IMG/VR virus record: IMGVR_UViG_3300028581_000024
Span: 1-64,000 of that record
Reading direction: 5' to 3' (one strand)
Source of the DNA: a virus
DNA length: 64,000 nt
Shown: piece after piece, positions 1-64,000 of the stretch
Layout of the letters: each line of letters starts with the position of its first letter
How positions within the stretch are numbered: the first letter of the stretch is position 1
Notes under the pieces: model-generated
What the model was told of the DNA's origin: nothing
The model's database searches: none
What the model saw: only the letters and a program-made list of their open reading frames with translations
Program-made: the position numbers and the translations under genes

Positions 1-4
1 ATAC

Positions 5-220
5 ATGGCTATTATATCTGTTGCTGACTTAAAAAATGCATTTGCTGAAGGAGATACACCTACAGGCGGTGATTTTACTAATTTAATTGATACCACGTAT
101 AACTTTCCAAATTCAGCAGCTACAGTTGTAACTGGTCTTACATTAGTACAGACAACCTCAGGGATCCCTGTGTTATTGAACGGGCAAACCTTGTATATTC
201 CCCTATTCCGGGCTAGTTAA
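5..220 (+). CDS. Small fibre-like structural protein
   Basis: A 71-residue protein beginning MAIISVADLKNAF and continuing with GDTPTGGDFTNLID. This kind of opening (short helix, then G-D-T-P-T and F-x-N-L-I-D) recurs at the N-termini of phage fibre and head-fibre proteins, where it probably marks a small attachment domain; that family statement is from memory. The gene converges on the gp23 gene and is closed by a strong bidirectional terminator. Only four bases of the window precede the start, so its promoter cannot be seen and an in-frame extension upstream cannot be excluded. No enzymatic motif is present. A role as a small virion fibre or decoration is inference. Confidence 0.6.
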   Translation: MAIISVADLKNAFAEGDTPTGGDFTNLIDTTYNFPNSAATVVTGLTLVQTTSGIPVLLNGQTLYIPLFRAS

Positions 221-245
221 ACTAGTCTTTTTTTATATATTTGAC

Positions 246-277
246 CAAAAAAAGAGGCCCGAAGGCCTCTCTTTTTT
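246..277. terminator. Bidirectional rho-independent terminator
   Basis: A 7-bp GC-rich stem (AGAGGCC at 253-259, GGCCTCT at 264-270) with a CGAA tetraloop is flanked by an A run on the left and a T run on the right. It can therefore terminate transcripts from both sides. It separates the plus-strand gene ending at 220 from gp23, whose stop is at 320 on the minus strand. Confidence 0.9.
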
Positions 278-319
278 ACCAGGACATACTGGAATTTTTG
301 TACTACCGTTGAGTTCGGC

Positions 320-1792
320 TTAGAAGTACACAGATTGTGTACCAGGCGTGAACGCTTGACCGAGACCGCTCAACAAGATGGTATGATAATACAAGTTAGC
401 GCCAAAGATGTTATCAACAACACCGTAGCGGGTCAAAAGACCAACACGGGGGCTGAAATCATTGGGGCCAATTGTACGTTGTACCATAACCGGGATGTAC
501 GGGCAGTAGATGATACCAGTGTCATAAAACTCTGGTCCCTTGTAGCCCAATAGGGCGTACTCTACGCGCGTACCACGCAATCCACCCTCATATTGGGCTT
601 CTGTGCGTGTATCACGGTATACGTTGAAACGACCACCTAGGTTACCAACCTTAGCTACGCCAACAGGTTGAGTGTTGACATTGCCTTGGACGGGTACCCA
701 TTGAAACTCAGGAAGCATTTCGAGAATCGCGCAAACGCGAGGTGTTGCAACTATAAAGTTGGCAGCACCACGACGGTTACGAACTGCGATTCTGTTAGCC
801 TCGATGATCAAACGTTGGTAGAAGTCGCGATTGCGCTCTACTAACCAGCGACCATCCGCGGAAGCGGGAGACCATACAGAATAACCTGTACCGAATCCAG
901 CATTCAGCGAAACTTGGATCATACGAACAATCATTTCGCGATCGATTTCGGCCTGCAACTCATACGACATAGCGTTGGTGAGTTCGGTATCGATATCGAT
1001 GCCATTCATGTTCTTAAGATCCTGTTCGAGTTCCACAGACCAGCGTGCAGCAAGTCTACGAGTACCAGCTTCGACGGCCGTCTTTTCAAACGAAACTTCG
1101 ATCTGAGGGATTTTACCTGTCAATTCGAAGTTAGCGAGGACCTGAGCAACGCCCTGATCAACCCCGATTGAGGGGAAGAGGGAGGCTGCTACGCCATCGC
1201 CACCGGAGAGTTTAGAGCTCGATGTGCCCGTGTAACGGGTATCGAGGTACTGGTAGCCAAGTTCTTTGTTCGCAGCTTGGGCTTGAGGATTGGACATAGC
1301 AGCGCCAGCATTTGTGCCGGAACCGTCTACACCATCATTGCCCAACTGGTTTGCAGAATACTTATAACGTAAAGCAAAGGCAAGACCTACTGGTCCGCCC
1401 ATGGGCTGTACGCCTACAATTTCATTGGTGATTAGCTCGGGGAACGTTCTACGAATCATCGGGATGAGTATCTTGGGCAAGCGAGAATCGCCTGTGGCAT
1501 ACCAGTCACCCTGGGGTGAGGCATTACCAAAAGCGCCACCTTGACCACCCATTCCACCAGTGGGGCTATAGGCGCCGCCAAAGACGGATCCTGTGCCACC
1601 GGCGACGTTCGCCTCACCAATACACCAGGACTCTTGGTTTTCCAAGAGCATGGCTGTATTTAAGCGAGTGTGATCGTCTTCAATGGGCTTGACGTTGTCG
1701 GAAGTGTAATCCAAAACTGGTTTCCACTTTTCGAGCAACGCTTTAGCGCGAGACTCATCAATATAGGCCGTTGTCGGTCTGATTGATTTCAT
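320..1792 (-). CDS. 23: Major capsid protein gp23
   Basis: 490 residues (T4 gp23 is 521). It is the main shell subunit of the head, made as a precursor and trimmed by the gp21 protease. The N-terminus has the family pattern LLEKWKPVLD near residue 19 and ENQE near 51, closely matching T4 gp23. A gp21-type site (hydrophobic-x-E before a small residue) is seen as IGE|A at residues 58-61, which would remove 60 residues. The middle is glycine-rich and the C-terminal half is typical shell sequence. It lies directly downstream of gp22, as in T4. A Shine-Dalgarno GGAG lies 13 bases upstream of the ATG, so this gene is not leaderless. Identity is very likely; the exact cleavage position is inferred. 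Confidence 0.97.
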   Translation of the reverse strand: MKSIRPTTAYIDESRAKALLEKWKPVLDYTSDNVKPIEDDHTRLNTAMLLENQESWCIGEANVAGGTGSVFGGAYSPTGGMGGQGGAFGNASPQGDWYATGDSRLPKILIPMIRRTFPELITNEIVGVQPMGGPVGLAFALRYKYSANQLGNDGVDGSGTNAGAAMSNPQAQAANKELGYQYLDTRYTGTSSSKLSGGDGVAASLFPSIGVDQGVAQVLANFELTGKIPQIEVSFEKTAVEAGTRRLAARWSVELEQDLKNMNGIDIDTELTNAMSYELQAEIDREMIVRMIQVSLNAGFGTGYSVWSPASADGRWLVERNRDFYQRLIIEANRIAVRNRRGAANFIVATPRVCAILEMLPEFQWVPVQGNVNTQPVGVAKVGNLGGRFNVYRDTRTEAQYEGGLRGTRVEYALLGYKGPEFYDTGIIYCPYIPVMVQRTIGPNDFSPRVGLLTRYGVVDNIFGANLYYHTILLSGLGQAFTPGTQSVYF

Positions 1793-1821
1793 AATAGATT
1801 TTGTTCTCCTTAATTTCGACC

Positions 1822-1843
1822 TGTAGAATATGTAAATTCTACA
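1822..1843 (-). promoter_or_regulatory. Hairpin in the gp22-gp23 spacer
   Basis: A perfect 8-bp inverted repeat (TGTAGAAT / ATTCTACA) with a 6-base loop sits in the leader of gp23, about 30 bases before its start. It has no T run, so it is not a simple terminator. An RNA processing or stability element for the capsid message is plausible but unproven. Confidence 0.5.
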
Positions 1844-1852
1844 ACATTATTC

Positions 1853-1864
1853 AGGCAATTGCCT
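1853..1864. other. 12-bp perfect palindrome
   Basis: AGGCAATTGCCT lies just downstream of the gp22 stop codon and next to the 1822-1843 hairpin. It could be a protein-binding site or part of a folded spacer. No function can be assigned. Confidence 0.4.
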
Positions 1865-1873
1865 CAACCAAAA

Positions 1874-2749
1874 TTAGTATTTGGATAGTTCAGCAAGGTA
1901 AGGATTAACTCTGACGCTTTCCTCAACAGTTTGAACACCCTCTTCTATGGGGCGATCTACCTGTGTGGCAGCGGCTTCAGTTACAGCCTCTTCCTTGATG
2001 GTTTGAAGCCGTTCTTTTTCTGTCTTGTCAAACAAGCTCAAAGCATAATCAATGTTTTCAGTAATGAACGTGGCATTCTTGTTGTGCATTACTTTATTAA
2101 CATAATCACGCTTACGTGGTGTGAGACCTACTGTCTTCTTTTCGAGAGTAAGTTCCGCATCACGAGCAGCAAGTTGCGCTTTAGCAGCTGCTAGCTCTTT
2201 TGTAACGGCTTCAAGCTTCGTAGAAGCTTCATTAAGTTGATTCTTTCCGTCAACGACGGCTTCGCGAATACTTTCCTTCGCAAGGGCAGCATCAACGCCC
2301 AAAATATTTCTTAACTGTCCAAGAATTTCAAGAGCACGCTTGTTCTTAACAGCATTTTGAATTTCTTCAGTAGGGATAGTTTCATCAAGATAAGCTTCTA
2401 AATATGTGCTAACATTGTTAATAGTCTCTGTCTTAAAGCTCTTGGCTTCAGCACGGATAATGTTAGTATACTTCTCAACAATAGCTTTAAGCTTATCTGC
2501 ATGGTTTGCATCAAGAGCATCAACAACTTTTTGTAATTTGAGAGTATGATCAGCATCGACAGCTTCTAAAAGATGCTCTAACTTCTTGCTATAATCTTCA
2601 TCTTGCTCTGTTAAAGCTTTGGTAACATGAAGCTCAACCTTTTCGTTTACCTTGGCGTTAAACGCCGCTTCGATATCATTAAGAACTTCCTCAGAGAGGA
2701 GATCTTGGGTTGCTTCCTTTAGGATAGATTTAATGGTTTTTGTACTCAT
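1874..2749 (-). CDS. 22: Prohead core scaffold gp22
   Basis: 291 residues (T4 gp22 is 269), lying immediately upstream of gp23 as in T4. It is the main scaffold of the prohead core, degraded by gp21 during maturation. The sequence is highly charged and helical, rich in A, E and K, with long predicted coiled coil from about residue 25 to 200 and repeated D-A-N-H-A/L-K patterns at 65-90. The opening SILKEATQDLLSEE resembles a capsid-targeting helix with an L-S-E cleavage-like site. The conserved C-terminal block includes RKRDYVNKVM, seen in this family before the tail. The start lies 5 bases after the stop of the upstream core gene, so translation is probably coupled. Confidence 0.88.
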   Translation of the reverse strand: MSTKTIKSILKEATQDLLSEEVLNDIEAAFNAKVNEKVELHVTKALTEQDEDYSKKLEHLLEAVDADHTLKLQKVVDALDANHADKLKAIVEKYTNIIRAEAKSFKTETINNVSTYLEAYLDETIPTEEIQNAVKNKRALEILGQLRNILGVDAALAKESIREAVVDGKNQLNEASTKLEAVTKELAAAKAQLAARDAELTLEKKTVGLTPRKRDYVNKVMHNKNATFITENIDYALSLFDKTEKERLQTIKEEAVTEAAATQVDRPIEEGVQTVEESVRVNPYLAELSKY

Positions 2750-2753
2750 AAAA

Positions 2754-3152
2754 TTAGAATAGTTTTACACCTTTCACAGAGGCAATACGGCTTTGTAATT
2801 TGGACTCCATAATCTTCTTTAAATATTTATGGGCCTGAGCATAATTTTTTTCGTTTAAATTCTTTAAAAGTTGTGCAATGTCGGCGCGCTCTTTCATAAC
2901 TGTATTATATTTATTCCCAGCAGGCATATAATTTGCTGGATTTTGGACAACTTTTTTACAGCCACACTCTTCATTTTCACCACATTTACATTCATTTGAT
3001 TCATCAGATTGTGTGGACATTTTTTCTGCAGCTGTTTTTGCTAGGGTGGTAGCAATTAATCTACCAGCAAGACCTACACCCAATTCCTCAGCAGCTGCAC
3101 CTGCAAGAGCCCCTGCAACCATTGGTGCAATTTCTTCAATTGGTTGACTCAT
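2754..3152 (-). CDS. Small prohead core protein (gp67/gp68-like position)
   Basis: 132 residues between gp21 and gp22. T4 keeps its small core proteins gp67 and gp68 in this head cluster, just upstream of gene 21. The N-terminal 45 residues are a small-residue-rich helix (AGALAGAAAEELGVGLAGRL). A short cysteine cluster (CKCGENEECGCKK, near 56-68) could bind metal. The C-terminus carries a helix with YAQAHKYLKKIMESK, a pattern I associate with T4-type core proteins. Its stop overlaps nothing, but its start overlaps the gp21 stop by 4 bases (ATGA), indicating coupled translation. Assignment rests mainly on position and the C-terminal helix. Confidence 0.55.
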   Translation of the reverse strand: MSQPIEEIAPMVAGALAGAAAEELGVGLAGRLIATTLAKTAAEKMSTQSDESNECKCGENEECGCKKVVQNPANYMPAGNKYNTVMKERADIAQLLKNLNEKNYAQAHKYLKKIMESKLQSRIASVKGVKLF

Positions 3153-3823
3153 AAAACTTTACTAATTTTTGAAAAGAACTCCACAATCTGTTCTTTAAGA
3201 TATCCTTCCACATCTTTTCTTGGTAGGTTACGAAGCTTATCGCTAAAAGAATCATAATATTCTTCAAAACGGCCATCACTTGTCGCAACAAATTGTTTTG
3301 ATTCAAGAATACCATTTACAAACGCTTTTGGAAAGCTTGGATCTGCAACACAATCAACAGCCACGAGACGAAAATCTTTTACTTTGTTAACACCATTGCC
3401 CATTTCTTGCAATGAACCTAAGGCACGAGAACTCATACCAACACGGACACCGTCGTTAACTAAGCTACGAACAATTTGTCCCATGGGGGTTGTTAGTACT
3501 TTGGACTTACCGTAATATACATTACCAGAACGATTCATTTCTGTTACTAAGTGACAAGCACGCTCGAGATTGACTTCAGCAGCTGTCGGGTGGTTCAATT
3601 CACCCATGCTTCTGTTTGTCTTAACCATCTCATGAATATAACGATTAACTTCTCGATCCATTTCTCCAGAATCATAAACTCTCTTATTCTTATTAACCTC
3701 TTCACACTGCATATAAGGTCCCTTGATATACATGGTGCTTGACTGACTACCGTTCTTCTCTTCAACCACGTATTCGTACTGATCTTCAGGAGCAGGTGTC
3801 TCAACTAATAGTCTTAAAGCCAT
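3149..3823 (-). CDS. 21: Prohead maturation protease gp21
   Basis: 224 residues (T4 gp21 is 212). It is a serine protease of the herpesvirus-assemblin fold that cleaves the prohead core, gp23 and targeted internal proteins. The family motifs are visible: GELNHP at residues 74-79 (catalytic His78) and GMSSRA at 129-134 (nucleophile Ser131 or Ser132). The next conserved block, VDCVADPSFPKA, follows the active site. The gene is the first of the gp21-core-gp22-gp23 run. Its ATG is preceded at 4 bases by AATAAATA (3828-3835) and by no Shine-Dalgarno, so it is one of the predicted leaderless late genes. Confidence 0.93.
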   Translation of the reverse strand: MALRLLVETPAPEDQYEYVVEEKNGSQSSTMYIKGPYMQCEEVNKNKRVYDSGEMDREVNRYIHEMVKTNRSMGELNHPTAAEVNLERACHLVTEMNRSGNVYYGKSKVLTTPMGQIVRSLVNDGVRVGMSSRALGSLQEMGNGVNKVKDFRLVAVDCVADPSFPKAFVNGILESKQFVATSDGRFEEYYDSFSDKLRNLPRKDVEGYLKEQIVEFFSKISKVL

Positions 3824-3827
3824 ATGT

Positions 3828-3835
3828 TATTTATT
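3828..3835 (-). promoter_or_regulatory. Late promoter box of gp21
   Basis: AATAAATA on the minus strand, one base from the T4 late consensus TATAAATA, ends 4 bases before the gp21 ATG. Confidence 0.65.
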
Positions 3836-3846
3836 AGTAGTTTAGT

Positions 3847-4302
3847 CTATTTTCTCAACTCTTTTTCTGTTAAAATAGTAAATTCGTACCCTCTTTCTTT
3901 GCACCATTTCTTTGCAGCTTGCCATTTAGCTTGATTTTGAATGTATGTTAACTGTTCATATAAAAGAGTTTTTTTATGCTTACCGGGTGTCTCTTCTGGC
4001 TTTACTGTTTGTTTGTGTGGTTTAACCTCAACAAGAAATTTCTTTATTCCATCTGCTGTTTTTAATTTTATTATTGCGTCGACAATATAACGATGTATTT
4101 TATGATCAATAGGGCTTTCATAGGGAATAACAATGCTCTCACTCCCCCACTCAATCACATTAGGGTTATTATCACACCAGCGAAACAATTTTAATTCCCA
4201 GCTGCTAAGGTAACGTGGCAAATCATGCCCTTTGTATTTTTGTGCATGTGTAGGCTTGAAAATGCCCTGTATGTACTTGTTATTTTTGGGTGTGAACTTC
4301 AT
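3847..4302 (-). CDS. 4: Head completion nuclease gp4
   Basis: 151 residues (T4 gp4 is 150). This family finishes the packaged head before tail joining and has a TnsA-like PD-(D/E)xK nuclease fold. The likely catalytic set is seen as E36 in SSWELKLFRW, D75 in RYIVDAII and E92-V-K94 in FLVEVKP. The N-terminus is basic and begins with F-x-P-K-N-x-x-K-Y-x-G as in the family. The start overlaps the gp13 stop by 4 bases. The gp13-gp4-gp21 order makes a compact head-finishing operon. Confidence 0.87.
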   Translation of the reverse strand: MKFTPKNNKYIQGIFKPTHAQKYKGHDLPRYLSSWELKLFRWCDNNPNVIEWGSESIVIPYESPIDHKIHRYIVDAIIKLKTADGIKKFLVEVKPHKQTVKPEETPGKHKKTLLYEQLTYIQNQAKWQAAKKWCKERGYEFTILTEKELRK

Positions 4303-5297
4303 CCAACGAAGAATTCAGGTGGGGGTGCATCACCAAACCCTGCTGCACGTTCATATAATTTCTTTTCCAAATCAGCTTTTTCCTCACGACCATTGTTCAG
4401 CATATCATTATAATTAATAGACCCGCCGCCGAACAGCTGGGTGTTTTGATATTTACCACGAACAGATCCAATTGCTATTTTTGTTAGAGCGAGAGCGTAT
4501 TGATAGACCCAAGGCTCTTTAATAATATCGACTAGAGGGCGCTCAACATACGCTGTCACAATACCATAAAAATGTGAACTACTACTACGGGGCGGCGGGA
4601 ACAATTGCATGTATTGTGTGCGACTGTCAAAGTGAAAATCACGTCTCAGGGCCAAAACTTTTTCGCGAGTGTCCAGCCAATTCTTCAAAACATTCCAACT
4701 GACCAAGTCAAATCCATAATTGCCCAGAGCATAGCTGAAATAACTCTGTTGTGCCAATGATTGTTCAATGGTAAACAAAGTGTTTATGCCATTGCTACTG
4801 CCTTCTTCAAATTCTGTGACATCAATGACACGGCGGTAATCATCTAGCAAATAATCGTAACTGTTTAATAATTCTAATTCATTTGGTCTGCTTTGATCAA
4901 CAACTTGATATAGGTATGGGTCTGCTGGGTCACCAATAACCATCCTACCAATTGAGTACATTGATTTAATTTCTGGGGAAACATCTTTAAATTTGGCTCT
5001 AAAGTTAAAATCTTTGGTCAAACTAAACAAAACATCCAACCGCAATCCTTTAAACTCTTCGTAAAGCTTACTATCAAAAACTAGATATTCTTGTGTGTAC
5101 CCTGCAAACTTCGTAAACATTTCACACGCCATACCAATAAACTCATTCAACTGATCTGCATGAATTTCTATGTTTATGAGTGGTGCACCTAGTGCACGAC
5201 AAATACGTTGCCCAAGCCGTTCATAGCTTTGGATCTTTGATTGTAGGTTAGTACTATAGAAAGAACTCACCGGTTCCACATCACTGCAAATCATCAT
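4299..5297 (-). CDS. 13: Neck protein gp13
   Basis: 332 residues (T4 gp13 is 309). It forms the head-tail neck with gp14. The N-terminal segment LGAPLINIEIHADQLNEFI matches the T4 start LGAPIINVELTPDQIYDCI. The C-terminal segment has the family ending: a Y-A-L-A-L-T-K helix, then GGGSINYNDML, a charged helix and a final P-P-P-E-F-F-V-G. The middle is more divergent. The start overlaps the stop of the upstream tail gene by 4 bases. The partner gp14 is not next to it but about 40 kb away on the other strand. Confidence 0.9.
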   Translation of the reverse strand: MMICSDVEPVSSFYSTNLQSKIQSYERLGQRICRALGAPLINIEIHADQLNEFIGMACEMFTKFAGYTQEYLVFDSKLYEEFKGLRLDVLFSLTKDFNFRAKFKDVSPEIKSMYSIGRMVIGDPADPYLYQVVDQSRPNELELLNSYDYLLDDYRRVIDVTEFEEGSSNGINTLFTIEQSLAQQSYFSYALGNYGFDLVSWNVLKNWLDTREKVLALRRDFHFDSRTQYMQLFPPPRSSSSHFYGIVTAYVERPLVDIIKEPWVYQYALALTKIAIGSVRGKYQNTQLFGGGSINYNDMLNNGREEKADLEKKLYERAAGFGDAPPPEFFVG

Positions 5298-8200
5298 ATA
5301 ATAGTTATTCCATCTCCACCAGAATAAGGCACACTTCCACCAAGAGTTAACCCATATATGGGCGTTATTGTGTCTGTTGTGTTTGCACCAGCTGGCATTG
5401 GATCTAAACTTATGCCAGGCCCATTATAATATGTGTAATCTGCATTCAAATTATAATAGTACTTGGTGGGCTTGCCATGCAGCTTGCTGCCATTGCTTGT
5501 GAATCTAATCACAGTCACACTGAGAGAAGAAGGAGCAATAACAGATGTGGTGCCACTAGATAGTTCATATACTTTTGTGGAAAATACATAATCTGAATCA
5601 AATACAAGGGTGCGGCCACCTGGGTCATCTTGCTGTACTACTAATGTATAATCACCCCCTTTCTTTTTTGTACCAACAGGCACAATATTTTGCACAAAAG
5701 CATTTGCCGACAAATTGACAAAGGCAACTTGATTGGCAGAAAGATTCCAATTGAACAATTCGATTTGATTTACATTGGTATACTCTTGAGCGGAGAGTGT
5801 TAAGAATTTTAATACAGCATTTGACAATCGTTTGGGGTAATAACCAAATCGTCTGATATAGCCAGTAAACCCATCCATGCCCCCTGCAGCTGACGCTCCA
5901 ATAAACCCACTGCTCAAATTGCCTGGCACCAAGGATACAATACTAGTCCCTACAATATTGCCTGAATCAGCCAGAGTAACATTGTTCACAGCGTAGCTTA
6001 ATGCAAGTGCACGTGGGTAATCAATTCTATTGTTAGGCGAAGTTAGATTATAACCAAGCGCTACTGAATCATTAACTGTGCCCCTGACATTTGCAGTGTA
6101 ATTGTTTTTATATCTTAAGGCAGTTGAATTGCTTGAACTATCATTAGTGAATCTGTACAATGAGAAGCCGCTTGCCGATGCTGCTGTGGTGCTAGGAATC
6201 AATCTTGTTTCAAATAAAAATGTTCCCTCGGTATTATTGAGAATGGCACCAGACACAAAGCCGTATTCTGTATCCCTTGTGTAGTATGAGGAGCTAATGG
6301 TGGGTATGTAGGATGATGGCACAACATTGGGAACATCTATATTTTGTTCCAATTGTGCACCCCACACATAAACAGTTCCATTGGAATTATTAAAATTGTA
6401 TGCAGGGGCTATGCGAATGGATGTATTAGTGGCAGAGTAGTAGGGCAACACAATTCGATACCATTGTGCCTGTGGAAACGCATATGAAAACGATGACAAT
6501 ATGCTTGTGTAACTGGACAGGGTATCCAGAGTTGTACTGTCCACAATTTTTATTCCATAGTCTGCTGCAGATAATGTGCCAAGCTTCACATACAATGAAA
6601 GAATATAATCTGCACTTGGGTTGATGGGTATTGTGTAGGAATATACTGTGTTGGATGTGATGGGGGTAACAACAGTGGCAGGTAAATTGTAAGCAGGCGA
6701 GGCTCCACTCTCAGCAAGTGGTGTTTCAGTGAAAAATGTTGTCATGGCGCGGTCTGTGCCATCATATGCAAATGCAACAAACAAGCCATCCCAACCACAA
6801 GTGACAGTGCTCCATTGGTTTGCAGCTGCTGCCACATATCCACGCCAAATCTTACCATTGCGCGAGTACATGGTACGTGTTGTACCGTCAAGAGAAACAG
6901 CAACAAAAATGCCATTGCCATAGGTTACTGAGCGCCAACTGTTTTGTTCAATGGAATCATATGTGCTCCAGTTCACACCATCAGCAGAAATCATTACTCT
7001 GTGTGCACCATCAGAGGCAACAGCAACAAACAACCCATTGCCGTAAGCTACACTTGTCCAGCTATTATTCTCAGGCACCGGGTATGCAGTCCATGTTTCA
7101 CCATAATCTCTTGACACCATGACGCGATTTGTGCCAGTATTAGATATGGCAACAAATATACCATTGCCATATGCTATTGATTGCCAACCATTCCCTTCTG
7201 CTGCAGCTGCCGACAGCCATGTAACCCCAAGATCAGACCGCATGACTTGACACAAGTCTGTGCCGTTTACAGCTATGGCATCAGCAACAGCAACAAACCA
7301 CCCATCACCATATGTAACTGATGTCCATGTGGCTGGTTCTGGTGCATCCCGCCCAACCCAAACTGAGCCTGTGTTTGAAGTGTTTATTCGATTGACATCA
7401 CCAGCGCTTGCCACAATCACAAACGAATTGTCACCAAAAGCAACGCCACACCAATCAGAACTGGTGGTGGATGCTTGAGTTGTCCAACTAATACCATCCA
7501 ATGAGGTGGCTAATGTGCCACCAGTGCTGCATGCAACAAATGCTGGTGTTGTGCCACTGAATAGACCTGAAACAACCCCTGTCCAGGTAGTCAAAGCAGG
7601 GGTACTAGAAGCCCAGGACATGCCGTTAGCTGGTAGCACCTCCCAATTTACAATTTCACCTCCATACGGTACAAAATTTGTTCTTGATCGCTCAAACAAA
7701 GATCCTTCACACTGCCAAACACTCAGTATGTTGCTATATTCATGATTAGAGCGGGGTAAATTTTCTCCTACAAACCGTATTTGCCCATTTTTATCTATAT
7801 AGCTTGCAGATGAATTTCGAACATAGGTAAGAAATCCACCTGTGAGGATATTGGCCGTTGTATTGCCGCCCATGAAGTCACCATACAATATTGCTGAAAT
7901 TGTTTGTGGTGCCAAAGTTGTGCCTTTAAAATTATGCGCTTGTGTTGACTCTTGTGGTGTGGGCAATCGATAGGTTGTAGCTTCAAATGGCCAGTCAGCA
8001 CTATAGGTGTTTGTTATGGTGTATGTATTTTCATACCTGGCTGATGTTTGGCTGTAGGTAGTGGCAAAACTAGCAACGTTTTGCCAGTTTGAACTTAATG
8101 CTGTTACTGTGTTATATGTTGTTGGATACAGGAAATAGTCTGCACTGTTACTGCAAAGGGCGGTGTAGGCCGATTGCCACCTGGTACTGTTTGTGGATAT

Positions 8201-8356
8201 GGCAGGGGTGTAGGATGGTATTACATTGTAGAAAGTTCCTACAAAAGGATCATCTGCACCTGCTATGGGGTCAATACCACTGTCAACATACCCGTGTGTT
8301 GATACCGAGTGATGATTGGTACTGTGAAATTTGTTGTGAAATGGTGTATTGCTCAT
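5294..8356 (-). CDS. Large tail adhesin with Asp-box propeller and LamG-like domain
   Basis: 1,020 residues. An N-terminal attachment-like region of about 150 residues has H-rich motifs, DPIAGADDPF and W-x-x-x repeats. Residues about 240-540 carry at least six repeats of roughly 42 residues of the form W-x-S-V-A-Y-G-N-G-x-F-V-A-V followed by Asp-box motifs (SRDYGETW, SADGVNW), which predict a beta-propeller. Then comes a carbohydrate-binding-like beta sandwich ending VWGAQLEQ, the linker SYIPTISSSYYTRD typical before LamG domains, and a LamG-like domain near 690-830. The C-terminus ends in a module (PYSGGDGITII) shared with three neighbours. The first and last parts are homologous to the 251-residue upstream protein. 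Host-surface binding is inferred. Confidence 0.85.
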   Translation of the reverse strand: MSNTPFHNKFHSTNHHSVSTHGYVDSGIDPIAGADDPFVGTFYNVIPSYTPAISTNSTRWQSAYTALCSNSADYFLYPTTYNTVTALSSNWQNVASFATTYSQTSARYENTYTITNTYSADWPFEATTYRLPTPQESTQAHNFKGTTLAPQTISAILYGDFMGGNTTANILTGGFLTYVRNSSASYIDKNGQIRFVGENLPRSNHEYSNILSVWQCEGSLFERSRTNFVPYGGEIVNWEVLPANGMSWASSTPALTTWTGVVSGLFSGTTPAFVACSTGGTLATSLDGISWTTQASTTSSDWCGVAFGDNSFVIVASAGDVNRINTSNTGSVWVGRDAPEPATWTSVTYGDGWFVAVADAIAVNGTDLCQVMRSDLGVTWLSAAAAEGNGWQSIAYGNGIFVAISNTGTNRVMVSRDYGETWTAYPVPENNSWTSVAYGNGLFVAVASDGAHRVMISADGVNWSTYDSIEQNSWRSVTYGNGIFVAVSLDGTTRTMYSRNGKIWRGYVAAAANQWSTVTCGWDGLFVAFAYDGTDRAMTTFFTETPLAESGASPAYNLPATVVTPITSNTVYSYTIPINPSADYILSLYVKLGTLSAADYGIKIVDSTTLDTLSSYTSILSSFSYAFPQAQWYRIVLPYYSATNTSIRIAPAYNFNNSNGTVYVWGAQLEQNIDVPNVVPSSYIPTISSSYYTRDTEYGFVSGAILNNTEGTFLFETRLIPSTTAASASGFSLYRFTNDSSSNSTALRYKNNYTANVRGTVNDSVALGYNLTSPNNRIDYPRALALSYAVNNVTLADSGNIVGTSIVSLVPGNLSSGFIGASAAGGMDGFTGYIRRFGYYPKRLSNAVLKFLTLSAQEYTNVNQIELFNWNLSANQVAFVNLSANAFVQNIVPVGTKKKGGDYTLVVQQDDPGGRTLVFDSDYVFSTKVYELSSGTTSVIAPSSLSVTVIRFTSNGSKLHGKPTKYYYNLNADYTYYNGPGISLDPMPAGANTTDTITPIYGLTLGGSVPYSGGDGITII

Positions 8357-9108
8357 TCAAGGTATTTGGTTACATCTCCATACATCAGGGTTCCATCACT
8401 AACAAAAGTTATAACTGTTCTGCGATTTGGTGTAATGTCAATGATACCAGATTGCAGTGGGGTGTCATTGAAGCGGTAAGCTGTATCAAACGATGCATCA
8501 TTACCAGCAATGGCAGGCTGCAGACATGTCAACACATATGTGCCACCCTTTTTCATGTTGAGAGGATTGGATACAAAGTAGCTGCTGATCATTCTTATGA
8601 AGGTACATTGATCTGCATTTAAATCCCAAGATAACGTAAGTGGTGAGTTGTTGTTGGCGAGATTCGTGCCGCTAAATGTCTTGGAAGCAGTGTATTCCTG
8701 GGCAACGCCTAGATACATAACACCCGGTATATTCCATTGCGCGCTAAATGTACTAACAGTAGTGTAAACAGACTCATATTTTGAACTGTTTGCCTGAAAT
8801 ACTGTGTATGCCACATAAGCATTATTCCAATTATCAGAAAGGGTATTAATTGTTGTGTACATTGAGCGGGTATTTGCCCAATTACCAGAGAGAGTATTAA
8901 CAGTATTATATGTGGACCACCACTCAAAACTATTGGTTGGTATATTATATGAGCCAGCACCATCTGTTAATATAGTATAAAAGACCCCTTTAAATGGTAA
9001 TTCTTCTGAAGCAATAGGATCAGTATTAGAATCAGGTATAGTTATAGATGGAGCAGTATGATGACTTGCTCGATGTAGCTTACTATGAAATTTAAATGTT
9101 CCTGCCAT
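8353..9108 (-). CDS. Short tail protein, paralogue of the 1,020-residue adhesin
   Basis: 251 residues. Its N-terminus (FHSKLHRASHH, then DPIASEELPFKGVFY) matches the next gene downstream (FHNKFHSTNHH, then DPIAGADDPFVGTFY). It has four copies of a roughly 15-residue unit of the form Y-x-T-V-x-T-L-S-x-N-W, which may form a trimeric fibre shaft. Residues 165-251 match the region before the end of the larger protein (KKGGTYVL against KKGGDYTL, and SDGTLMYGDVTKY against SNGSKLHGKPTKY). It therefore looks like the larger protein without the propeller and LamG inserts and without the C-terminal module. The stop overlaps the next start by 4 bases. It is probably a virion tail or fibre component. Confidence 0.8.
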   Translation of the reverse strand: MAGTFKFHSKLHRASHHTAPSITIPDSNTDPIASEELPFKGVFYTILTDGAGSYNIPTNSFEWWSTYNTVNTLSGNWANTRSMYTTINTLSDNWNNAYVAYTVFQANSSKYESVYTTVSTFSAQWNIPGVMYLGVAQEYTASKTFSGTNLANNNSPLTLSWDLNADQCTFIRMISSYFVSNPLNMKKGGTYVLTCLQPAIAGNDASFDTAYRFNDTPLQSGIIDITPNRRTVITFVSDGTLMYGDVTKYLE

Positions 9109-9114
9109 AAAGCC

Positions 9115-10932
9115 TTATATAATAATTATGCCCGAACCACCGGTATAAGGGGCAAGATTAGAAATTGATATGCCACTATCATTGACAACGCCATCAGTGT
9201 TGCTGTAAGCTTTGAACACAGTTGGCTTCAATGATATGCCATCCCCTTGGTAGTAAATTGTGAAATCAAACATAGCATTATTGCTAGCAACTGATTTGGG
9301 TAGTAAGTTTGCATTGATATTATCCTGGTTAATAATTGAATTGAGAATTTGTACCTGGTAGTCATAGATTTTTTGCAGATTTCTGTTGATTGCTGCACCT
9401 TGGAAGTTTTCATTTATACAGACATTAGCAAATGTATTGACATCCAGCACAGTGTCTGTAAGAAAAAACGTATTGTACTGTTTTGAAACATAAGTTGTAA
9501 GTCCAGTAGTAGTTTTTCCTTCAAAAAATCTATACCCAGTGTTGCTGTTTAATAGTATTGTATTGTAAAGAAGCTTTTTAAATGCTTTATTATAAACCCA
9601 TGCTTGGTTATACTCATCTTTATTAATAAAAATATCTTGTAATGTGTAGATAGAAAAATCCTCATCCCGTTGCAAAGAGAAAATATTCAAGCCATCCTCA
9701 TACAGCAGAATTCTACCACTGGATAAAGTAGAGTGGTTAGCATACCACAGAATCTGATCTGTGGACACGTTTGGCACAACAGTTAGCCATTTACTAACTC
9801 CTGTTTGATAGGATATGCCAATTGTGGAGTTTGGTTTGGTTGTCCATTTTTTAATTATGGCATTGTTTGCTGTTAGTATGTAGAAGATTTGTGAATCATA
9901 GTTAGCAAATTTTAAATCAACAATTCTATCGCCACCCAGCACGATGTTTGAAAAATCATAGGATGTTGCAGACAGAACAGTATAATCCGAGGTTACATTC
10001 ATCACATACAGTGATTTGTCATTACAGGCAAATAGCTGATTGTCCCGAATGTTGTATGCCATTGCATTGAACCGACCAGCACGTTCAAACAAGGTCTTTA
10101 ATACTGTGGTGTTTAGCCAGTTTAGGTTTTTATCAAACGCTTTGATGCACTTGTTGCCAGTATCCTCTGCAAACAAAATCTCTCCAGTGTAAGCAATTTT
10201 ATTTAAGGAATTAAATTTGGTACGGTCAACTGATGTTCCCTTGCCCCCAATATAATTTGTCAGAAAGAATTTTTGTGCTGTACTGAACAATGTATCAGTA
10301 ATATCATATGTGTAGATATTATTAAGATTTTGATCAGCCACAAAAAGAATATCTTTATTTGTATCAATGGCTATGCCTGTAATGTTATTAAACCCAAGGC
10401 TACCCGACAGCGGATCTATGTTGCGTTGTGTTACTACAAATGGGCTGCCATTCACAACCAAGGGGTTAGTGTACTGGCTTGAGAAAGGTACAATTGTTAG
10501 AGTGGTTGGGCTTGCAGTAATTAAGACTGGAGAATTAAAGGTAGGTGCAATGTATGACAATGCCAGAGTACTATCACTGATTGACGCATATTGCTTGCCC
10601 CCACTCACAAAACTCACAGCATTGGTCGGATTTACTGATGGTGAGAATAGTTTAAATTCAAAAGCAGAAGTTGGCATGGCACCGGTGCCAGTGAGTCCAA
10701 ACCAACCAGAGTAAGTACTGGGTATGCTGTACCCTGCCACATTGCATAGTTTGTAGAGATATAAAAGATTGAAATACAATTTTTCAAGCTTAATGTTCAG
10801 AGTGCTTGCAACTGCCAACTCATTGGGCTGCAGTTCAATTTGATCGTAAGTAAACGGCAAGCTAAAAACATCATCAACAGACCGATCAAGCACCAACCCA
10901 TATTTTATGGCCTCATTTGCAATGCTATTCAT
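9115..10932 (-). CDS. Tail protein with NHL-like propeller
   Basis: 605 residues from the preferred start. An ATG 15 bases further upstream exists, but the ATG at 10932 has a GGGAG Shine-Dalgarno 5 bases away, which decides the start. Repeats such as ITGIAIDTNKDILFVADQ and a following YTYDIT are typical of NHL-type propellers (about residues 170-420). The last part carries the shared C-terminal module (YYQGDGISLKP and APYTGGSGIIII). The start overlaps the end of the upstream adhesin by 8 bases. A role in the tail-fibre or baseplate periphery is inferred from position and domains; no T4 counterpart is recognised. Confidence 0.8.
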   Translation of the reverse strand: MNSIANEAIKYGLVLDRSVDDVFSLPFTYDQIELQPNELAVASTLNIKLEKLYFNLLYLYKLCNVAGYSIPSTYSGWFGLTGTGAMPTSAFEFKLFSPSVNPTNAVSFVSGGKQYASISDSTLALSYIAPTFNSPVLITASPTTLTIVPFSSQYTNPLVVNGSPFVVTQRNIDPLSGSLGFNNITGIAIDTNKDILFVADQNLNNIYTYDITDTLFSTAQKFFLTNYIGGKGTSVDRTKFNSLNKIAYTGEILFAEDTGNKCIKAFDKNLNWLNTTVLKTLFERAGRFNAMAYNIRDNQLFACNDKSLYVMNVTSDYTVLSATSYDFSNIVLGGDRIVDLKFANYDSQIFYILTANNAIIKKWTTKPNSTIGISYQTGVSKWLTVVPNVSTDQILWYANHSTLSSGRILLYEDGLNIFSLQRDEDFSIYTLQDIFINKDEYNQAWVYNKAFKKLLYNTILLNSNTGYRFFEGKTTTGLTTYVSKQYNTFFLTDTVLDVNTFANVCINENFQGAAINRNLQKIYDYQVQILNSIINQDNINANLLPKSVASNNAMFDFTIYYQGDGISLKPTVFKAYSNTDGVVNDSGISISNLAPYTGGSGIIII

Positions 10933-13900
10933 TTCGTCTCCCTGCATTAGTTAGTGTATTGCCTGGAAAATATGGTTGTAAATATGTTGCACTTTGACTT
11001 GGCAGTGTTGTGATCCACTTGAGATTGTTGAGCTTTGAATAGGCAGGTGTTATATCTTTTATTCTATTAATGATGGCAACATTCAATCTGTCACGGCAAG
11101 TGTTGTCAAGCACATTGTCGTTTATGTAAATATTATAAAGCGTACTCTTAGCGCCAGGCACACCTTGCTTGAAATAACGGGATGCTATGTCCAGGAAGTT
11201 GCGCTTACCTGAAGGCATGTCAAATGTTAAATCATTGGGCATGATCCGCTCTTTATAATGCATGCCAATATCAAAATAGTCGAGCTCTCTGTTATACAAG
11301 TAGAAATTTTGTATTTCAAAATCTTTCACAAAGTAGCTAGTTTTTATGCTTTTTGCGTTGTCAAGATAGTCGCTCAACAGCAAACCATTATAATATGGTG
11401 TTGCACCTGCAAATACTCTGTCTGTGAGTAGAGGCATAAAGTTGTATTTGTTAGGCTCAAATGATGTTGTGCTGTATAATTCTCCATCCAAATAAAGCTT
11501 CAATGTGCCTGCTGGTGGATTGAGAGCAATAGCGAAATGATGATACCCGCTGTCCAGATCACTACCTTGCACAGTTACAGAAGGAATTGCTATATCTTCT
11601 GTATTAAACTGATTATACAATCGAGCTTTGAATGTCAAGACACCTGTGCCATACCGATACTTTAAATAGGAGTAATTAAAGTTATGATTACAAGGTTCGA
11701 TCTTGGAGTTAAAGCTACCGTTCACATCAATGAATGTGGTATCAATCACGTTACCGTCATAATCTAATTTAAATCCTACTGCTTTGCTAACATCAGATCC
11801 GCTTGCCGTAACTAATACTGATTGTTCCAATTCACCATTATAAAAATTTTCTATAAAAGTAACATTCTTTATGTTAACAGGTTGTGTAGAAAACGCTGAA
11901 GCTGCTACAAGGGCAGTAGTAAATGCTAAGGTCTGATGGGGGCCGTAGACTGCTATAAAATTACTGTCACCAGCCCATATGTTATTATTCATATCAATAT
12001 TAAAAAACGAAAATGTACCTTTGGTGCCAGCAACAGTGCAGAGTTGACTTGTTGTTGTGTTGTATTTGCATATAATGCCTGAGCTAAGAAAAAACAAACC
12101 ATCACTCCTGACAATACTATTTGTACCGTCCACAAGAATAATTCTACCATCCAACAGCCTGGATACCTGTAATGCGTCAACTGGTTTTCCAATAATTAAG
12201 TCTGCAGATGCAGGATATACCAGATTGGATGTCAAGTCTATTGCACTCAGCCCCCTATCAGAATACAACACATACCCTCGGGCCTCATCATTAGATGCAT
12301 GAATTATGTTGTACTTAGAGCTAGAGAGAGCTGGTGTTGCATCAACAATGGTTTCACGTATGTCATACTCCACTACCTGCATTCTATCGGTAATAACGTG
12401 AAATGAATTAAGAGCGTCACGGCGAAGAACAAAATCAATATTTCCAAAAGTAGATAGAGCTGTATCATAAGTGTCCACTGCATCCAAATCAGCATTATAT
12501 GCAACAAGAGCACCATTCTTACCATAAAACAGCAAAGGCGTTACTTGAGAGTAATTAAAAATCCCGAGACCATAATCATTGTAATTGCCAAAAATTTCAT
12601 ATCCCAGGGGTTTATTCCAATTGGAACTGTTTGCCCACAAAGTCATTGTAAAGGTGTTGGTATCTAGCTTGATGTTATTAACGTCAAAATAACTATATCG
12701 ACGCCCATCAAAGGCGTATGAGGTAAGATTCTCATTTATGATAGGATCCACATTAGTACCATTCCATATTGAGTAGTATGTAAAGTTTTTTTGTTTCAAC
12801 GTCTTTGACAAACTATTGATATTATTAATTGCATCAATTTTTCCAAAACGAGAATATGCATACCAACACCCTGGTTCCAGAGTTAAACTAGATGGAGTAT
12901 CAACAATGCCAGTTTTTAAATTGTATCCGTCAAAAGATGTAATGTATGTTACATTGCCATCAATAGCACACAGAGCTTGAAATGCTGTATTTTTTGTGGG
13001 TGTATAGTATCTATCCATCCACACAGGTCTCACATTTTTATCATTACCACCAGATAACCAGCTGCAAAGCCACTGACCTGTTTGTTCTCCTGTGGCATCA
13101 CCTTGATTGCTTGTGTACTTGTAATTGGCTTGCTTTTTGAAAATCTTATCACTCTTCAAGGGGTGGTTACCTGCAACTGCACCTGCCTCAACTAATTTTG
13201 ACGATTTAATGTTGAGTCTTTTGTAAGGGTACATATCCTGAGGTGTATGAAACCATGTTGTTTTACCTTGGTCGAAGGTGTATGGGGTTGAATAACAATC
13301 ATACTGGAGATGAAGCTTTTCATATCCTTGCTCTTGCCGTCTTCCTGAAAAAATGGTATTATAATTTCTGTAAAAAGTTGCATTTTCATTAATGAACACA
13401 TTACCTCTGCCTTGCTGATTTTTTATATTCAGTTGATTCTTCAAGGTTAAAATATTGGTCTTTAGAGTGGAGCCTTCAAGGTTCTCAAACTCACTATGCA
13501 ATAGGAAGTTGTTATCTATGCCAAAAAAACTATCCGCAACATTTATGTTTAAATTATTTTGATTGAATCCTGTCTCATATGTACCCCAGTCGTTGGTAAT
13601 CTCTGGAGCAGTAGGAACATCAAAAAAATCCATATAAAACCCTTTTCTTACACTATTGAATGCAATATCACTAGTGCTGGACAGGGATAATTTTCGATTA
13701 TTAACATCGTTTATAATATAGTATGCAAATCCTCTGATTCTCACTTGAAGAGTAAGCTCTCTTGTGGTTTTATCAAAAGTATACACAAACTTTCTCGTAT
13801 AATCATTAGAAGCACTAAACGCACTCAACACTAAGAAATCTAAACTCAATGAGCTAGGATTAAATGACAAATAGTATCTATTGTTGTTGGTTGTGAGGTT

Positions 13901-14338
13901 GGATATAGTAGCAAGGTATGGATTGATCATATCCACCTCAAAAATACAATTGTTTGCAATACCGGACAGCGTCACAGTCATGGAGTTGGTAAAAGACAGT
14001 TGCGATAAACCAGCAGGGGTGTTTGTAGGTATGTTTGTAAGACTCAGGTGTCTGTTTACACCGTCTACAGTATTATATATGGTGCCAAATAATACATTAT
14101 TGAGCTTTTCTGGAGTTTTAAAATCTGTAATTGAAGCCAAATCCAGAGGTTTTGTCAGGTGTAGAAAACTATAATTGTTGTTATTGAAGTCATGTGTTTC
14201 CAGGAAAATAGGGGAAAAAAAAGTAGACAGATTACCATCAATACATATGCTCTTATTAGTGAAATCTATTTGATTATCATATATATAGGAAGCACTCAAT
14301 CCCTTATAATTACTTGGTGTTACAAAACTGGTAAGCAT
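10925..14338 (-). CDS. Large tail adhesin with two LamG-like domains
   Basis: 1,137 residues. Two LamG/concanavalin-like domains are visible. One lies near residues 555-640 (NTFTMTLWANSSNW) and one near 920-1010 (GYHHFAIALNPPAGTLKLYLDG, the typical end of a LamG strand pair). Between them are propeller-like segments (GDSNFIAVYG). LamG domains commonly bind sugars or proteins, so a receptor-binding or decorating role is likely. The gene starts a transcription unit: GATAAATA at 14343-14350 ends 4 bases before the ATG and there is no Shine-Dalgarno, a predicted leaderless start. It lacks the shared C-terminal module and ends in a basic tail. Confidence 0.8.
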   Translation of the reverse strand: MLTSFVTPSNYKGLSASYIYDNQIDFTNKSICIDGNLSTFFSPIFLETHDFNNNNYSFLHLTKPLDLASITDFKTPEKLNNVLFGTIYNTVDGVNRHLSLTNIPTNTPAGLSQLSFTNSMTVTLSGIANNCIFEVDMINPYLATISNLTTNNNRYYLSFNPSSLSLDFLVLSAFSASNDYTRKFVYTFDKTTRELTLQVRIRGFAYYIINDVNNRKLSLSSTSDIAFNSVRKGFYMDFFDVPTAPEITNDWGTYETGFNQNNLNINVADSFFGIDNNFLLHSEFENLEGSTLKTNILTLKNQLNIKNQQGRGNVFINENATFYRNYNTIFSGRRQEQGYEKLHLQYDCYSTPYTFDQGKTTWFHTPQDMYPYKRLNIKSSKLVEAGAVAGNHPLKSDKIFKKQANYKYTSNQGDATGEQTGQWLCSWLSGGNDKNVRPVWMDRYYTPTKNTAFQALCAIDGNVTYITSFDGYNLKTGIVDTPSSLTLEPGCWYAYSRFGKIDAINNINSLSKTLKQKNFTYYSIWNGTNVDPIINENLTSYAFDGRRYSYFDVNNIKLDTNTFTMTLWANSSNWNKPLGYEIFGNYNDYGLGIFNYSQVTPLLFYGKNGALVAYNADLDAVDTYDTALSTFGNIDFVLRRDALNSFHVITDRMQVVEYDIRETIVDATPALSSSKYNIIHASNDEARGYVLYSDRGLSAIDLTSNLVYPASADLIIGKPVDALQVSRLLDGRIILVDGTNSIVRSDGLFFLSSGIICKYNTTTSQLCTVAGTKGTFSFFNIDMNNNIWAGDSNFIAVYGPHQTLAFTTALVAASAFSTQPVNIKNVTFIENFYNGELEQSVLVTASGSDVSKAVGFKLDYDGNVIDTTFIDVNGSFNSKIEPCNHNFNYSYLKYRYGTGVLTFKARLYNQFNTEDIAIPSVTVQGSDLDSGYHHFAIALNPPAGTLKLYLDGELYSTTSFEPNKYNFMPLLTDRVFAGATPYYNGLLLSDYLDNAKSIKTSYFVKDFEIQNFYLYNRELDYFDIGMHYKERIMPNDLTFDMPSGKRNFLDIASRYFKQGVPGAKSTLYNIYINDNVLDNTCRDRLNVAIINRIKDITPAYSKLNNLKWITTLPSQSATYLQPYFPGNTLTNAGRRNE

Positions 14339-14342
14339 ATTT

Positions 14343-14350
14343 TATTTATC
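14343..14350 (-). promoter_or_regulatory. Late promoter box
   Basis: GATAAATA on the minus strand, 4 bases before the ATG of the 1,137-residue adhesin gene. Confidence 0.65.
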
Positions 14351-14356
14351 CAGTTA

Positions 14357-15331
14357 TTAGGTATATCGAATATCAATGCCTTCAGCAGCAAAGTATGGGG
14401 GACCGTCACCACTAATGGTCACCCCCGATGTAACATTATTGTATGGTATTAGATCCTCAGATGGAACCAATTGAATATAACTTGGCACCAGGTCAATGCC
14501 TTCACCTTCAATATAATTAAACCCTATTTCTGGGGCTATCACAGGATTCTCTTGTACAGGTTGATCAAATTGCTTGGGAACCAGTGCGCTTACCTGTGGT
14601 TTATTTCGCGATGGCGGTACTGGCTCAACTAAATTAGGCAGTGTAGATAATGATGGTACAGCAAATTCAAGATCACTAATATTGAGTGCGTTCTTAAATA
14701 TTTGTCTATCATTTTTCTTTTCCAGTGTAAGAATTATATCAAACCCAGCAGTCTGCTGTGCATTAAGCAACACAACATCCTCATATATATCTAAAATACC
14801 ACATCTGAATGTGCTCAATGTTAAAGTGTATGTGTTGACACAACAATCATTCCGTATGACACTTATTGTTGGTGTGTATGTGGTAACAAGTGTGTTTGTT
14901 GGGTAGTAGGTCCTGCTAACAACTGTATTAATTGGGGAATATATCACCCCGTCAATGGCTGAGAAGTCAACCGTGTACATTTCACTGCCATCTCCAAAAT
15001 TATATATTACCTTGATAACACGGGAATCAGTTTCATCAATGCCGCTCAACCTAAAATTAACTGTAGTGTTACAAAATAATTTAAATGCACCAATCTGGTA
15101 AGTTTTATAACAGTAATCCTGGAAGCACACATCATACATTGGGCCACCAGAGGTAACACTGTCAAATGTAACACCACCTAGTGCAGACAAGGGCCCGCCA
15201 AACGCAGTTAATGGGTAAAAAATATTCACACCACTTATTGGATCTTTAAAAATATAATGATCAAGATAGTTGCAGTATCCTAGAGCAGATATTGACGCAG
15301 AAGTTATGTAGATGTTGGCTTCAGCACTCAT
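14357..15331 (-). CDS. PKD-like tail protein with shared C-terminal module
   Basis: 324 residues. A PKD-like beta-sandwich is suggested by YNFGDGS (residues 110-116) and the strand pattern TTYTPTISVIRNDCCVNTY that follows. Several cysteines (CFQDYCYKTY, NDCCVNT) could form disulfides. The C-terminus carries the two-part module seen in three neighbours (YIEGEGIDLVP, then PPYFAAEGIDIRYT). The start overlaps the stop of the upstream gene by 4 bases, and the next downstream unit begins with its own late promoter. Structural tail role is inferred. Confidence 0.75.
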   Translation of the reverse strand: MSAEANIYITSASISALGYCNYLDHYIFKDPISGVNIFYPLTAFGGPLSALGGVTFDSVTSGGPMYDVCFQDYCYKTYQIGAFKLFCNTTVNFRLSGIDETDSRVIKVIYNFGDGSEMYTVDFSAIDGVIYSPINTVVSRTYYPTNTLVTTYTPTISVIRNDCCVNTYTLTLSTFRCGILDIYEDVVLLNAQQTAGFDIILTLEKKNDRQIFKNALNISDLEFAVPSLSTLPNLVEPVPPSRNKPQVSALVPKQFDQPVQENPVIAPEIGFNYIEGEGIDLVPSYIQLVPSEDLIPYNNVTSGVTISGDGPPYFAAEGIDIRYT

Positions 15332-17289
15332 GAGTTAATTAGGCAGCTTAAATTAAGCATATATGTGTTGTTCTCTAGGTCAATGACAAATCCACTCTGA
15401 TCTATGATAGATATAGCACAGTCGGGAATTGCCAAATGGGCCGGTGGGGCGTTGAATAAGCAGTCTGTGTTGTAAATGCAGAGATAAGATTTGGTATACT
15501 TTGGAGTATATGGTGCAACCACTGAAACAAAGTTATCATATGCATTGACAGATTGTCCAAAAAACATATATTTCTCTCTAAAGCCAGAAGCCGGTGTAAT
15601 GGTGGTTGCTTGTGTGAAAATACCATCATCAGCTCTTCGAAACACATATACCCGTCCTACATTAACTGCTTCATATGTGCCTCCAGGGTTCAAATAAGCC
15701 TCACCAGGTGCACCCACTACACATATCTTATTATTGACGGTAACATCTGTGCCAAAATTACCTGCTATACTATTAATATTATAAAACTCTCCCAACCCCA
15801 TGATTTTATTCCAATTATTTGTAGTTGTAGACAGATAGTAATGGTACACTTCACCTTGCCCTGGATTAGAGAATGATGGCTTTTGGGCAACTGAGGCACC
15901 CACCATCAGATCTCTGCCATAAAGACTTGTGGTGTAGCCAAACCGACTTATGCCAGATGCTGGAGACAAAATGGTTTGCAAATAATTCCAGGAGCTTGTT
16001 GTGTCGCGCTGAAATGCATGCACATATTGATTTGAATTACCAATTATTAGATTGTCACCGTACAGTTGAGTACTTACACCTAGCCCTGTGCCAGATAGCA
16101 CAAAGGATGGAAGTATGGTTTGATATAAACTCCAGGTGCCAATAATTGTTGGGTTGTTACTAGTCTCAATGTAGGTATAGATAAAAATACCACCAACTGT
16201 GCCAGTATCTTCATTAGCTTGTGTGCATATTACCAAGGTGTTTCCATCAATATCTGCAGAAACAGGTGTTGAGTTGTCTGGAGTGGGTATGGTATTAACC
16301 CTAACAAGCTTTTGCCCCAAGTACTCCAGCAACACAACATCACTTGTGTTGTTGAGCTTGCCAACAACTGTTGTATCATCTTGCCCCAGTATAGTAATAC
16401 CAGCGCCAGTGTATATGGTATTCTGAAGTGAGTAGCTATTTAAATCTGTTGTATAGTTTTCAATCTTTCGACTCACAGGTACTGCAATGAATTCTTGACC
16501 CATGCCAAGCTTGCTTGATGGGCTGTGATTGTCCAGCTCTATTATTTGATCACAGGTAGGTATTAGATCCAGGGACCGCTCGATCCCCGGGAACCCTGCA
16601 ATATTAAAATTTCTTATTAAAAATTTTGTTGTGTTATCGTCAGTTGTGTTTGTGAGCGCAACCTTGAATGTTTTTCTGGACATGCTGGGTCTAGTAATTT
16701 TCAAAACATCAACAAAGTCCTTTTCTCTAGGATTTTGCTTCAGCTGGACTCTCACATCTTCAAATTGCTTGCTCACAATTATACGAACAGATCTATAATT
16801 GTCATCATTTATGGCACTTACCTGTTGATCAATAGTAAAAGTCTCAAGACCAGGCACATCAACAATGTTCTTGTGATCTGCTAAATTGTAGAGAAGGTTG
16901 AAATTGTTTTGAATGCCATCACGCACAATGATACTGGGTTGTGGTCTGAGGGCAGACAGCGCTATGCCATCCACCATGTCTGTGGCAAGTGCAAATCTAC
17001 CTGAAGAATCAAAACCAATTCCGAGAATTGCACCTTGTATTCCACCATAACCACCTAATCTGCAGGAATCAGAAGATCTACTTGAAGATGTGTAACCGAG
17101 ACTTTGGCCAGGTCCCCCATCACGAGGCATATCTATGATGCTATCAAAAAAAACTACAGCAAATCCACCAGTTGGTAGCTGTTGTGGGTTGTATCTTGCA
17201 TATTCAAAGGAAATAATAGCATCAGAAAAACTATCCAGAGGCTGATTATTATAAATCGCTATATTTTTATCAGTTTCTGGGGTGTTCAT
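15328..17289 (-). CDS. Tail protein with FG-GAP-like propeller
   Basis: 653 residues. The second half has integrin-alpha-like FG-GAP repeats: G-x-x-L-x-G-D-x-L-x-x-G (LYGDNLIIGNS, LYGRDLMVGAS, VNNKICVVGAP), each followed by a strand ending in Y-V-F or Y-H-Y. These predict a seven-bladed propeller over about residues 340-620. The N-terminal half is beta-rich and may be a separate lectin-like domain (GGFAVVFFDS, GFDSSGRFAL). It begins a unit: ATTAAATA at 17294-17301 is 4 bases from the ATG and no Shine-Dalgarno is seen. Host recognition is inferred. Confidence 0.78.
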   Translation of the reverse strand: MNTPETDKNIAIYNNQPLDSFSDAIISFEYARYNPQQLPTGGFAVVFFDSIIDMPRDGGPGQSLGYTSSSRSSDSCRLGGYGGIQGAILGIGFDSSGRFALATDMVDGIALSALRPQPSIIVRDGIQNNFNLLYNLADHKNIVDVPGLETFTIDQQVSAINDDNYRSVRIIVSKQFEDVRVQLKQNPREKDFVDVLKITRPSMSRKTFKVALTNTTDDNTTKFLIRNFNIAGFPGIERSLDLIPTCDQIIELDNHSPSSKLGMGQEFIAVPVSRKIENYTTDLNSYSLQNTIYTGAGITILGQDDTTVVGKLNNTSDVVLLEYLGQKLVRVNTIPTPDNSTPVSADIDGNTLVICTQANEDTGTVGGIFIYTYIETSNNPTIIGTWSLYQTILPSFVLSGTGLGVSTQLYGDNLIIGNSNQYVHAFQRDTTSSWNYLQTILSPASGISRFGYTTSLYGRDLMVGASVAQKPSFSNPGQGEVYHYYLSTTTNNWNKIMGLGEFYNINSIAGNFGTDVTVNNKICVVGAPGEAYLNPGGTYEAVNVGRVYVFRRADDGIFTQATTITPASGFREKYMFFGQSVNAYDNFVSVVAPYTPKYTKSYLCIYNTDCLFNAPPAHLAIPDCAISIIDQSGFVIDLENNTYMLNLSCLINS

Positions 17290-17293
17290 ATAT

Positions 17294-17301
17294 TATTTAA
17301 T
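17294..17301 (-). promoter_or_regulatory. Degenerate late promoter box
   Basis: ATTAAATA on the minus strand, 4 bases before an ATG. The same variant with the same spacing occurs before the gene starting at 47128. Confidence 0.45.
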
Positions 17302-17303
17302 CA

Positions 17304-20300
17304 TTAATAAAGATACGCGGAAATAATTCTATTTGTGGTTATTGGTATGCGCACTTCTCCGTTAGATATTCTTATATTACCACTGGAAACATATGGTGCA
17401 CCAGTGGTGTCTAAGCTCAAGCTAGCATCTGACAGCAGAAGAGACTCATTTTCAATTAGTTCTGCAGTGATTGATGGTGTAAATGTTATGCCGGCACCTG
17501 CAGCATATGGGTATATGACACCATCTCCAAAGTAAGCACTGACCTGACATGCATTGGTAAGAGTAGTTTGCACAGAGGCAAGAGTACCTGCAGCAAACAC
17601 TGCTGTGCAAATAGGGCCACCAGCAGGTCCACAATTAATCCTAGGCGGCACACTGGATGTTACACCACAATTAGTACCAAATCTTTGTATTTGTAGTGTG
17701 TAGAAGTTACCAGCGCTGAAGGTTGCCACCATGGTAACATCTGTATCCATTGTAATGGGTATGGCGCTAATGCCAAATCCCAACACAGTGGTTCTACTCG
17801 ATAATCCCATTGTGGTATTACCTGCAAATGCAGAAGCATATAATGTTAAAACGGTACCACTCAGTATGTTGTACTCAGTAGCAAAATTAGGATTCTCAGC
17901 CTGGGCATATATGCCTAGTGTATCGTTCTTCACATAACCAACACCGCCACCGCTAAAGATAATGGACAAAGTATAAAATCCAATATCAAACACTGCAGAT
18001 AAAGAAACATCAGAGGCTATTACAAATGATGTGGCATCTTCAACAGTGGTTGCATATGATGGAGTATTTGTCCATCCCTTGAATTGATATCCCCTTGCAG
18101 GTATGGCACTCAACACCACTGCAGTGCCAATGCCATTGATTTGTCCAGTACCTGTGAAGGGATACGTGCAGGTACCAGTCTGTCCACCTATTGTTCTTCC
18201 AGAACAATTGATATTGTATGTATTATCAAATTCAGTGGTGGATATAACACGACCATAATCTATTAGATCGCTTGCTGTTGTGACTGTATTTACAGTCACA
18301 TTGTAATCATAGTAACGCACATAATATGCAGACACACTGGCTGGCTCTGTTACAGAGAACGAACAAATATACCTGTCAGATATGCCTGCACAAGGTCCTC
18401 CATCCAATCCCATGAACCACCACCCTGATATTGCAGGTTGTGCTGATAGAGATATATTGGCATTACGCTTGTAAGAATGAGAGAAGGCAATGGGTGTGCT
18501 TATGATGCCATCAGTTGTCGTTACTCTACCCACATCAATCACGTAATCTGGTGTTACATAATATCCTAATGAAAATGCTTCAATAGTATAAAACGGAATA
18601 GCATTAAACACAGCTGTTATGATTTGACTGGATGTAATGTTGAATGCACAATCAGAAAATATTGAACCATCACATGGCCCGCCAACCCAACCACCAAATT
18701 CACTGACAGAATTAGCAGATGCTATAATTGATACAGTGCTACTGTAAGGAAATTGATTGAAACAAATACTTCCACAATCAATGCAATATGGATCGGTTAC
18801 TACTACACCACTACCGGTGCCTGTTTTAGTAATGTATACATCTCTGTATATACTCTGGGGATCGTTGCAAAAAGGTATACTATCAACAGATGATACAGGT
18901 GAAGTGAATATAAATTTAAGAACACTTGGATCGGGATAAGTTGGACGTATGATCTCACAATTGATAGGTGCGGTAAAATTTACATAATCTGCATAAGGGT
19001 AGAGGTATATGGCTGCAGAAAGAGTATACCCCAATGATGTAAATGGCGGGTCTACAACCCCTGCAAAGGTATCTCCTGATACAGCTGTAACTGTCAGCAT
19101 ATACGAATATGTTTGGATAGTCGCGTTAAATTCTTCTATAGTTAAGGTTGGCAAGGTAGACACTACCCATTTATTATAATCACCGTAAAGACTAGGAATG
19201 AGTCCATAATTGGTTTGACCTGGCAGGGAATTGAGCTGCTGCCCACTGATTGTATTAATAGATAAAATATCAGCCATTGCAGTCAATACTGGGTAATATG
19301 ATATAGCGGACAAGCTAGTCACAGTGGCGTATGTAGTAGAAAACGCAATGGCTTCACCTATTGTTTCTCCATAAGTATCTAGCACCACAGCATTCTGGGT
19401 ATTGCTATTGAAGATTAAATTGTTGCCAATGTTTTTAATAGGGAACCCTGAGCAACCTACAAATACAGTCAACTCATTATAGGACTCCCAATCAAATTGC
19501 ACTATGTAGGTTCCAATATTATTCATCTGCACTGGCTTGATACCATCAGCAAACAAATATGTTAATTCTTTGTTTTCACCTGCAAACCCAACATCGAAAT
19601 AACCAGATTTTATGAATTGACCACCCATTGTACCACCAACTGCACCAACATACTTAACAAGAAAGGGCATTGATGGATTATAGTAATTGTTATCATAAAC
19701 AAAATAATATGGTCTGAACATTCGAGGGTTAAATGTCTCAAGAAATCGATCCCAGTCCCCATCTTTAAGCTGCTCATTAACAAACAAAGGCATACCATTG
19801 AGATTTTTAGCCAAGTATGTGAAATTAAATAAGCTCTTTTTTTCTGATTTGGTAAAACTAACACCATCTATTTCTACTATATTAATCTGTGGTGGCTCAG
19901 CAAATCCTGCACTCAATGAATATGAATTAATTGAAAAATTTGAAGTAATTGTGGAGGGGTATATTTTTTCCACATTAATATTTGTGAGTGGTGTTTTGTA
20001 TATGGTTGGATATAATATTTTATAGTTTGAACCAGACAAATAAGGTAGTAGATTTAAGAATGCCACATATAATGTATTTTCCCTTTCTGAATACCATTCA
20101 CCTGCAAACCGCTCAAGCTTACTATCTGTAAAGTACTTTGGCATGTAGAATCCAACTGTATTATTGTTAATAATCTTGCTTGCGTCAAAATCATAAGATA
20201 ATGAGTCTATTATAACATAATTAGCAGTTTCTAAGACAAATGTATCGTAATACATGTTAAAATAGAGCACTGAACTGGACATCTCTTCTCTAACTTGCTC

Positions 20301-22100
20301 TGGGTACTTGATAAATATTGCACTCAAAGCAGCACTAGCAGGTGTAACTAAGGAGTCTACACCGCGGAAATAAAATATACCTGGTATTGTGTATTTTCTA
20401 TCGTACGTACTTTTCAATGATATGGGCTGGCTTGATAATATTACTGTATTACTGCCAGGCATTATACTTGCGTCATCATAGTCTATGGCTGTAAGAGCTC
20501 GTAATGGAAATATATTCTTAAGAACCCCATACTCATTGCCAAATATGTCACTACCCCAATAGGCAGGGGTGAGAGAGCCAGTTAATAGAGAGTTTTGTCT
20601 TTCCTGCAAGGGTAGAGTATCAACCTGATCTAAGCCAGACCAAATATCCGGATTGGCCCATGTACCCTGTCTATCGCCAGTCCAAAACTGAATATTATCC
20701 ACAGCTTTAGAAAAACCAGAAATATCTTTTTGCAAATCCTGCGATTGGCTTTGATAACCATAATAGAGTTGATTGTAGCTATTGGATAAGACATCACCAA
20801 ATGCAAATTGGTTTGATCTATTAATTTTATTCCATTCCACATTTATGGTGTACGCTAACGGCACATGTGTTGCATCGTCATTACTATTATATGACACGTT
20901 ACCAACCACCGCGGGATCAGGGAAAGCATAAATTGTGTTGGGTGCTATTTTAGTAGTATCAATGTCAAACGTTTTCTCTGGAGTATTATGAATGAGCAGA
21001 CCTGTGTACTGAGGTAAGAAAAATCTTCCTAGCTGATATTGAGTATATAGTGAATTTAGATTAGGTACAGATGCTGTAGTAGGGTACTGTTTGTTAAGAA
21101 AATTTAATGTGGGCGAGCTTGTGGTGGATCTTGTTGTGAATAGTATGCCACTCACTATATCTGTAATAGTGTTACCAGTACTGAGATAGTAGAAATCTGT
21201 ACCCACATACTTTGGAGCTAACATTTTCAGTACGTTCAATTTTAATTCTTCTGTACCACCACTCAAGTAAGAAACAAAATCTCTATTCTTTAAATAATAT
21301 AATTCATCACCTGATAATATGGGGTTAATTGTAAAATTACTTGTGCCTAGCGTTCTTAAGAAAAAGGGATATTGCTTGATGGCATCTATAATTGCATTTT
21401 TAAAGTTTATATATACATTAGGATAGATGGCATGTATATTCGCTGCACTCAATGACTGTCTGCTTGAACTGTATTGCTCAAAAATTCCAGTCGCGCTTAA
21501 CGGGCTAATGTTATAATATGTGTCCGTTGTATCATACAATTCTTCAACATAGACACTGAGACCTCTTGCAATGGCCGATACAGGTGGGAAGCTACATGTA
21601 TATTGGGTATAATCGATTTGATTGGTTCTCGCAGCATCAAAAATTAACTTCTTGATAAGATTCTCAACGCCTAAATTGCTGCCGCGTAAATTATGTTGAA
21701 TAGGCGCTGTTTTTATTTCCTCCCTAGTATTTGCATAAAATAGACAAATACTCTTTATTTTTTGAATAAAAAACGGCAGGATAACATCAAGATCGAGTGA
21801 GTCAGAGAAGTTGGCATTACTAATAAAGCGCTTCTCTTCTTCTGTACTAAAGTTCACAACAATTTCCCGTAAGATCTGTATATAAGAATCCCGAACAATA
21901 TTTTGCGCTTCAGTCTTATTCTTGCCCTTGTACGCACTCCACTCTAGAATATAGTTTTTATAGCTTTGAAACGTTACATTGATATCGAAGTTAATTAGGT
22001 TTTGTTGATTGAACCATTGCAAAAATGTAACTGGTGCATAATAATCCAGAGGCTCTTGCGATTCATCTAGAATACTATATTTAAATGCATTTGTACTCAT
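17304..22100 (-). CDS. Giant baseplate/tail protein with InlB-like repeats
   Basis: 1,598 residues. The first 1,000 residues look like a phage structural protein without a family I can name; the helical N-terminus (LQWFNQQNLINFDI) suggests assembly into the baseplate. Residues about 1,110-1,510 hold five divergent InlB-type B repeats, each with a G-W-x-G-G-P-C or similar turn and ending V-x-A-x-F or S-A-Y. Cysteines are paired inside repeats (CIDCGSIC, GGPCDG, GGPCAG), fitting extracellular disulfides. The C-terminus carries a variant of the shared module (YAAGAGITFTP, then APYVSSGNIRIS). A GGAG Shine-Dalgarno lies 8 bases before the ATG. Position after gp6 makes a gp7/gp8-like wedge role possible. 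Confidence 0.8.
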   Translation of the reverse strand: MSTNAFKYSILDESQEPLDYYAPVTFLQWFNQQNLINFDINVTFQSYKNYILEWSAYKGKNKTEAQNIVRDSYIQILREIVVNFSTEEEKRFISNANFSDSLDLDVILPFFIQKIKSICLFYANTREEIKTAPIQHNLRGSNLGVENLIKKLIFDAARTNQIDYTQYTCSFPPVSAIARGLSVYVEELYDTTDTYYNISPLSATGIFEQYSSSRQSLSAANIHAIYPNVYINFKNAIIDAIKQYPFFLRTLGTSNFTINPILSGDELYYLKNRDFVSYLSGGTEELKLNVLKMLAPKYVGTDFYYLSTGNTITDIVSGILFTTRSTTSSPTLNFLNKQYPTTASVPNLNSLYTQYQLGRFFLPQYTGLLIHNTPEKTFDIDTTKIAPNTIYAFPDPAVVGNVSYNSNDDATHVPLAYTINVEWNKINRSNQFAFGDVLSNSYNQLYYGYQSQSQDLQKDISGFSKAVDNIQFWTGDRQGTWANPDIWSGLDQVDTLPLQERQNSLLTGSLTPAYWGSDIFGNEYGVLKNIFPLRALTAIDYDDASIMPGSNTVILSSQPISLKSTYDRKYTIPGIFYFRGVDSLVTPASAALSAIFIKYPEQVREEMSSSVLYFNMYYDTFVLETANYVIIDSLSYDFDASKIINNNTVGFYMPKYFTDSKLERFAGEWYSERENTLYVAFLNLLPYLSGSNYKILYPTIYKTPLTNINVEKIYPSTITSNFSINSYSLSAGFAEPPQINIVEIDGVSFTKSEKKSLFNFTYLAKNLNGMPLFVNEQLKDGDWDRFLETFNPRMFRPYYFVYDNNYYNPSMPFLVKYVGAVGGTMGGQFIKSGYFDVGFAGENKELTYLFADGIKPVQMNNIGTYIVQFDWESYNELTVFVGCSGFPIKNIGNNLIFNSNTQNAVVLDTYGETIGEAIAFSTTYATVTSLSAISYYPVLTAMADILSINTISGQQLNSLPGQTNYGLIPSLYGDYNKWVVSTLPTLTIEEFNATIQTYSYMLTVTAVSGDTFAGVVDPPFTSLGYTLSAAIYLYPYADYVNFTAPINCEIIRPTYPDPSVLKFIFTSPVSSVDSIPFCNDPQSIYRDVYITKTGTGSGVVVTDPYCIDCGSICFNQFPYSSTVSIIASANSVSEFGGWVGGPCDGSIFSDCAFNITSSQIITAVFNAIPFYTIEAFSLGYYVTPDYVIDVGRVTTTDGIISTPIAFSHSYKRNANISLSAQPAISGWWFMGLDGGPCAGISDRYICSFSVTEPASVSAYYVRYYDYNVTVNTVTTASDLIDYGRVISTTEFDNTYNINCSGRTIGGQTGTCTYPFTGTGQINGIGTAVVLSAIPARGYQFKGWTNTPSYATTVEDATSFVIASDVSLSAVFDIGFYTLSIIFSGGGVGYVKNDTLGIYAQAENPNFATEYNILSGTVLTLYASAFAGNTTMGLSSRTTVLGFGISAIPITMDTDVTMVATFSAGNFYTLQIQRFGTNCGVTSSVPPRINCGPAGGPICTAVFAAGTLASVQTTLTNACQVSAYFGDGVIYPYAAGAGITFTPSITAELIENESLLLSDASLSLDTTGAPYVSSGNIRISNGEVRIPITTNRIISAYLY

Positions 22101-22103
22101 TTG

Positions 22104-25100
22104 TTATGCTCCATAGGTTAGGTCTTGTGTATTGTAATTTAATAGTTGAGATAGATATTGTAAGTCTTTATTTGCGGGAATAGGCACTGGGGCGACTGGA
22201 CTATCAACTACAACTGGCACCTTGAACAGCTCCAATCCCTCATACAGGGCACGGGCAAGTACTGTTTCCATGATTCCACCATATTTTTGCCACTCCTGAT
22301 AATTGTTGTCTGTTGACAGAATAGTGGTAAGCGGGTTATTAAAATCAATTACATTATCAACCACATTGTTGGCAGCATAGGGGTTGTATTGATAAAACAT
22401 ATAGTATGGTTTAATATCTATGCCCGATTGTGCCTTATTTCCAGTAACTAACCCCCATCCCCAGTAATAATTTACACCACTTAGCGGGTATTGCTCACCT
22501 ACAACAACTGGGACACCGTTTGTCTCTGGTATTATAGTATTGCTTATGAGTTTGTACTTCTCGCTAAACTTCTCGTATGCCACAACAGGCTGACCTACCG
22601 TAAATGCACCTGTGTCGATCGATATCTCCGCGCCAAGATTACTCCCCAAATCATATCGAAAAGTGCTCAATCCAAAATTTTGATTGTATTGATTTGTACT
22701 GCCAAATAATTTTGAGTGATTGATACTAAGCAAATCCACGCTTCGTTTCAATTTAGAGGGGTACCCTGAAGTGAAATCGTAATACTGCAGCCCATACTGT
22801 TGAGCTAAACTTTTTAGAGACTCTGTTGTACATGTCTCTGGGTCAGAGGTGTTTGCATTGAAATTGGCTATTCTTTCGTAAATAGTTTTACCTAAAACCT
22901 CTGGTGGGCTATTGTAGTCTCCAACTATCTGTCCAATAAAATCATCCAACAATATATTCTTATCAAATAGAGATTCCTGCAGAATGTAACTCTTATAACT
23001 GGCAGCTTGATCAAAGTTTTCATTTATTTTATTGATAATAGGGGTGTTTTGTATTATATTAAAAAGATTGCTTGTGCCTCGTATAATTCTTGGAAGTGGG
23101 TTTATTATAGAGGCGTACTTGTTGACCCACCGAACACCTGTCCAATCTCCAAATACACTGTAAAATGCTTGCATGCCATCAGGCGCAGTCAATTGAATAT
23201 CTGGTAAATTTAAATTATATAATGATGAAAGTGGCGGTTGGGTAGCAGTATTTTGAGGAAAGAAGTAAATTTTTCCCTCGTAGTTATGGAGAATCCAGAC
23301 ATACCCTTCATTATCAGCAGCCACACCATCTATGCCTTGGTAATATCGTGAGTCAAAATTAGAGCTACCAATGAAATATTCTTGCACATCATTAGTTGTG
23401 GAGTGAATACGAGAGAGATTGGAGAATGCATGATGCACCCAGATATTCTGATACAAGTCTATGGTAATATTGCCAATGCTGTTGAATTGCAGTGGGTAAC
23501 CTGATACTAAATTCAGATTGGAATCCCACTTGTATATATTATCATAATTTGCAAATGCGTTCGGGTCATTTTCATTTAAATTCTTAGCAAAAGCAATTAA
23601 ATGGTTATTCTTATCTACAATAATCTCTTGTATTGATAGTGGAGCTTCAAAATTAATAACACTGAGTTGTTTTCCTGAACTACTATATTTGACTAAAAAG
23701 CTTTTAACAGGGTGACTATAACCTACCCACACATTATCTGCTGTGTCAGTATCAATGCATGATGGAAGAATTAAATTTTCACCTGTAAACCCACTCAATG
23801 TATCTTTTGATGATATGTACAGCGCAGGATCTATCAATACAGTATTTTCATATGATGGTACAGCAATTGCATCCACCACATCTGTGTTGGTATTGATGCG
23901 AATTGTTGAAATGGCGTCATACAGGGTCACCCAAGCGTTGCCCTTACTATCAATAGCAATATTTGAAGGGCTGGCGCTGTCGAGATCCCCTAGATAGGAT
24001 CTTGCCTCTGGAGCTGTGAAATTATCTATAAAAGTTGGAACAGCAGAAAGCTTGAATGTATTTAATATTGTTCCAGACAGTGTATATACATACACAATAT
24101 CTTCATCTGAATCTGCCACCCATACTTTATCAATATTACCCATGCTATACGATTTGAGTGGGGATATACTCACTGGCATAGTTGAGCTTGATGGTGTGAA
24201 GTAGGTTTGATAATTGCCTGTCAAATCAAAGTGCAGATCTTCATAATGGGCATGAGTAAAGATGGGTTCCTTGCTGAAGCGCTTTATATTCTTAAAGCCA
24301 GGCTGTCCTGCAAATCCATAACTAGCTGCTGAATTTATAACAGGACTATCTTGTATTAGAACTGCTGCACTTATTGCTACAGTTGATGCTGGGAATGCTT
24401 TGTTTAGAACACCACAAAAGTAAGCTCCGCTGCGCTGGTATTGTGGGGCATTGGTGTTTTGTCTGAAAATGGCATCATCAAGTTTGTATGTACTGAGGGT
24501 TGTAAATGCTGCTGTTGGGTCTTGTGCAACAATTCTATATAATCCCAAGCTAACGGTATTGAGATCTGTTGGATCGGACCCATCAAATTTAAATCCCGTT
24601 ATTGGTGGGTAGCATTTTGTGGTGAATTGATCCACGTCCTTAAATGTGACTACAAATGGTATATCAGTATTACACCATTTCACTGGATATATACTAAACG
24701 AATGTATGAGTTGGCTTGATAGCGGTCCTATATTTTGCTGGGTACCTTCAGTGGATATACCATTGCTTGTAATGGCAAGACTCTCTGCAGGGTTAAAAAT
24801 GGATTTCAAGTAACTTACTTGGGTTGGATAATTTACATACCCATAGGGATAGTTAGCAGTATTAAATTGCCGATCATCAATCGAGGGATCAAGTTCTAGA
24901 AATCCTTTTGTATTAAAGTTTGCATATAAAAATATTAGTGTATCGTCATTGGATGACGGGCGCTGATCAACATAAGAAACATTATAGTCAATAGATGTAC
25001 CAGTTGTACCTGCAAAAGCAGTGCCTGTCTTTTTAAAATTATAAAATTGTAGTTTGCTATAATCATCCGACCACCCAGCAAACACACTAGTACTAGTTGT

Positions 25101-25724
25101 TCGTGTGCTATCAATAAGTCTTGAGCTACCAATACCCTCTGGTGTAGTGTATGTTTCTATAAATCCAAAATAACTTCTCAAATGACTCCATTTACTTGTA
25201 TAATACGATGACACCGACATAAAATCACTATGACTACCACTTGCATACAACATGACTGTGTAGTCGTTGTCATTCAATAAATCATTATTTTGCCAAGAAT
25301 TATAGCGCCATATCTCAAGTGGATCACTTTTTTTACCCGCGGGCAGAGTGTACACACCAAGAGTTCCTGCTGGTTGTAAATTGTTAAATATGACTAAATC
25401 AGGTAACGCATTTTGCACAGTAACTGAGGCGACTGTAAGATCTGGTGTTATGCTAGCAGTTTGTGCATTTCCTAAATTATCATAAACTACTGCAGTTATT
25501 GAATATGTGCCTGGGTATTTGTAAGAGTGAATGGCACTAGGACCTGTAAACGTTGTACCATCACCAAAATTCCACAAAATACGAAATCGATTGTAGGTAT
25601 CATCGAATAAAATGGGCTTAATATAAAAAGGTGTGCTTGGCAGCGTATAACTTGTATATGTTCTTGGAGCTGTACCGGTGTCAGCTGTAGTGATTTGTAT
25701 TCTTACGGCCGTTAACGGCAACAT
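22104..25724 (-). CDS. Large baseplate-associated protein (gp7 position) with PKD and NHL-like domains
   Basis: 1,206 residues, directly downstream of gp6, the place of gp7 in T4 (1,032 residues). The N-terminal domain is PKD-like: WNFGDGT at 51-57 and HSYKYPGTYSITAVVYD at 66-82. The centre (about 520-830) has NHL-type propeller strands (SNIAIDSKGNAWVTLYD, NITIDLYQNIWVHHAF). The last 300 residues are a different, more conserved-looking block with KLKRSVDLLSI and YYWGWGLV, which I associate with structural proteins of T4-like marine phages. An AGGGAG Shine-Dalgarno lies 7 bases before the ATG. A wedge protein with added adhesin domains is the best reading, not proven. Confidence 0.75.
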   Translation of the reverse strand: MLPLTAVRIQITTADTGTAPRTYTSYTLPSTPFYIKPILFDDTYNRFRILWNFGDGTTFTGPSAIHSYKYPGTYSITAVVYDNLGNAQTASITPDLTVASVTVQNALPDLVIFNNLQPAGTLGVYTLPAGKKSDPLEIWRYNSWQNNDLLNDNDYTVMLYASGSHSDFMSVSSYYTSKWSHLRSYFGFIETYTTPEGIGSSRLIDSTRTTSTSVFAGWSDDYSKLQFYNFKKTGTAFAGTTGTSIDYNVSYVDQRPSSNDDTLIFLYANFNTKGFLELDPSIDDRQFNTANYPYGYVNYPTQVSYLKSIFNPAESLAITSNGISTEGTQQNIGPLSSQLIHSFSIYPVKWCNTDIPFVVTFKDVDQFTTKCYPPITGFKFDGSDPTDLNTVSLGLYRIVAQDPTAAFTTLSTYKLDDAIFRQNTNAPQYQRSGAYFCGVLNKAFPASTVAISAAVLIQDSPVINSAASYGFAGQPGFKNIKRFSKEPIFTHAHYEDLHFDLTGNYQTYFTPSSSTMPVSISPLKSYSMGNIDKVWVADSDEDIVYVYTLSGTILNTFKLSAVPTFIDNFTAPEARSYLGDLDSASPSNIAIDSKGNAWVTLYDAISTIRINTNTDVVDAIAVPSYENTVLIDPALYISSKDTLSGFTGENLILPSCIDTDTADNVWVGYSHPVKSFLVKYSSSGKQLSVINFEAPLSIQEIIVDKNNHLIAFAKNLNENDPNAFANYDNIYKWDSNLNLVSGYPLQFNSIGNITIDLYQNIWVHHAFSNLSRIHSTTNDVQEYFIGSSNFDSRYYQGIDGVAADNEGYVWILHNYEGKIYFFPQNTATQPPLSSLYNLNLPDIQLTAPDGMQAFYSVFGDWTGVRWVNKYASIINPLPRIIRGTSNLFNIIQNTPIINKINENFDQAASYKSYILQESLFDKNILLDDFIGQIVGDYNSPPEVLGKTIYERIANFNANTSDPETCTTESLKSLAQQYGLQYYDFTSGYPSKLKRSVDLLSINHSKLFGSTNQYNQNFGLSTFRYDLGSNLGAEISIDTGAFTVGQPVVAYEKFSEKYKLISNTIIPETNGVPVVVGEQYPLSGVNYYWGWGLVTGNKAQSGIDIKPYYMFYQYNPYAANNVVDNVIDFNNPLTTILSTDNNYQEWQKYGGIMETVLARALYEGLELFKVPVVVDSPVAPVPIPANKDLQYLSQLLNYNTQDLTYGA

Positions 25725-25725
25725 A

Positions 25726-27597
25726 CTAGTACTCCCTTACACTTGCAGCTTGTATGTCTGGTGTAACAACCTTGATTTGATTTAAAAGAGTATCAACATT
25801 ATACATGTACGGTACCTTGAAGTAAGGCAAAGGCAAACTTTGTGTAATAATTTGAATATCTTCACCAGGATTACTATACACAGGGTTAAAGACCAAGAAG
25901 CTTAATCCATTTCTAATAACTTCCACACCATTCACTGTTCTGGTGCAATACAGGGATACTGTGCCATCGATGTCCAGGATGGTTGTTGTTAGTTGGTCCA
26001 GACTCACTAATTGACCCAAGGTAACATTCTGGGGATCAAAATAATCTTTAATTATTTTAAAGATTTGGCGTCTAAGTTCATCTTCACTGAATCGCGAATT
26101 TGGATTTCTGGTAACAACAAGCTCAGTTCCTGCTATAATATCGGGTGTGAGCTGTTTATCATTAATTTCAGATCCAGCTGCAACACCTAGTCCGAATGCA
26201 GTATAAACAGGGTCCATTATAACAACTTCTGATGTGGCCATTTTTATATTCTGCAACCCTCGAATAATATAATCTTTCAAGCCAGTGGATAAAAAGTTAT
26301 TATTAATTTGAACACTGTTAGTTTTTTGTAGTTTAGGCACAATGTAGACGTATATGTTGTTAAAATCACAACTATCGGAAAAATTAACCTGGTTCAACAG
26401 CACCCTACTATCGGTGTTGGGCGACTTTAAACCGATATTATAATAATATCGCATATGGTCAGCAACATAATCCCAGTTATTCACAACAGCAACATCATTA
26501 ATGAAATTATCATATTTGTTTCTAATAAAAAGCTCAAAATCAGACGTTGTGATAAGTCTGTATTGGGTTTTGAAAGTATTTGCAGCGTTATTTCTCATGC
26601 TCTCTGCTGTTTCAAGTTGTGCAAAGTCTGTGGAGGCGTTTGTATTAGAAAATACAAGTGAAGCTGCTTGTGGAGAAGTTAGATACGATTGATTAGCATT
26701 TTTTGTGTTATTAAAGATGCTGGTAAATTGTGGTGTGTTGTAAATGAACAAAGTATTACCATCTAAGTTGCCTGGCCCAACTTGACCAGGTGCCCCATCA
26801 CTTTTGAGATAATACACAGCAACCAAGTAATTAGGTAGCAATTGCTGTCCATTTACATTATTACCAAATTTGATGGCATATCGTTGATTTTCATTTAATC
26901 TGCATTCAAAGCTCTTGCTAGTGGGTCCCTCAAGATACAAGCTATCCACCCGGTTCCATTGTGCCCATACACCTGACTCATCAAGCACATACACATGAAT
27001 ATTTGTATGGTCAACCAATTCATTGTTATTATCAGGTCCTGTGGCAGCAAGTGAAAACTGTTCAAAAGGCGACCCAGTGGCAATATATATTGGGTATTCT
27101 TGGAATAATCCTTGATAGAGCAAAGCTGTCTGTCCTAATTGTGTCAATAGCTCTGTGCCAGCTTCTGTTTTAATGAAAGTTGTATCTTGAGTAAAGGAAT
27201 AATTGAGACCATTAACAGTAAAGTATGAATACCTAGGAATTGTATATATGCCAGTTGGTAGCGTTGCAGGCGCAGTAGCATTAAAATTGAGAATACTTGT
27301 TTGAAACCCAATTGGATTGTAATTTAAAGCCTTGACAATTTTATTCATGTTCTCATAAAGCTGTGCTTGGTTGTACATACTCTCACTTGCTGTTTTGTTG
27401 AGATAAAATAATAAAACATGATAGCTATATGCAATAATGTCGAGTAAGCTATTAAAATTACTACCTTCGTAAATTTGATCGGTAAACACGCCGCCCTGTG
27501 TTAAACGCTGCTGCATTAATGATTTGAGAGTAGTGGCGTCAAACGCAGCATATGCATTAAACGGCAAGTCAAATTGATTGCTAGTTATTGTTTTCAT
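25726..27597 (-). CDS. 6: Baseplate wedge protein gp6
   Basis: 623 residues (T4 gp6 is 660). gp6 forms the inner ring of the baseplate wedge and joins neighbouring wedges. The N-terminal family signature is clear: G-S-N-F-N-S-L-L-D-I-I-A-Y-S-Y followed by N-K-T-A-S-E-S-M-Y (residues about 44-73). A beta-rich middle and the C-terminal block near RRQIFKIIKDYFDP follow. It starts one base before the gp25 stop ends, giving a coupled gp25-gp6 pair as in many T4-like phages. High confidence in family, from sequence and context. Confidence 0.9.
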   Translation of the reverse strand: MKTITSNQFDLPFNAYAAFDATTLKSLMQQRLTQGGVFTDQIYEGSNFNSLLDIIAYSYHVLLFYLNKTASESMYNQAQLYENMNKIVKALNYNPIGFQTSILNFNATAPATLPTGIYTIPRYSYFTVNGLNYSFTQDTTFIKTEAGTELLTQLGQTALLYQGLFQEYPIYIATGSPFEQFSLAATGPDNNNELVDHTNIHVYVLDESGVWAQWNRVDSLYLEGPTSKSFECRLNENQRYAIKFGNNVNGQQLLPNYLVAVYYLKSDGAPGQVGPGNLDGNTLFIYNTPQFTSIFNNTKNANQSYLTSPQAASLVFSNTNASTDFAQLETAESMRNNAANTFKTQYRLITTSDFELFIRNKYDNFINDVAVVNNWDYVADHMRYYYNIGLKSPNTDSRVLLNQVNFSDSCDFNNIYVYIVPKLQKTNSVQINNNFLSTGLKDYIIRGLQNIKMATSEVVIMDPVYTAFGLGVAAGSEINDKQLTPDIIAGTELVVTRNPNSRFSEDELRRQIFKIIKDYFDPQNVTLGQLVSLDQLTTTILDIDGTVSLYCTRTVNGVEVIRNGLSFLVFNPVYSNPGEDIQIITQSLPLPYFKVPYMYNVDTLLNQIKVVTPDIQAASVREY

Positions 27598-28064
27598 TAA
27601 TTAAAATAATATCCGGAATCACTTAAAACCCCTTTTAAACTGACTCCTGTAATATTTAACTTCGGAACATCAATTAGCATAAAGATGTTGTATTGATTAT
27701 TATCTTCATCAACTTCAACGTTAAGCTTTCTCATTGTTATACGAGGTTCATACTTACTTACACCTTTTAGGATAGTTTCTCCTATAATTCTGCCTTGTTG
27801 TCGAGTAGCTTGGACGAATAGATACTGTGTTAAGTTTAACCCATAAACGGGGTTAAGAATTTTTTGACCAGGCATAGTAGTGAAGAGATTAAATAGACTA
27901 TTTTTTATTGCACCAATATCTTCCGAAATTTGAATATCTTTTACTTCCCTTCGCTTGAGAAGCTGAGTATTTCGTGTATAGTCTATTTTCACGTCCAGTA
28001 ACAAGTCTTTATAGAGAGAGCCAGAGACAGATGAGGTTACGGAATTGACTACTATTGCTGCCAT
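27597..28064 (-). CDS. 25: Baseplate wedge protein gp25
   Basis: 155 residues (T4 gp25 is 132). gp25 starts sheath assembly on the baseplate and has a lysozyme-inhibitor-like family fold (GPW/gp25). The family core is seen as D-I-G-A-I-K-N-S-L-F-N-L-F-T-T (about 50-64), then PGQKILNPVYGLNL, and a C-terminal region with V-E-V-D-E-D. It is the first gene of a long minus-strand run into the adhesin block. TATAAATA at 28070-28077 ends 5 bases before the ATG and no Shine-Dalgarno is present, a predicted leaderless start. A divergent late promoter serves the gene on the other side. Confidence 0.9.
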   Translation of the reverse strand: MAAIVVNSVTSSVSGSLYKDLLLDVKIDYTRNTQLLKRREVKDIQISEDIGAIKNSLFNLFTTMPGQKILNPVYGLNLTQYLFVQATRQQGRIIGETILKGVSKYEPRITMRKLNVEVDEDNNQYNIFMLIDVPKLNITGVSLKGVLSDSGYYFN

Positions 28065-28069
28065 AGTAT

Positions 28070-28077
28070 TATTTATA
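28070..28077 (-). promoter_or_regulatory. Late promoter box of gp25
   Basis: A perfect TATAAATA on the minus strand, 5 bases before the gp25 ATG. It is divergent from the plus-strand box at 28101. Confidence 0.8.
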
Positions 28078-28100
28078 TAAGGATAATTGTTCTATAAGAA

Positions 28101-28108
28101 CATAAATA
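28101..28108 (+). promoter_or_regulatory. Late promoter box
   Basis: CATAAATA, one base from consensus, ends 6 bases before the ATG at 28115. The region 28065-28114 holds both divergent promoters. Confidence 0.65.
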
Positions 28109-28114
28109 CTATAT

Positions 28115-28720
28115 ATGAATAAGTTTGTTAAGCTGTATGAGTCAGCAATCCAGAGGTATACACGTGGTGGGTTTCTAACGGGAGATTTGGTAAAATTCAT
28201 AGATTATGCATTTAAAGATGATTTCTTCAAAAAACAATCACCAAACTATGTTCAAAAGGCTAAAGCTTTTAGCGAAGGCGGTTTAAACATAAGAGTTAGT
28301 GCTGTGAAAGCTGTAAGACCTACGATCCATTCTGGTGACGTACAGAACGAAGCAGATGAGTTTCTAATTGATATTGTGCAAGAGTTAGCACCCGGGTGCT
28401 ATAAAGAATTTATAACAATACCAGCTCATTTACTTTCGCCTATTGATGTTTATCCGAATCTATTACCAGTACCAGATAGCTTAAAAAGACACAATCACAC
28501 CATAGTTAAGCCTCAAGAGGTTGATATTAAGGACGAAGAAGAATTATGCCTATCCCCACACCGTCAAACTCTTACTAGCGATGTTGGTGACAAGAAAGAT
28601 TCTGAAGGCGATAGAAAGCTCAATAACTTCAATACAAAAATTCCTAGCTTACCAGCAAAAGATGAATCTAATCCAAGCGTTGATTCAGGTACTCACAGAT
28701 ATCTACCTAAGAAGCGCTAA
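28115..28720 (+). CDS. Plus-strand late protein with CTS-like N-terminus
   Basis: 201 residues, unrecognised family. The first residues (MNKFVKLYESAIQRY) form an amphipathic helix like those of capsid-targeted internal proteins. It continues with R-G-G-F-L-T-G-D-L-V-K-F, a motif I believe recurs in marine T4-like virion proteins. Residues 30-125 look like a small folded domain; the last 75 are charged and probably disordered. The gene stands alone on the plus strand with its own late box and no Shine-Dalgarno. Its last 14 bases overlap the tail of gp44 on the other strand. A virion or internal head protein is the likeliest role, by inference. Confidence 0.75.
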   Translation: MNKFVKLYESAIQRYTRGGFLTGDLVKFIDYAFKDDFFKKQSPNYVQKAKAFSEGGLNIRVSAVKAVRPTIHSGDVQNEADEFLIDIVQELAPGCYKEFITIPAHLLSPIDVYPNLLPVPDSLKRHNHTIVKPQEVDIKDEEELCLSPHRQTLTSDVGDKKDSEGDRKLNNFNTKIPSLPAKDESNPSVDSGTHRYLPKKR

Positions 28721-29642
28721 TATCAGATAAAGCCAGCACTAAGCAATAAAAATTAATTTCTTGATCAACTACAAACGCTGATCTATACATATACTCACCA
28801 ATAGTAATCAGCCATAGCTTTTTTTGATGCTCCCCTAAAGAGTAGTTGCCATTGCAAGTAGAATCAAACAGTGATTTCATTAATAAAGAATAATCGCCTT
28901 GAAATGCTGCCTCATTTTCAATAATTAACTTTCGAACAGCCTGAGCTTTCTTGCTAGTAATTAAAGTGATTATCTTATCGGTAAATTCATCTTGAATATT
29001 TAAATCGGGTATTGATAAAGTACCAGTAATACTATATTTTTGCATTTCATTAATGCACTTACGTATATCAGGAAAATATTTTCGAACTAACCCTACTAAC
29101 TTCTTCTTATTACCCTCATCAACAACAATATTTTCCATCTTAAGAATAGTATAGCATCTCTTAAGAACATCTGGTAAGCTTGGTTCTAAATCTATAAACT
29201 GACACCGGCTTTGCAGAGGTCCAATGACTCTATGCTTATAATTACAGGTTAAAATAAACCTACAATGTGCGGCGTACTCTTCCAAAACATTGCGTAACGA
29301 TCTTTGAGCCTCCATGGAAGCCATACCATCTACTTCATCAAGCAAAACAATTTTCTTTTTTCCATTAAAACTCTTTGTTCTACTAAACCCGGTTATATCA
29401 TTTCTTACTGCGTCAATTCCAACTTCAGAACAATTCTGATAGATATGCTCTGCATCTAGAGCCGCAATTAAAACCTTTGATGTAGTTGTCTTGCCTATGC
29501 CTTGATGGCCACAAAACATTAAATTAGGAATTTCCTCGTTCTTTACAAACGAATTAATTATTTTTCTTGTATTGTCGGATAAAACGATATCACTAACGTT
29601 TTTAGGGCGATATTTTTCTACCCAAAGCTTATCTACATCCAT
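28707..29642 (-). CDS. 44: Sliding clamp loader large subunit gp44
   Basis: 311 residues (T4 gp44 is 319). This AAA+ ATPase opens and loads the gp45 clamp. Walker A is GHQGIGKT (45-52), Walker B LLDEVD (100-105) and the sensor SRC motif 145-147 (LQSRC). The N-terminal WVEKYRP is the classical loader opening. The start is placed at the ATG at 29642 because longer in-frame extensions run through the dUTPase gene and lack homology. It lies 2 bases after the dUTPase stop. The small loader subunit gp62 was not recognised anywhere in the window, and the clamp gene lies 21 kb away. Confidence 0.93.
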   Translation of the reverse strand: MDVDKLWVEKYRPKNVSDIVLSDNTRKIINSFVKNEEIPNLMFCGHQGIGKTTTSKVLIAALDAEHIYQNCSEVGIDAVRNDITGFSRTKSFNGKKKIVLLDEVDGMASMEAQRSLRNVLEEYAAHCRFILTCNYKHRVIGPLQSRCQFIDLEPSLPDVLKRCYTILKMENIVVDEGNKKKLVGLVRKYFPDIRKCINEMQKYSITGTLSIPDLNIQDEFTDKIITLITSKKAQAVRKLIIENEAAFQGDYSLLMKSLFDSTCNGNYSLGEHQKKLWLITIGEYMYRSAFVVDQEINFYCLVLALSDISAS

Positions 29643-29643
29643 A

Positions 29644-30087
29644 TTATTTACCGCTGCTACCAAATCCCTTTTCACCACGATCAGCCGCCTGAACTGCACC
29701 CCAATCAACCGACATTTGAATATTAAAATGCACAACTAGCTGTGCAATCCTATCACCTTTATTAACCTGGTATGGTTGATCATTATGATTGTACAGTAGT
29801 ACTCCTAAATCTCCCCTATAGTTCTGATCGATAACACCGGGATGTGCTAAGACACCGCTCTTAAAGCTTAGCCCCGATCTCGACTCCACACTTATCCAGT
29901 ATCCCGGTTCAATATAAGCTAATTTTAAGCCTACCGGCACCACAACACGGTCATTCGCTGGAATTACTGTACTTTCTACAGCTGAAAGATCCCACCCTGA
30001 ATCGGACGGGTAATTCTTCTGCGGTAAAACAGCATCCTGGTGTGTTTTCTCAAATTTCATAAAAGGATTATAGGTGGGTAGTTCCAT
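29644..30087 (-). CDS. dut: dUTPase (trimeric dUTP pyrophosphatase)
   Basis: 147 residues. It hydrolyses dUTP to dUMP and pyrophosphate, keeping uracil out of phage DNA. All five family motifs are present: SDSGWDL, ESRSGLSFKSG, GVIDQNYRGDLG, GDRIAQL and RGEKGFGSSG. The ORF offers ATGs at 30093 and 30087. The second is preferred because a -35/-10 pair (TTGAAT, 16 bases, TATATT) ends exactly 6 bases before it, the geometry seen at other early genes here. It is transcribed together with gp44. Confidence 0.95.
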   Translation of the reverse strand: MELPTYNPFMKFEKTHQDAVLPQKNYPSDSGWDLSAVESTVIPANDRVVVPVGLKLAYIEPGYWISVESRSGLSFKSGVLAHPGVIDQNYRGDLGVLLYNHNDQPYQVNKGDRIAQLVVHFNIQMSVDWGAVQAADRGEKGFGSSGK

Positions 30088-30121
30088 AAACATAATATAA
30101 CGTATGGTATATCGAATTCAA
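30088..30121 (-). promoter_or_regulatory. Sigma70-like promoter of dUTPase-gp44
   Basis: TTGAAT (30121-30116), 16-base spacer, TATATT (30099-30094), then 6 bases to the ATG at 30087. Transcription would start at the start codon. It is adjacent to a late box on the other strand. Confidence 0.6.
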
Positions 30122-30123
30122 TA

Positions 30124-30131
30124 GATAAATA
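30124..30131 (+). promoter_or_regulatory. Late promoter box of the small terminase gene
   Basis: GATAAATA ends 4 bases before the GTG start at 30136. Confidence 0.65.
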
Positions 30132-30135
30132 TAAT

Positions 30136-30630
30136 GTGGACGAAAAAGAATTTAGTGTCAATGATCTTATTAATGAACTGAACATTAATACCAAGGAAAA
30201 CAAAGCTCTTCTAAAGAACGAAGAGTTCAATCTACCTAAAGATAAGTTGGAAGAATTTGTATTGAATAGTACAGGTAGATTGGTAACACAAGGGCTCGAG
30301 ATTGTTGAAGGGGTTAAGGAATATGTTATGAATAATCCAGAGAGCAGAGAAGTACTAGCTCTATCAGATGCGTTAAAAGCGGTAGCAAGCGCACTTTCAG
30401 TAGTTAAGGATATACATGTATCTCAAATAAAGCGAGATAGTGCTAAAGATCTCAAGACTATGGAAATCGAGGCAAAGAAAAATATTAAGGAAGAAGAAGC
30501 TAGAGTTGGTCTGTTTATTACCCGGGATGAGCTTTTTAGGAAAATAATGGAAGATGCTAAAGTGATAGAAACAGAGGCTTCTGTAATTACGAAACCCCAA
30601 GCACTTTCCGAGTCGTCACCGAACTCGTAA
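30136..30630 (+). CDS. 16: Terminase small subunit, gp16-like
   Basis: 164 residues, exactly the length of T4 gp16. The central helical hairpin (EFVLNSTGRLVTQGLEIV, then NNPESREVLALSDALKAVAS and VVKDIHVSQIKR) matches the spacing of the T4 core (N-terminal arm, A-D-S-P-R-H-M-E-V-F-A-T-L-M region, then L-H-K-D-M). The end is acidic and disordered as in T4. It would form the ring that regulates packaging by gp17. The start is a GTG; an overlapping ATG two bases upstream is out of frame. It lies 11 kb from gp17 and on the other strand, unlike T4. The last 44 bases overlap the minus-strand neighbour. Confidence 0.65.
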   Translation: MDEKEFSVNDLINELNINTKENKALLKNEEFNLPKDKLEEFVLNSTGRLVTQGLEIVEGVKEYVMNNPESREVLALSDALKAVASALSVVKDIHVSQIKRDSAKDLKTMEIEAKKNIKEEEARVGLFITRDELFRKIMEDAKVIETEASVITKPQALSESSPNS

Positions 30631-31432
30631 CCTCTTTTAGCTGGTTGAATAGCAGATCTTGATTCAAAGTATTACCCTCAACATTAACAGAAATATTAGT
30701 TTTAGGTACAAATTGTATGTTATTAGTAGCAGACCGTGGATTATAATTACAGTATAACTGTATAACGTTGTATAACTCTTTGAATTCTGATTGTATTTTT
30801 TCATTTAAACTAGGAATAGCATTTTTCATACGAACAAAATGTTGGGTATCAGGTGTTAGATTGCTTCCCTGGGAAACGTTTCCGCTCTGTACTGTACTCT
30901 GTATGTTTTGAATATTCTTACGAAATACCATATTTGTTTTTTTACTAAGTTCAGCGTGTAGCAATTGTGTCGAAGGACTCATTTTATTTGTTAAACTTGC
31001 ACCATAGCGTAATGGTGTCATCATCTTACTACCAGTAACATCACTTACAAGCTGTAGGGAGTCATCTAGATAGTTTTCTAGCCGCGCCAAACTACCTATG
31101 CTATCACTGAATTGTTTATAAAAAGTACCTTCATTAATCTCTACTCTTACTTGATTCTTTACCTCATTAAGAGCAGTATTAAATTTAGAAATCCAATCTG
31201 CAGCAAATTGAGGTTGCATGGATTTCATTTGATTGTCTAACTTAATAAAGAAATCTTTTTGTGATGTAATAACATCGTTCTGTACCTTTGTTAGATTGTA
31301 ATCAATAGAGGTTTGTAATTCGGTAGAATAATTATTAATAGTAGATAAGAAGTTTGAAGCTTTATCGTAAAAATCTTTTTTATAAAAAAGATTAATTTGT
31401 GTTAGTTGAGGGTCTATTGTTTTAGAGTTCAT
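30587..31432 (-). CDS. Helical structural protein downstream of the hub gene
   Basis: 281 residues with no recognised family. The first 120 residues are amphipathic helix with many Q, N and K, likely coiled coil (NNYSTELQTSIDYNLTKVQ, SQKDFFIKLDNQMKSMQ). The rest is mixed. It ends a run of baseplate and hub genes and its start overlaps the hub gene stop by 4 bases, so a baseplate or tail function is likely. Its 3' end overlaps the plus-strand small terminase gene by 44 bases. Confidence 0.65.
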   Translation of the reverse strand: MNSKTIDPQLTQINLFYKKDFYDKASNFLSTINNYSTELQTSIDYNLTKVQNDVITSQKDFFIKLDNQMKSMQPQFAADWISKFNTALNEVKNQVRVEINEGTFYKQFSDSIGSLARLENYLDDSLQLVSDVTGSKMMTPLRYGASLTNKMSPSTQLLHAELSKKTNMVFRKNIQNIQSTVQSGNVSQGSNLTPDTQHFVRMKNAIPSLNEKIQSEFKELYNVIQLYCNYNPRSATNNIQFVPKTNISVNVEGNTLNQDLLFNQLKEVTSSVTTRKVLGVS

Positions 31433-32973
31433 ATGGATGTGTCGTTATTATTACTTTTATTAAAATTATAAGTTTTAACAGCAACTATATTGTTAAAATA
31501 TGTACCAGCTCCAAATACATGTTCAACTGTAGTTATCATATACATACCTAAGGATTTATTATCAAACTCACTATTGGTTTGACTATCAGACCGTGAGATA
31601 GTAATAAATTTGCCTGGGTTTCTCACAACATTGCCGCGACACCTAAAAGATATAGTAGTATTAAGAAAGATACTCGAGAGCAAGAATCTGTTTCGTCCTG
31701 AGTTTAGTCGCGATATCGGATCTGTATTAGGATTGTATTTGTTAATAATATTTTTTTGCTGGAGTCTTGTTTGATTTAGAGGAAGGTTAGATGTAGGGTT
31801 AAGACCTATGCTACCTTTTAAGGTATTCACAAAGTTTTTCTTATACGTTTCTATATTTTTATTAATATTATTCTCTGTTATATCAATACTAAAAACTTTC
31901 TTATTTGCGTCATAGTTATGTACCATATGAGATACAAGATTATTAGTTACATCAACTGAAGCGGGGTTTGATATTTGAAAATTATCAACTAAACAATAAT
32001 CGGTCAAATCATATGAAAAGATTGATGAAGGGGTTCGCTTAGGTTGATCGCTTGCTGCACCACTATCAGTTTGCTGTTTTCCAAGAATAAAGTTTTCTAT
32101 TAGTCCTGGTCCCCCTAAATCACCAAAAGAGTTATTCCCGCGATAATACGCACTTTTAAATAATTGTGCGATTGGTATTAACGACCACACCTCATTATGC
32201 TTCATTAATATAGCAGGAGAATTTTGATTAGCTGAATCACTTACATGGTTATCAAGTAAATACTGTAGATCATCAATAGCTTTATAGTGAGATGGGCTAC
32301 TATAAAAAATTTTTGTACCGCCTTGGTCCCAGTCTCCCGTTTGCAATGTTAGGTTGTATTCCTTGTAGATTTCCTCTAGAAGTTTTTTTATTGCATCACC
32401 TGTATACATACTACGCTCGCCATCTCCAATGCCTTTGCTATATCTTCCTGTACTAAAGTAAGAATTTTTTTCTTTTAAAAGTTGATAAGTATAATCATAT
32501 AGAAAAAGCTTTTTTTGCTTAATAGTTTTATCTTCATAGATAAGATCTTCTGAATCGTATACTGAAAAAAGATAATTTATGGATAAATCAGGATTTTTAG
32601 TTTTGTAATTATTGAGAGTACCAGTATCATCACGATCGATAAACGGTTCAATTTGAACTAACAATAAATCTCTACCATCGCCACGAAAAGTGTATGGTTT
32701 AAACGATTTGTTTATCTCCCCGTCTGTATTACTTCCAATACTATCAAAGCTTTCTAAAGCATCCAACTGATTATTAAAAATAATATAGCCATCAGTATAA
32801 AAGGAAGTAATTCTATCTGTCATTTTAAAATCGACAATAGCGGAATAATTTATTTTAGCAAAATTTCCATTTGTATTTAATAATATTACATTAAAGCGGT
32901 ACTTATTATCTGATATCGTTACAATATCATCATCAAAAGAATTAAATCCAAGATTTTGTAGTACAGGGTGCAT
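31429..32973 (-). CDS. 27: Baseplate hub protein, gp27-like
   Basis: 514 residues (T4 gp27 is 391). The N-terminus alternates short beta strands typical of a hub ring (YRFNVILLNTNGNFAKINYS). The C-terminal barrel carries S-F-R-C-R-G-N-V-V-R-N-P-G-K-F-I-T-I and GMYMITTVEHVF, then VAVKTYNF, a pattern seen in the gp27-type hub domain of contractile tails. It sits between gp53-like and the next structural gene, in a gp48-gp53-hub order. The start overlaps the gp53 stop by one base. The family call is from pattern and position. Confidence 0.6.
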   Translation of the reverse strand: MHPVLQNLGFNSFDDDIVTISDNKYRFNVILLNTNGNFAKINYSAIVDFKMTDRITSFYTDGYIIFNNQLDALESFDSIGSNTDGEINKSFKPYTFRGDGRDLLLVQIEPFIDRDDTGTLNNYKTKNPDLSINYLFSVYDSEDLIYEDKTIKQKKLFLYDYTYQLLKEKNSYFSTGRYSKGIGDGERSMYTGDAIKKLLEEIYKEYNLTLQTGDWDQGGTKIFYSSPSHYKAIDDLQYLLDNHVSDSANQNSPAILMKHNEVWSLIPIAQLFKSAYYRGNNSFGDLGGPGLIENFILGKQQTDSGAASDQPKRTPSSIFSYDLTDYCLVDNFQISNPASVDVTNNLVSHMVHNYDANKKVFSIDITENNINKNIETYKKNFVNTLKGSIGLNPTSNLPLNQTRLQQKNIINKYNPNTDPISRLNSGRNRFLLSSIFLNTTISFRCRGNVVRNPGKFITISRSDSQTNSEFDNKSLGMYMITTVEHVFGAGTYFNNIVAVKTYNFNKSNNNDTSI

Positions 32974-33365
32974 TATTGTTTTAACTGAACGTTAATATTG
33001 TTAATAATTGACGGGACAAAGCTAGGCTTTATAATATTGAGACGAGTACCTGCAGGTGGGTATAATATAGGATTGTAGATGTTATTTGCCAATACAATCA
33101 ACCACCACAGATTCATTGTCTTGTATTCATCGTAACTAATAACAGTCCATGGCATAATCCTATTTAAAGTAATGGTATAATAGGTTTCCGGTTGCAGCGG
33201 CGTGGGTATGTATATGCTATTAATAAGATTATAGTAGAGAAACGGTTTTGTGTTCGCATCTTCTACAGGATACATTCTAAAGATATTTTCATAGCTATTC
33301 TGTGGCAGTTGCGCTAAAGCCGCTATGTCTTGTCTAAAAACGCCTAATGCTGATAATCCAATCAT
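32973..33365 (-). CDS. 53: Baseplate wedge protein gp53
   Basis: 130 residues (T4 gp53 is 196). gp53 binds the wedge assembly so it can join the hub. A LysM-like ending is clear: W-T-V-I-S-Y-D-E-Y followed by NLWWLIVLANNIYNPILYPP and G-T-R-L-N-I-I-K-P. The short N-terminus contains FLYYNLINSIYIP. It is shorter than the T4 protein but matches many other phage gp53 proteins. It overlaps both neighbours by 1-4 bases in a baseplate operon. Confidence 0.8.
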   Translation of the reverse strand: MIGLSALGVFRQDIAALAQLPQNSYENIFRMYPVEDANTKPFLYYNLINSIYIPTPLQPETYYTITLNRIMPWTVISYDEYKTMNLWWLIVLANNIYNPILYPPAGTRLNIIKPSFVPSIINNINVQLKQ

Positions 33366-34750
33366 TGTGTTGCTACCTCTGTTGCTTGGCTGAACAACCT
33401 ACGGCGGTTTCCACTAAACTGGGTAGGTACCCCAATTATGCCTTGTGTCTCTTGTAGAGTTCTAGTCGAGGAAGTAGATATAATATTGTACTTATCGTAT
33501 AACATAGAATAGAGGAAATTCTGGGATTCCCTTACTAAAGCTCTAAGAGTTATTGTAACGTCATAAGCATCAGGGATAATAGATTCAATCTTTATTGTCC
33601 CAGTACCATATGGAACATCAATTAACATTTTTCTTACAGAGCCAACAAAGGCAACCTTCATAGTCTCAATGTAAGCGTAGGGATAATAACGAGACCCCGG
33701 TATGCTAACCTCGTAAATTACAGGTGGATCAATTAAATCTCTACTACGTCGATTGGGTCGATTTTGATAAGCTAGTAAGTACAGTAATTGCCAATTACGT
33801 AATACGTCAGTGTACGTTGCCCACCCGGTGTTAACAAGAGGAAATTTAAATATTAAAGCTTCACCATCTTCACTAAAATTATAAAATTTTGGTTTTTCTA
33901 TATATATTCCCGGTGCATTCATGTTTGCATTAGCAGCTACAGTCAGTGCAGCGGATCCTAAGTTTTCTGATAAGCCGTAAAATGCTCCACCTGGGCCTCC
34001 TATTTCTGCAGGATTAAGATTTGGTGTACTACTGAATTTGTTGCTAATATCATTCAAAGTATTAACAAAGTATGGAAATCTATAATAAAATTCTGTATCT
34101 TCAGTCAAATAAAGACCCTCATAGGGTAATAAGTATTTGCTATTTAAACTTTCAACATTTAAGTTTGCGCCAGCGGTTTGTGCTACATCTAGTCCAAAAC
34201 CTGCAAGTCGGCTTAAATTATTGAGAGCCCCTGCCCCACCCACAGCGGCACCGACTGCCGCACCTCCCAATTGTGTAGCGCCTGCGATAAAATCAGCAAA
34301 TGGGGCTGTTGTTGGAAACACCTCTGAGGTTGCTCCTGCTGCTCGTCCTAATTGTCTACCTCCAAATTGATTTACGAGAGTAGCACCAAGAGCCGCGTCA
34401 ACTAACCCACCAGCAAGAGGAAATTTTGCTTTAAAGTTATTAATAAAATTAGTTGCATCAGTAACCGATTCCTGAATTGCATATGTGTAGTATGCAGCTT
34501 GTGCAACAAAAGAGTTAGTTATTAATCTCTTTTCTTTTAAATATATCTCTGGTACTCCGACTTTACTTTCAGCAGGAGAAGTTGTCCAGTGAAAATCATT
34601 AATAATATCGTATAGAGAAAATCCTGTTGCGGCATCACTTATACAGTTTGCGCCACCTGTAGACGACCCCCTTCGTACAGGTACGGCTTTTGGTGCACCA
34701 AATCGTTTTTCTTGCTCTTTAAAAGAGTATAGTTTATTAGATAAGTTCAT
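33362..34750 (-). CDS. 48: Tail tube cap / baseplate protein, gp48-like
   Basis: 462 residues (T4 gp48 is 364). The C-terminal half has features of the tube-cap proteins that link baseplate and tail tube: VEALIFKFPLVNTG-like strands, RNWQLLYLLAYQNRPNRRS, and a final I-P-D-A-Y-D-V-T-I-T-L-R-A-L-V-R-E-S-Q-N-F, which resembles the ends of gp48 and gp54. An alanine and glycine-rich segment (about 105-190) is an insert of low complexity. It lies directly upstream of gp53. gp54 is an alternative label. Confidence 0.55.
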   Translation of the reverse strand: MNLSNKLYSFKEQEKRFGAPKAVPVRRGSSTGGANCISDAATGFSLYDIINDFHWTTSPAESKVGVPEIYLKEKRLITNSFVAQAAYYTYAIQESVTDATNFINNFKAKFPLAGGLVDAALGATLVNQFGGRQLGRAAGATSEVFPTTAPFADFIAGATQLGGAAVGAAVGGAGALNNLSRLAGFGLDVAQTAGANLNVESLNSKYLLPYEGLYLTEDTEFYYRFPYFVNTLNDISNKFSSTPNLNPAEIGGPGGAFYGLSENLGSAALTVAANANMNAPGIYIEKPKFYNFSEDGEALIFKFPLVNTGWATYTDVLRNWQLLYLLAYQNRPNRRSRDLIDPPVIYEVSIPGSRYYPYAYIETMKVAFVGSVRKMLIDVPYGTGTIKIESIIPDAYDVTITLRALVRESQNFLYSMLYDKYNIISTSSTRTLQETQGIIGVPTQFSGNRRRLFSQATEVATQ

Positions 34751-36180
34751 TAGATTGTAAATCCTGGCATTGAAGTGCGGCTATTATTAATATCTATAAT
34801 ACCTCTGCTAGCCTGCTTTCTGTAATCATCTCTAAAGCTTTCAATTAAACCTGTATTGATTGGTTGGGACTTTTGTTGTTCTCTATTTTGTGAAACTGTA
34901 AGACTATTTGACGGCTGTATACTGGGTAGATAGGCTAAAATCTGCCCAGCAATGGACTTTAGTTCATCTATTGATCCTTTTAATTCCTTAGAAGATGTTG
35001 CCGTTGCTTTTGCCATATTTGTTAGATTTTCATTCATTGATTTTAATGCATTTTCTGAAAGACTGGTCGCTGGTGATACTGGCTCCTGTACTGGGGCATT
35101 CTGCTGAGGATACTGCTTGGCTATATTAGCAATTATTTCATTTATATTCTCCTCTGCAGCCGGGTACTTTTCTGCTTCATTAATAGGCGACATCGGTTCT
35201 TCAGTAGGTTTAGCAATTGGTGTGGGCGGCGTATTATTAACCGGTGATGGGTTTACAGTTTCAGGCATAGTTTGTAAGGGTTCTATATTCTTGTTCTGCA
35301 AAACTGGAGCTTCAACAGGTGTGATAGGCTCAGGCAGCGCAACATTTAAGGTAGCTTGTTGTGCCTTCTTTTCATCTACCTGTGTTACCAGATTTCTTTT
35401 AAGTGTTTGCAGGGTGTTTGCTTCTTCTACATTTTCTGGCAACTTATCAAAGTCAAAAAATGGATATTCCTCACGTAGCTGACGTTCTTGTTCTACAGTA
35501 ATAGGTGCATTTTGTTTATCTTCGCGCAAAACATCATTTAAATCTGCAGGGGGTTTCATATTATTGGATGTAGCTGGCTCGTTGCTTGGAGCAATTACAG
35601 GTATGTTTTTAGAGGTATTATTCTGCCTACTATTCAACTGCGATAATAAATCTTTCTTAAACGTTTCAAATCGTTTTGCTTGCTCTTCGCTTTCTGGAAG
35701 CTTATCAAAGTCGAAAAAAGGATATTCTTTACGTAACTGACGCTCTTGCTCTGTAGTAATGTTTTGTTCTATGAGAGGCTTAATCTCTTTAGAATTATCA
35801 GAAGTAGTAGATAATATTTGTGTGGGTGGAAGTGTATCAGTATTCAGAGGTGTTTGGGGTTGAATCTCCTGTTTTTCTAATGGAGTAGTAACAGGTGAAG
35901 GCTCTTCAGTTTTTATACTAACTGGTAGCTCTACTTCTTCTACCTTAGGCAGAGTTACATCTTTTGATGTTGTAGTAACAGGTTTAGGACGATTTACAGG
36001 TTTAATATCTGCAAAAGTAACTTTGCGAGTACGCTCGGTGAGCGTTTTTTCTAGAGCGTCCAAGTCTTCTTGACTCATATTATTAAGCTGCTCTCTTGGC
36101 ACACTATATGTTTTTGCATACAGATCTTTATAAGAGCTTTGTGCTTTATCTAGAGCATCACTATTAACATCATAGTCCAT
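34750..36180 (-). CDS. Disordered proline/threonine-rich protein with internal duplication
   Basis: 476 residues, unrecognised. Residues 1-400 are low complexity, rich in P, T, E and Q, and probably unstructured. Two 42-residue copies of a block containing EYPFFDFDKLPE lie at 141-182 and 227-268 (Q-E-R-Q-L-R before, and K-R or K-K plus L after). The last 100 residues include a possible coiled coil (SKELKGSIDELKSIAGQIL) and end PGFTI. It sits between a hub-assembly-like gene and gp48-like. TATAAATA at 36185-36192 is 4 bases from the ATG, so it starts a leaderless late unit. A flexible tail-assembly or scaffold role is speculation. Confidence 0.75.
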   Translation of the reverse strand: MDYDVNSDALDKAQSSYKDLYAKTYSVPREQLNNMSQEDLDALEKTLTERTRKVTFADIKPVNRPKPVTTTSKDVTLPKVEEVELPVSIKTEEPSPVTTPLEKQEIQPQTPLNTDTLPPTQILSTTSDNSKEIKPLIEQNITTEQERQLRKEYPFFDFDKLPESEEQAKRFETFKKDLLSQLNSRQNNTSKNIPVIAPSNEPATSNNMKPPADLNDVLREDKQNAPITVEQERQLREEYPFFDFDKLPENVEEANTLQTLKRNLVTQVDEKKAQQATLNVALPEPITPVEAPVLQNKNIEPLQTMPETVNPSPVNNTPPTPIAKPTEEPMSPINEAEKYPAAEENINEIIANIAKQYPQQNAPVQEPVSPATSLSENALKSMNENLTNMAKATATSSKELKGSIDELKSIAGQILAYLPSIQPSNSLTVSQNREQQKSQPINTGLIESFRDDYRKQASRGIIDINNSRTSMPGFTI

Positions 36181-36184
36181 AATA

Positions 36185-36192
36185 TATTTATA
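36185..36192 (-). promoter_or_regulatory. Late promoter box
   Basis: Perfect TATAAATA on the minus strand, 4 bases before the ATG at 36180. Confidence 0.8.
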
Positions 36193-36203
36193 ACAAAATT
36201 ATC

Positions 36204-37049
36204 TTACAGGCTTACAGAGCTATCTGTAGTAGCTGACTCCTTTTCTGTATTAAAGATATTAAGATAGATATCACACTCCGAAGGTGTTAAATTATTAATA
36301 GTATTACTGTCCAAATTTAATTTTGTAAGTAAGGTATATTTCTTTTTATAAAGACTTTGTGCTTGAGGAATGAAGGTCGATTTCAAGAATCCAAACAGTG
36401 TATTTCCTAGAAGATTAAACCTGACTGAATAAAAATCTTTTAGTTGTTTGTCATTATTAATAATGTAAACAGATTCAAATGCTTGGTCATATTTACGAAG
36501 ATGATTATAAATTTCCGTAATAGCGGTCTTATCAATAGTATTAAAGAATTTTTCTTTTGTATTTTGGTCAAAAGCTCCTGGATAAAAATCTTTATTATTG
36601 ATACGAATTTTAAAGATACTTTCATGCAAATAATTAACTGAATATAACTCCTTAACAGGTGTAAATGCAATCTCTATATCATCTAATTTTAAATTTTCAA
36701 TAGTAGGAATTACAAGTTCTGATAAATCTGTAAGTATATCGAAAAGATTAAATGTAAGAGCACATGTACTCTCATCTGTATTTTTAGCACGGTAAAACAA
36801 CTGACCTGATACAGACGAGGCTCTTAAAAATAGTAATAAAAACCATTTATCATAGCGAGTGAGTTTATAGAAAAGTTCTTTTTGTTCTAAATTTTCTTGA
36901 AGAATATCGTTAAATGTTTGATTTAAACTTTCATCATCTTCATTTAGTATGTATTTACTAATTATCTCTAACTGATACATCTTTAACTCAGCAATTTTAA
37001 GATATTGCTTTAAACTTGGGGCCCAGCAATTAAGATAAAAAGAGTGCAT
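36204..37049 (-). CDS. Baseplate hub assembly protein, gp26/gp51-like
   Basis: 281 residues. It contains LTRYDKWFLLLFLRASS near residue 60-76 and a C-terminal N-L-T-P-S-E-C-D-I-Y-L-N-I-F region. I associate this pairing (helix with D-K-x-F-L-L-L-F-L-R, and an S/D-I-x-L end) with the family of T4 baseplate hub-assembly chaperones gp26 and gp51. The rest is K/N-rich and helical. It overlaps the next upstream gene by one base and lies among tube and hub genes, consistent with assembly of the hub. No direct sequence match beyond pattern can be claimed. Confidence 0.5.
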   Translation of the reverse strand: MHSFYLNCWAPSLKQYLKIAELKMYQLEIISKYILNEDDESLNQTFNDILQENLEQKELFYKLTRYDKWFLLLFLRASSVSGQLFYRAKNTDESTCALTFNLFDILTDLSELVIPTIENLKLDDIEIAFTPVKELYSVNYLHESIFKIRINNKDFYPGAFDQNTKEKFFNTIDKTAITEIYNHLRKYDQAFESVYIINNDKQLKDFYSVRFNLLGNTLFGFLKSTFIPQAQSLYKKKYTLLTKLNLDSNTINNLTPSECDIYLNIFNTEKESATTDSSVSL

Positions 37050-37987
37050 TAGAAGAATCCTGCAAGATCTAAGGTTCGTGAAGCGGCATCTTGAAGAGGA
37101 GAAACTTGTGGTGTATAATTACCATTTGTAATGCCGCTCACTGTGTTAATAATATCTGCTAGCGGAAAATACATACTATTTTCTATTGTATAGTTTGTGT
37201 AGATAAAATTAACATCATATATTGTTGCAGCGTTAGGCTCGTCGTAGCTAAGATTTATATTGTTTACAAGTGTTGGGACACAATTATAGAATCTAAACAC
37301 CTTTCTAGGTATTTGACTTATATTTTGATAGCTTCGTGTATAGCAAAGTAGGGTAATATTACTTTTTACATTACGTATATCCTTTTGCCCGGGCGTATCA
37401 CCCGGGTAGGCTACTAACCCTAGATGATTTGCCAGCATAACCCATGGACGAAATACATTATCTACAATACTAGTATTTGTTTCAAGGAAGCCTAGACGGA
37501 GCGGTTTACCTGCATAGCCCATTCTGTTTTCAGCCATAATACCAGGTATAAATCCACGACTCTTACCGCTTGAGCCGATAGTAATATCACCCACAAAGAA
37601 AGATTCTTGCGGTATCATAGCAGTTTGCGCAAATACACAACCAATTACTTTTTGAAAAGGAAAACTAGTTAATAATGTCTTTGCTTGATCTATATCATAG
37701 CCCTTTTTAGCACCATCAACACGTTCTAATTGCTGTAAGATGTTTGTGTTGAGAAGACGTGGAAAAGAATCTATTACGGCAATCCATTGCGATTGAAGAG
37801 GTATTGAAGTTAACCAACTTTGTAATTGTAATAAGAAGTAATCCCGTGTACTAATTAATGGTACCCCTGGAATATTGAATCCAAGTACGTTTGTTATTTG
37901 TGGTTGACTGAGAGGGTTGGTTCCTCTTCCGATGCCAATAGCGTTATTGGTTAATCCTTCGAATGCATTAGTTAGCGGATTATTCAT
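37049..37987 (-). CDS. 54: Baseplate-tail tube initiator, gp54-like
   Basis: 312 residues (T4 gp54 is 320). The second half has the tube-fold pattern shared with gp19: F-I-P-G-I-M-A-E-N-R-M-G-Y-A-G-K-P and PRKVFRFYNCVPTLVN, then strands ending Y-D-V-N-F-I-Y-T-N. A gp54-like start point for the tail tube fits this and the place just after gp19. The ORF extends to a TTG at 37993, but the ATG at 37987 has a GGAG Shine-Dalgarno 9 bases upstream and is preferred. A GATAAATA box lies further upstream, so this gene has a normal leader. Confidence 0.6.
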   Translation of the reverse strand: MNNPLTNAFEGLTNNAIGIGRGTNPLSQPQITNVLGFNIPGVPLISTRDYFLLQLQSWLTSIPLQSQWIAVIDSFPRLLNTNILQQLERVDGAKKGYDIDQAKTLLTSFPFQKVIGCVFAQTAMIPQESFFVGDITIGSSGKSRGFIPGIMAENRMGYAGKPLRLGFLETNTSIVDNVFRPWVMLANHLGLVAYPGDTPGQKDIRNVKSNITLLCYTRSYQNISQIPRKVFRFYNCVPTLVNNINLSYDEPNAATIYDVNFIYTNYTIENSMYFPLADIINTVSGITNGNYTPQVSPLQDAASRTLDLAGFF

Positions 37988-38004
37988 CAACAATTACTCC
38001 AATA

Positions 38005-38012
38005 TATTTATC
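38005..38012 (-). promoter_or_regulatory. Late promoter box with leader
   Basis: GATAAATA on the minus strand is followed by a GGAG site and the ATG at 37987, so this late unit has a short leader, unlike most others. Confidence 0.6.
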
Positions 38013-38026
38013 GGAGTAATGTTATT

Positions 38027-38572
38027 TTAGGACTGGCGAGTAAAATAATGGTAGGCTAGCTTCACGTCAAACGAAACAATATCGCCTTTACCAGCTGAGA
38101 AATCATACTTAATGCCGCCAACTTCTCTAATGCTTACACCGATTAATTGATATTGAGCAACTTTCTCCATCTTAGTATCGAGTTGAACTAGATCGATTAC
38201 ACTTGCTTGTGTTGGGGTGAAGTAATTGCCTGTGCTATTGGTATCGTTAAAGGTATCACGCGTCCAATCTTCAAATTTCTGTCTGATGTTATTTTTAGCA
38301 TCATTGTAGAATGTTAATGAGTAATTAGCACTGTCTGGGTATGCAGCAACACCAGGAAGGTTAAAATTTAACCCCATGTAGCTTGTTGTTACATTGTTAA
38401 TTTGTCTAGCGGGTAGTGAAGCAGATCTTGCGTAAACTAAATCATTCTCATCAAAGGTGGTTGTGGTGCCTCCGGGGGAGATACTCAATACCCTGAATTG
38501 AATATCGCGTTGAAAATCACGCGCAGAAGCTACTCTATAAAAATCCGAGATGAGTTGTTTTACGGCTGGCAT
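38027..38572 (-). CDS. 19: Tail tube protein gp19
   Basis: 181 residues (T4 gp19 is 163). It stacks in rings to make the inner tail tube. The family pattern is visible: Y-A-R-S-A-S-L-P-A-R-Q-I-N near 50, then MGLNFNLPGVAAYPDSANYSL-like strands, FEDWTRD near 105, and a C-terminal strand pair. It lies between the sheath gene and the gp54-like gene, the expected order. AATAAATA at 38581-38588 lies 8 bases before the ATG, with no Shine-Dalgarno. Confidence 0.88.
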   Translation of the reverse strand: MPAVKQLISDFYRVASARDFQRDIQFRVLSISPGGTTTTFDENDLVYARSASLPARQINNVTTSYMGLNFNLPGVAAYPDSANYSLTFYNDAKNNIRQKFEDWTRDTFNDTNSTGNYFTPTQASVIDLVQLDTKMEKVAQYQLIGVSIREVGGIKYDFSAGKGDIVSFDVKLAYHYFTRQS

Positions 38573-38580
38573 AGTATTAT

Positions 38581-38588
38581 TATTTATT
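38581..38588 (-). promoter_or_regulatory. Late promoter box of gp19
   Basis: AATAAATA on the minus strand, 8 bases before the gp19 ATG. Confidence 0.55.
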
Positions 38589-38601
38589 CTCCTTTTTTAG
38601 T

Positions 38602-40992
38602 TTAGGCTAATAACTCCTGGAAGTTTTGGCTAGTACGAGTTGCGTAGAAGCTTACCAAGATAAACTCTGCAGCACGTACTGGCTTGAGATAGATATCTAC
38701 CTTCATTTCGTTATTATCAATAACATCTGGTGTATTATTTCGCTCATCGCAAATAATGAGGTAGTCATAAACACCTTCTGTGTTCTTGGCATTCTCAAAA
38801 ATTGGAGTGAGCGTATTAATTACTTGAGTTCTCGTAAACAATGTATTAGGTTCAAATATGAAGAACTTAACTGTATCACGAGTTGCAACTTCAAGATTGA
38901 GGAACAATCTACGTACATTAATACGATCAAACGCACTGGGTTTCTTTAGCAGTGTCTTTTGACCGAAGATTACAAAACCTTCAACGGGGAAGAAGGCAAC
39001 TGGATTCAAGCCAAATTTATAAAGCTGATCGCGTTGCTTCATCTTAGGATATACACCCAAATCATTAACACCAAGAAGAACTCCTCTTGTGAATCCAGCT
39101 GGTGCAAACCAAGGTTGGAAGTTAGCATCAGTATTACCCATTGCAGCAGCTGCAAAGCCACTAAATGGTACCCATACTTGTCTATTTGTAGCAGGATCAA
39201 TTACTTGAGCTACTGTTGCATATGTACAAGCATAGCTCGAATCAATTAAACTAAATTGATGACGTAGCGGCCAGTAGATGTGCTGACTGAAGTTTGTAGA
39301 GCTATAACCATCTGCTGCAGGATCTGGATCGAGACCCGCATTGGGTCCCCATAATTTCTTTGTATTGATTACTTTATTATTGTCACCTTGGACAAATATA
39401 TGTCTTAGCGCATCAAGAATAACCAAGAAATCTTTTCTTTGATTCTGCGCTTGTTGTACGAAGATACTAGCAATACTATTGTATGTTGAGCGAATGAGTA
39501 AACCATCTCCGTCGAGATTCTCTGAATTAGTAGTATATAGAGCACTCAATGCATTAACAGGCCACGTATCAACATAAGGGCCATTTGCAGATAATGGTAA
39601 ATTGCTATTCAGAGTCTGATATACTGAACCGATGTAAATAGAACCTAGACCAGCTTCACATGCAATATTAATAGGATAAAGATCTGGGTTTTCCACAAGC
39701 TCAAATACTCTCTCGAGCTTCTGGGGTAGATTACCAATATTTTTATCAGCAACTACTGTATTCGAATAGATACCAAACGGAAACAATGCATTAGTTGTAC
39801 CAAATGCTTGTAGGAGTGATAATACTGTAGCAGACGAGGCACCAACACGTGTGGTATAAGAAGTATTATCATCTACAAATCCAGGGTTGTTAAATGGTGT
39901 TGCAAGCACTGGTGATAGCATTCTTGCTTTCTTTGTGGGGATACCGTCATTACCCAGCCAAGAGTCACCATAACGATTGCTGATATACGGGTTAACAATT
40001 ATTCGTGCATTAGGTGAGTTGGATACCTGACTACCTAAGAAGAAACTAATAGCAGGGCCACCATTTTGACTAGCGATTTGTCTGTGCCAGTCAAGCGAAC
40101 CAGCATAGCTTTCTGCGAGTACATAATCAAGAGCAATAACATCAGGTGAAAAGACGCTCTGACGTAGTTTAAATACACCAAGCGAAAGGGTATCATCAAA
40201 TGTACGAGGGCTGAGATCGTAATTACTAATATTTTCCATTACTTCACTGATGCTAGACCCATCACCAAACTTAGAAGCACTTAATGTAAAGTTTAATCTA
40301 GCTGGAGGAACATCCACATAGGTGTTAATGGATGTTGCATTACTAGCAATACCAGCAACACTCAAGACTCCGTCAAAAGGTGTTGCAGGGTTATTGTTGT
40401 TATTATCTGTTAGAGCAACATAATACCCTTCAAACTTATTATTAACTGTAGTTTGGGAGCGATTCAAAACAATAACAGCTGCATCGTTTAAAGTATCGTA
40501 AGTGTACTTTACACCACTTTGAGGTAGAATATTGCTATGCCAGTTAACATTGTTGTTTAGTAATTCTTGATACTGCTCTATGCTTAATTCTAAATGTGTT
40601 GGTGTACCCAAGAAATATGTATCAGCTGAAGAAACATTCGATGTATAGGTACCATTCTTAGTGAATGCAGCAGGATAGACCAGGGCACTATATCTCCACT
40701 CAGCAAACCCCTCACCTTTAGCTACACCGTAAGGTAGTCTCGAAACTTTTAATTGAATGGGCGATTGTAAGGAGGCTTTTACTGTATGGTAAAAATATCT
40801 TTCTGCGGCATTTGTAGGTGTACCATAAATAGCTTCAAATTCGCCCATGCTTGTTGGTTCGAGAACCTCGTCTATTGGACCTTGAGCAGCAAAACCTGTA
40901 ATAAAAACGCTTGTACCTTGATTGACCACCGGGCGAAGCGTAAGATCAACTTCTCTGATCTCTACCCCGGGACTTTGAATTGTTCTGGCCAT
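38602..40992 (-). CDS. 18: Tail sheath protein gp18
   Basis: 796 residues (T4 gp18 is 659). It forms the contractile outer sheath. The N-terminus SPGVEIREVDLT is the classic sheath opening, and the C-terminal domain (LLKKPSAFDRINVRRLFLNLE, then AEFILVSFYA) is the conserved part that binds tube and neighbours. The middle 350 residues are an expanded surface domain. A TATAAATA box at 41038-41045 is followed by a 45-base leader with an AGGTG Shine-Dalgarno 9 bases before the ATG, as expected for a very highly expressed protein. Confidence 0.96.
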   Translation of the reverse strand: MARTIQSPGVEIREVDLTLRPVVNQGTSVFITGFAAQGPIDEVLEPTSMGEFEAIYGTPTNAAERYFYHTVKASLQSPIQLKVSRLPYGVAKGEGFAEWRYSALVYPAAFTKNGTYTSNVSSADTYFLGTPTHLELSIEQYQELLNNNVNWHSNILPQSGVKYTYDTLNDAAVIVLNRSQTTVNNKFEGYYVALTDNNNNNPATPFDGVLSVAGIASNATSINTYVDVPPARLNFTLSASKFGDGSSISEVMENISNYDLSPRTFDDTLSLGVFKLRQSVFSPDVIALDYVLAESYAGSLDWHRQIASQNGGPAISFFLGSQVSNSPNARIIVNPYISNRYGDSWLGNDGIPTKKARMLSPVLATPFNNPGFVDDNTSYTTRVGASSATVLSLLQAFGTTNALFPFGIYSNTVVADKNIGNLPQKLERVFELVENPDLYPINIACEAGLGSIYIGSVYQTLNSNLPLSANGPYVDTWPVNALSALYTTNSENLDGDGLLIRSTYNSIASIFVQQAQNQRKDFLVILDALRHIFVQGDNNKVINTKKLWGPNAGLDPDPAADGYSSTNFSQHIYWPLRHQFSLIDSSYACTYATVAQVIDPATNRQVWVPFSGFAAAAMGNTDANFQPWFAPAGFTRGVLLGVNDLGVYPKMKQRDQLYKFGLNPVAFFPVEGFVIFGQKTLLKKPSAFDRINVRRLFLNLEVATRDTVKFFIFEPNTLFTRTQVINTLTPIFENAKNTEGVYDYLIICDERNNTPDVIDNNEMKVDIYLKPVRAAEFILVSFYATRTSQNFQELLA

Positions 40993-41037
40993 TTTAGTTT
41001 ACACCTCTTACAAGAAATTGTTGACTCATATCGTTTA

Positions 41038-41045
41038 TATTTATA
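41038..41045 (-). promoter_or_regulatory. Late promoter of the sheath gene
   Basis: Perfect TATAAATA on the minus strand, 45 bases before the gp18 start, with an AGGTG ribosome site between. Confidence 0.8.
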
Positions 41046-41083
41046 CCTTTGCCGACCAACTTTTACAGAATTTTTTCTCTTTT

Positions 41084-41668
41084 TTACAGCAAGGACATTT
41101 TTAACTGATGATATGCAAATTGAAACCCACATTCCATTTCACTTGAATCCCTATCATTATAGTTTACACCTTCAAGACCAATAGGAAAAGTTCTAATATA
41201 GTCAAATCTAACAGTTTGCTTGTTATATTCGTCCAAACCGTATATAGATATATCTGTCATATATTCAGAGGTGTTTGAATCTATGTTTTGATTACTAGGA
41301 TCAAAAATACCAGTGGACGAATTATTAAAAATATCTAACCATTTAAATAAAACCCAATAATTGTTAAATTGATTATCTACAGTAAAGTTAATCTTCAAGC
41401 TTGGAAATTCGGGTCTAGCATAGGATGTTACTTTGAGTGTTTGGCCACCGTAAGGTACTAATACAGGGGGTATTTCTACTGGTGGTGCAATTGCTCCAAA
41501 CACGCTAAACTGCAAAGTGTTGAAGTTTACGGAAGAGTTTCTCCTTGCAACTTCAGCAACTTTATCTTTTAGAATAGTAGGTATAGTTAGTACACATAGA
41601 AATTTATCCCTACGTTGTTTATTGAAGGGGCTCTGAAAAACTGGTTGCTGGTTTACAGGTGTTGCCAC
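41084..41668 (-). CDS. Second tail tube-like protein (gp19 paralogue)
   Basis: 194 residues between large terminase and sheath. The strand pattern (FNTLQFSVFGAIAPPVEIPPV, Y-G-G-Q-T-L-K-V-T-S, F-P-S-L-K-I-N-F-T-V-D-N, then WLDIFNNSSTG) is that of a tube-fold protein, as in gp19, and ends in a helix-free strand. It probably replaces a tube variant or forms a terminal or neck-proximal ring. It starts with GTG, 4 bases after TATAAATA (41673-41680), inside the end of the terminase gene, and the two genes overlap by 16 bases. Confidence 0.7.
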   Translation of the reverse strand: MATPVNQQPVFQSPFNKQRRDKFLCVLTIPTILKDKVAEVARRNSSVNFNTLQFSVFGAIAPPVEIPPVLVPYGGQTLKVTSYARPEFPSLKINFTVDNQFNNYWVLFKWLDIFNNSSTGIFDPSNQNIDSNTSEYMTDISIYGLDEYNKQTVRFDYIRTFPIGLEGVNYNDRDSSEMECGFQFAYHQLKMSLL

Positions 41669-43392
41669 GAGTTATTTATATCATCATCAGATTGCTGGTT
41701 GGGAAATTCCCACCCCTGCTGTTTTAAGGTCTCTATATCACTATCCAAGTCTTTTGCATCGTTTATTACGACGGGAAGAATATTTTGATCACTATTGCCA
41801 AGCTTTTCATTAGAGTACATACTAAAAGGGCTTATAACCCCTCTAATACCATAGTCTAGGGGCTTAATAACTTGTGGTCGGTCACAATCATCAAGTGAGA
41901 TAACATCAAAATATTTTACACAAATTTCATTCTCCAGGCTTATTAATGCCCATATTAAGGACATGATTCGATCATCCCAACTATCTGCACCAGGTCGAGC
42001 ACCCCACGTATTATTAGGGTACCGAATAAAGTTTTTTAGCTCCTTTAAAGTATTAACATCGCGTATTCGAACTACTTTGAGTTCGTTTACCCAATACCGC
42101 ATATTCATTACACCTCTATACTTGGTGTTGGTGTGAGCTAGAATACCAACACGTTTTGCTTCATTTTTATCACCAGCTTTAGCACCCCAAGAGATAATAT
42201 TTTCATATCTATGTGTGAATTTCAGTTGTTCGACAACCTGGGCACCACAATTATTTCTCTCTATACTCACTGGCGGGCGGCCCCATTGATTTAAAATTTC
42301 TAATAATTTTGCAGTTAATTGAAATGGGACTGTATCCCGTGTATGATATACTGCAACTTGTTCTATGGAAGTTAGATCAGTAATATCTAACACCTGTACT
42401 ACACTTGCAGCTTCTCCTACACCTTCACTTATATCTACACCAACAGTATATATTCTACCTTCACGGGGCTCTTCCCAGACAAGATATTTACCGTCATCAA
42501 AAATAAATTCTGGTTCCCGTATCTCTCTCTGTAAACTATTATACAAAGCTTCATCAACTGTGCTTTCACCACCATGAATAAACTCATTACCAAATTCTTG
42601 TGAGAAAGCTTCAACGCTTCCTAAAGTTCTAATTGTATCGTTTTTCCATTTTTCATCACGGCCTGGAATTTCCCACCAGTCAATTCGTTCCGAAACCCAA
42701 TTGTTATCACCAGCATGAGCACCTGTATACAGTTTATAAAAAAGATTATCCGTCCCATTTGGCGTACTTGCAATAAAAATTTTACTTTTCTTACTACTAG
42801 AAATAATAGGGTATACGGATTCCCAGAATTTTTCTACAATATGATTATCAATAAATGCCAACTCATCAAGAATTAAGCAATTGCAGCTATCACCTCTACC
42901 TGCATCACTACTTGTAGTGCTAATCCCTATACTACTACCATTAGTCAGGGTCATACTCGTTTGACCGTACTCTACAACCCCCGGTTTTAAGAAATTGGGT
43001 AACATTTCATATGCCATTCGAACTCTTTTAAAAATATTTTTTGCTGTCTGCTCTTTATTTGCTACAATTAAAATTCTTTGATCTTCGTTAAAACATGCAT
43101 TCCATAAACAGTATATCGTCATTAATGTTGTTTTACCTATCTGTCGTGACGCTAGCAAAATAATAAATCTACCGTCTCTAAGAGTTCTTAAAACTTTCTT
43201 TTGACAGGAGTATAAACTAATTTTCTCTTTACCGCGGTCTAGATTGATAATAAAGAAATAATTTTCAGCAAAGTGTAACAAGTTTCTTTTGCATTTTTTG
43301 AGTTCATTAACCATTTCTGGCGTATACTCATGCTTTGTATCTGATGTTGGCAGCTTATCATTACCAAGATAATATTTTTCTTTTTTCATCAT
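41653..43392 (-). CDS. 17: Terminase large subunit gp17
   Basis: 579 residues (T4 gp17 is 610). It is the packaging ATPase and nuclease. Walker A is SRQIGKTT (82-89), Walker B with catalytic glutamate is LILDE (173-177), and the C-terminal nuclease begins with GVDISEG and has DSWDDR in its later part. The start is the first of two ATGs. TCTAAATA lies 6 bases upstream and is a possible late box. The gene is divergent from the plus-strand CTS gene, with two late boxes back to back. Confidence 0.96.
   Translation of the reverse strand: MMKKEKYYLGNDKLPTSDTKHEYTPEMVNELKKCKRNLLHFAENYFFIINLDRGKEKISLYSCQKKVLRTLRDGRFIILLASRQIGKTTLMTIYCLWNACFNEDQRILIVANKEQTAKNIFKRVRMAYEMLPNFLKPGVVEYGQTSMTLTNGSSIGISTTSSDAGRGDSCNCLILDELAFIDNHIVEKFWESVYPIISSSKKSKIFIASTPNGTDNLFYKLYTGAHAGDNNWVSERIDWWEIPGRDEKWKNDTIRTLGSVEAFSQEFGNEFIHGGESTVDEALYNSLQREIREPEFIFDDGKYLVWEEPREGRIYTVGVDISEGVGEAASVVQVLDITDLTSIEQVAVYHTRDTVPFQLTAKLLEILNQWGRPPVSIERNNCGAQVVEQLKFTHRYENIISWGAKAGDKNEAKRVGILAHTNTKYRGVMNMRYWVNELKVVRIRDVNTLKELKNFIRYPNNTWGARPGADSWDDRIMSLIWALISLENEICVKYFDVISLDDCDRPQVIKPLDYGIRGVISPFSMYSNEKLGNSDQNILPVVINDAKDLDSDIETLKQQGWEFPNQQSDDDINNSWQHL
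41673..41680 (-). promoter_or_regulatory. Late promoter box inside the terminase gene
   Basis: Perfect TATAAATA on the minus strand, 4 bases before the GTG start at 41668. Confidence 0.8.
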
Positions 43393-43398
43393 TTATGT

Positions 43399-43406
43399 TA
43401 TTTAGA
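43399..43406 (-). promoter_or_regulatory. Possible late promoter box of gp17
   Basis: TCTAAATA on the minus strand, one base from consensus, 6 bases before the first ATG of gp17. Confidence 0.4.
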
Positions 43407-43408
43407 GG

Positions 43409-43416
43409 TATAAATA
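43409..43416 (+). promoter_or_regulatory. Late promoter box
   Basis: Perfect TATAAATA, 5 bases before the ATG at 43422. Confidence 0.8.
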
Positions 43417-43421
43417 GATAT

Positions 43422-44321
43422 ATGACAAGAGTAAGTTCAATCAAAGATATTGGCCTAGTATATGAAGAGGTGCTAAAACAAAGTAGACCAGCACCCGAAA
43501 AGCAAGTAGAAGTGGTTGAAGAAAAAGCAGTTAAAAAGCTTGACACCTTTCCTCGCGCTACTGATAAGAAGATAGACGTAAAAAAGATTACTGCCAAGGG
43601 TTCTGACAAGAATGCCTTTGTGCATAAGGATTCAGGTCCTGAGGCTAAGCTCGGAAGTAAGAAGGAAATCATTGACCCTAAGACGGCCAAAGAAGATAAT
43701 CATTATCAGCCACAAAAATTTTCTGATAACACAAAAAAATTAAACCAAGAGAATATAAATAATAGTATGAAATCAATTTTTGATAAATTATATGAAGATG
43801 TAATGGGTGACGACAAACTCGATGTCGGCATTCAAGCTGGCCCTGAAGGAGAGGCCGCCGATGCTAAGGATCTAGATCTTAGCGGTGGTAGCGAAGATAC
43901 CATCACGGTAAAGCTCGATAAAGATACTGCTCATAAGCTACATGATGCTTTGATGAGCGTCCTTGGTGCTGATGAAGCCGCTGATGACGAAGCTGCTGAT
44001 GAAGCCGCAGATGATATTGAGTCTGCTGACGATGTTCAAGCTGCTGAAATGGAAGAGATTCCAACAGAAGTGGCTGGTGAAGGTGTTGATATTAAAGAAG
44101 TGCCTGCTTCTGCTGGACAATCCTTACAGAAGAAGGGTGGATTTCCTACAGTCGGAACAAAGACAGGTCATGCTAAAGGTTCTAAAGCATCTGGTCAAGT
44201 TGCAACAGAGATTGATGCCAAAGGAACACCTCTTGCTGATGCCAAAGGTCATTCTTTAACTGCTAAGAGCGCCAATAAAGTTAACGCTCCCGGTTACAAA
44301 GCTGGTGACTTTTTTAAATAA
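43422..44321 (+). CDS. Acidic CTS-type head protein, possible fusion
   Basis: 299 residues. The start is fixed at 43422 by the late box; longer in-frame extension to 43335 would read through the opposite-strand gp17 start. Residues 1-115 are charged and disordered. At residue 116 comes MKSIFDKLYEDVMGDD, which looks like a fresh capsid-targeting N-terminus and is preceded by its own late box. The following part has D-E-A-A-D repeats, then a G/K-rich end finishing PGYKAGDFFK. This suggests two formerly separate genes now fused. A rho-independent terminator follows. No known family; a prohead-internal or core role is inferred. Confidence 0.75.
   Translation: MTRVSSIKDIGLVYEEVLKQSRPAPEKQVEVVEEKAVKKLDTFPRATDKKIDVKKITAKGSDKNAFVHKDSGPEAKLGSKKEIIDPKTAKEDNHYQPQKFSDNTKKLNQENINNSMKSIFDKLYEDVMGDDKLDVGIQAGPEGEAADAKDLDLSGGSEDTITVKLDKDTAHKLHDALMSVLGADEAADDEAADEAADDIESADDVQAAEMEEIPTEVAGEGVDIKEVPASAGQSLQKKGGFPTVGTKTGHAKGSKASGQVATEIDAKGTPLADAKGHSLTAKSANKVNAPGYKAGDFFK
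43754..43761 (+). promoter_or_regulatory. Internal late promoter box
   Basis: Perfect TATAAATA inside the 43422-44321 gene, 5 bases before an in-frame ATG at 43767, the same geometry as the true gene starts. Confidence 0.65.
43767..44321 (+). CDS. Nested in-frame start product, CTS-like
   Basis: 184 residues if translation begins at the internal ATG. The product would begin MKSIFDKLYEDVMGDD, an N-terminus like the other CTS-type proteins, and share the C-terminus of the longer protein. Whether one, the other or both are made cannot be decided from sequence. Proposed because of the late box at 43754-43761. Confidence 0.45.
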   Translation: MKSIFDKLYEDVMGDDKLDVGIQAGPEGEAADAKDLDLSGGSEDTITVKLDKDTAHKLHDALMSVLGADEAADDEAADEAADDIESADDVQAAEMEEIPTEVAGEGVDIKEVPASAGQSLQKKGGFPTVGTKTGHAKGSKASGQVATEIDAKGTPLADAKGHSLTAKSANKVNAPGYKAGDFFK

Positions 44322-44344
44322 ACAATAGTTACATTTAAAAATAG

Positions 44345-44371
44345 AAAAGCCGTCTTTATGACGGCTTTTTT
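44345..44371 (+). terminator. Rho-independent terminator
   Basis: Ten-base stem (AAAAGCCGTC and its complement) with a TTTAT loop and a T run, just after the CTS gene. The next late box begins 3 bases later. Confidence 0.9.
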
Positions 44372-44373
44372 AT

Positions 44374-44381
44374 TATAAATA
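44374..44381 (+). promoter_or_regulatory. Late promoter box
   Basis: Perfect TATAAATA, 4 bases before the ATG at 44386. Confidence 0.8.
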
Positions 44382-44385
44382 ATAG

Positions 44386-44781
44386 ATGAGTATTTTTAGA
44401 GAAGCATTTCTACAGGCTCTTCAAGAAGATTTAATTAATTCTGCCACAACATGGAATACGGGCATAGGGCAGCTACATTATTCTGGTGCTATCTTTCCAA
44501 AAGTTAATCTAGACAAGCCAAAAGAACGACATAGAAAGGTTATTAAGGATCCAAAATTCAGAAAACATGCTCAAACAGTACCAGACATGCATAAAGCAGA
44601 TCATACAGCTATACAGGCCGTCAATAATATGAGTGGTAAAAAGTTATCAGAAGACGAATTACAACAAATTTGTAAAAAATATGGCATTTCTAGGCTCAAT
44701 ACCCAGCAATCTAAAAATTTAGGTAATACTGGCAAAGTCTTACGCTTCGATCCTAATGTACGGGGCTATGTACTACAATGA
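44386..44781 (+). CDS. CTS-type late head protein upstream of gp14
   Basis: 131 residues, unrecognised. The opening MSIFREAFLQALQED closely resembles MSLFQKEFLAVLEAD of the gene at 47179, and contains a gp21-like site LQE|D after residue 14. The rest is basic and includes H-R-K-V-I-K-D-P-K-F-R-K-H. Packaging inside the head is likely if the targeting reading is right. Its stop overlaps the start of gp14 (ATGA), so it heads a two-gene plus-strand unit with a leaderless late start. Confidence 0.75.
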   Translation: MSIFREAFLQALQEDLINSATTWNTGIGQLHYSGAIFPKVNLDKPKERHRKVIKDPKFRKHAQTVPDMHKADHTAIQAVNNMSGKKLSEDELQQICKKYGISRLNTQQSKNLGNTGKVLRFDPNVRGYVLQ

Positions 44782-45533
44782 ACAGTATAGACAAATACAC
44801 TGGTGTTAACTGTATACGAAAATACCCTCTAGAATACACAACTAGTACCCTAAGATTCACGGATAAAGAGAATAATCAAAATGAACGACAACTTTTTAGT
44901 AATTATTGGCGAGAGCAAATAGATTTATACGGCCAAAAAATTGCTTATTACAGAAATACATACAGCACATTATGTGCAGATAATATATATGGTGAGCAAC
45001 CGTTATCCAAATTTGAAGACCCTAAAGAGTTTGTAATGTTGGTTAGGTTAACCGAAAACGCTCTCGTACTAAGTAAATTTGGATTTCAAAGTGATGATCA
45101 AATAACAGCTTATGTACACATAAGCTCTTTTTATGCAGTTTACCCACCAGAGGTAGAACCTAAATCTGGTGACGTCTTTAAATTAAAAGAATATGGTAGC
45201 GATAGACCTGGTGAACGTGATGGTAAGCTCTTTGAAATAACTGAGCGTGTAGATGAAGATAATTCTGCTATTAACCCGTTGATGGGTCACTATGTTTGGA
45301 TGTTAAAGGCTAAGCGATTTGATTATTCCTTCCAGCCCAATATTCCTCCAGAAAGAGGAAGTACACAAGTACAAGATAGCACACAATATGGTACGATTAG
45401 TGCTGCATTTGATAATGCAGGTACATTAACACCGCGTGGAAGTGCGTATCCTTACGATCCAAATACTGTTAGTAAGACTAAGGTATTTGATATGACGCAA
45501 AACAATACTCTTGAATACGGTGGGTACTACTAA
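44778..45533 (+). CDS. 14: Neck protein gp14
   Basis: 251 residues (T4 gp14 is 256). It completes the neck with gp13 and closes the packaged head. The order of features follows T4: Y-Y-R-N-T-Y then D-N-I-Y-G-E-Q near 65-75, F-G-F-Q-S-D-D-Q-I-T-A-Y near 100, then K-S-G-D-V-F-K-L and LFEITERV, matching the T4 segments F-S-N-F-G-M-Q-V-Q-D-E-V and E-G-D-L-I-Y-F-P-x-x-x-S-L-F-E-I. The end is disordered. It overlaps the preceding gene by 4 bases and the converging minus gene by 4 bases. It lies far from gp13. Confidence 0.85.
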   Translation: MNSIDKYTGVNCIRKYPLEYTTSTLRFTDKENNQNERQLFSNYWREQIDLYGQKIAYYRNTYSTLCADNIYGEQPLSKFEDPKEFVMLVRLTENALVLSKFGFQSDDQITAYVHISSFYAVYPPEVEPKSGDVFKLKEYGSDRPGERDGKLFEITERVDEDNSAINPLMGHYVWMLKAKRFDYSFQPNIPPERGSTQVQDSTQYGTISAAFDNAGTLTPRGSAYPYDPNTVSKTKVFDMTQNNTLEYGGYY

Positions 45534-45871
45534 GGCTTAATAATTTCTTGCAATTCGGCTTCAGGTATTTCCTCTTCGATCTCTACAACTTCATCCTTAT
45601 CAATAAACTTGGGAATACATGTTGCAATAATATCTTTCTTAAATTCCTCACGTTCAATATCTAGCAACATAGTCTCCATACGCTGCTCAATATACTTTTG
45701 AAAAGCTAATGGTTTAACCCAAAAGTCATCCGATATCATATCTGCTTTAAGTTCTGCGGCTCTACGCTCTACAACATCAATAGCCTCAATCAAGCAAAGC
45801 CACCTAGCGTACTCGTCTTTTTTTAGATTATGCGTTTTATTTCCAACAACCGTAATATTATTTTCGTTCAT
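45530..45871 (-). CDS. Small charged protein of unknown function
   Basis: 113 residues, unrecognised. Mostly helical with acidic end (EVVEIEEEIPEAELQEI). No motif can be named. A weak -35/-10 pair (TTGAAC with TACCAT) lies upstream. Its stop overlaps the converging gp14 stop by 4 bases, so no room exists for a terminator between them. Confidence 0.6.
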   Translation of the reverse strand: MNENNITVVGNKTHNLKKDEYARWLCLIEAIDVVERRAAELKADMISDDFWVKPLAFQKYIEQRMETMLLDIEREEFKKDIIATCIPKFIDKDEVVEIEEEIPEAELQEIIKP

Positions 45872-45915
45872 TTATAAATGGTATAAGAAATACTAAACCC
45901 GTTCAAGCACTTTAT

Positions 45916-46308
45916 TTAGCGCATCTTGCCGAGAACAAACCCAATAAGGGTGCTATAAAAAGTGAGGGTGTCAAACTCAACACCACTTTTATGAAGTAGC
46001 TTAAAAGTACTTCTCAATACATCGAAGGCATCTTTTATAAAGAGAGCCTTGTCTAAATTATTCTTTTCTTTTAACTGAAGTCTTAATGAAGACTCTAAAA
46101 CATCAAAAAAGTTTTCAACAAACTCTGCTGTAGTTTTGTTAATGCCTGTAGAGCTTGCAACAGCATTTTTATATATTTTATAAGGGACTTGCCCCTTTGC
46201 GAAAAAAAAGTCATTTGCTTCAGACTTAATCTTACTAAGACTCATAGGCGTATCATACCCAGAGACAGGCATAATTTGACTAGCAGGTACCTCTATATAC
46301 TCCATCAA
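45916..46308 (-). CDS. Small helical protein of unknown function
   Basis: 130 residues, unrecognised, mostly helix (ENFFDVLESSLRLQLK, DVLRSTFKLLHK). It overlaps the preceding membrane gene by 4 bases (ATGA), so it is the last member of a three-gene unit. Confidence 0.65.
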   Translation of the reverse strand: MMEYIEVPASQIMPVSGYDTPMSLSKIKSEANDFFFAKGQVPYKIYKNAVASSTGINKTTAEFVENFFDVLESSLRLQLKEKNNLDKALFIKDAFDVLRSTFKLLHKSGVEFDTLTFYSTLIGFVLGKMR

Positions 46309-46733
46309 ACTTCCTCCTTTACATTTTCAACTTGTTGTAAAAGTACTTGCGGGTCAGTAGCTACCGGTATAGTGGACAGTACTGTTTTTAATTTAACTAA
46401 AACATTAACCGTCTTATTACAACCCGGGCAGTTATATTCGTTCCGCTCATTTAACAAAATAGGGACAAAGCTTTTCACCCCACGATCGCAAGGACACGTA
46501 ACTGTTGATCCTTGCTTACTCAACTCAGCCTCTCGCTCAACTATCAATCTTTCCTCTTCTATAGCTAACTTTTTCTCTGTATAGTCTCTATAAAAATAAA
46601 AACAAACAAACTGTAGCGCAACAAAAAAACCTAATGCGCTTAGAAAGTTAACATGCAAAAAGGTAAATGGCCAAGCAAGTACACTACCGACTAGAAATGT
46701 AAGGCCGAAACTCGATAAGAGCCTAGTAAACAT
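46305..46733 (-). CDS. Membrane protein with a zinc-ribbon-like domain
   Basis: 142 residues. Two transmembrane helices cover roughly residues 7-25 and 29-48, placing it in the host inner membrane. After a charged coiled-coil segment (KKLAIEEERLIVEREAEL) comes a cytoplasmic CPC (80-82) and CPGC (102-105) pair, a plausible zinc ribbon. Unrecognised otherwise. TTGAAA, 16 bases, TATTAT and 6 bases lead to the ATG, so it is early-type and leaderless. Host membrane or takeover functions are possible. Confidence 0.7.
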   Translation of the reverse strand: MFTRLLSSFGLTFLVGSVLAWPFTFLHVNFLSALGFFVALQFVCFYFYRDYTEKKLAIEEERLIVEREAELSKQGSTVTCPCDRGVKSFVPILLNERNEYNCPGCNKTVNVLVKLKTVLSTIPVATDPQVLLQQVENVKEEV

Positions 46734-46767
46734 GTATTAATAATATACGAAGCTTACTCTTTTTCAA
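46734..46767 (-). promoter_or_regulatory. Sigma70-like promoter
   Basis: TTGAAA (46767-46762), 16-base spacer, TATTAT (46745-46740), 6 bases to the ATG at 46733. Confidence 0.65.
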
Positions 46768-47128
46768 CTATCTTATTAAGCTGTTCTGTACAAGAAAATA
46801 TAGCATCTTGTATGGCTTCCATTTTCTTGTTTAACTCTCTAATAGCTTTTATACCTTCTACATTATCTTTGACAACAGGGTTCACTAGACTATTTTGCAG
46901 TTGACGTCTAAAATCAGCACATTTCACAAAAATATCCCCAAGATAATCTAAGGCAAGTTCTAAGGGAAATGGTAGTCTTTTTGGAGCATTTGTGGTATTT
47001 CTATATCTATTAACAATATCCGCAACCGTAATAACCTCGGGCTGTAAATCACGAGTAGCTATGCCGCTTACCCATTTATTATATAATTTCTGTGAATCTT
47101 CACTTAAAACACTAGGCCTTTTGCTCAC
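46754..47128 (-). CDS. Small helical protein of unknown function
   Basis: 124 residues, unrecognised, predominantly helical with a coiled-coil-like C-terminus (GIKAIRELNKKMEAIQDAIF). It starts with GTG, 4 bases after ATTAAATA (47133-47140), without a Shine-Dalgarno. Its end overlaps the -35 element of the next gene's promoter. Confidence 0.65.
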   Translation of the reverse strand: MSKRPSVLSEDSQKLYNKWVSGIATRDLQPEVITVADIVNRYRNTTNAPKRLPFPLELALDYLGDIFVKCADFRRQLQNSLVNPVVKDNVEGIKAIRELNKKMEAIQDAIFSCTEQLNKIVEKE

Positions 47129-47132
47129 ATAT

Positions 47133-47140
47133 TATTTAAT
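47133..47140 (-). promoter_or_regulatory. Degenerate late promoter box
   Basis: ATTAAATA on the minus strand, 4 bases before the GTG at 47128; divergent from the plus-strand box at 47167. Confidence 0.45.
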
Positions 47141-47166
47141 AAAGCTCTAATATTATTATCGTAAAT

Positions 47167-47174
47167 AATAAATA
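47167..47174 (+). promoter_or_regulatory. Late promoter box
   Basis: AATAAATA, 4 bases before the ATG at 47179. Confidence 0.65.
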
Positions 47175-47178
47175 TAAT

Positions 47179-47595
47179 ATGAGTCTTTTCCAAAAGGAGT
47201 TTTTAGCCGTTCTAGAAGCAGATGAAAACCAAGCCGCACCAACAGATACTGCTGCAGCTGAGCAAGCAGCAATGCAACAGCAGCTAGATCCAACCACCGA
47301 TCCTAAGGCACTTGATGCAAATGCGCCACAAGGTGTTGATCAAGCACGTGCAGGTCATAACGCAGCACAAAAGAAAATTCTCGGTACATGGATTAAGCAA
47401 GTAGCAGATTTTGTTGAGTTTTTAAATGGTGTGAGTCCTAATAGCGTTCAATCACAACTTTTCAATAGCAGCTGCGATACACTTTTCGAGCGCATTTCTA
47501 CAAGTGAAAAGAAAAGAATTTCTCGCGTTGCTATGGAATTAAGTTCCTTTAACGAATCGTTAAAAGGCTATCTCATATCTGGTGACGAATCTTAA
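47179..47595 (+). CDS. CTS-type late head protein
   Basis: 138 residues. The N-terminus MSLFQKEFLAVLEAD matches that of the gene at 44386, and VLE|A after residue 13 fits the gp21 protease. Next is an A/Q-rich spacer (residues 15-60), then a helical domain of 75 residues (SVQSQLFNSSCDTLFERIS). No family known. It stands alone on the plus strand with its own late box, and its stop overlaps the primase stop on the other strand by 4 bases. An internal head protein is the inference. Confidence 0.75.
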   Translation: MSLFQKEFLAVLEADENQAAPTDTAAAEQAAMQQQLDPTTDPKALDANAPQGVDQARAGHNAAQKKILGTWIKQVADFVEFLNGVSPNSVQSQLFNSSCDTLFERISTSEKKRISRVAMELSSFNESLKGYLISGDES

Positions 47596-48632
47596 TTTAT
47601 TTGCGCAAGCGTAACACTACCCTTCAATCCACTATAGGTATGTTCAAGAATAAATTTCTCTGATATTTCTGTTATATTGTGCTTGATACAAACATCATTA
47701 AGATCTTTTATTTTGCCTAATTCTGTTGGCCATAGAAAGACACTGTGACCCTGCTTAAGTAAAAAAGCGGTCTTCTTTTTACTAGCTTTATCAACACGCT
47801 GATTGTCTAATATCCATATTTTGTTAAGTAGATTAAACTGACTTAATTGATTTTCTTGCTTCTGTGTGAATACTGAACCCTTGCCTTCATTAATACCGGC
47901 AACAGCCACACCGTTTTTTACGAAGCATGCATCCAAAGGACCCTCCGTAATAAAAATAGCTTTCCGCTTCACATCTACTCTATCGATACCAAACAAAGTC
48001 TTTTCACTATTTTGCTTTGAGAGGTACTTCGGCATAGGGTGTGCATTATTTTCTATCAAGGTGCGAGATTGATAGTGTACTATTTTACCATCAACGTCAT
48101 AAAAAGGAATAATCAATCTATTTTTATGAACTTTATCTGTAAGACTAACCCAGAAAGTCTCCGGTCTATTGCAGGCATTGCTAAGGCGTCTTGTAGTCAG
48201 TAACTGTAATGCTGCTTTTACATATCTATTATCTTTATGGTATTGTATTTGTATACTATCTGAGAGGTTAATACTATCTTCAGGAAGTACACTAGTAACA
48301 TTTTCAACAGCAGGCTCCTTAATATCGTGCACTAGATCTTGTGTATAATTGTCAGGGGTAGCGGAGAACTGATTGTTCTCTCGCATTATCTCAACATAGG
48401 TAAGATTAGCCACAGTCTGGATCCATCTCACAGGTCGTACACTTAAGCCGCAATTATGACAGAAGACTAAGTTCTTTTTTATAATATAATATAGACGTCG
48501 CTTCTTACCCCATGAATTGCCCTCACGACATGTAGGACAGCCACCGCTATACGACTTGGTTATCTTATTATATTTCGGATACCCAGCGTATTGGTAGAAT
48601 TTAGAAACAATATAATCTTCGTTTAGTAGCAC
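47592..48632 (-). CDS. 61: DNA primase gp61
   Basis: 346 residues (T4 gp61 is 342). It makes RNA primers and works with the gp41 helicase. The N-terminal zinc ribbon is C32-x2-C35 and C58-x2-C61. The Toprim region has ITEGPLDA (about 229-236) and IWILDNQ further on. The start is a GTG, fixed by a promoter that ends 6 bases upstream. Its 3' end overlaps the convergent CTS-type gene by 4 bases. Confidence 0.92.
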   Translation of the reverse strand: MLLNEDYIVSKFYQYAGYPKYNKITKSYSGGCPTCREGNSWGKKRRLYYIIKKNLVFCHNCGLSVRPVRWIQTVANLTYVEIMRENNQFSATPDNYTQDLVHDIKEPAVENVTSVLPEDSINLSDSIQIQYHKDNRYVKAALQLLTTRRLSNACNRPETFWVSLTDKVHKNRLIIPFYDVDGKIVHYQSRTLIENNAHPMPKYLSKQNSEKTLFGIDRVDVKRKAIFITEGPLDACFVKNGVAVAGINEGKGSVFTQKQENQLSQFNLLNKIWILDNQRVDKASKKKTAFLLKQGHSVFLWPTELGKIKDLNDVCIKHNITEISEKFILEHTYSGLKGSVTLAQIN

Positions 48633-48666
48633 TACTATAGTATAAAGGAATAATTGATAATATCAA
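48633..48666 (-). promoter_or_regulatory. Sigma70-like promoter of the primase gene
   Basis: TTGATA (48666-48661), 16-base spacer, TATACT (48644-48639), 6 bases to the GTG at 48632. Confidence 0.7.
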
Positions 48667-48669
48667 TTA

Positions 48670-48855
48670 TCAATTAGCTTCTGGCTTAATATCTTCGATA
48701 CTAACTAAACCCTTACGGATAAAGGTACCGCTGGCGGGATCAATCCAATGTGCTTCTTTATGCAATTTATTACCAACAATACGTTCAACAATTCTAGGCT
48801 CCACAGGCTGACCGCTAATCGGGCTAGCTATCTTACAAGGTCTTACGTAATCCAT
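48670..48855 (-). CDS. Small conserved-looking protein
   Basis: 61 residues, unrecognised: MDYVRPCKIASPISGQPVEP, then HWIDPASGTFIRKGLVSIED. The balance of charged and aromatic residues, tight spacing and a box AATAAATA 4 bases before the ATG (48860-48867) support a real gene. No function can be given. Confidence 0.6.
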   Translation of the reverse strand: MDYVRPCKIASPISGQPVEPRIVERIVGNKLHKEAHWIDPASGTFIRKGLVSIEDIKPEAN

Positions 48856-48858
48856 ACA

Positions 48859-49167
48859 TTATTTATTCTCAACCACTGCCTTATCAACAGATTGGGCTCG
48901 CTTCTGAGACCTAGTCTTTTTATATTGTTCTATACAAACTGTATAGATGTCAGAGGGTAGTTGCTCTACTAAGGTTAGAATTTTAGATTTAATGCTTGAT
49001 TCGAATACCTTTTTAGGTACTTCTCTAATATGCATTTTTGGTAAACTCAAAAACATATATACTTCATTTTGTTCTTCTGTATATACAAAAAACTCGCCAA
49101 TATAATCACCAGTAGTAACGGCAAAAATATCCCTCTTACGTGGCTTTGATTTATTTCGAAAGAACAT
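48859..49167 (-). CDS. Small basic protein of unknown function
   Basis: 102 residues from the ATG at 49167. The open frame extends to a TTG at 49197, which would overlap the epimerase gene by 47 bases, so the ATG is preferred. It begins MFFRNKSKPRKRD and has a beta-rich middle (VYMFLSLPKMHIREVPK) and a basic end. Unrecognised. It is translated from the same operon as the epimerase. Confidence 0.6.
   Translation of the reverse strand: MFFRNKSKPRKRDIFAVTTGDYIGEFFVYTEEQNEVYMFLSLPKMHIREVPKKVFESSIKSKILTLVEQLPSDIYTVCIEQYKKTRSQKRAQSVDKAVVENK
48860..48867 (-). promoter_or_regulatory. Late promoter box
   Basis: AATAAATA on the minus strand, 4 bases before the ATG at 48855, overlapping the end of the upstream gene. 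Confidence 0.55.
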
Positions 49168-50023
49168 TTCTTGCAAAAAGCGAAATATCTCGCTCAAGTG
49201 ATGTTATGGCTGAGGGCAATTCTAAATTATAGCTACGCAACTTTTCTGTACTTAAAACACAGTTGCTTCTATTAGCGACCGTGTTGAGTTGCTCAATATC
49301 AATAAACTGCCAATCCAGATTTACCACATCATACTTCTTTAATAAATTAGTTATTTCTTCCGCATTAAACGCTCCAGGATTGACCACGTTGATAGGACCG
49401 GACGGTATTTGTTTATAGATGTAAAGGAACTTACAAATAAATTCATTTAAATCATTCGTACTTGTTAAACTGTTTTTCATGCTTATAAGATTACTGTATT
49501 TGTAAAGCTTATTAAGATAATTTTTTGAAGCTAACGAACTGTCAAAGGGCATTCTGATACGCAAAATATAACCATAACAGTTTTGAAAAATTGTTTCACA
49601 TGCATGCTTGCTCTTACTATAAAAGCTACTTTCATTATTAAAAAGACCGAAATTAGGTTCATCTTCTTCGGTGAATTCTTTTTCATAACCGCTATAAATA
49701 CAACCGCTGCTAACTTGAATAGTTGGTATAGCAAAAGCATTACTCGACAGGACAATATTTCTCGGAACTATAACATTCCAAAACCAACACGCTTGTTTAT
49801 TTTTCTCACAAGCATCGACATTCGGAGAACCAGTATAACCTGAACAGTTGATTACTGCTTCATATTCATTCGAGTGTTCTTTTAAATATTTTTGTAGAAT
49901 TACTGGTGATGTGTAATCGAGCTGGTCTCTACTAAAAAAATCTACCTTAACATTATTGCGTAATAGTGTCTGCTCTAAACTCGTACCAATATAGCCTCTT
50001 CCCAACAATAAAATTGACTTCAT
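49151..50023 (-). CDS. NAD(P)-dependent sugar epimerase/reductase (RmlD-like)
   Basis: 290 residues, SDR fold. The nucleotide-binding GRGYIG (8-13), S-S-G-C-I-Y (105-110) and YSKSK (135-139) are the classical motifs. The family includes dTDP-4-dehydrorhamnose reductases and NDP-sugar epimerases. Phage genes of this kind usually serve glycan or nucleotide-sugar synthesis for modifying virion or host surfaces; the substrate is not predictable. It overlaps neighbours by a few bases in the replication operon. It would act with the glycosyltransferases at 55042 and at the window end. Confidence 0.85.
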   Translation of the reverse strand: MKSILLLGRGYIGTSLEQTLLRNNVKVDFFSRDQLDYTSPVILQKYLKEHSNEYEAVINCSGYTGSPNVDACEKNKQACWFWNVIVPRNIVLSSNAFAIPTIQVSSGCIYSGYEKEFTEEDEPNFGLFNNESSFYSKSKHACETIFQNCYGYILRIRMPFDSSLASKNYLNKLYKYSNLISMKNSLTSTNDLNEFICKFLYIYKQIPSGPINVVNPGAFNAEEITNLLKKYDVVNLDWQFIDIEQLNTVANRSNCVLSTEKLRSYNLELPSAITSLERDISLFARNVLSK

Positions 50024-50328
50024 TTCTCGTCAGCGCTACCCGGGTTACCTACTACATTAAAAATAAAACGATTTATAGCTGCCGATAATGCATCTGCATC
50101 CATTTGATTTTTTGCATGAATTATATTAACTGGCATACCATTAATATCATATCCTAAGACAATAAACGCGCTCAAATACTCAGAGATTAAACCAGTTAAG
50201 TTCTGAAGATTTTTAGATTTTTCATTCTTAAGTTGACCATGCTGCGCCATGTAGTCTTGTATAACAGAGCGAATGAGATCGTCAACCTGACCTTTATTCT
50301 TATGAAGATTTGAATCTGTTTGCTTCAT
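50020..50328 (-). CDS. Small helical protein of unknown function
   Basis: 102 residues from the ATG at 50328. The open frame extends to 50460 but that would overlap the upstream gene by over 110 bases and has a hydrophobic, gene-unlike start. It has a charged N-terminus, then EYLSAFIVLGYDINGMPVN and a helical end. Unrecognised. Its stop overlaps the epimerase start by 4 bases. Confidence 0.6.
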   Translation of the reverse strand: MKQTDSNLHKNKGQVDDLIRSVIQDYMAQHGQLKNEKSKNLQNLTGLISEYLSAFIVLGYDINGMPVNIIHAKNQMDADALSAAINRFIFNVVGNPGSADEK

Positions 50329-50347
50329 ATTTTTAGAGTCTTCCTTG

Positions 50348-50716
50348 TTATTTTTTTTGGGATGCTTCACTACTATATTTAGGGCGCTCAGCATAATAAG
50401 GAGAATTTTGAGGTGTATTTGCAATACCTTTACTAAGCAGATAGGAGATAATAACTTCAATGCTGTCAGTTTTAATACTGAAGTTACGAGGAATTGCTAA
50501 CCCACCATCATTCAATTCAAACATAATTTCATTCATGAAGTGTTTATTGTGGAAACATGTAATAAACAAACTAGTAGACCCCGGATTAACAAGCACTGTC
50601 CAGCGACGGGGGTCATGCTCACCGAAACCATTGAATAATTTTAACGCAATAAAACCATTATCACGTAATCTCTTCATGAAGTAACCGGGTGTTGTTATTT
50701 TATTTTTTGAGCTCAC
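50348..50716 (-). CDS. Protein of unknown function downstream of the clamp
   Basis: 122 residues, starting with GTG and overlapping the clamp stop by 4 bases. The same length as T4 RegA, which in T4 also follows the clamp and loader genes, but its sequence does not match RegA. Blocks such as TPGYFMKRLRDNGFIALKLF and SLFITCFHNKHF look folded and conserved. A regulatory or replication-associated role is only a guess from position. Confidence 0.6.
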   Translation of the reverse strand: MSSKNKITTPGYFMKRLRDNGFIALKLFNGFGEHDPRRWTVLVNPGSTSLFITCFHNKHFMNEIMFELNDGGLAIPRNFSIKTDSIEVIISYLLSKGIANTPQNSPYYAERPKYSSEASQKK

Positions 50717-51441
50717 TTGATTAAAGATGACGCTATATAGCGAGTTTTTACAGGACCGTCGAGTAGTTGAAATAATACGACCCCTAATTTTTGATTAATT
50801 TTACACTCTAACTGCTTTACTCTCACACTACTAATTATTCTTATCAATTCGAAGTTCAAGCATAAATTTGTTAATTCCTCTCCTTTGTATTCACTAAGGG
50901 GTATCGAAATACTGTCAACATTTTGACGAGCTCGATCCGTAAGGTCACCAAAGATCTTTCCTTCTTTTGAATATAGATATAATTTGTTACTCTCTGACGC
51001 AAAGGTAGACCCTCTAAGCAGTTCGATTAGTGATTTATATTGAATAACAAACTCAATTGGAAAATTTAAACTAGCTATTTTTGATACATTTACCTTGGGC
51101 GCAGTAATGATACCATCTTCAAGCAAATGATATTTAAAGCGTATCTCAGGACCGCTGTAGTTGATATTATTTTTATCTACAGTAATCGTAAAGCTATCTG
51201 TACTGATACACTCAAATGCCTTGATAACCTTTTTAATGTCTGAAATATTTAAATGAATAGGAACATCAATATTAGTATCAACTTTGTACTGTGAATGAAG
51301 TATTACTGAGGTATCAGAAGTACAAACTAGGCTTGAAAAACCTTCCCCATCCAAAGTTACGACACAACTATCATTTAGCTTGCCTAATGGCTGTAGAAAG
51401 CCATTTATAAAGAGTTTTTTATCAGGAATATTTACATTCAC
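50713..51441 (-). CDS. 45: DNA polymerase sliding clamp gp45
   Basis: 242 residues (T4 gp45 is 228). It forms the trimeric clamp that tethers the polymerase and also activates late transcription in T4. The repeated beta-alpha-beta layout is visible, with L-D-G-E-G-F-S-S-L near 30 and strands such as ITAPKVNVSKIASLNF. A GTG start is used and lies 7 bases after TATAAT. The gene overlaps the following ORF by 4 bases. Confidence 0.85.
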   Translation of the reverse strand: MNVNIPDKKLFINGFLQPLGKLNDSCVVTLDGEGFSSLVCTSDTSVILHSQYKVDTNIDVPIHLNISDIKKVIKAFECISTDSFTITVDKNNINYSGPEIRFKYHLLEDGIITAPKVNVSKIASLNFPIEFVIQYKSLIELLRGSTFASESNKLYLYSKEGKIFGDLTDRARQNVDSISIPLSEYKGEELTNLCLNFELIRIISSVRVKQLECKINQKLGVVLFQLLDGPVKTRYIASSLIK

Positions 51442-51475
51442 AAGGATTATTATATACTACAAAAACGAAAAGCAA
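51442..51475 (-). promoter_or_regulatory. Sigma70-like promoter of the clamp gene
   Basis: TTGCTT (51475-51470), 15-base spacer, TATAAT (51454-51449), 7 bases to the GTG at 51441. Confidence 0.5.
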
Positions 51476-51904
51476 TCAGGTTGTTTTAAATAAGTCAACA
51501 ATACGGTCTAACCTATCAAGAATACGATCTAACTTATCATTGATAGTGGTGGGTGTTATCGGCTTATTAAAATCAAAAACTAATTGATTTGGATCTTCAG
51601 CAGGCTGCTGTACTGTAACTGCAACTGGTGGCGCTTGTTGTGACTGTATTACAGGCTGTTGTACAACCTGGATAGGATTAAATTCAATTGTTGGTTGAAG
51701 GTTAGGCTGTTGAGGCGTTGTCTGATCTGTAGTTATTCGGAAAACATTCTGCAAATCTGTTTTAACACCAGAAATGTTCTTAGAGGACCCAACACTTTGG
51801 CGGTCGATTTGCTTGAGCTCAGCTAACGTAGTACCAAGTAATGCCATGATGGCATTCTTGCCTTCTACACTATTAGGATCAACTGCAACAAGACCGTCAG
51901 ACAT
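51476..51904 (-). CDS. Q/P-rich protein between clamp and ssDNA-binding protein
   Basis: 142 residues. The first 45 residues may be a folded helix pair; 55-110 are Q/P/V-rich and disordered. The last 18 residues form a short amphipathic helix (NDKLDRILDRLDRIVDLF). A clamp- or SSB-contacting tail is conceivable since it lies between their genes, but no match to T4 gp33 was found. It overlaps the gp32 stop by one base. Confidence 0.6.
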   Translation of the reverse strand: MSDGLVAVDPNSVEGKNAIMALLGTTLAELKQIDRQSVGSSKNISGVKTDLQNVFRITTDQTTPQQPNLQPTIEFNPIQVVQQPVIQSQQAPPVAVTVQQPAEDPNQLVFDFNKPITPTTINDKLDRILDRLDRIVDLFKTT

Positions 51905-52737
51905 TAATCAAGCCCCTCAAGCAACTTTTTAACAGTGTCATCTTCGAGAACATCTGTTGAATCGGTCGCAGAGGGGGTTGAAGCTTCAGACTTATTCGCT
52001 TTAACCGGCTTGGCATCAGTGTCAGACGCCTCCGATGAACAATAGTAATGCTCATCGAGCATCGATTTCAACTCTTCGTAACTCTTTACAGTAAAGACTG
52101 ACTCGAGATCGATAATATTTTTATAGGTATCATCAATCTTACCCTTATCTAACCCTTCAACAGCTCTAGGCATCATAAACTTACTACTAACATAAGTCGG
52201 GTAATCCCCCTGCTGCTCTACTTTAATCTTTAGATTACAGCCCTTATCGGTAAGATCAAAAATACGAGCACCGAGATCTTCAGACCCCTCACCTTCAATA
52301 GCGTCCATAATAATTTTATGGAGTTGCTTACCATAGCGTACAATCATTACCTTACCGTTATTATCTGGATTAACGGGGTCGTTTACGACATAGGCATTTA
52401 CCAGCCACTTTTCAGATCGCAAAATAGCACGGGCTTTAGTCTTCTCATCTTCTGTTCCAGTCTTAAGAGTTTTATAACGAACCTCGGCAATAGGATCACG
52501 AGCACCAAAAGACGTCGGGCTCACCGTATAAACATACTGACCGGTACAAAAACTAGTCCAGCCAAAAGTATAATAGTGAAAGAATGTCTTGGTTGGATTA
52601 CCGACATTAGGAAGTAAGCGGACAGTATATGTATTGCCTACTTCAAGTTTCAAAATATCCTTATTACGGGATACGGGGTTATTTTTAGCAAGAGCACCTT
52701 TAATGCTCTCGAACATCGAATTGGTAATTGTACTCAT
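51904..52737 (-). CDS. 32: Single-stranded DNA-binding protein gp32
   Basis: 277 residues (T4 gp32 is 301). It coats single strands during replication, recombination and repair. It has the N-terminal cooperativity region, the OB-fold core (KLEVGNTYTVRLLPNVGNPTK near 28-48) and an acidic C-tail (DVLEDDTVKKLLEGLD). The zinc ligands of T4 gp32 are not seen; a segment ending GARDPIAEVRY replaces C-P-x-C, so zinc binding is probably lost. The promoter ends 7 bases before the ATG. Confidence 0.9.
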   Translation of the reverse strand: MSTITNSMFESIKGALAKNNPVSRNKDILKLEVGNTYTVRLLPNVGNPTKTFFHYYTFGWTSFCTGQYVYTVSPTSFGARDPIAEVRYKTLKTGTEDEKTKARAILRSEKWLVNAYVVNDPVNPDNNGKVMIVRYGKQLHKIIMDAIEGEGSEDLGARIFDLTDKGCNLKIKVEQQGDYPTYVSSKFMMPRAVEGLDKGKIDDTYKNIIDLESVFTVKSYEELKSMLDEHYYCSSEASDTDAKPVKANKSEASTPSATDSTDVLEDDTVKKLLEGLD

Positions 52738-52772
52738 ATTGTTTATAATATATGATTAGTTTTTAAAATCAA
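52738..52772 (-). promoter_or_regulatory. Sigma70-like promoter of gp32
   Basis: TTGATT (52772-52767), 16-base spacer, TATTAT (52750-52745), 7 bases to the ATG. The -35 overlaps the end of the upstream gene. Confidence 0.65.
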
Positions 52773-53406
52773 GCAAGATTTTTTTTAATTTTTCGCAAAC
52801 CAGCAATGGCCAGCTGTTTGGCGGACGTACTGCCTAAAAATTTAGTTCGGAAGACAGAAATGTTGTCGTAGATATCTCCTAAAGTAAATCTAAGCAAATC
52901 AGGGTCATGTAATTGCAATTGTTTTTCAAAATTGGCAAATACAAACAGATTATAGATGCTAACATTATGATTTTTAAGATGTGTAATAAAGGCATTTTGA
53001 ATCCCATCTTTGTAGTTAGGGTAATCATCAACAGCAATTGCCTTTTCGTCACAAAACTGTTGTATGAACTTTAACCCCTTGACAATATTCTTAAGATGAT
53101 AGCTATCATCAGGTGGTAGTAGCAGCTTCTTCTTTAGTGACATGGTATAAACCTTTATTGCTTTTGGTGAAGAGTAAAAATTTAAATCAAAGCCGCTCTC
53201 ACCGGGGTAAATTGTATACGGTGCATTAAAAAATTCTGTTACATCAACATTTTTATTTCGTGTAAAGAAGTTTTTGAGACGTAGCACGTGGGATATACAA
53301 TTGACTCTTCAAAACCTTCCCACTGCTTTCTGAATCTGAAGGGTAAACCACTCTGGGTTCTAGAAATCTTTAAATATGTATTGTAAATTAGCTTATCTAG
53401 TGTCAT
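52769..53406 (-). CDS. 59: gp59-like helicase loader, split by a frameshift
   Basis: Read in two frames, this gives about 212 residues (T4 gp59 is 217). The first frame starts at an ATG (53406) overlapping the upstream stop, reads MTLDKLIYNTYLKISRTQSG and ends at 53239. The second frame continues from about 53287 with LRLKNFFTRNKNVDV to a stop at 52769 and has only a GTG start. A -1 slip at an A5 run (53275-53271), or a missing A in the sequence, would join them. The context, directly upstream of gp32, is that of gp59, which loads gp41. The C-terminal segment HLKNHNVSIYNLFVFANFEK is similar in layout to the T4 C-terminal domain. Confidence 0.5.
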
Positions 53407-53666
53407 TTTTTGCGGTGATTAAGATATTTCATTATATATTTGCTCTTACACAAGGTAGGATCAAACTCTAAGAATATTCTAACCGCTGATACATCATCTT
53501 CAACATCCATAATACTTTTAAATAAGTTTTTTACTCTAAGATCTTGAAGATAAAGAAGCAAAATGTTTGCAAGATTGTATTTTTTGTTAAAACATATACA
53601 AATATAACTGCAAAAGCATCTAAAAAGATGATCTACTTCCTCGCGATGTAAATTACTAAAATTCAT
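53403..53666 (-). CDS. Small protein upstream of the gp59-like gene
   Basis: 87 residues, cysteine-containing (CFCSYICIC), otherwise helical (LANILLLYLQDLRVKNL). The position corresponds to T4 gp33 (late co-activator), but no sequence match was seen. Stop overlaps the gp59-like start by 4 bases. No clear promoter was found. Confidence 0.55.
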   Translation of the reverse strand: MNFSNLHREEVDHLFRCFCSYICICFNKKYNLANILLLYLQDLRVKNLFKSIMDVEDDVSAVRIFLEFDPTLCKSKYIMKYLNHRKK

Positions 53667-53717
53667 ACAATTTCAATGACTTACTGAGATTTATAACGTG
53701 TTTAATCAAAAGCTAGC

Positions 53718-55082
53718 TTAGGGATTCTCGCTCATTGACGTCAGTGTCTTTGTAAACTGTATAGCCTCCTCACTCTCATTTATTGTATCATCTTCTGTAA
53801 TTACTAGCGTGTTATAATCAATCTTAAGGGCAATACTACCGAAATTAGGCCCGAAACGATTTTTTGACATGCCAATATTAATAAGACCGAGTTCTTTATC
53901 TTCATCTTTTTGCCAAATAGATATAATTGCATCGGACGTTGTAGCAAGACCGATACTTTCAGAGATAGTTTCCAATCCAGGATTATCTACATTATACCCA
54001 GACCGATTTAACTGTGTCGCAGAAACAATTGGACACATAATATCATAACTAATTGCCCTAACTTGCTGTGCACAATACAGAATTCGTTCATAACTATTAT
54101 TGCCTAGAGGACTGTGTAGCAAATTAAGATAATCGAGCACAATTAAATCAATCTTAATACCTTTCTGCATTAACTTTTTAATAAAACCTTTGAGCTGAAA
54201 CGGAGTTAATGTGGATGGTGGGAATTCCTTAATAATAATTTTAGATTTTTTACCCTTAGCTATATCTTTTATCTGCTGTTTAAGAGATTCTGACTCTTCT
54301 TTAAGATGACTAAGCGGAATACTCGTAATAGCTGATGAAAGTCTTCTTGCATACATCATCTCACTCATTTCTAGTGATACAAGCAATACATTTTTACCCT
54401 GCATTGCGACATTTGTTGCAACGTTACCAAGGAAAATACTCTTACCAACGTTAGTTTCACCGGCAAAAACGTACAACGACCTACCATTTTCAAGAAACCC
54501 CCCACCTAATTTGTTATCTAACCACCTCCAACCCGTCTTTACACATGGTTCTTCTCTGTGTAAATCAGAAACAAACCTATCAACCTCGCCAAACAACTCC
54601 AAACCCATATTTTGAGTTAAGTTTACACCTACAGCCTTTTCAAATTTCTCTAAAAGTTCTGCTGTATTAAGCTGTTTACTGTCCAGCCTCTCGGCTGCTT
54701 CAAGTAGCGCGTTATAGACACCCTTTTCCTTGAGAAAAATCTCTGTATTTTCTACCAACTCACTTCTATTGAACTTTTTATCTATATCGGTAAAGGATAT
54801 TACAAGCTTTTTGAAATTTTCTTTTAATTCATCCGTAGTTAAGTACGCTTTTAACTCGGTATGAGTGGGCACAGTACCATGCTCTTTGAAAAAGCTTACA
54901 ATAATACGTACAATATTCTTTGTATCAATATTTTTAAAGAACTTTACATCTAAATGATCTATCACAGAAGATAGAAACACAGGATCAACCAAGCAATTAT
55001 ACGCAATAATGTGCTCGTAAAAATCTAGATCTAGAGTTTTCTTAGATGGGCTCGTTATTCCATTTTCGAATGAAGGCTTCAT
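53718..55082 (-). CDS. 41: Replicative DNA helicase gp41
   Basis: 454 residues (T4 gp41 is 475), DnaB-type. Walker A is GETNVGKS (208-215); L-I-V-L-D-Y-L-N-L follows later as Walker B, then ATQLNRSG near 360-367. It unwinds the fork with primase and loader. The gene overlaps the glycosyltransferase upstream by 41 bases, so the start is coupled or slightly further in. Confidence 0.93.
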   Translation of the reverse strand: MKPSFENGITSPSKKTLDLDFYEHIIAYNCLVDPVFLSSVIDHLDVKFFKNIDTKNIVRIIVSFFKEHGTVPTHTELKAYLTTDELKENFKKLVISFTDIDKKFNRSELVENTEIFLKEKGVYNALLEAAERLDSKQLNTAELLEKFEKAVGVNLTQNMGLELFGEVDRFVSDLHREEPCVKTGWRWLDNKLGGGFLENGRSLYVFAGETNVGKSIFLGNVATNVAMQGKNVLLVSLEMSEMMYARRLSSAITSIPLSHLKEESESLKQQIKDIAKGKKSKIIIKEFPPSTLTPFQLKGFIKKLMQKGIKIDLIVLDYLNLLHSPLGNNSYERILYCAQQVRAISYDIMCPIVSATQLNRSGYNVDNPGLETISESIGLATTSDAIISIWQKDEDKELGLINIGMSKNRFGPNFGSIALKIDYNTLVITEDDTINESEEAIQFTKTLTSMSENP

Positions 55083-55707
55083 TACTCTTATTCCACTCCT
55101 TATCGTTTAAATCCCTTAATCCTGGGCTCTGATGATAGATTAATATAGGCCATACACCTAGTTTAAGCCGGTTCGCGTTGCAAGTCAAGCTAAAATCAAT
55201 GTCATAATGGTGCCACATGAATTGTTCATCAAATCTAGCTCTGGCACCACGTATTTTTCTGTTATCTAAAGCTAAAAAGACACCATCTAGTACAGCAACC
55301 CGTGCAGGTGATGGTCCGAATGTTGTAATAGCCATACTTTCCTCTGAAACTGGGTGAGCTGCAAAGCCTCTATAGTATTCCTTTGAAATCATCCAATGCC
55401 ATAGATTCTTTTCTTTAATTGTTGGGTTTAAACCACCAGCAACCCCGACAATATCAAAGCGCTTTAAAGCTGCCCTTAATGTTTGCAGATTACAATACTC
55501 TAGACTTATGTCATGATGACATAAAATGATAATATCGTATATAGAATTCTCTTTATTTGTTATAACACTATTGTAATACTCTGATAGACCTATAGTTTTG
55601 TTATTATAGACGATATGTAGGTCTATATCTTTTAAATCCTTACAGCTACGTTCGAGTAAACAGTCAGAATCAAGCGGACTTATAGCGAAAATACCTATTT
55701 TACTCAC
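55042..55707 (-). CDS. GT-A type glycosyltransferase-like protein
   Basis: 221 residues. It resembles the small glycosyltransferase family with YYN (44-46), C-H-H-D-I-S (63-68), F-D-I-V-G-V-A-G-G (84-92), DGVF (141-144) and HYDIDFSL (167-174), a likely catalytic and metal-binding set. Substrate and acceptor are unknown; glucosylation of modified DNA or a virion or surface glycan are both possible. GTG start, 6 bases after a -35/-10 pair. It heads the helicase unit. Confidence 0.75.
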   Translation of the reverse strand: MSKIGIFAISPLDSDCLLERSCKDLKDIDLHIVYNNKTIGLSEYYNSVITNKENSIYDIIILCHHDISLEYCNLQTLRAALKRFDIVGVAGGLNPTIKEKNLWHWMISKEYYRGFAAHPVSEESMAITTFGPSPARVAVLDGVFLALDNRKIRGARARFDEQFMWHHYDIDFSLTCNANRLKLGVWPILIYHQSPGLRDLNDKEWNKSNEAFIRKWNNEPI

Positions 55708-55741
55708 GAATAAATATTAATAGATAGATATAAATAATCAA
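55708..55741 (-). promoter_or_regulatory. Sigma70-like promoter
   Basis: TTGATT (55741-55736), 16-base spacer, a weak TAATAT (55719-55714), 6 bases to the GTG at 55707. It overlaps a plus-strand late box. Confidence 0.5.
55729..55736 (+). promoter_or_regulatory. Late promoter box
   Basis: Perfect TATAAATA, 10 bases before the ATG at 55747, so this message would have a few-base leader. Confidence 0.7.
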
Positions 55742-55746
55742 GTATT

Positions 55747-56619
55747 ATGAATTTAGATAGCAAACTAATGTTTGAAGCGTATATCACTAGTAAACAACAG
55801 ATTTTAACTGAAGCTCCAATTGAAATGGGTGGGGATATTAATGTCGAGCCTGTAACAAAAAAGACTTTACCTGGCCAAGGCAAGGGGTATGGTGCCGGTG
55901 CTATTACTAAAATTGCAGCAGCGCAAGGTAAGTCTGAAGAAGATGTTGCAACAGAGATGGCAAAAACGGTTCTAGATTATACAAAAGAGAAAAAAATGGT
56001 TGATGGTAAGGAGGTTTACTACTTCCCTGGTGATCCAAAGACATTCATTAACGAACTAACACCAGTTTTTAAAGATAAGTTTGGTATTCCTGCTTCCATG
56101 GCCGGATTTACTGTGAATTATATTTTAATATATCTATTAAATGCTAAAAAGACTTCTGGTGGATTAAAAATGGATGCACAAAAAGTAAAAGCTGCAAAAG
56201 AAATGAAAGCTGCTACAAAAGCCGAACCAAAAACAGAGACTGTGTATGAGATTGATAAGGCTGTACGTATTCCTGAGAAAAATTTAAGAGCTCTTGTGCT
56301 TAGTCTGCCTGATGATGATGTGCCTGAGCGTGAAATCCTGTCAGTTGTAAAAACAGCTTTGCAAGAGTATAATGAAACACCTGGCTTGGCAAAAGAAGAT
56401 GCAATTAAAATGAGGTCTCTTGAAGTTGTAGACAAATTAACAGAATATGGTGTACTCAAAACAAAACAAATTGAAAAGGCCCAAGCTGAAGGTGAAGGCT
56501 CTGGAGAAGTAGAAACTGTTGAAGATTTTCCTGAAGGTGATGACATTTACTCAGCAGCCAAACAAGAATTTCGCTTGAGAGATACACCAGGTGATAAGAA
56601 TTACGGTGACTTCAGTTAA
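55747..56619 (+). CDS. CTS-type late head protein
   Basis: 290 residues, unrecognised. The N-terminus MNLDSKLMFEAYITSKQ leads to ILTE|A at residues 19-23, a perfect match to the T4 head protease rule and the clearest in the window. The mature part is K/E/A-rich with a folded-looking region at residues 40-140 (GAITKIAAAQGKSEEDVATE) and a helical region near 170-250. It stands alone on the plus strand. Its stop overlaps the converging amidotransferase stop by 4 bases. An internal protein packaged with DNA is likely. Confidence 0.78.
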   Translation: MNLDSKLMFEAYITSKQQILTEAPIEMGGDINVEPVTKKTLPGQGKGYGAGAITKIAAAQGKSEEDVATEMAKTVLDYTKEKKMVDGKEVYYFPGDPKTFINELTPVFKDKFGIPASMAGFTVNYILIYLLNAKKTSGGLKMDAQKVKAAKEMKAATKAEPKTETVYEIDKAVRIPEKNLRALVLSLPDDDVPEREILSVVKTALQEYNETPGLAKEDAIKMRSLEVVDKLTEYGVLKTKQIEKAQAEGEGSGEVETVEDFPEGDDIYSAAKQEFRLRDTPGDKNYGDFS

Positions 56620-57305
56620 CTGAAGAACGGGCTATTAAAATCAAAATTTGCCACTGAAGTTAGTCCCTCTGGGGTTACCTCATACACAACACCTTCTTCA
56701 ACAGCTTCACTTCCTTTGAACTTTACACTACTAAAGGTATTATCAATTTTATTTGCAAACAAAGTACTGCCACACCTGGCTATATATACCCCCCTGTAGT
56801 CAGTGTTTATAATCCATAAACCAAAAGTGCCTTCAAGGTGTGAGAGAGCAGTTGAAATTATCTCAACTGAATGGCCCTGTGAATTGACAGCTTGCTGGAT
56901 CTTGTATAACATAAGTGGAATGGTGCTCGAATCTACTGGGTTCTTCCACTTTGGATCAAACTGTTGCTTAATTTCATCAAAATTTGTCAAAACACCATTG
57001 TGTGCTACAATCCAATTCTCTGTATTGAAGGGGTGAGACGTTTCCCGGGAATACTTTCTCTTCGAAGAGGTTGGTGCTTGTGTATGTCCTAGTAAATAGA
57101 GCGGAGACATCCCAGCATCTTTCAAGCTTTTCTTAATTTCTTTGTCCATATCTTTAACAGCAACAGTACCACTCCAGCGATGTACAATAACATTGCTGTC
57201 TGTGGTTAAAATGGCTAAAGATGTGGAGAAAGTGCCGCGCTTGCGGTTTAAATCGTAAAGATCTAAGAATTGTTCTTGCTTAACAGCGCCAAAAATACCG
57301 CACAT
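56616..57305 (-). CDS. Class II glutamine amidotransferase (stand-alone)
   Basis: 229 residues, Ntn-hydrolase fold. The catalytic cysteine is Cys2 after Met removal (MCGIFGAV), with G-H-T-Q-A-P-T-S-S and AHNGVLTNFDEI as the glutamine-binding segments. It frees ammonia from glutamine for a partner enzyme. The start directly abuts the QueC stop (TAA then ATG), implying a working pair. In archaea a Gat domain fused to QueC makes archaeosine from preQ0, so the pair could do a similar step here. The acceptor is not proven. Confidence 0.88.
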   Translation of the reverse strand: MCGIFGAVKQEQFLDLYDLNRKRGTFSTSLAILTTDSNVIVHRWSGTVAVKDMDKEIKKSLKDAGMSPLYLLGHTQAPTSSKRKYSRETSHPFNTENWIVAHNGVLTNFDEIKQQFDPKWKNPVDSSTIPLMLYKIQQAVNSQGHSVEIISTALSHLEGTFGLWIINTDYRGVYIARCGSTLFANKIDNTFSSVKFKGSEAVEEGVVYEVTPEGLTSVANFDFNSPFFS

Positions 57306-58049
57306 TTAAGTATTATAGTCATCATAATCGATTTTTCTACAATTATACTTCTGCCACACGTGAGATAAGTCTTGTTTGTATGATTGTGGGTCAATGAAAC
57401 CTGCATTAGCAAAGCCTTTAATACGCAAAGCGCTGCTTGCAGAATTAGCATCCGCTTCAGTTTCTCCTGAATAGCAAGTATATGTCTTACTAAATTTAAC
57501 TTTTAACCTTACACCCTCTTTAATAATGTCAGCCTTGACCATCTTTATTAACGGTGCTTCTATTTTAATTTGAACTTCACGATTTAGCGCAAGCACATCG
57601 TTAATCGTAGGCAAAAATTCTGGACTTGCATCCCAATAACCGGCCAAGCTGTCAACTCCCGTCGCGCCATGATATACTTTAACCGCACCCACCGCTTCAG
57701 CATAAGCAGCAGCAACACTCAAAAACATCATGTTACGGTTAGGCACATACGACTTGGGTTGCGCCTCACCAGCAACCTCTCTTATATCAGGCGTATCAAT
57801 ATCATTGTTTGTAAGGCTGCTTGTTGGAGCTATATCTCTTATAAACCGTACATCAATAGTCTTAAACGCACCGCATTTTTTTTCATTGGCATGGTATGCT
57901 GCTAATTCCAATTCACGTAAATGGCGTTGACCATAATTAAAGGCAATTGCAAATACATTCTCTGATCCCGCCTCTTCACATGCTTTGTATAACAAAACTG
58001 TGCTATCCATTCCACCACTTATTGGAATTACAATTTTATTTTGGCTCAT
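57306..58049 (-). CDS. queC: QueC-family 7-cyano-7-deazaguanine synthase-like protein
   Basis: 247 residues. QueC converts carboxy-deazaguanine to preQ0 with ATP and ammonia. Seen: SGGMDST (11-17, ATP loop), NYGQRHLREL (38-47), VPNRNMMFLSVAAAYAEA and DASPEF. The usual C-terminal zinc site has four cysteines; here only C192 (TCYSG) remains and the other positions are A, N or S. The altered end and the neighbouring amidotransferase point to a changed reaction, perhaps like Gat-QueC. No QueD, QueE, FolE or DpdA was found in this window. Confidence 0.87.
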   Translation of the reverse strand: MSQNKIVIPISGGMDSTVLLYKACEEAGSENVFAIAFNYGQRHLRELELAAYHANEKKCGAFKTIDVRFIRDIAPTSSLTNNDIDTPDIREVAGEAQPKSYVPNRNMMFLSVAAAYAEAVGAVKVYHGATGVDSLAGYWDASPEFLPTINDVLALNREVQIKIEAPLIKMVKADIIKEGVRLKVKFSKTYTCYSGETEADANSASSALRIKGFANAGFIDPQSYKQDLSHVWQKYNCRKIDYDDYNT

Positions 58050-58527
58050 GAGATATTTTTGTAAGTTCTGGCGAATATTGTGGAATTATTACACCATCTT
58101 GTGCATCTTTTATATTCTCAAATTTTGCTGTACGTGCTCTTAGCTCGCTCGAGGAGTATACATGCTGTCTTTTATGGTAAAAAAGCTCAATACCATTTTC
58201 AATACAATACTGTTTGCCAGTAAAGTCTCGATCTTTATATTCCTCACTTAAGAAGCGAATGTGTATTGTTTGTGTCTTAAGAAGTTGGAGCAAATCAAAC
58301 TCCGTTTCATAAACAATTATTTCATCAACATATCGACATGCTTGTAATTGTACAAATCGTTCATAAGAACTTTGCACAGGCCTATTTTTTATACCAGGCC
58401 TATCAATTGTTGGGTCTATCTGTAAAGCAGCAATCAAATGATCGCAATGCTGCTTTTCCATCTTTAGCATCGTTACATGACCAGCATGCAACAAGTCAAA
58501 GGAACTACAGTTAAACCCTATTTTCAC
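58036..58527 (-). CDS. Nucleotidyl/cytidylyltransferase-like protein
   Basis: 163 residues. HAGH (14-17) after F-D-L-L is the signature of the cytidylyltransferase superfamily (TagD, RfaE/HldE type), and later R-F-L-S-E-E-Y-K-D-R and YSSSELRAR fit the family. It would transfer a nucleotide to a small phosphorylated alcohol or sugar. The substrate is unknown; it sits between recombinase and QueC in the same operon and overlaps both by a few bases. GTG start. Confidence 0.8.
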   Translation of the reverse strand: MKIGFNCSSFDLLHAGHVTMLKMEKQHCDHLIAALQIDPTIDRPGIKNRPVQSSYERFVQLQACRYVDEIIVYETEFDLLQLLKTQTIHIRFLSEEYKDRDFTGKQYCIENGIELFYHKRQHVYSSSELRARTAKFENIKDAQDGVIIPQYSPELTKISHEPK

Positions 58528-59651
58528 ACGTCTTCTTTTGAAGATTTAGCAGCTTTTGTACTCTTAGGGGACTCCACAACAACGTCCCCAGTAGCATTAC
58601 CATACTTGTAAGCAGCTTCCAGCTTTTTATCAAGAAGCGGGATCAACTCTTCATAGAATTTTGAATCTTTAGTAAAGTTCTTTGCATACCCTAACTTAGT
58701 GCCATCAGGTTTTTGGTATGTGGCACCAGTTTGAATAATGAGGCCATGATTGACTGCCATCTCAAGCAAACCACTATATTTGTCTAAACCGGTTAGATAA
58801 TTTAACTGAATACTTGCTTCTAGAAATGGTGGAACAAAACGATTTTTCACAGTTAATGCTCGCAATGTTGCACCGCTGTAGTTTTTTGCTTCTGGAAGAA
58901 TAGTATCATCTTCATTATTTGCATCTTGCTTTTCATTTCTCTTGGCCAACTGTACAATGACACTAGCCATATACAATGGACCACTACCACCACTCTGACT
59001 TTGTACTAAAGAAGGATACAATGAAGCAGGATCACTGTAAGTGTGGTTAGTCATTAAGATAGTAACACCAGCACGGCCCGCTTTATAGGTCAAAAGACGT
59101 AACAAACTCTTTAGCCCCTTCGCTCTTGTGCCCATGTCAGAAGCTCCCTTGTCTTTCTCAGCATCAGATACTTCTTTACTACTTGCAAGATTGCCCAAGC
59201 TATCCAAGCTGATAATAAATTTACCTTGCATGTTGTGCTCAACAATACTATCAAGGAATGTACTAATCTGATTTCGTGCATTTTCTACTGTATATACCGG
59301 CACATATTTGGTTTTATCGGGGTCTAGACCAACTCCTGCAGTGGTATTCTTATCAATGGCAAACTCTGTATCAAAAATAACTGGAGTTATGCCCTTCTTC
59401 TGGGCAATACCAAGAATTTTATTGACCAACAGAGTTTTACCTGTCTGCGAGGGGCCAGCAAAGATAACTAGACGGCCCTTCGGGACACCACCGTCCTTTA
59501 ACTTACCAGACACAATTGCGTTTAATGCATAGCACCCGGTATCATACCAAGTATCCACGTTACAAAGCGCATTCTCCGAGAGAAATGTTGCTTCTGGGTT
59601 AAGCGCGTCTAACGATTTAAATGCTCTTGAGAGTATTTCGTCTTGGTTCAT
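58524..59651 (-). CDS. uvsX: RecA-like recombinase UvsX
   Basis: 375 residues (T4 UvsX is 391). It drives strand exchange in recombination-dependent replication. Walker A is GPSQTGKT (66-73) and a Walker-B-like IISLDS lies at about 147-152. The ending is charged. The gene overlaps the short gene upstream by one base (TAATG) and the downstream gene by 4. Confidence 0.93.
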   Translation of the reverse strand: MNQDEILSRAFKSLDALNPEATFLSENALCNVDTWYDTGCYALNAIVSGKLKDGGVPKGRLVIFAGPSQTGKTLLVNKILGIAQKKGITPVIFDTEFAIDKNTTAGVGLDPDKTKYVPVYTVENARNQISTFLDSIVEHNMQGKFIISLDSLGNLASSKEVSDAEKDKGASDMGTRAKGLKSLLRLLTYKAGRAGVTILMTNHTYSDPASLYPSLVQSQSGGSGPLYMASVIVQLAKRNEKQDANNEDDTILPEAKNYSGATLRALTVKNRFVPPFLEASIQLNYLTGLDKYSGLLEMAVNHGLIIQTGATYQKPDGTKLGYAKNFTKDSKFYEELIPLLDKKLEAAYKYGNATGDVVVESPKSTKAAKSSKEDV

Positions 59652-60004
59652 TATTCGTCAAATAGCTTAATTACTGGTGCGTCTTTGCCTTTGCCTTCGT
59701 TAACCGGCTTTGCAGCGGCAAAGATTCTTGTATACTGTTCGCCGATCTTTGGATCTAGCTTTACAGCAGACGTGACAATGCTATTTTTCGAGAAATTAAA
59801 TACTGCTCCTTCATTTCTCGATTTCTCCTCAATAAATTCCTTAAAAAATAATGGAATCAATTGAACTTGTAATTGTCCGCTCTGATTAGGGCTAACATGA
59901 AGTACTGCTGGATTCTTTACAGAAAGACCAGCTGCATCTTCAGATACCTTCTCAGCTAGGACTGTTTGACCGACATGATTAATGAATACTGTTATATTGC
60001 TCAT
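59651..60004 (-). CDS. Conserved-looking protein upstream of UvsX
   Basis: 117 residues, unrecognised. Beta-rich start (MSNITVFINHVGQTVLAEKV), then LQVQLIPLFFKEFIEE and a flexible G/K-rich tail (VNEGKGKDAPVI). Close coupling to UvsX suggests a recombination or replication helper. A -35/-10 promoter ends 6 bases before the ATG. Confidence 0.7.
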   Translation of the reverse strand: MSNITVFINHVGQTVLAEKVSEDAAGLSVKNPAVLHVSPNQSGQLQVQLIPLFFKEFIEEKSRNEGAVFNFSKNSIVTSAVKLDPKIGEQYTRIFAAAKPVNEGKGKDAPVIKLFDE

Positions 60005-60038
60005 AAGATTAATATAATGGCTCTTTTGAGAAAATCAA
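60005..60038 (-). promoter_or_regulatory. Sigma70-like promoter of the UvsX operon
   Basis: TTGATT (60038-60033), 16-base spacer, TATATT (60016-60011), 6 bases to the ATG at 60004. The -35 overlaps the gp43 stop. Confidence 0.65.
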
Positions 60039-62626
60039 GCACCAAGTAGCTCAAAAAGATCACATTGTGTGGCTTCACCGGGTTTTCTTGGTGACCAACT
60101 AACACATTCATAAAATCTTTCTACAGCACTATAGATAATTTTTTCAAACATTAGCTCTGTATCTGGCTGGAAGATCTTCTCAAACTCTTCAGGGTAATAA
60201 TATTTGTAAGCAATTGCATTAATACCGTATCTATTCGGCTGCTTTACATAAAAATATCTAATCTTGTCACCACTACCAATAGATTCATATTTTTTATCTA
60301 CGTTAAGGGTCTTCAGAAGCATATTATGGTGATATGCTGCTTTTACGTGTATAGGCATTGACTTGACCGTCCTAAACCCATCACATTTACTAGAATACTT
60401 CTCATACCCTTTCAATCCTGTTACGAAAGAAAAATCGCTAATCGGAAGCCCTTGGAACACATCATAAGCCTCTGTAATCACTTCATTAGTCTTTTGCTGA
60501 TCTTGTGTGAGTAACATAGTCTCTACAATTTTCTTAGCTAGCGGCTTGATTGGAGCAGGCATAGTAGTACGGGCAATCTCTACACCTGTGTACTTGAACT
60601 TATTACATGGTATACCCTCTTCATCTAGCACACGAATAACATAGCGTTTTTTCTGTAAAAATAGACCAACATCACAAATTACCTCACGCTTAAAAGTAAT
60701 TCTACTATCAAGACTGTTGAGATTTTTTTCACACCATACTTGTATTTGCTGATTGAGATGCGTTTCAATACCATTTACTAAATTATGAAATTCTGGTGTA
60801 ATTTTAGACTTACTGTCTATCGCATTAATATTGAGAGTCTTGACTAAGCTCTCTAGAGAAATATAACTAGAATCCGTATCATTATAGATAATTGGCGTAT
60901 TTTTTTCAATCTCTTCAGCACTTAATCCAGACTTTTGTTGGATATAATCTGTTAAAATCTTATTGCCCTGTTTAATAACCGCTTGACCAGTCAGAGTAAT
61001 GCTTCTGGCCAAATCATCATCGCCTAGAGGGAAAACCTTATTACCTAACGCACCGTAGACCGTATTAATAAAAATCTTGATTGTATGTTGTTTGATATTC
61101 AAAACAGAGAGTTTGTCTTTCAGTTCTTGATACATAGGGTCCTTTTTATCTAGTTCTGATAATTGTCTCTTAATTTTCTTATGCTCCTTTCTCACCTGCA
61201 CACGAAGCTTATAGTACTGGTCAACCATTTCCGGTATAATGCCCTTATGCTTCTGACTAAAGAGTACTTTTGCTTTACTGATAGCTAACTTTTCCTCTTG
61301 AACAAGCTTTGCAAACTTAGCCATAGGAACAACTACCGTTCTACTATTAACATCACGAATAGTAACATCTTTATCCGTTTGTGATTCTATTACACCCATC
61401 TTAGTTTCAGGTGAAAGATTGAGAGTAATCATAACAGATGGGTACAGGCTATTGGCGTCAAAACTCACAATGTATTTTTGAAATCCACGCTTTGGATCCC
61501 CGACATACGCACCTTCATTCTGCTTACCGTCATCCGCACCACGTATAAAAGTAGGTATTTTTTTATTTCTATAGCGTGCTCGAATAGCACATGCACCAAT
61601 AATTACACTCATACTGCCCATCGCAGCTTCCATGGTCGTCAAGCCGGTATAACTTAGCATTCGGAGTAGTTCAAAGTATTGCAGCTTTTCTTCAAGCTTA
61701 ATCAAAAGTCGAACGTCTTGTACGTTATATTCAACAAAGGTATCCCAATCTGTGTCGGCCAGAGTACTTAAGTTAGTATTACCAAAATCTATTTTAGATT
61801 CTCCTAACTCAATTATGGCAATATTATTAAGCTTATAGTTTTCTCGCAAAACCATGCAAAATCTCTTGTAAATATCAAGATAATCTAAACAAGAGATACC
61901 GTCTATATACCATCGAACCTGCTCTCTACCGAACTGGCCTTTCAGGGTTCTACTATGGACTCTACCCATGGGGCTCAGGCGACGCACCGTGTCATCATCA
62001 AACAACACCCTGATGCGATTAATTAAATACGGTAAGTCAAACAAAATAGAATTCCAACCCAAGAGTACATCTGGATAGTCACTCTCTATATATGTAATGA
62101 ACTTTAAAAACATTTCTTTTTCTGTTTTACAGAAGTAGAATTTATGATCCGCAGCAGTCTTGGTATAAGGTTTTGTACCCCAGGTTATGTACTTTTTACT
62201 TAGACTGTCATAAATTGTAATAACATTTACAGCATGATTAGCTGTCTCTACATTAGGAAAGTCATCAACAGAATATGTTTCGATATCAAGAAAGAATAGC
62301 TTAAGAGGGAACCTTGAAAACTCTGTCGATTCATTATGTTCCCAGAAATTATCAATTAAAAATTGCTGACCTGGTGAAAGATTTTCAAATACTCTAACTG
62401 TATCTGTTTCTTTTAAATATTTTGACTTTTCAAATTGATTCTTAAAAACTTTTTTCTTAAGATTAGTATTGAAGATACTAACTGCGTCCTTTGCATTGTT
62501 AGATTCTAGGTAAATATAGGGCTTGAATGTAGAATCAATAGCAATTCTATTACCTGATGCATCCCAGGTGAACAGCCGAATAAGCTCCTGCCTAGGGTCG
62601 TATGCAATATTTCTATAGCCTATCAT
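60035..62626 (-). CDS. 43: DNA polymerase gp43 (family B)
   Basis: 863 residues (T4 gp43 is 898). Exonuclease motif I FLDIETYS (112-119) and Exo III YNVQDV (300-305) precede polymerase motif A DANSLYPS (390-397), motif B N-T-V-Y-G (521-525) and motif C NDTDSS (582-587). It is the replicative polymerase with proofreading. It has its own promoter with TATAAT 6 bases before the ATG. Confidence 0.97.
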   Translation of the reverse strand: MIGYRNIAYDPRQELIRLFTWDASGNRIAIDSTFKPYIYLESNNAKDAVSIFNTNLKKKVFKNQFEKSKYLKETDTVRVFENLSPGQQFLIDNFWEHNESTEFSRFPLKLFFLDIETYSVDDFPNVETANHAVNVITIYDSLSKKYITWGTKPYTKTAADHKFYFCKTEKEMFLKFITYIESDYPDVLLGWNSILFDLPYLINRIRVLFDDDTVRRLSPMGRVHSRTLKGQFGREQVRWYIDGISCLDYLDIYKRFCMVLRENYKLNNIAIIELGESKIDFGNTNLSTLADTDWDTFVEYNVQDVRLLIKLEEKLQYFELLRMLSYTGLTTMEAAMGSMSVIIGACAIRARYRNKKIPTFIRGADDGKQNEGAYVGDPKRGFQKYIVSFDANSLYPSVMITLNLSPETKMGVIESQTDKDVTIRDVNSRTVVVPMAKFAKLVQEEKLAISKAKVLFSQKHKGIIPEMVDQYYKLRVQVRKEHKKIKRQLSELDKKDPMYQELKDKLSVLNIKQHTIKIFINTVYGALGNKVFPLGDDDLARSITLTGQAVIKQGNKILTDYIQQKSGLSAEEIEKNTPIIYNDTDSSYISLESLVKTLNINAIDSKSKITPEFHNLVNGIETHLNQQIQVWCEKNLNSLDSRITFKREVICDVGLFLQKKRYVIRVLDEEGIPCNKFKYTGVEIARTTMPAPIKPLAKKIVETMLLTQDQQKTNEVITEAYDVFQGLPISDFSFVTGLKGYEKYSSKCDGFRTVKSMPIHVKAAYHHNMLLKTLNVDKKYESIGSGDKIRYFYVKQPNRYGINAIAYKYYYPEEFEKIFQPDTELMFEKIIYSAVERFYECVSWSPRKPGEATQCDLFELLGA

Positions 62627-62660
62627 CTTTTTATTATAATGGAACTTCTGTATTTGGCAA
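62627..62660 (-). promoter_or_regulatory. Sigma70-like promoter of gp43
   Basis: TTGCCA (62660-62655), 16-base spacer, perfect TATAAT (62638-62633), 6 bases to the ATG at 62626. Confidence 0.7.
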
Positions 62661-62667
62661 ATAAATT
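62660..62667 (+). promoter_or_regulatory. Weak late promoter box
   Basis: AATAAATT, two bases from consensus, 5 bases before the ATG at 62673. It overlaps the gp43 promoter on the other strand. Confidence 0.35.
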
Positions 62668-62672
62668 ATTAT

Positions 62673-62864
62673 ATGGAAAAAATCATGCAATTCTTTAATT
62701 TTGAATTACCTTGTCCATCAGAAATACCGGAGTGTGATCGTGTCCGAATTGAATATGTAGATGAGCTCAATAATTTAAAACGCCAAGGTGGTTGTGGCAG
62801 ATGTGCAGAAAATACGTTAAAAAATAAATTTATTATTCGGCTTCAAGCTATACTTAAGTCGTAA
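62673..62864 (+). CDS. Small cysteine-containing protein
   Basis: 63 residues. It has four cysteines (LPCPSEIPEC, GGCGRCAEN), of which C-G-R-C could bind metal. A second Met is at residue 5. Unrecognised. The stop overlaps the converging glycosyltransferase by 11 bases. A real gene is likely because of the position-constrained box and clean end. Confidence 0.55.
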   Translation: MEKIMQFFNFELPCPSEIPECDRVRIEYVDELNNLKRQGGCGRCAENTLKNKFIIRLQAILKS

Positions 62865-64000
62865 TATTATTAATTTTATTTAACTTCTTGCGCTCTGGGC
62901 TACCGTACGGGTATTTAAATAGTTCTTCGTAGCAATCTATATTATCCTCCATCCATCGGGCTTCGGCCCTCTTATATGCAGCTGCGCACAAATTCATATA
63001 TCTGCCCTTCTTGCTTAAAACATCGCGAATTACCTTAATCATTTCTTCGCCTGTCTTAAATTTAAATTCTGCATCTTTATATGTACATAGATCTTGACAC
63101 GCGATTGGTAATCCCAAGCAATTGGCCTCGATCCACTTTAGATCTGATTTACTCTTATTAAAAGTATTATCTTGTAAGGGGGCAACTAGCATATTAATTC
63201 TAAGATTTTTTAGCTTTTCACCGTAATGGTAGAGATTTATCCATGGATGGAATTCAACTAATCCTTGTTCAACTAAAGGTCGAAGAGGGAGAGGGAACGC
63301 ACCGAGAAACACCCACTGAAACTCTCTATGAGTCTCGTATATAGCCTTAATGACATGGGCAAAATCGTCATTTTGATTCACCCGATTTTCCACATCAAAA
63401 TGTGCTCCAGAGCCTGCATATAGAATTCTAGGCTTACTCTTATGAGCGTCATAGTTACTGCTTATTGTCTTCTCATCATAAAGTCTTCCGAGCCAAAACT
63501 TTGGTGGGAAGTTAGGTATAACTGTTACACATTTATGCCCCGTCTTTTCTTTGTAATACTCCTTCATGAAATCACAGGTCACAGTTATCTCATCACATAG
63601 AGACATAATCTCTTGCGCATTCTTACGAATCTCTGGATCCACGAAAGCGGTCTTAAATTTGTTATAATCGGGGATATCTTCACTAAACACAAGATCATCT
63701 ATTTCGTATACAATTCTAAATCCATGTATCTTTGATACGTCTCTTAAGAATTTAACAAACTGTAATTGTGAAGCTGTGGCTTGTCGCTGTACTCTGACAA
63801 CCTTGACGTTTGTATACCAGCGAGGGTCTAAAACCATAACTGTACTGCCGTGCACGGTTATGCTGCCAAAAGCATTCAAAAGCTGTTCCGGCCAAAGCAT
63901 ACGCCAGAAGCCGCACCCAGAATAATCTGCATAATACTGCACCACGCGTGGTAGGTTCACATCAGCAGGTGGTGTGTTATCGGCTTGTAAGGTGGGCGCT
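62854..64000 (-). CDS. Glycosyltransferase, GT4-like (incomplete at the window edge)
   Basis: The open frame runs to the edge of the window on the minus strand, so the start is not visible; a GTG at 63960 is possible but the frame stays open beyond it. Seen: YADYSGCGFWRMLWP near the start of the visible part, YEIDDLVF, ILYAGSGAHFD (about 179-189) and SKSDLKWIEANCLGLPIA, the C-terminal donor-binding part of GT-B enzymes. The acceptor is unknown. It pairs with the GT-A protein at 55042 and the epimerase at 49151 as sugar-handling genes. Confidence 0.8.
   Translation of the reverse strand, partial: APTLQADNTPPADVNLPRVVQYYADYSGCGFWRMLWPEQLLNAFGSITVHGSTVMVLDPRWYTNVKVVRVQRQATASQLQFVKFLRDVSKIHGFRIVYEIDDLVFSEDIPDYNKFKTAFVDPEIRKNAQEIMSLCDEITVTCDFMKEYYKEKTGHKCVTVIPNFPPKFWLGRLYDEKTISSNYDAHKSKPRILYAGSGAHFDVENRVNQNDDFAHVIKAIYETHREFQWVFLGAFPLPLRPLVEQGLVEFHPWINLYHYGEKLKNLRINMLVAPLQDNTFNKSKSDLKWIEANCLGLPIACQDLCTYKDAEFKFKTGEEMIKVIRDVLSKKGRYMNLCAAAYKRAEARWMEDNIDCYEELFKYPYGSPERKKLNKINNITT

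Follow-up and report, generated by a model that had tools for sequence, protein, structure and literature searches.

The window analysed here is the whole 64,000-base stretch, namely bases 1 to 64,000 of an uncultured virus record with a total length of 92,062 bases. The genome has a GC content of 37%, and its gene starts were chosen mechanically. T4-type genes on the record are gp23, gp21, gp44, gp17, gp18, gp19, gp32, gp43, gp45 and a UvsX-like recombinase, and the DNA polymerase is approximately 30% identical to those of cyanophage and Caulobacter phage Cr30 relatives. The virus is taken to be a deep-branching T4-like myovirus. A near-identity search of cultured phages gave no match, and one structural protein likewise had no relative in that set. 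The host-linked genes whiB and psbA are absent, and two scans of genome contigs with host-like genes also gave no match. No tRNA genes were found in the contig, and no Rfam families in the window.

A homologue of the gp55 sigma is encoded at 66978-67574 of the contig, outside the window (E 1.5e-24), and gp55 homologues were also found in four large relatives. The sliding clamp gp45, which in T4 is the activator of late transcription, has a homologue within the window:

50713..51441, minus strand, gp45 sliding clamp homologue (PHROG 223, E 8e-11)

Full late transcription in T4 also needs gp33. No significant match to T4 or Syn9 gp33 was found; the contig is a fragment, and gp33 is short and fast-evolving.

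The core of the T4 late box, ATAAATA, was sought on both strands, and the position of each box is described by d, the number of bases between the end of the box and the start codon. The exact core is present at 32 sites in the contig, the first base of the 8-bp TATAAATA-type box being variable. Sites in the window include the following:

3828..3834, minus strand, late box ATAAATA, d = 4 from ATG 3823 (gp21 protease), exact in 47 of 47 distinct relatives
14343..14349, minus strand, late box, d = 4 from ATG 14338 (1137-aa protein)
28070..28076, minus strand, late box, d = 5 from ATG 28064 (baseplate wedge, gp25-like)
28102..28108, plus strand, late box, d = 6 from ATG 28115
30125..30131, plus strand, late box, d = 4 from GTG 30136
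36185..36191, minus strand, late box, d = 4 from ATG 36180
38005..38011, minus strand, late box, d = 17 from ATG 37987, leaving a short leader with GGAG
38581..38587, minus strand, late box, d = 8 from ATG 38572 (tail tube gp19)
41038..41044, minus strand, late box 5' of gp18 (tail sheath)
41673..41679, minus strand, late box, d = 4 from GTG 41668
43399..43405, minus strand, weak late box CTAAATA, d = 6 from ATG 43392 (terminase large subunit)
43410..43416, plus strand, late box, d = 5 from ATG 43422, exact in 88% of 17 distinct relatives
44375..44381, plus strand, late box, d = 4 from ATG 44386, exact in 9 of 9 distinct relatives
47168..47174, plus strand, late box, d = 4 from ATG 47179, exact in 85% of 20 distinct relatives
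48860..48866, minus strand, late box, d = 4 from ATG 48855
55730..55736, plus strand, late box, d = 10 from ATG 55747
Starts 17289 (TTAAATA, d = 4), 47128 (TTAAATA, d = 4) and 62673 (ATAAATT, d = 5), weak late boxes with one mismatch

The original prediction had named eleven boxes at a constant distance from start codons on both strands, and all eleven are exact copies of ATAAATA lying 4-6 nt before an ATG or GTG. The range of d = 4-6 holds at GTG starts also, but the spacing is not strictly constant, with a mode at d = 4 in the contig (12 of 21 boxes). The four weaker forms listed there (17289, 43392, 47128 and 62673) are each one mismatch from the box, and relatives support two of them, 43392 (63% within one mismatch) and 47128 (100%). 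The remainder of the contig contains eight more gene starts with a box at d = 4-8. A small gene at the edge of the contig (5-220, plus strand) has its upstream box off the contig; in 7 of 7 distinct relatives there is an exact box at d = 4-6.

In a genome of 37% GC with mechanically picked start codons, such a pattern could be an artefact of AT-rich sequence or of wrongly chosen starts. An exact box at d = 4-6 is found in 11 of the 61 genes in the window, compared with 0.29 (maximum 3) in 400 dinucleotide shuffles of the upstream regions, and in 17 genes of the whole contig, compared with 0.45 in shuffles, so that the distances are tighter than in a shuffled control, as had been proposed. At d = 3-8 lie 21 of the 32 exact boxes in the contig, against 6% for 20 other permutations of A5T2, and at d = 8-29 the number of boxes is not above that in shuffles (4 vs 3.2). 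Moreover, T4 and the cyanophage P-SSM4 are equally AT-rich and do not have the pattern. Chance and AT-richness are therefore ruled out by the shuffles and motif permutations. Wrong start codons are ruled out by the gp21 alignment, in which codon-position constraint starts at the ATG (mean entropy 0.60, 0.30 and 1.39 for positions 1, 2 and 3). We give an artefact of either kind practically no credence.

The spacing is conserved in relatives, which comprise many IMG/VR records and are not mutually independent. All 47 distinct gp21 upstream regions have the exact box, 34 of them at exactly d = 5. Around gp21, conservation falls on the box, on the start codon and, beyond the start codon, on codon positions 1 and 2; much of the sequence further upstream is near random. 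In the pooled relatives, late boxes number 13 at d = 0-3, 72 at d = 4, 221 at d = 5, 87 at d = 6, 42 at d = 7 and 30 at d = 8. The floor below d = 4 together with the tail above is as expected if the transcript must include the start codon. The same near-start peak is seen in four large relatives (149-230 kb), and one relative, G007, has many boxes at d = 7-12. Orthologues of coupled genes and of replication genes mostly lack the box. The start codons that follow boxes at d = 4-6 are 88% ATG, 11% GTG and 1% TTG. A +1 site should show a preference for a pyrimidine at -1; position -1 is T at 66% of box genes and at 56% of other starts, which is hardly above the background as an initiator signature.

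The absence of Shine-Dalgarno sites from box genes, which had been put forward in support of leaderless messages, is true but not discriminating. A strong site is present in 2 of 21 box genes, the same as in the upstream control, and the rates are 10% for box genes, 12% for other gapped genes, 24% for coupled genes and 9-16% for controls. Since such sites are rare in every class of gene, their absence alone is no argument for leaderless messages. Their rarity throughout the genome, and the fact that some relatives encode the ribosomal protein bS21, would also suit a reading in which ATAAATA is not a promoter at all but acts in the mRNA as a translation-initiation signal rich in A and U, of the kind known from bacteria that initiate without Shine-Dalgarno sites. 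Coupled genes also need initiation, yet the box is present in just 2 of 47 of them (Fisher 6e-5 in that count, with one contig-edge artefact included); it marks 19 of 53 operon-first genes. The motif of replication genes is another one, which includes a -35 part and lies at another distance, as described below. In addition, the box is identical to the T4 late consensus, and the contig encodes a gp55 homologue. Given the coupled-gene and replication-gene patterns, a translation signal in place of a promoter is very unlikely, and the boxes are treated below as late promoters.

Operon-first genes without a late box, among them gp43, gp32, gp45 and primase, are preceded by elements resembling TTGATT and TATAAT, the second of which, the -10 element, ends 5-7 nt 5' of the start codon:

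62633..62661, minus strand, sigma70-type promoter, TATAAT ending 6 nt before ATG 62626 (gp43 DNA polymerase)
60011..60038, minus strand, sigma70-type promoter TTGATT-16-TATATT, d = 6 from ATG 60004
55714..55741, minus strand, sigma70-type promoter TTGATT-16-TAATAT, d = 6 from GTG 55707 (5' of the DnaB-like helicase gene)
52745..52772, minus strand, sigma70-type promoter TTGATT-16-TATTAT, d = 7 from ATG 52737 (gp32)
51449..51475, minus strand, sigma70-type promoter, TATAAT ending 7 nt before GTG 51441 (gp45 clamp)
48639..48666, minus strand, sigma70-type promoter TTGATA-16-TATACT, d = 6 from GTG 48632 (primase)
46740..46767, minus strand, sigma70-type promoter TTGAAA-16-TATTAT, d = 6 from ATG 46733
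30094..30121, minus strand, sigma70-type promoter TTGAAT-16-TATATT, d = 6 from ATG 30087

Promoters of this type lie at d = 5-7 in 10 of the 53 operon-first genes of the contig, compared with 0.15 in shuffles, and in none of the 47 coupled genes. No gene in the contig has promoters of both classes. In the pooled relatives the sigma70 class peaks at d = 6 (83, vs 10 at d = 5 and 8 at d = 7), and the usual distance from -10 to +1 in a sigma70-type promoter is 6 nt. We refer to this class as early, a label that we infer from the kind of promoter and from the replication genes in the class. With strict definitions the two classes together account for 29 of 53 operon-first genes, the remainder having degenerate boxes, longer leaders or no recognised promoter. 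At L001:6769-6775 (contig 70769-70775, plus strand) a TATAAT abuts ATG 70769; GTG 70775, in the same frame, lies at d = 6 from it and is more probably the true start than the ATG.

The late box in T4 spans -13 to -6 (PMC2988020), so that d = 5 sets +1 on the start codon. The two promoter classes thus differ in geometry, and each of them indicates a +1 at the start codon. In the proposed mechanism, transcription of late operons would be directed by a gp55-type box, ATAAATA, at 4-6 nt from the start codon, and that of replication and other non-late operons by a sigma70-type promoter with its -10 element ending 6 nt short of that codon. With the box-to-+1 distance usual for each class, transcription would then start on the first base, A or G, of the start codon. 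Ribosomes would read an operon's leading gene from a leaderless message, and the genes after it would be translated by coupling. It is in our judgement highly probable that many operon-first genes have promoters fixed to their start codons and mRNAs that start on that codon or only a few bases from it. The sequence, the spacing, its conservation, the gp55 and gp45 homologues and the split between promoter classes are observed directly; the transcript starts and the leaderless translation are inferred from them. The placing of +1 at or adjoining the start codon, as originally predicted, is supported by the motif, gp55 and gp45, the operon-first placement and the clade-wide spacing, and remains a prediction without measured ends. 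The suggestion that late genes are leaderless is likewise supported, but was too narrow, having missed the sigma70-type promoters of replication genes at 6 nt.

The fit to T4 geometry is not perfect. The mode in the contig, d = 4, is one base short of it, so +1 must shift by one base, and the boxes in the tails, at d = 7-12, would mean that some genes have leaders of 2-7 nt. The boxes could accordingly be late promoters with +1 a few bases away from the canonical position, giving very short leaders (1-7 nt) and messages that are not truly leaderless. The spread of d from 4 to 12, the many boxes at d = 7-12 in G007 and the d = 8 of the gp19 box are in keeping with this, but the sharp modes at d = 5 for late boxes in relatives and at d = 6 for the sigma70 class fit +1 on the start codon. 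Short leaders as the general explanation are considered improbable, though they cannot be dismissed, and a start on or next to the start codon is preferred.

The structural genes gp18 and gp23 were among those expected to keep leaders with ribosome sites. This is correct for gp23, which keeps AAGGAGA and has no nearby box. The gp18 case is not that of a plain leader: the box is 45 nt upstream, and the interval contains an 11-codon reading frame (MSQQFLVRGVN*, 40994..41029, minus strand) that begins at d = 8 from the box and stops just before the gp18 ATG at 40992. A short frame of 10-11 codons in front of gp18 is kept in close relatives (L003-L019, L065, L070), with a GGAG-type site inside most, and in many distant relatives a box lies 5-9 nt before gp18 itself. 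It is possible that the 11-codon frame is a leader peptide coupled to gp18.

T4 late transcription is a textbook system, and the genes carry leaders with ribosome sites. The late promoters of T4 (TATAAATA, used by gp55-gp33-gp45) have the same box as those described here, gp55 and gp45 homologues are present here too, and boxes lie at late structural genes on both strands. They differ in that gp33 is not recognised here, and in that the T4 box is usually 10-35 nt before the start and leaves a leader, with 1 of 60 at d = 3-8, so near-start boxes are indeed not typical of T4. Cyanophage late promoters (NATAAATA; S-PM2, Syn9, P-SSM2, P-SSM4) share the motif and a T4-like gene set, but their boxes are further upstream, and the matches at d = 4-6 equal, or come close to, the reversed-pattern background. 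Near-start boxes are 1 of 22 in P-SSM4, and boxes in S-PM2 and P-SSM2, like those of T4, are about 20 nt or more from starts. When the pattern is counted over entire records, S-PM2, P-SSM2 and other cyanophages of this kind show an enrichment at d = 22-24 and stay close to background at d = 4-6; the clade shows the reverse, and Pelagibacter phages have boxes at both distances. HTVC008M has eight boxes at exactly d = 5, and Mosig EXVC030M has 12 matches at d = 4-6 vs 3 in the control; both resemble the contig in this, but only part of their boxes are near starts. Mosig has about as many boxes at d = 22-24, unlike the clade, and HTVC008M has no early (sigma70-class) peak, unlike the contig.

Widespread leaderless messages in one genome have reportedly been found in a study of mycobacteria, where ATG and GTG both serve as starts of such messages; that is a cellular genome and not a phage programme as here. 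Leaderless messages are spared by kasugamycin (PMC5230787). The middle and late transcripts of the lytic Thermus phage phiYS40 are mostly leaderless (PMC3594737). It differs in having a Thermus host, T4-type promoters are not described there (PMC3594737), and in the contig the early-class promoters look leaderless too. The use of T4-type promoters in a leaderless style known from phiYS40, and its extension to the early class, are supported. No published report of such a leaderless T4-type phage was found in open papers, to which the search was limited.

If the prediction is right, a T4 promoter class has been positioned, throughout a large uncultured clade, to make transcription and translation begin on the same base or only a few bases apart. 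Starts in these phages may then be misassigned by gene finders that look for ribosome sites, and it would be implied that the host translates leaderless messages efficiently. Because HTVC008M was cultured on Pelagibacter HTCC1062 and has eight such boxes, the idea is directly testable.

Ribosomal protein bS21 is encoded by G003, G007, G012 and, weakly, G013, and also by HTVC008M, Mosig and Melnitz; it is absent from T4, S-PM2, P-SSM2 and the present contig. These genes co-occur with near-start late boxes, a correlation in few genomes. A role in favouring late phage messages has been proposed for phage-encoded bS21 (PMC9723584). Two relatives have CAT tRNAs that are closer to the E. coli initiator than to the elongator tRNA-Met (L172:14333-14406, minus strand, in G003, and G007:143318-143389, plus strand), again a correlation in few genomes. 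We suggest only tentatively, and think it rather doubtful, that a lineage of the T4 superfamily has shifted all of its programme, early as well as late, to leaderless mRNAs and encodes initiation parts suited to such messages, namely bS21 in several larger relatives and the initiator-like tRNA-Met in two.

Separately, 56616-58049 (minus strand) and L001:12794-13474 (minus strand) carry glutamine-amidotransferase-like, QueC-like and GTP cyclohydrolase I genes, which suggests DNA modification of the 7-deazaguanine type.
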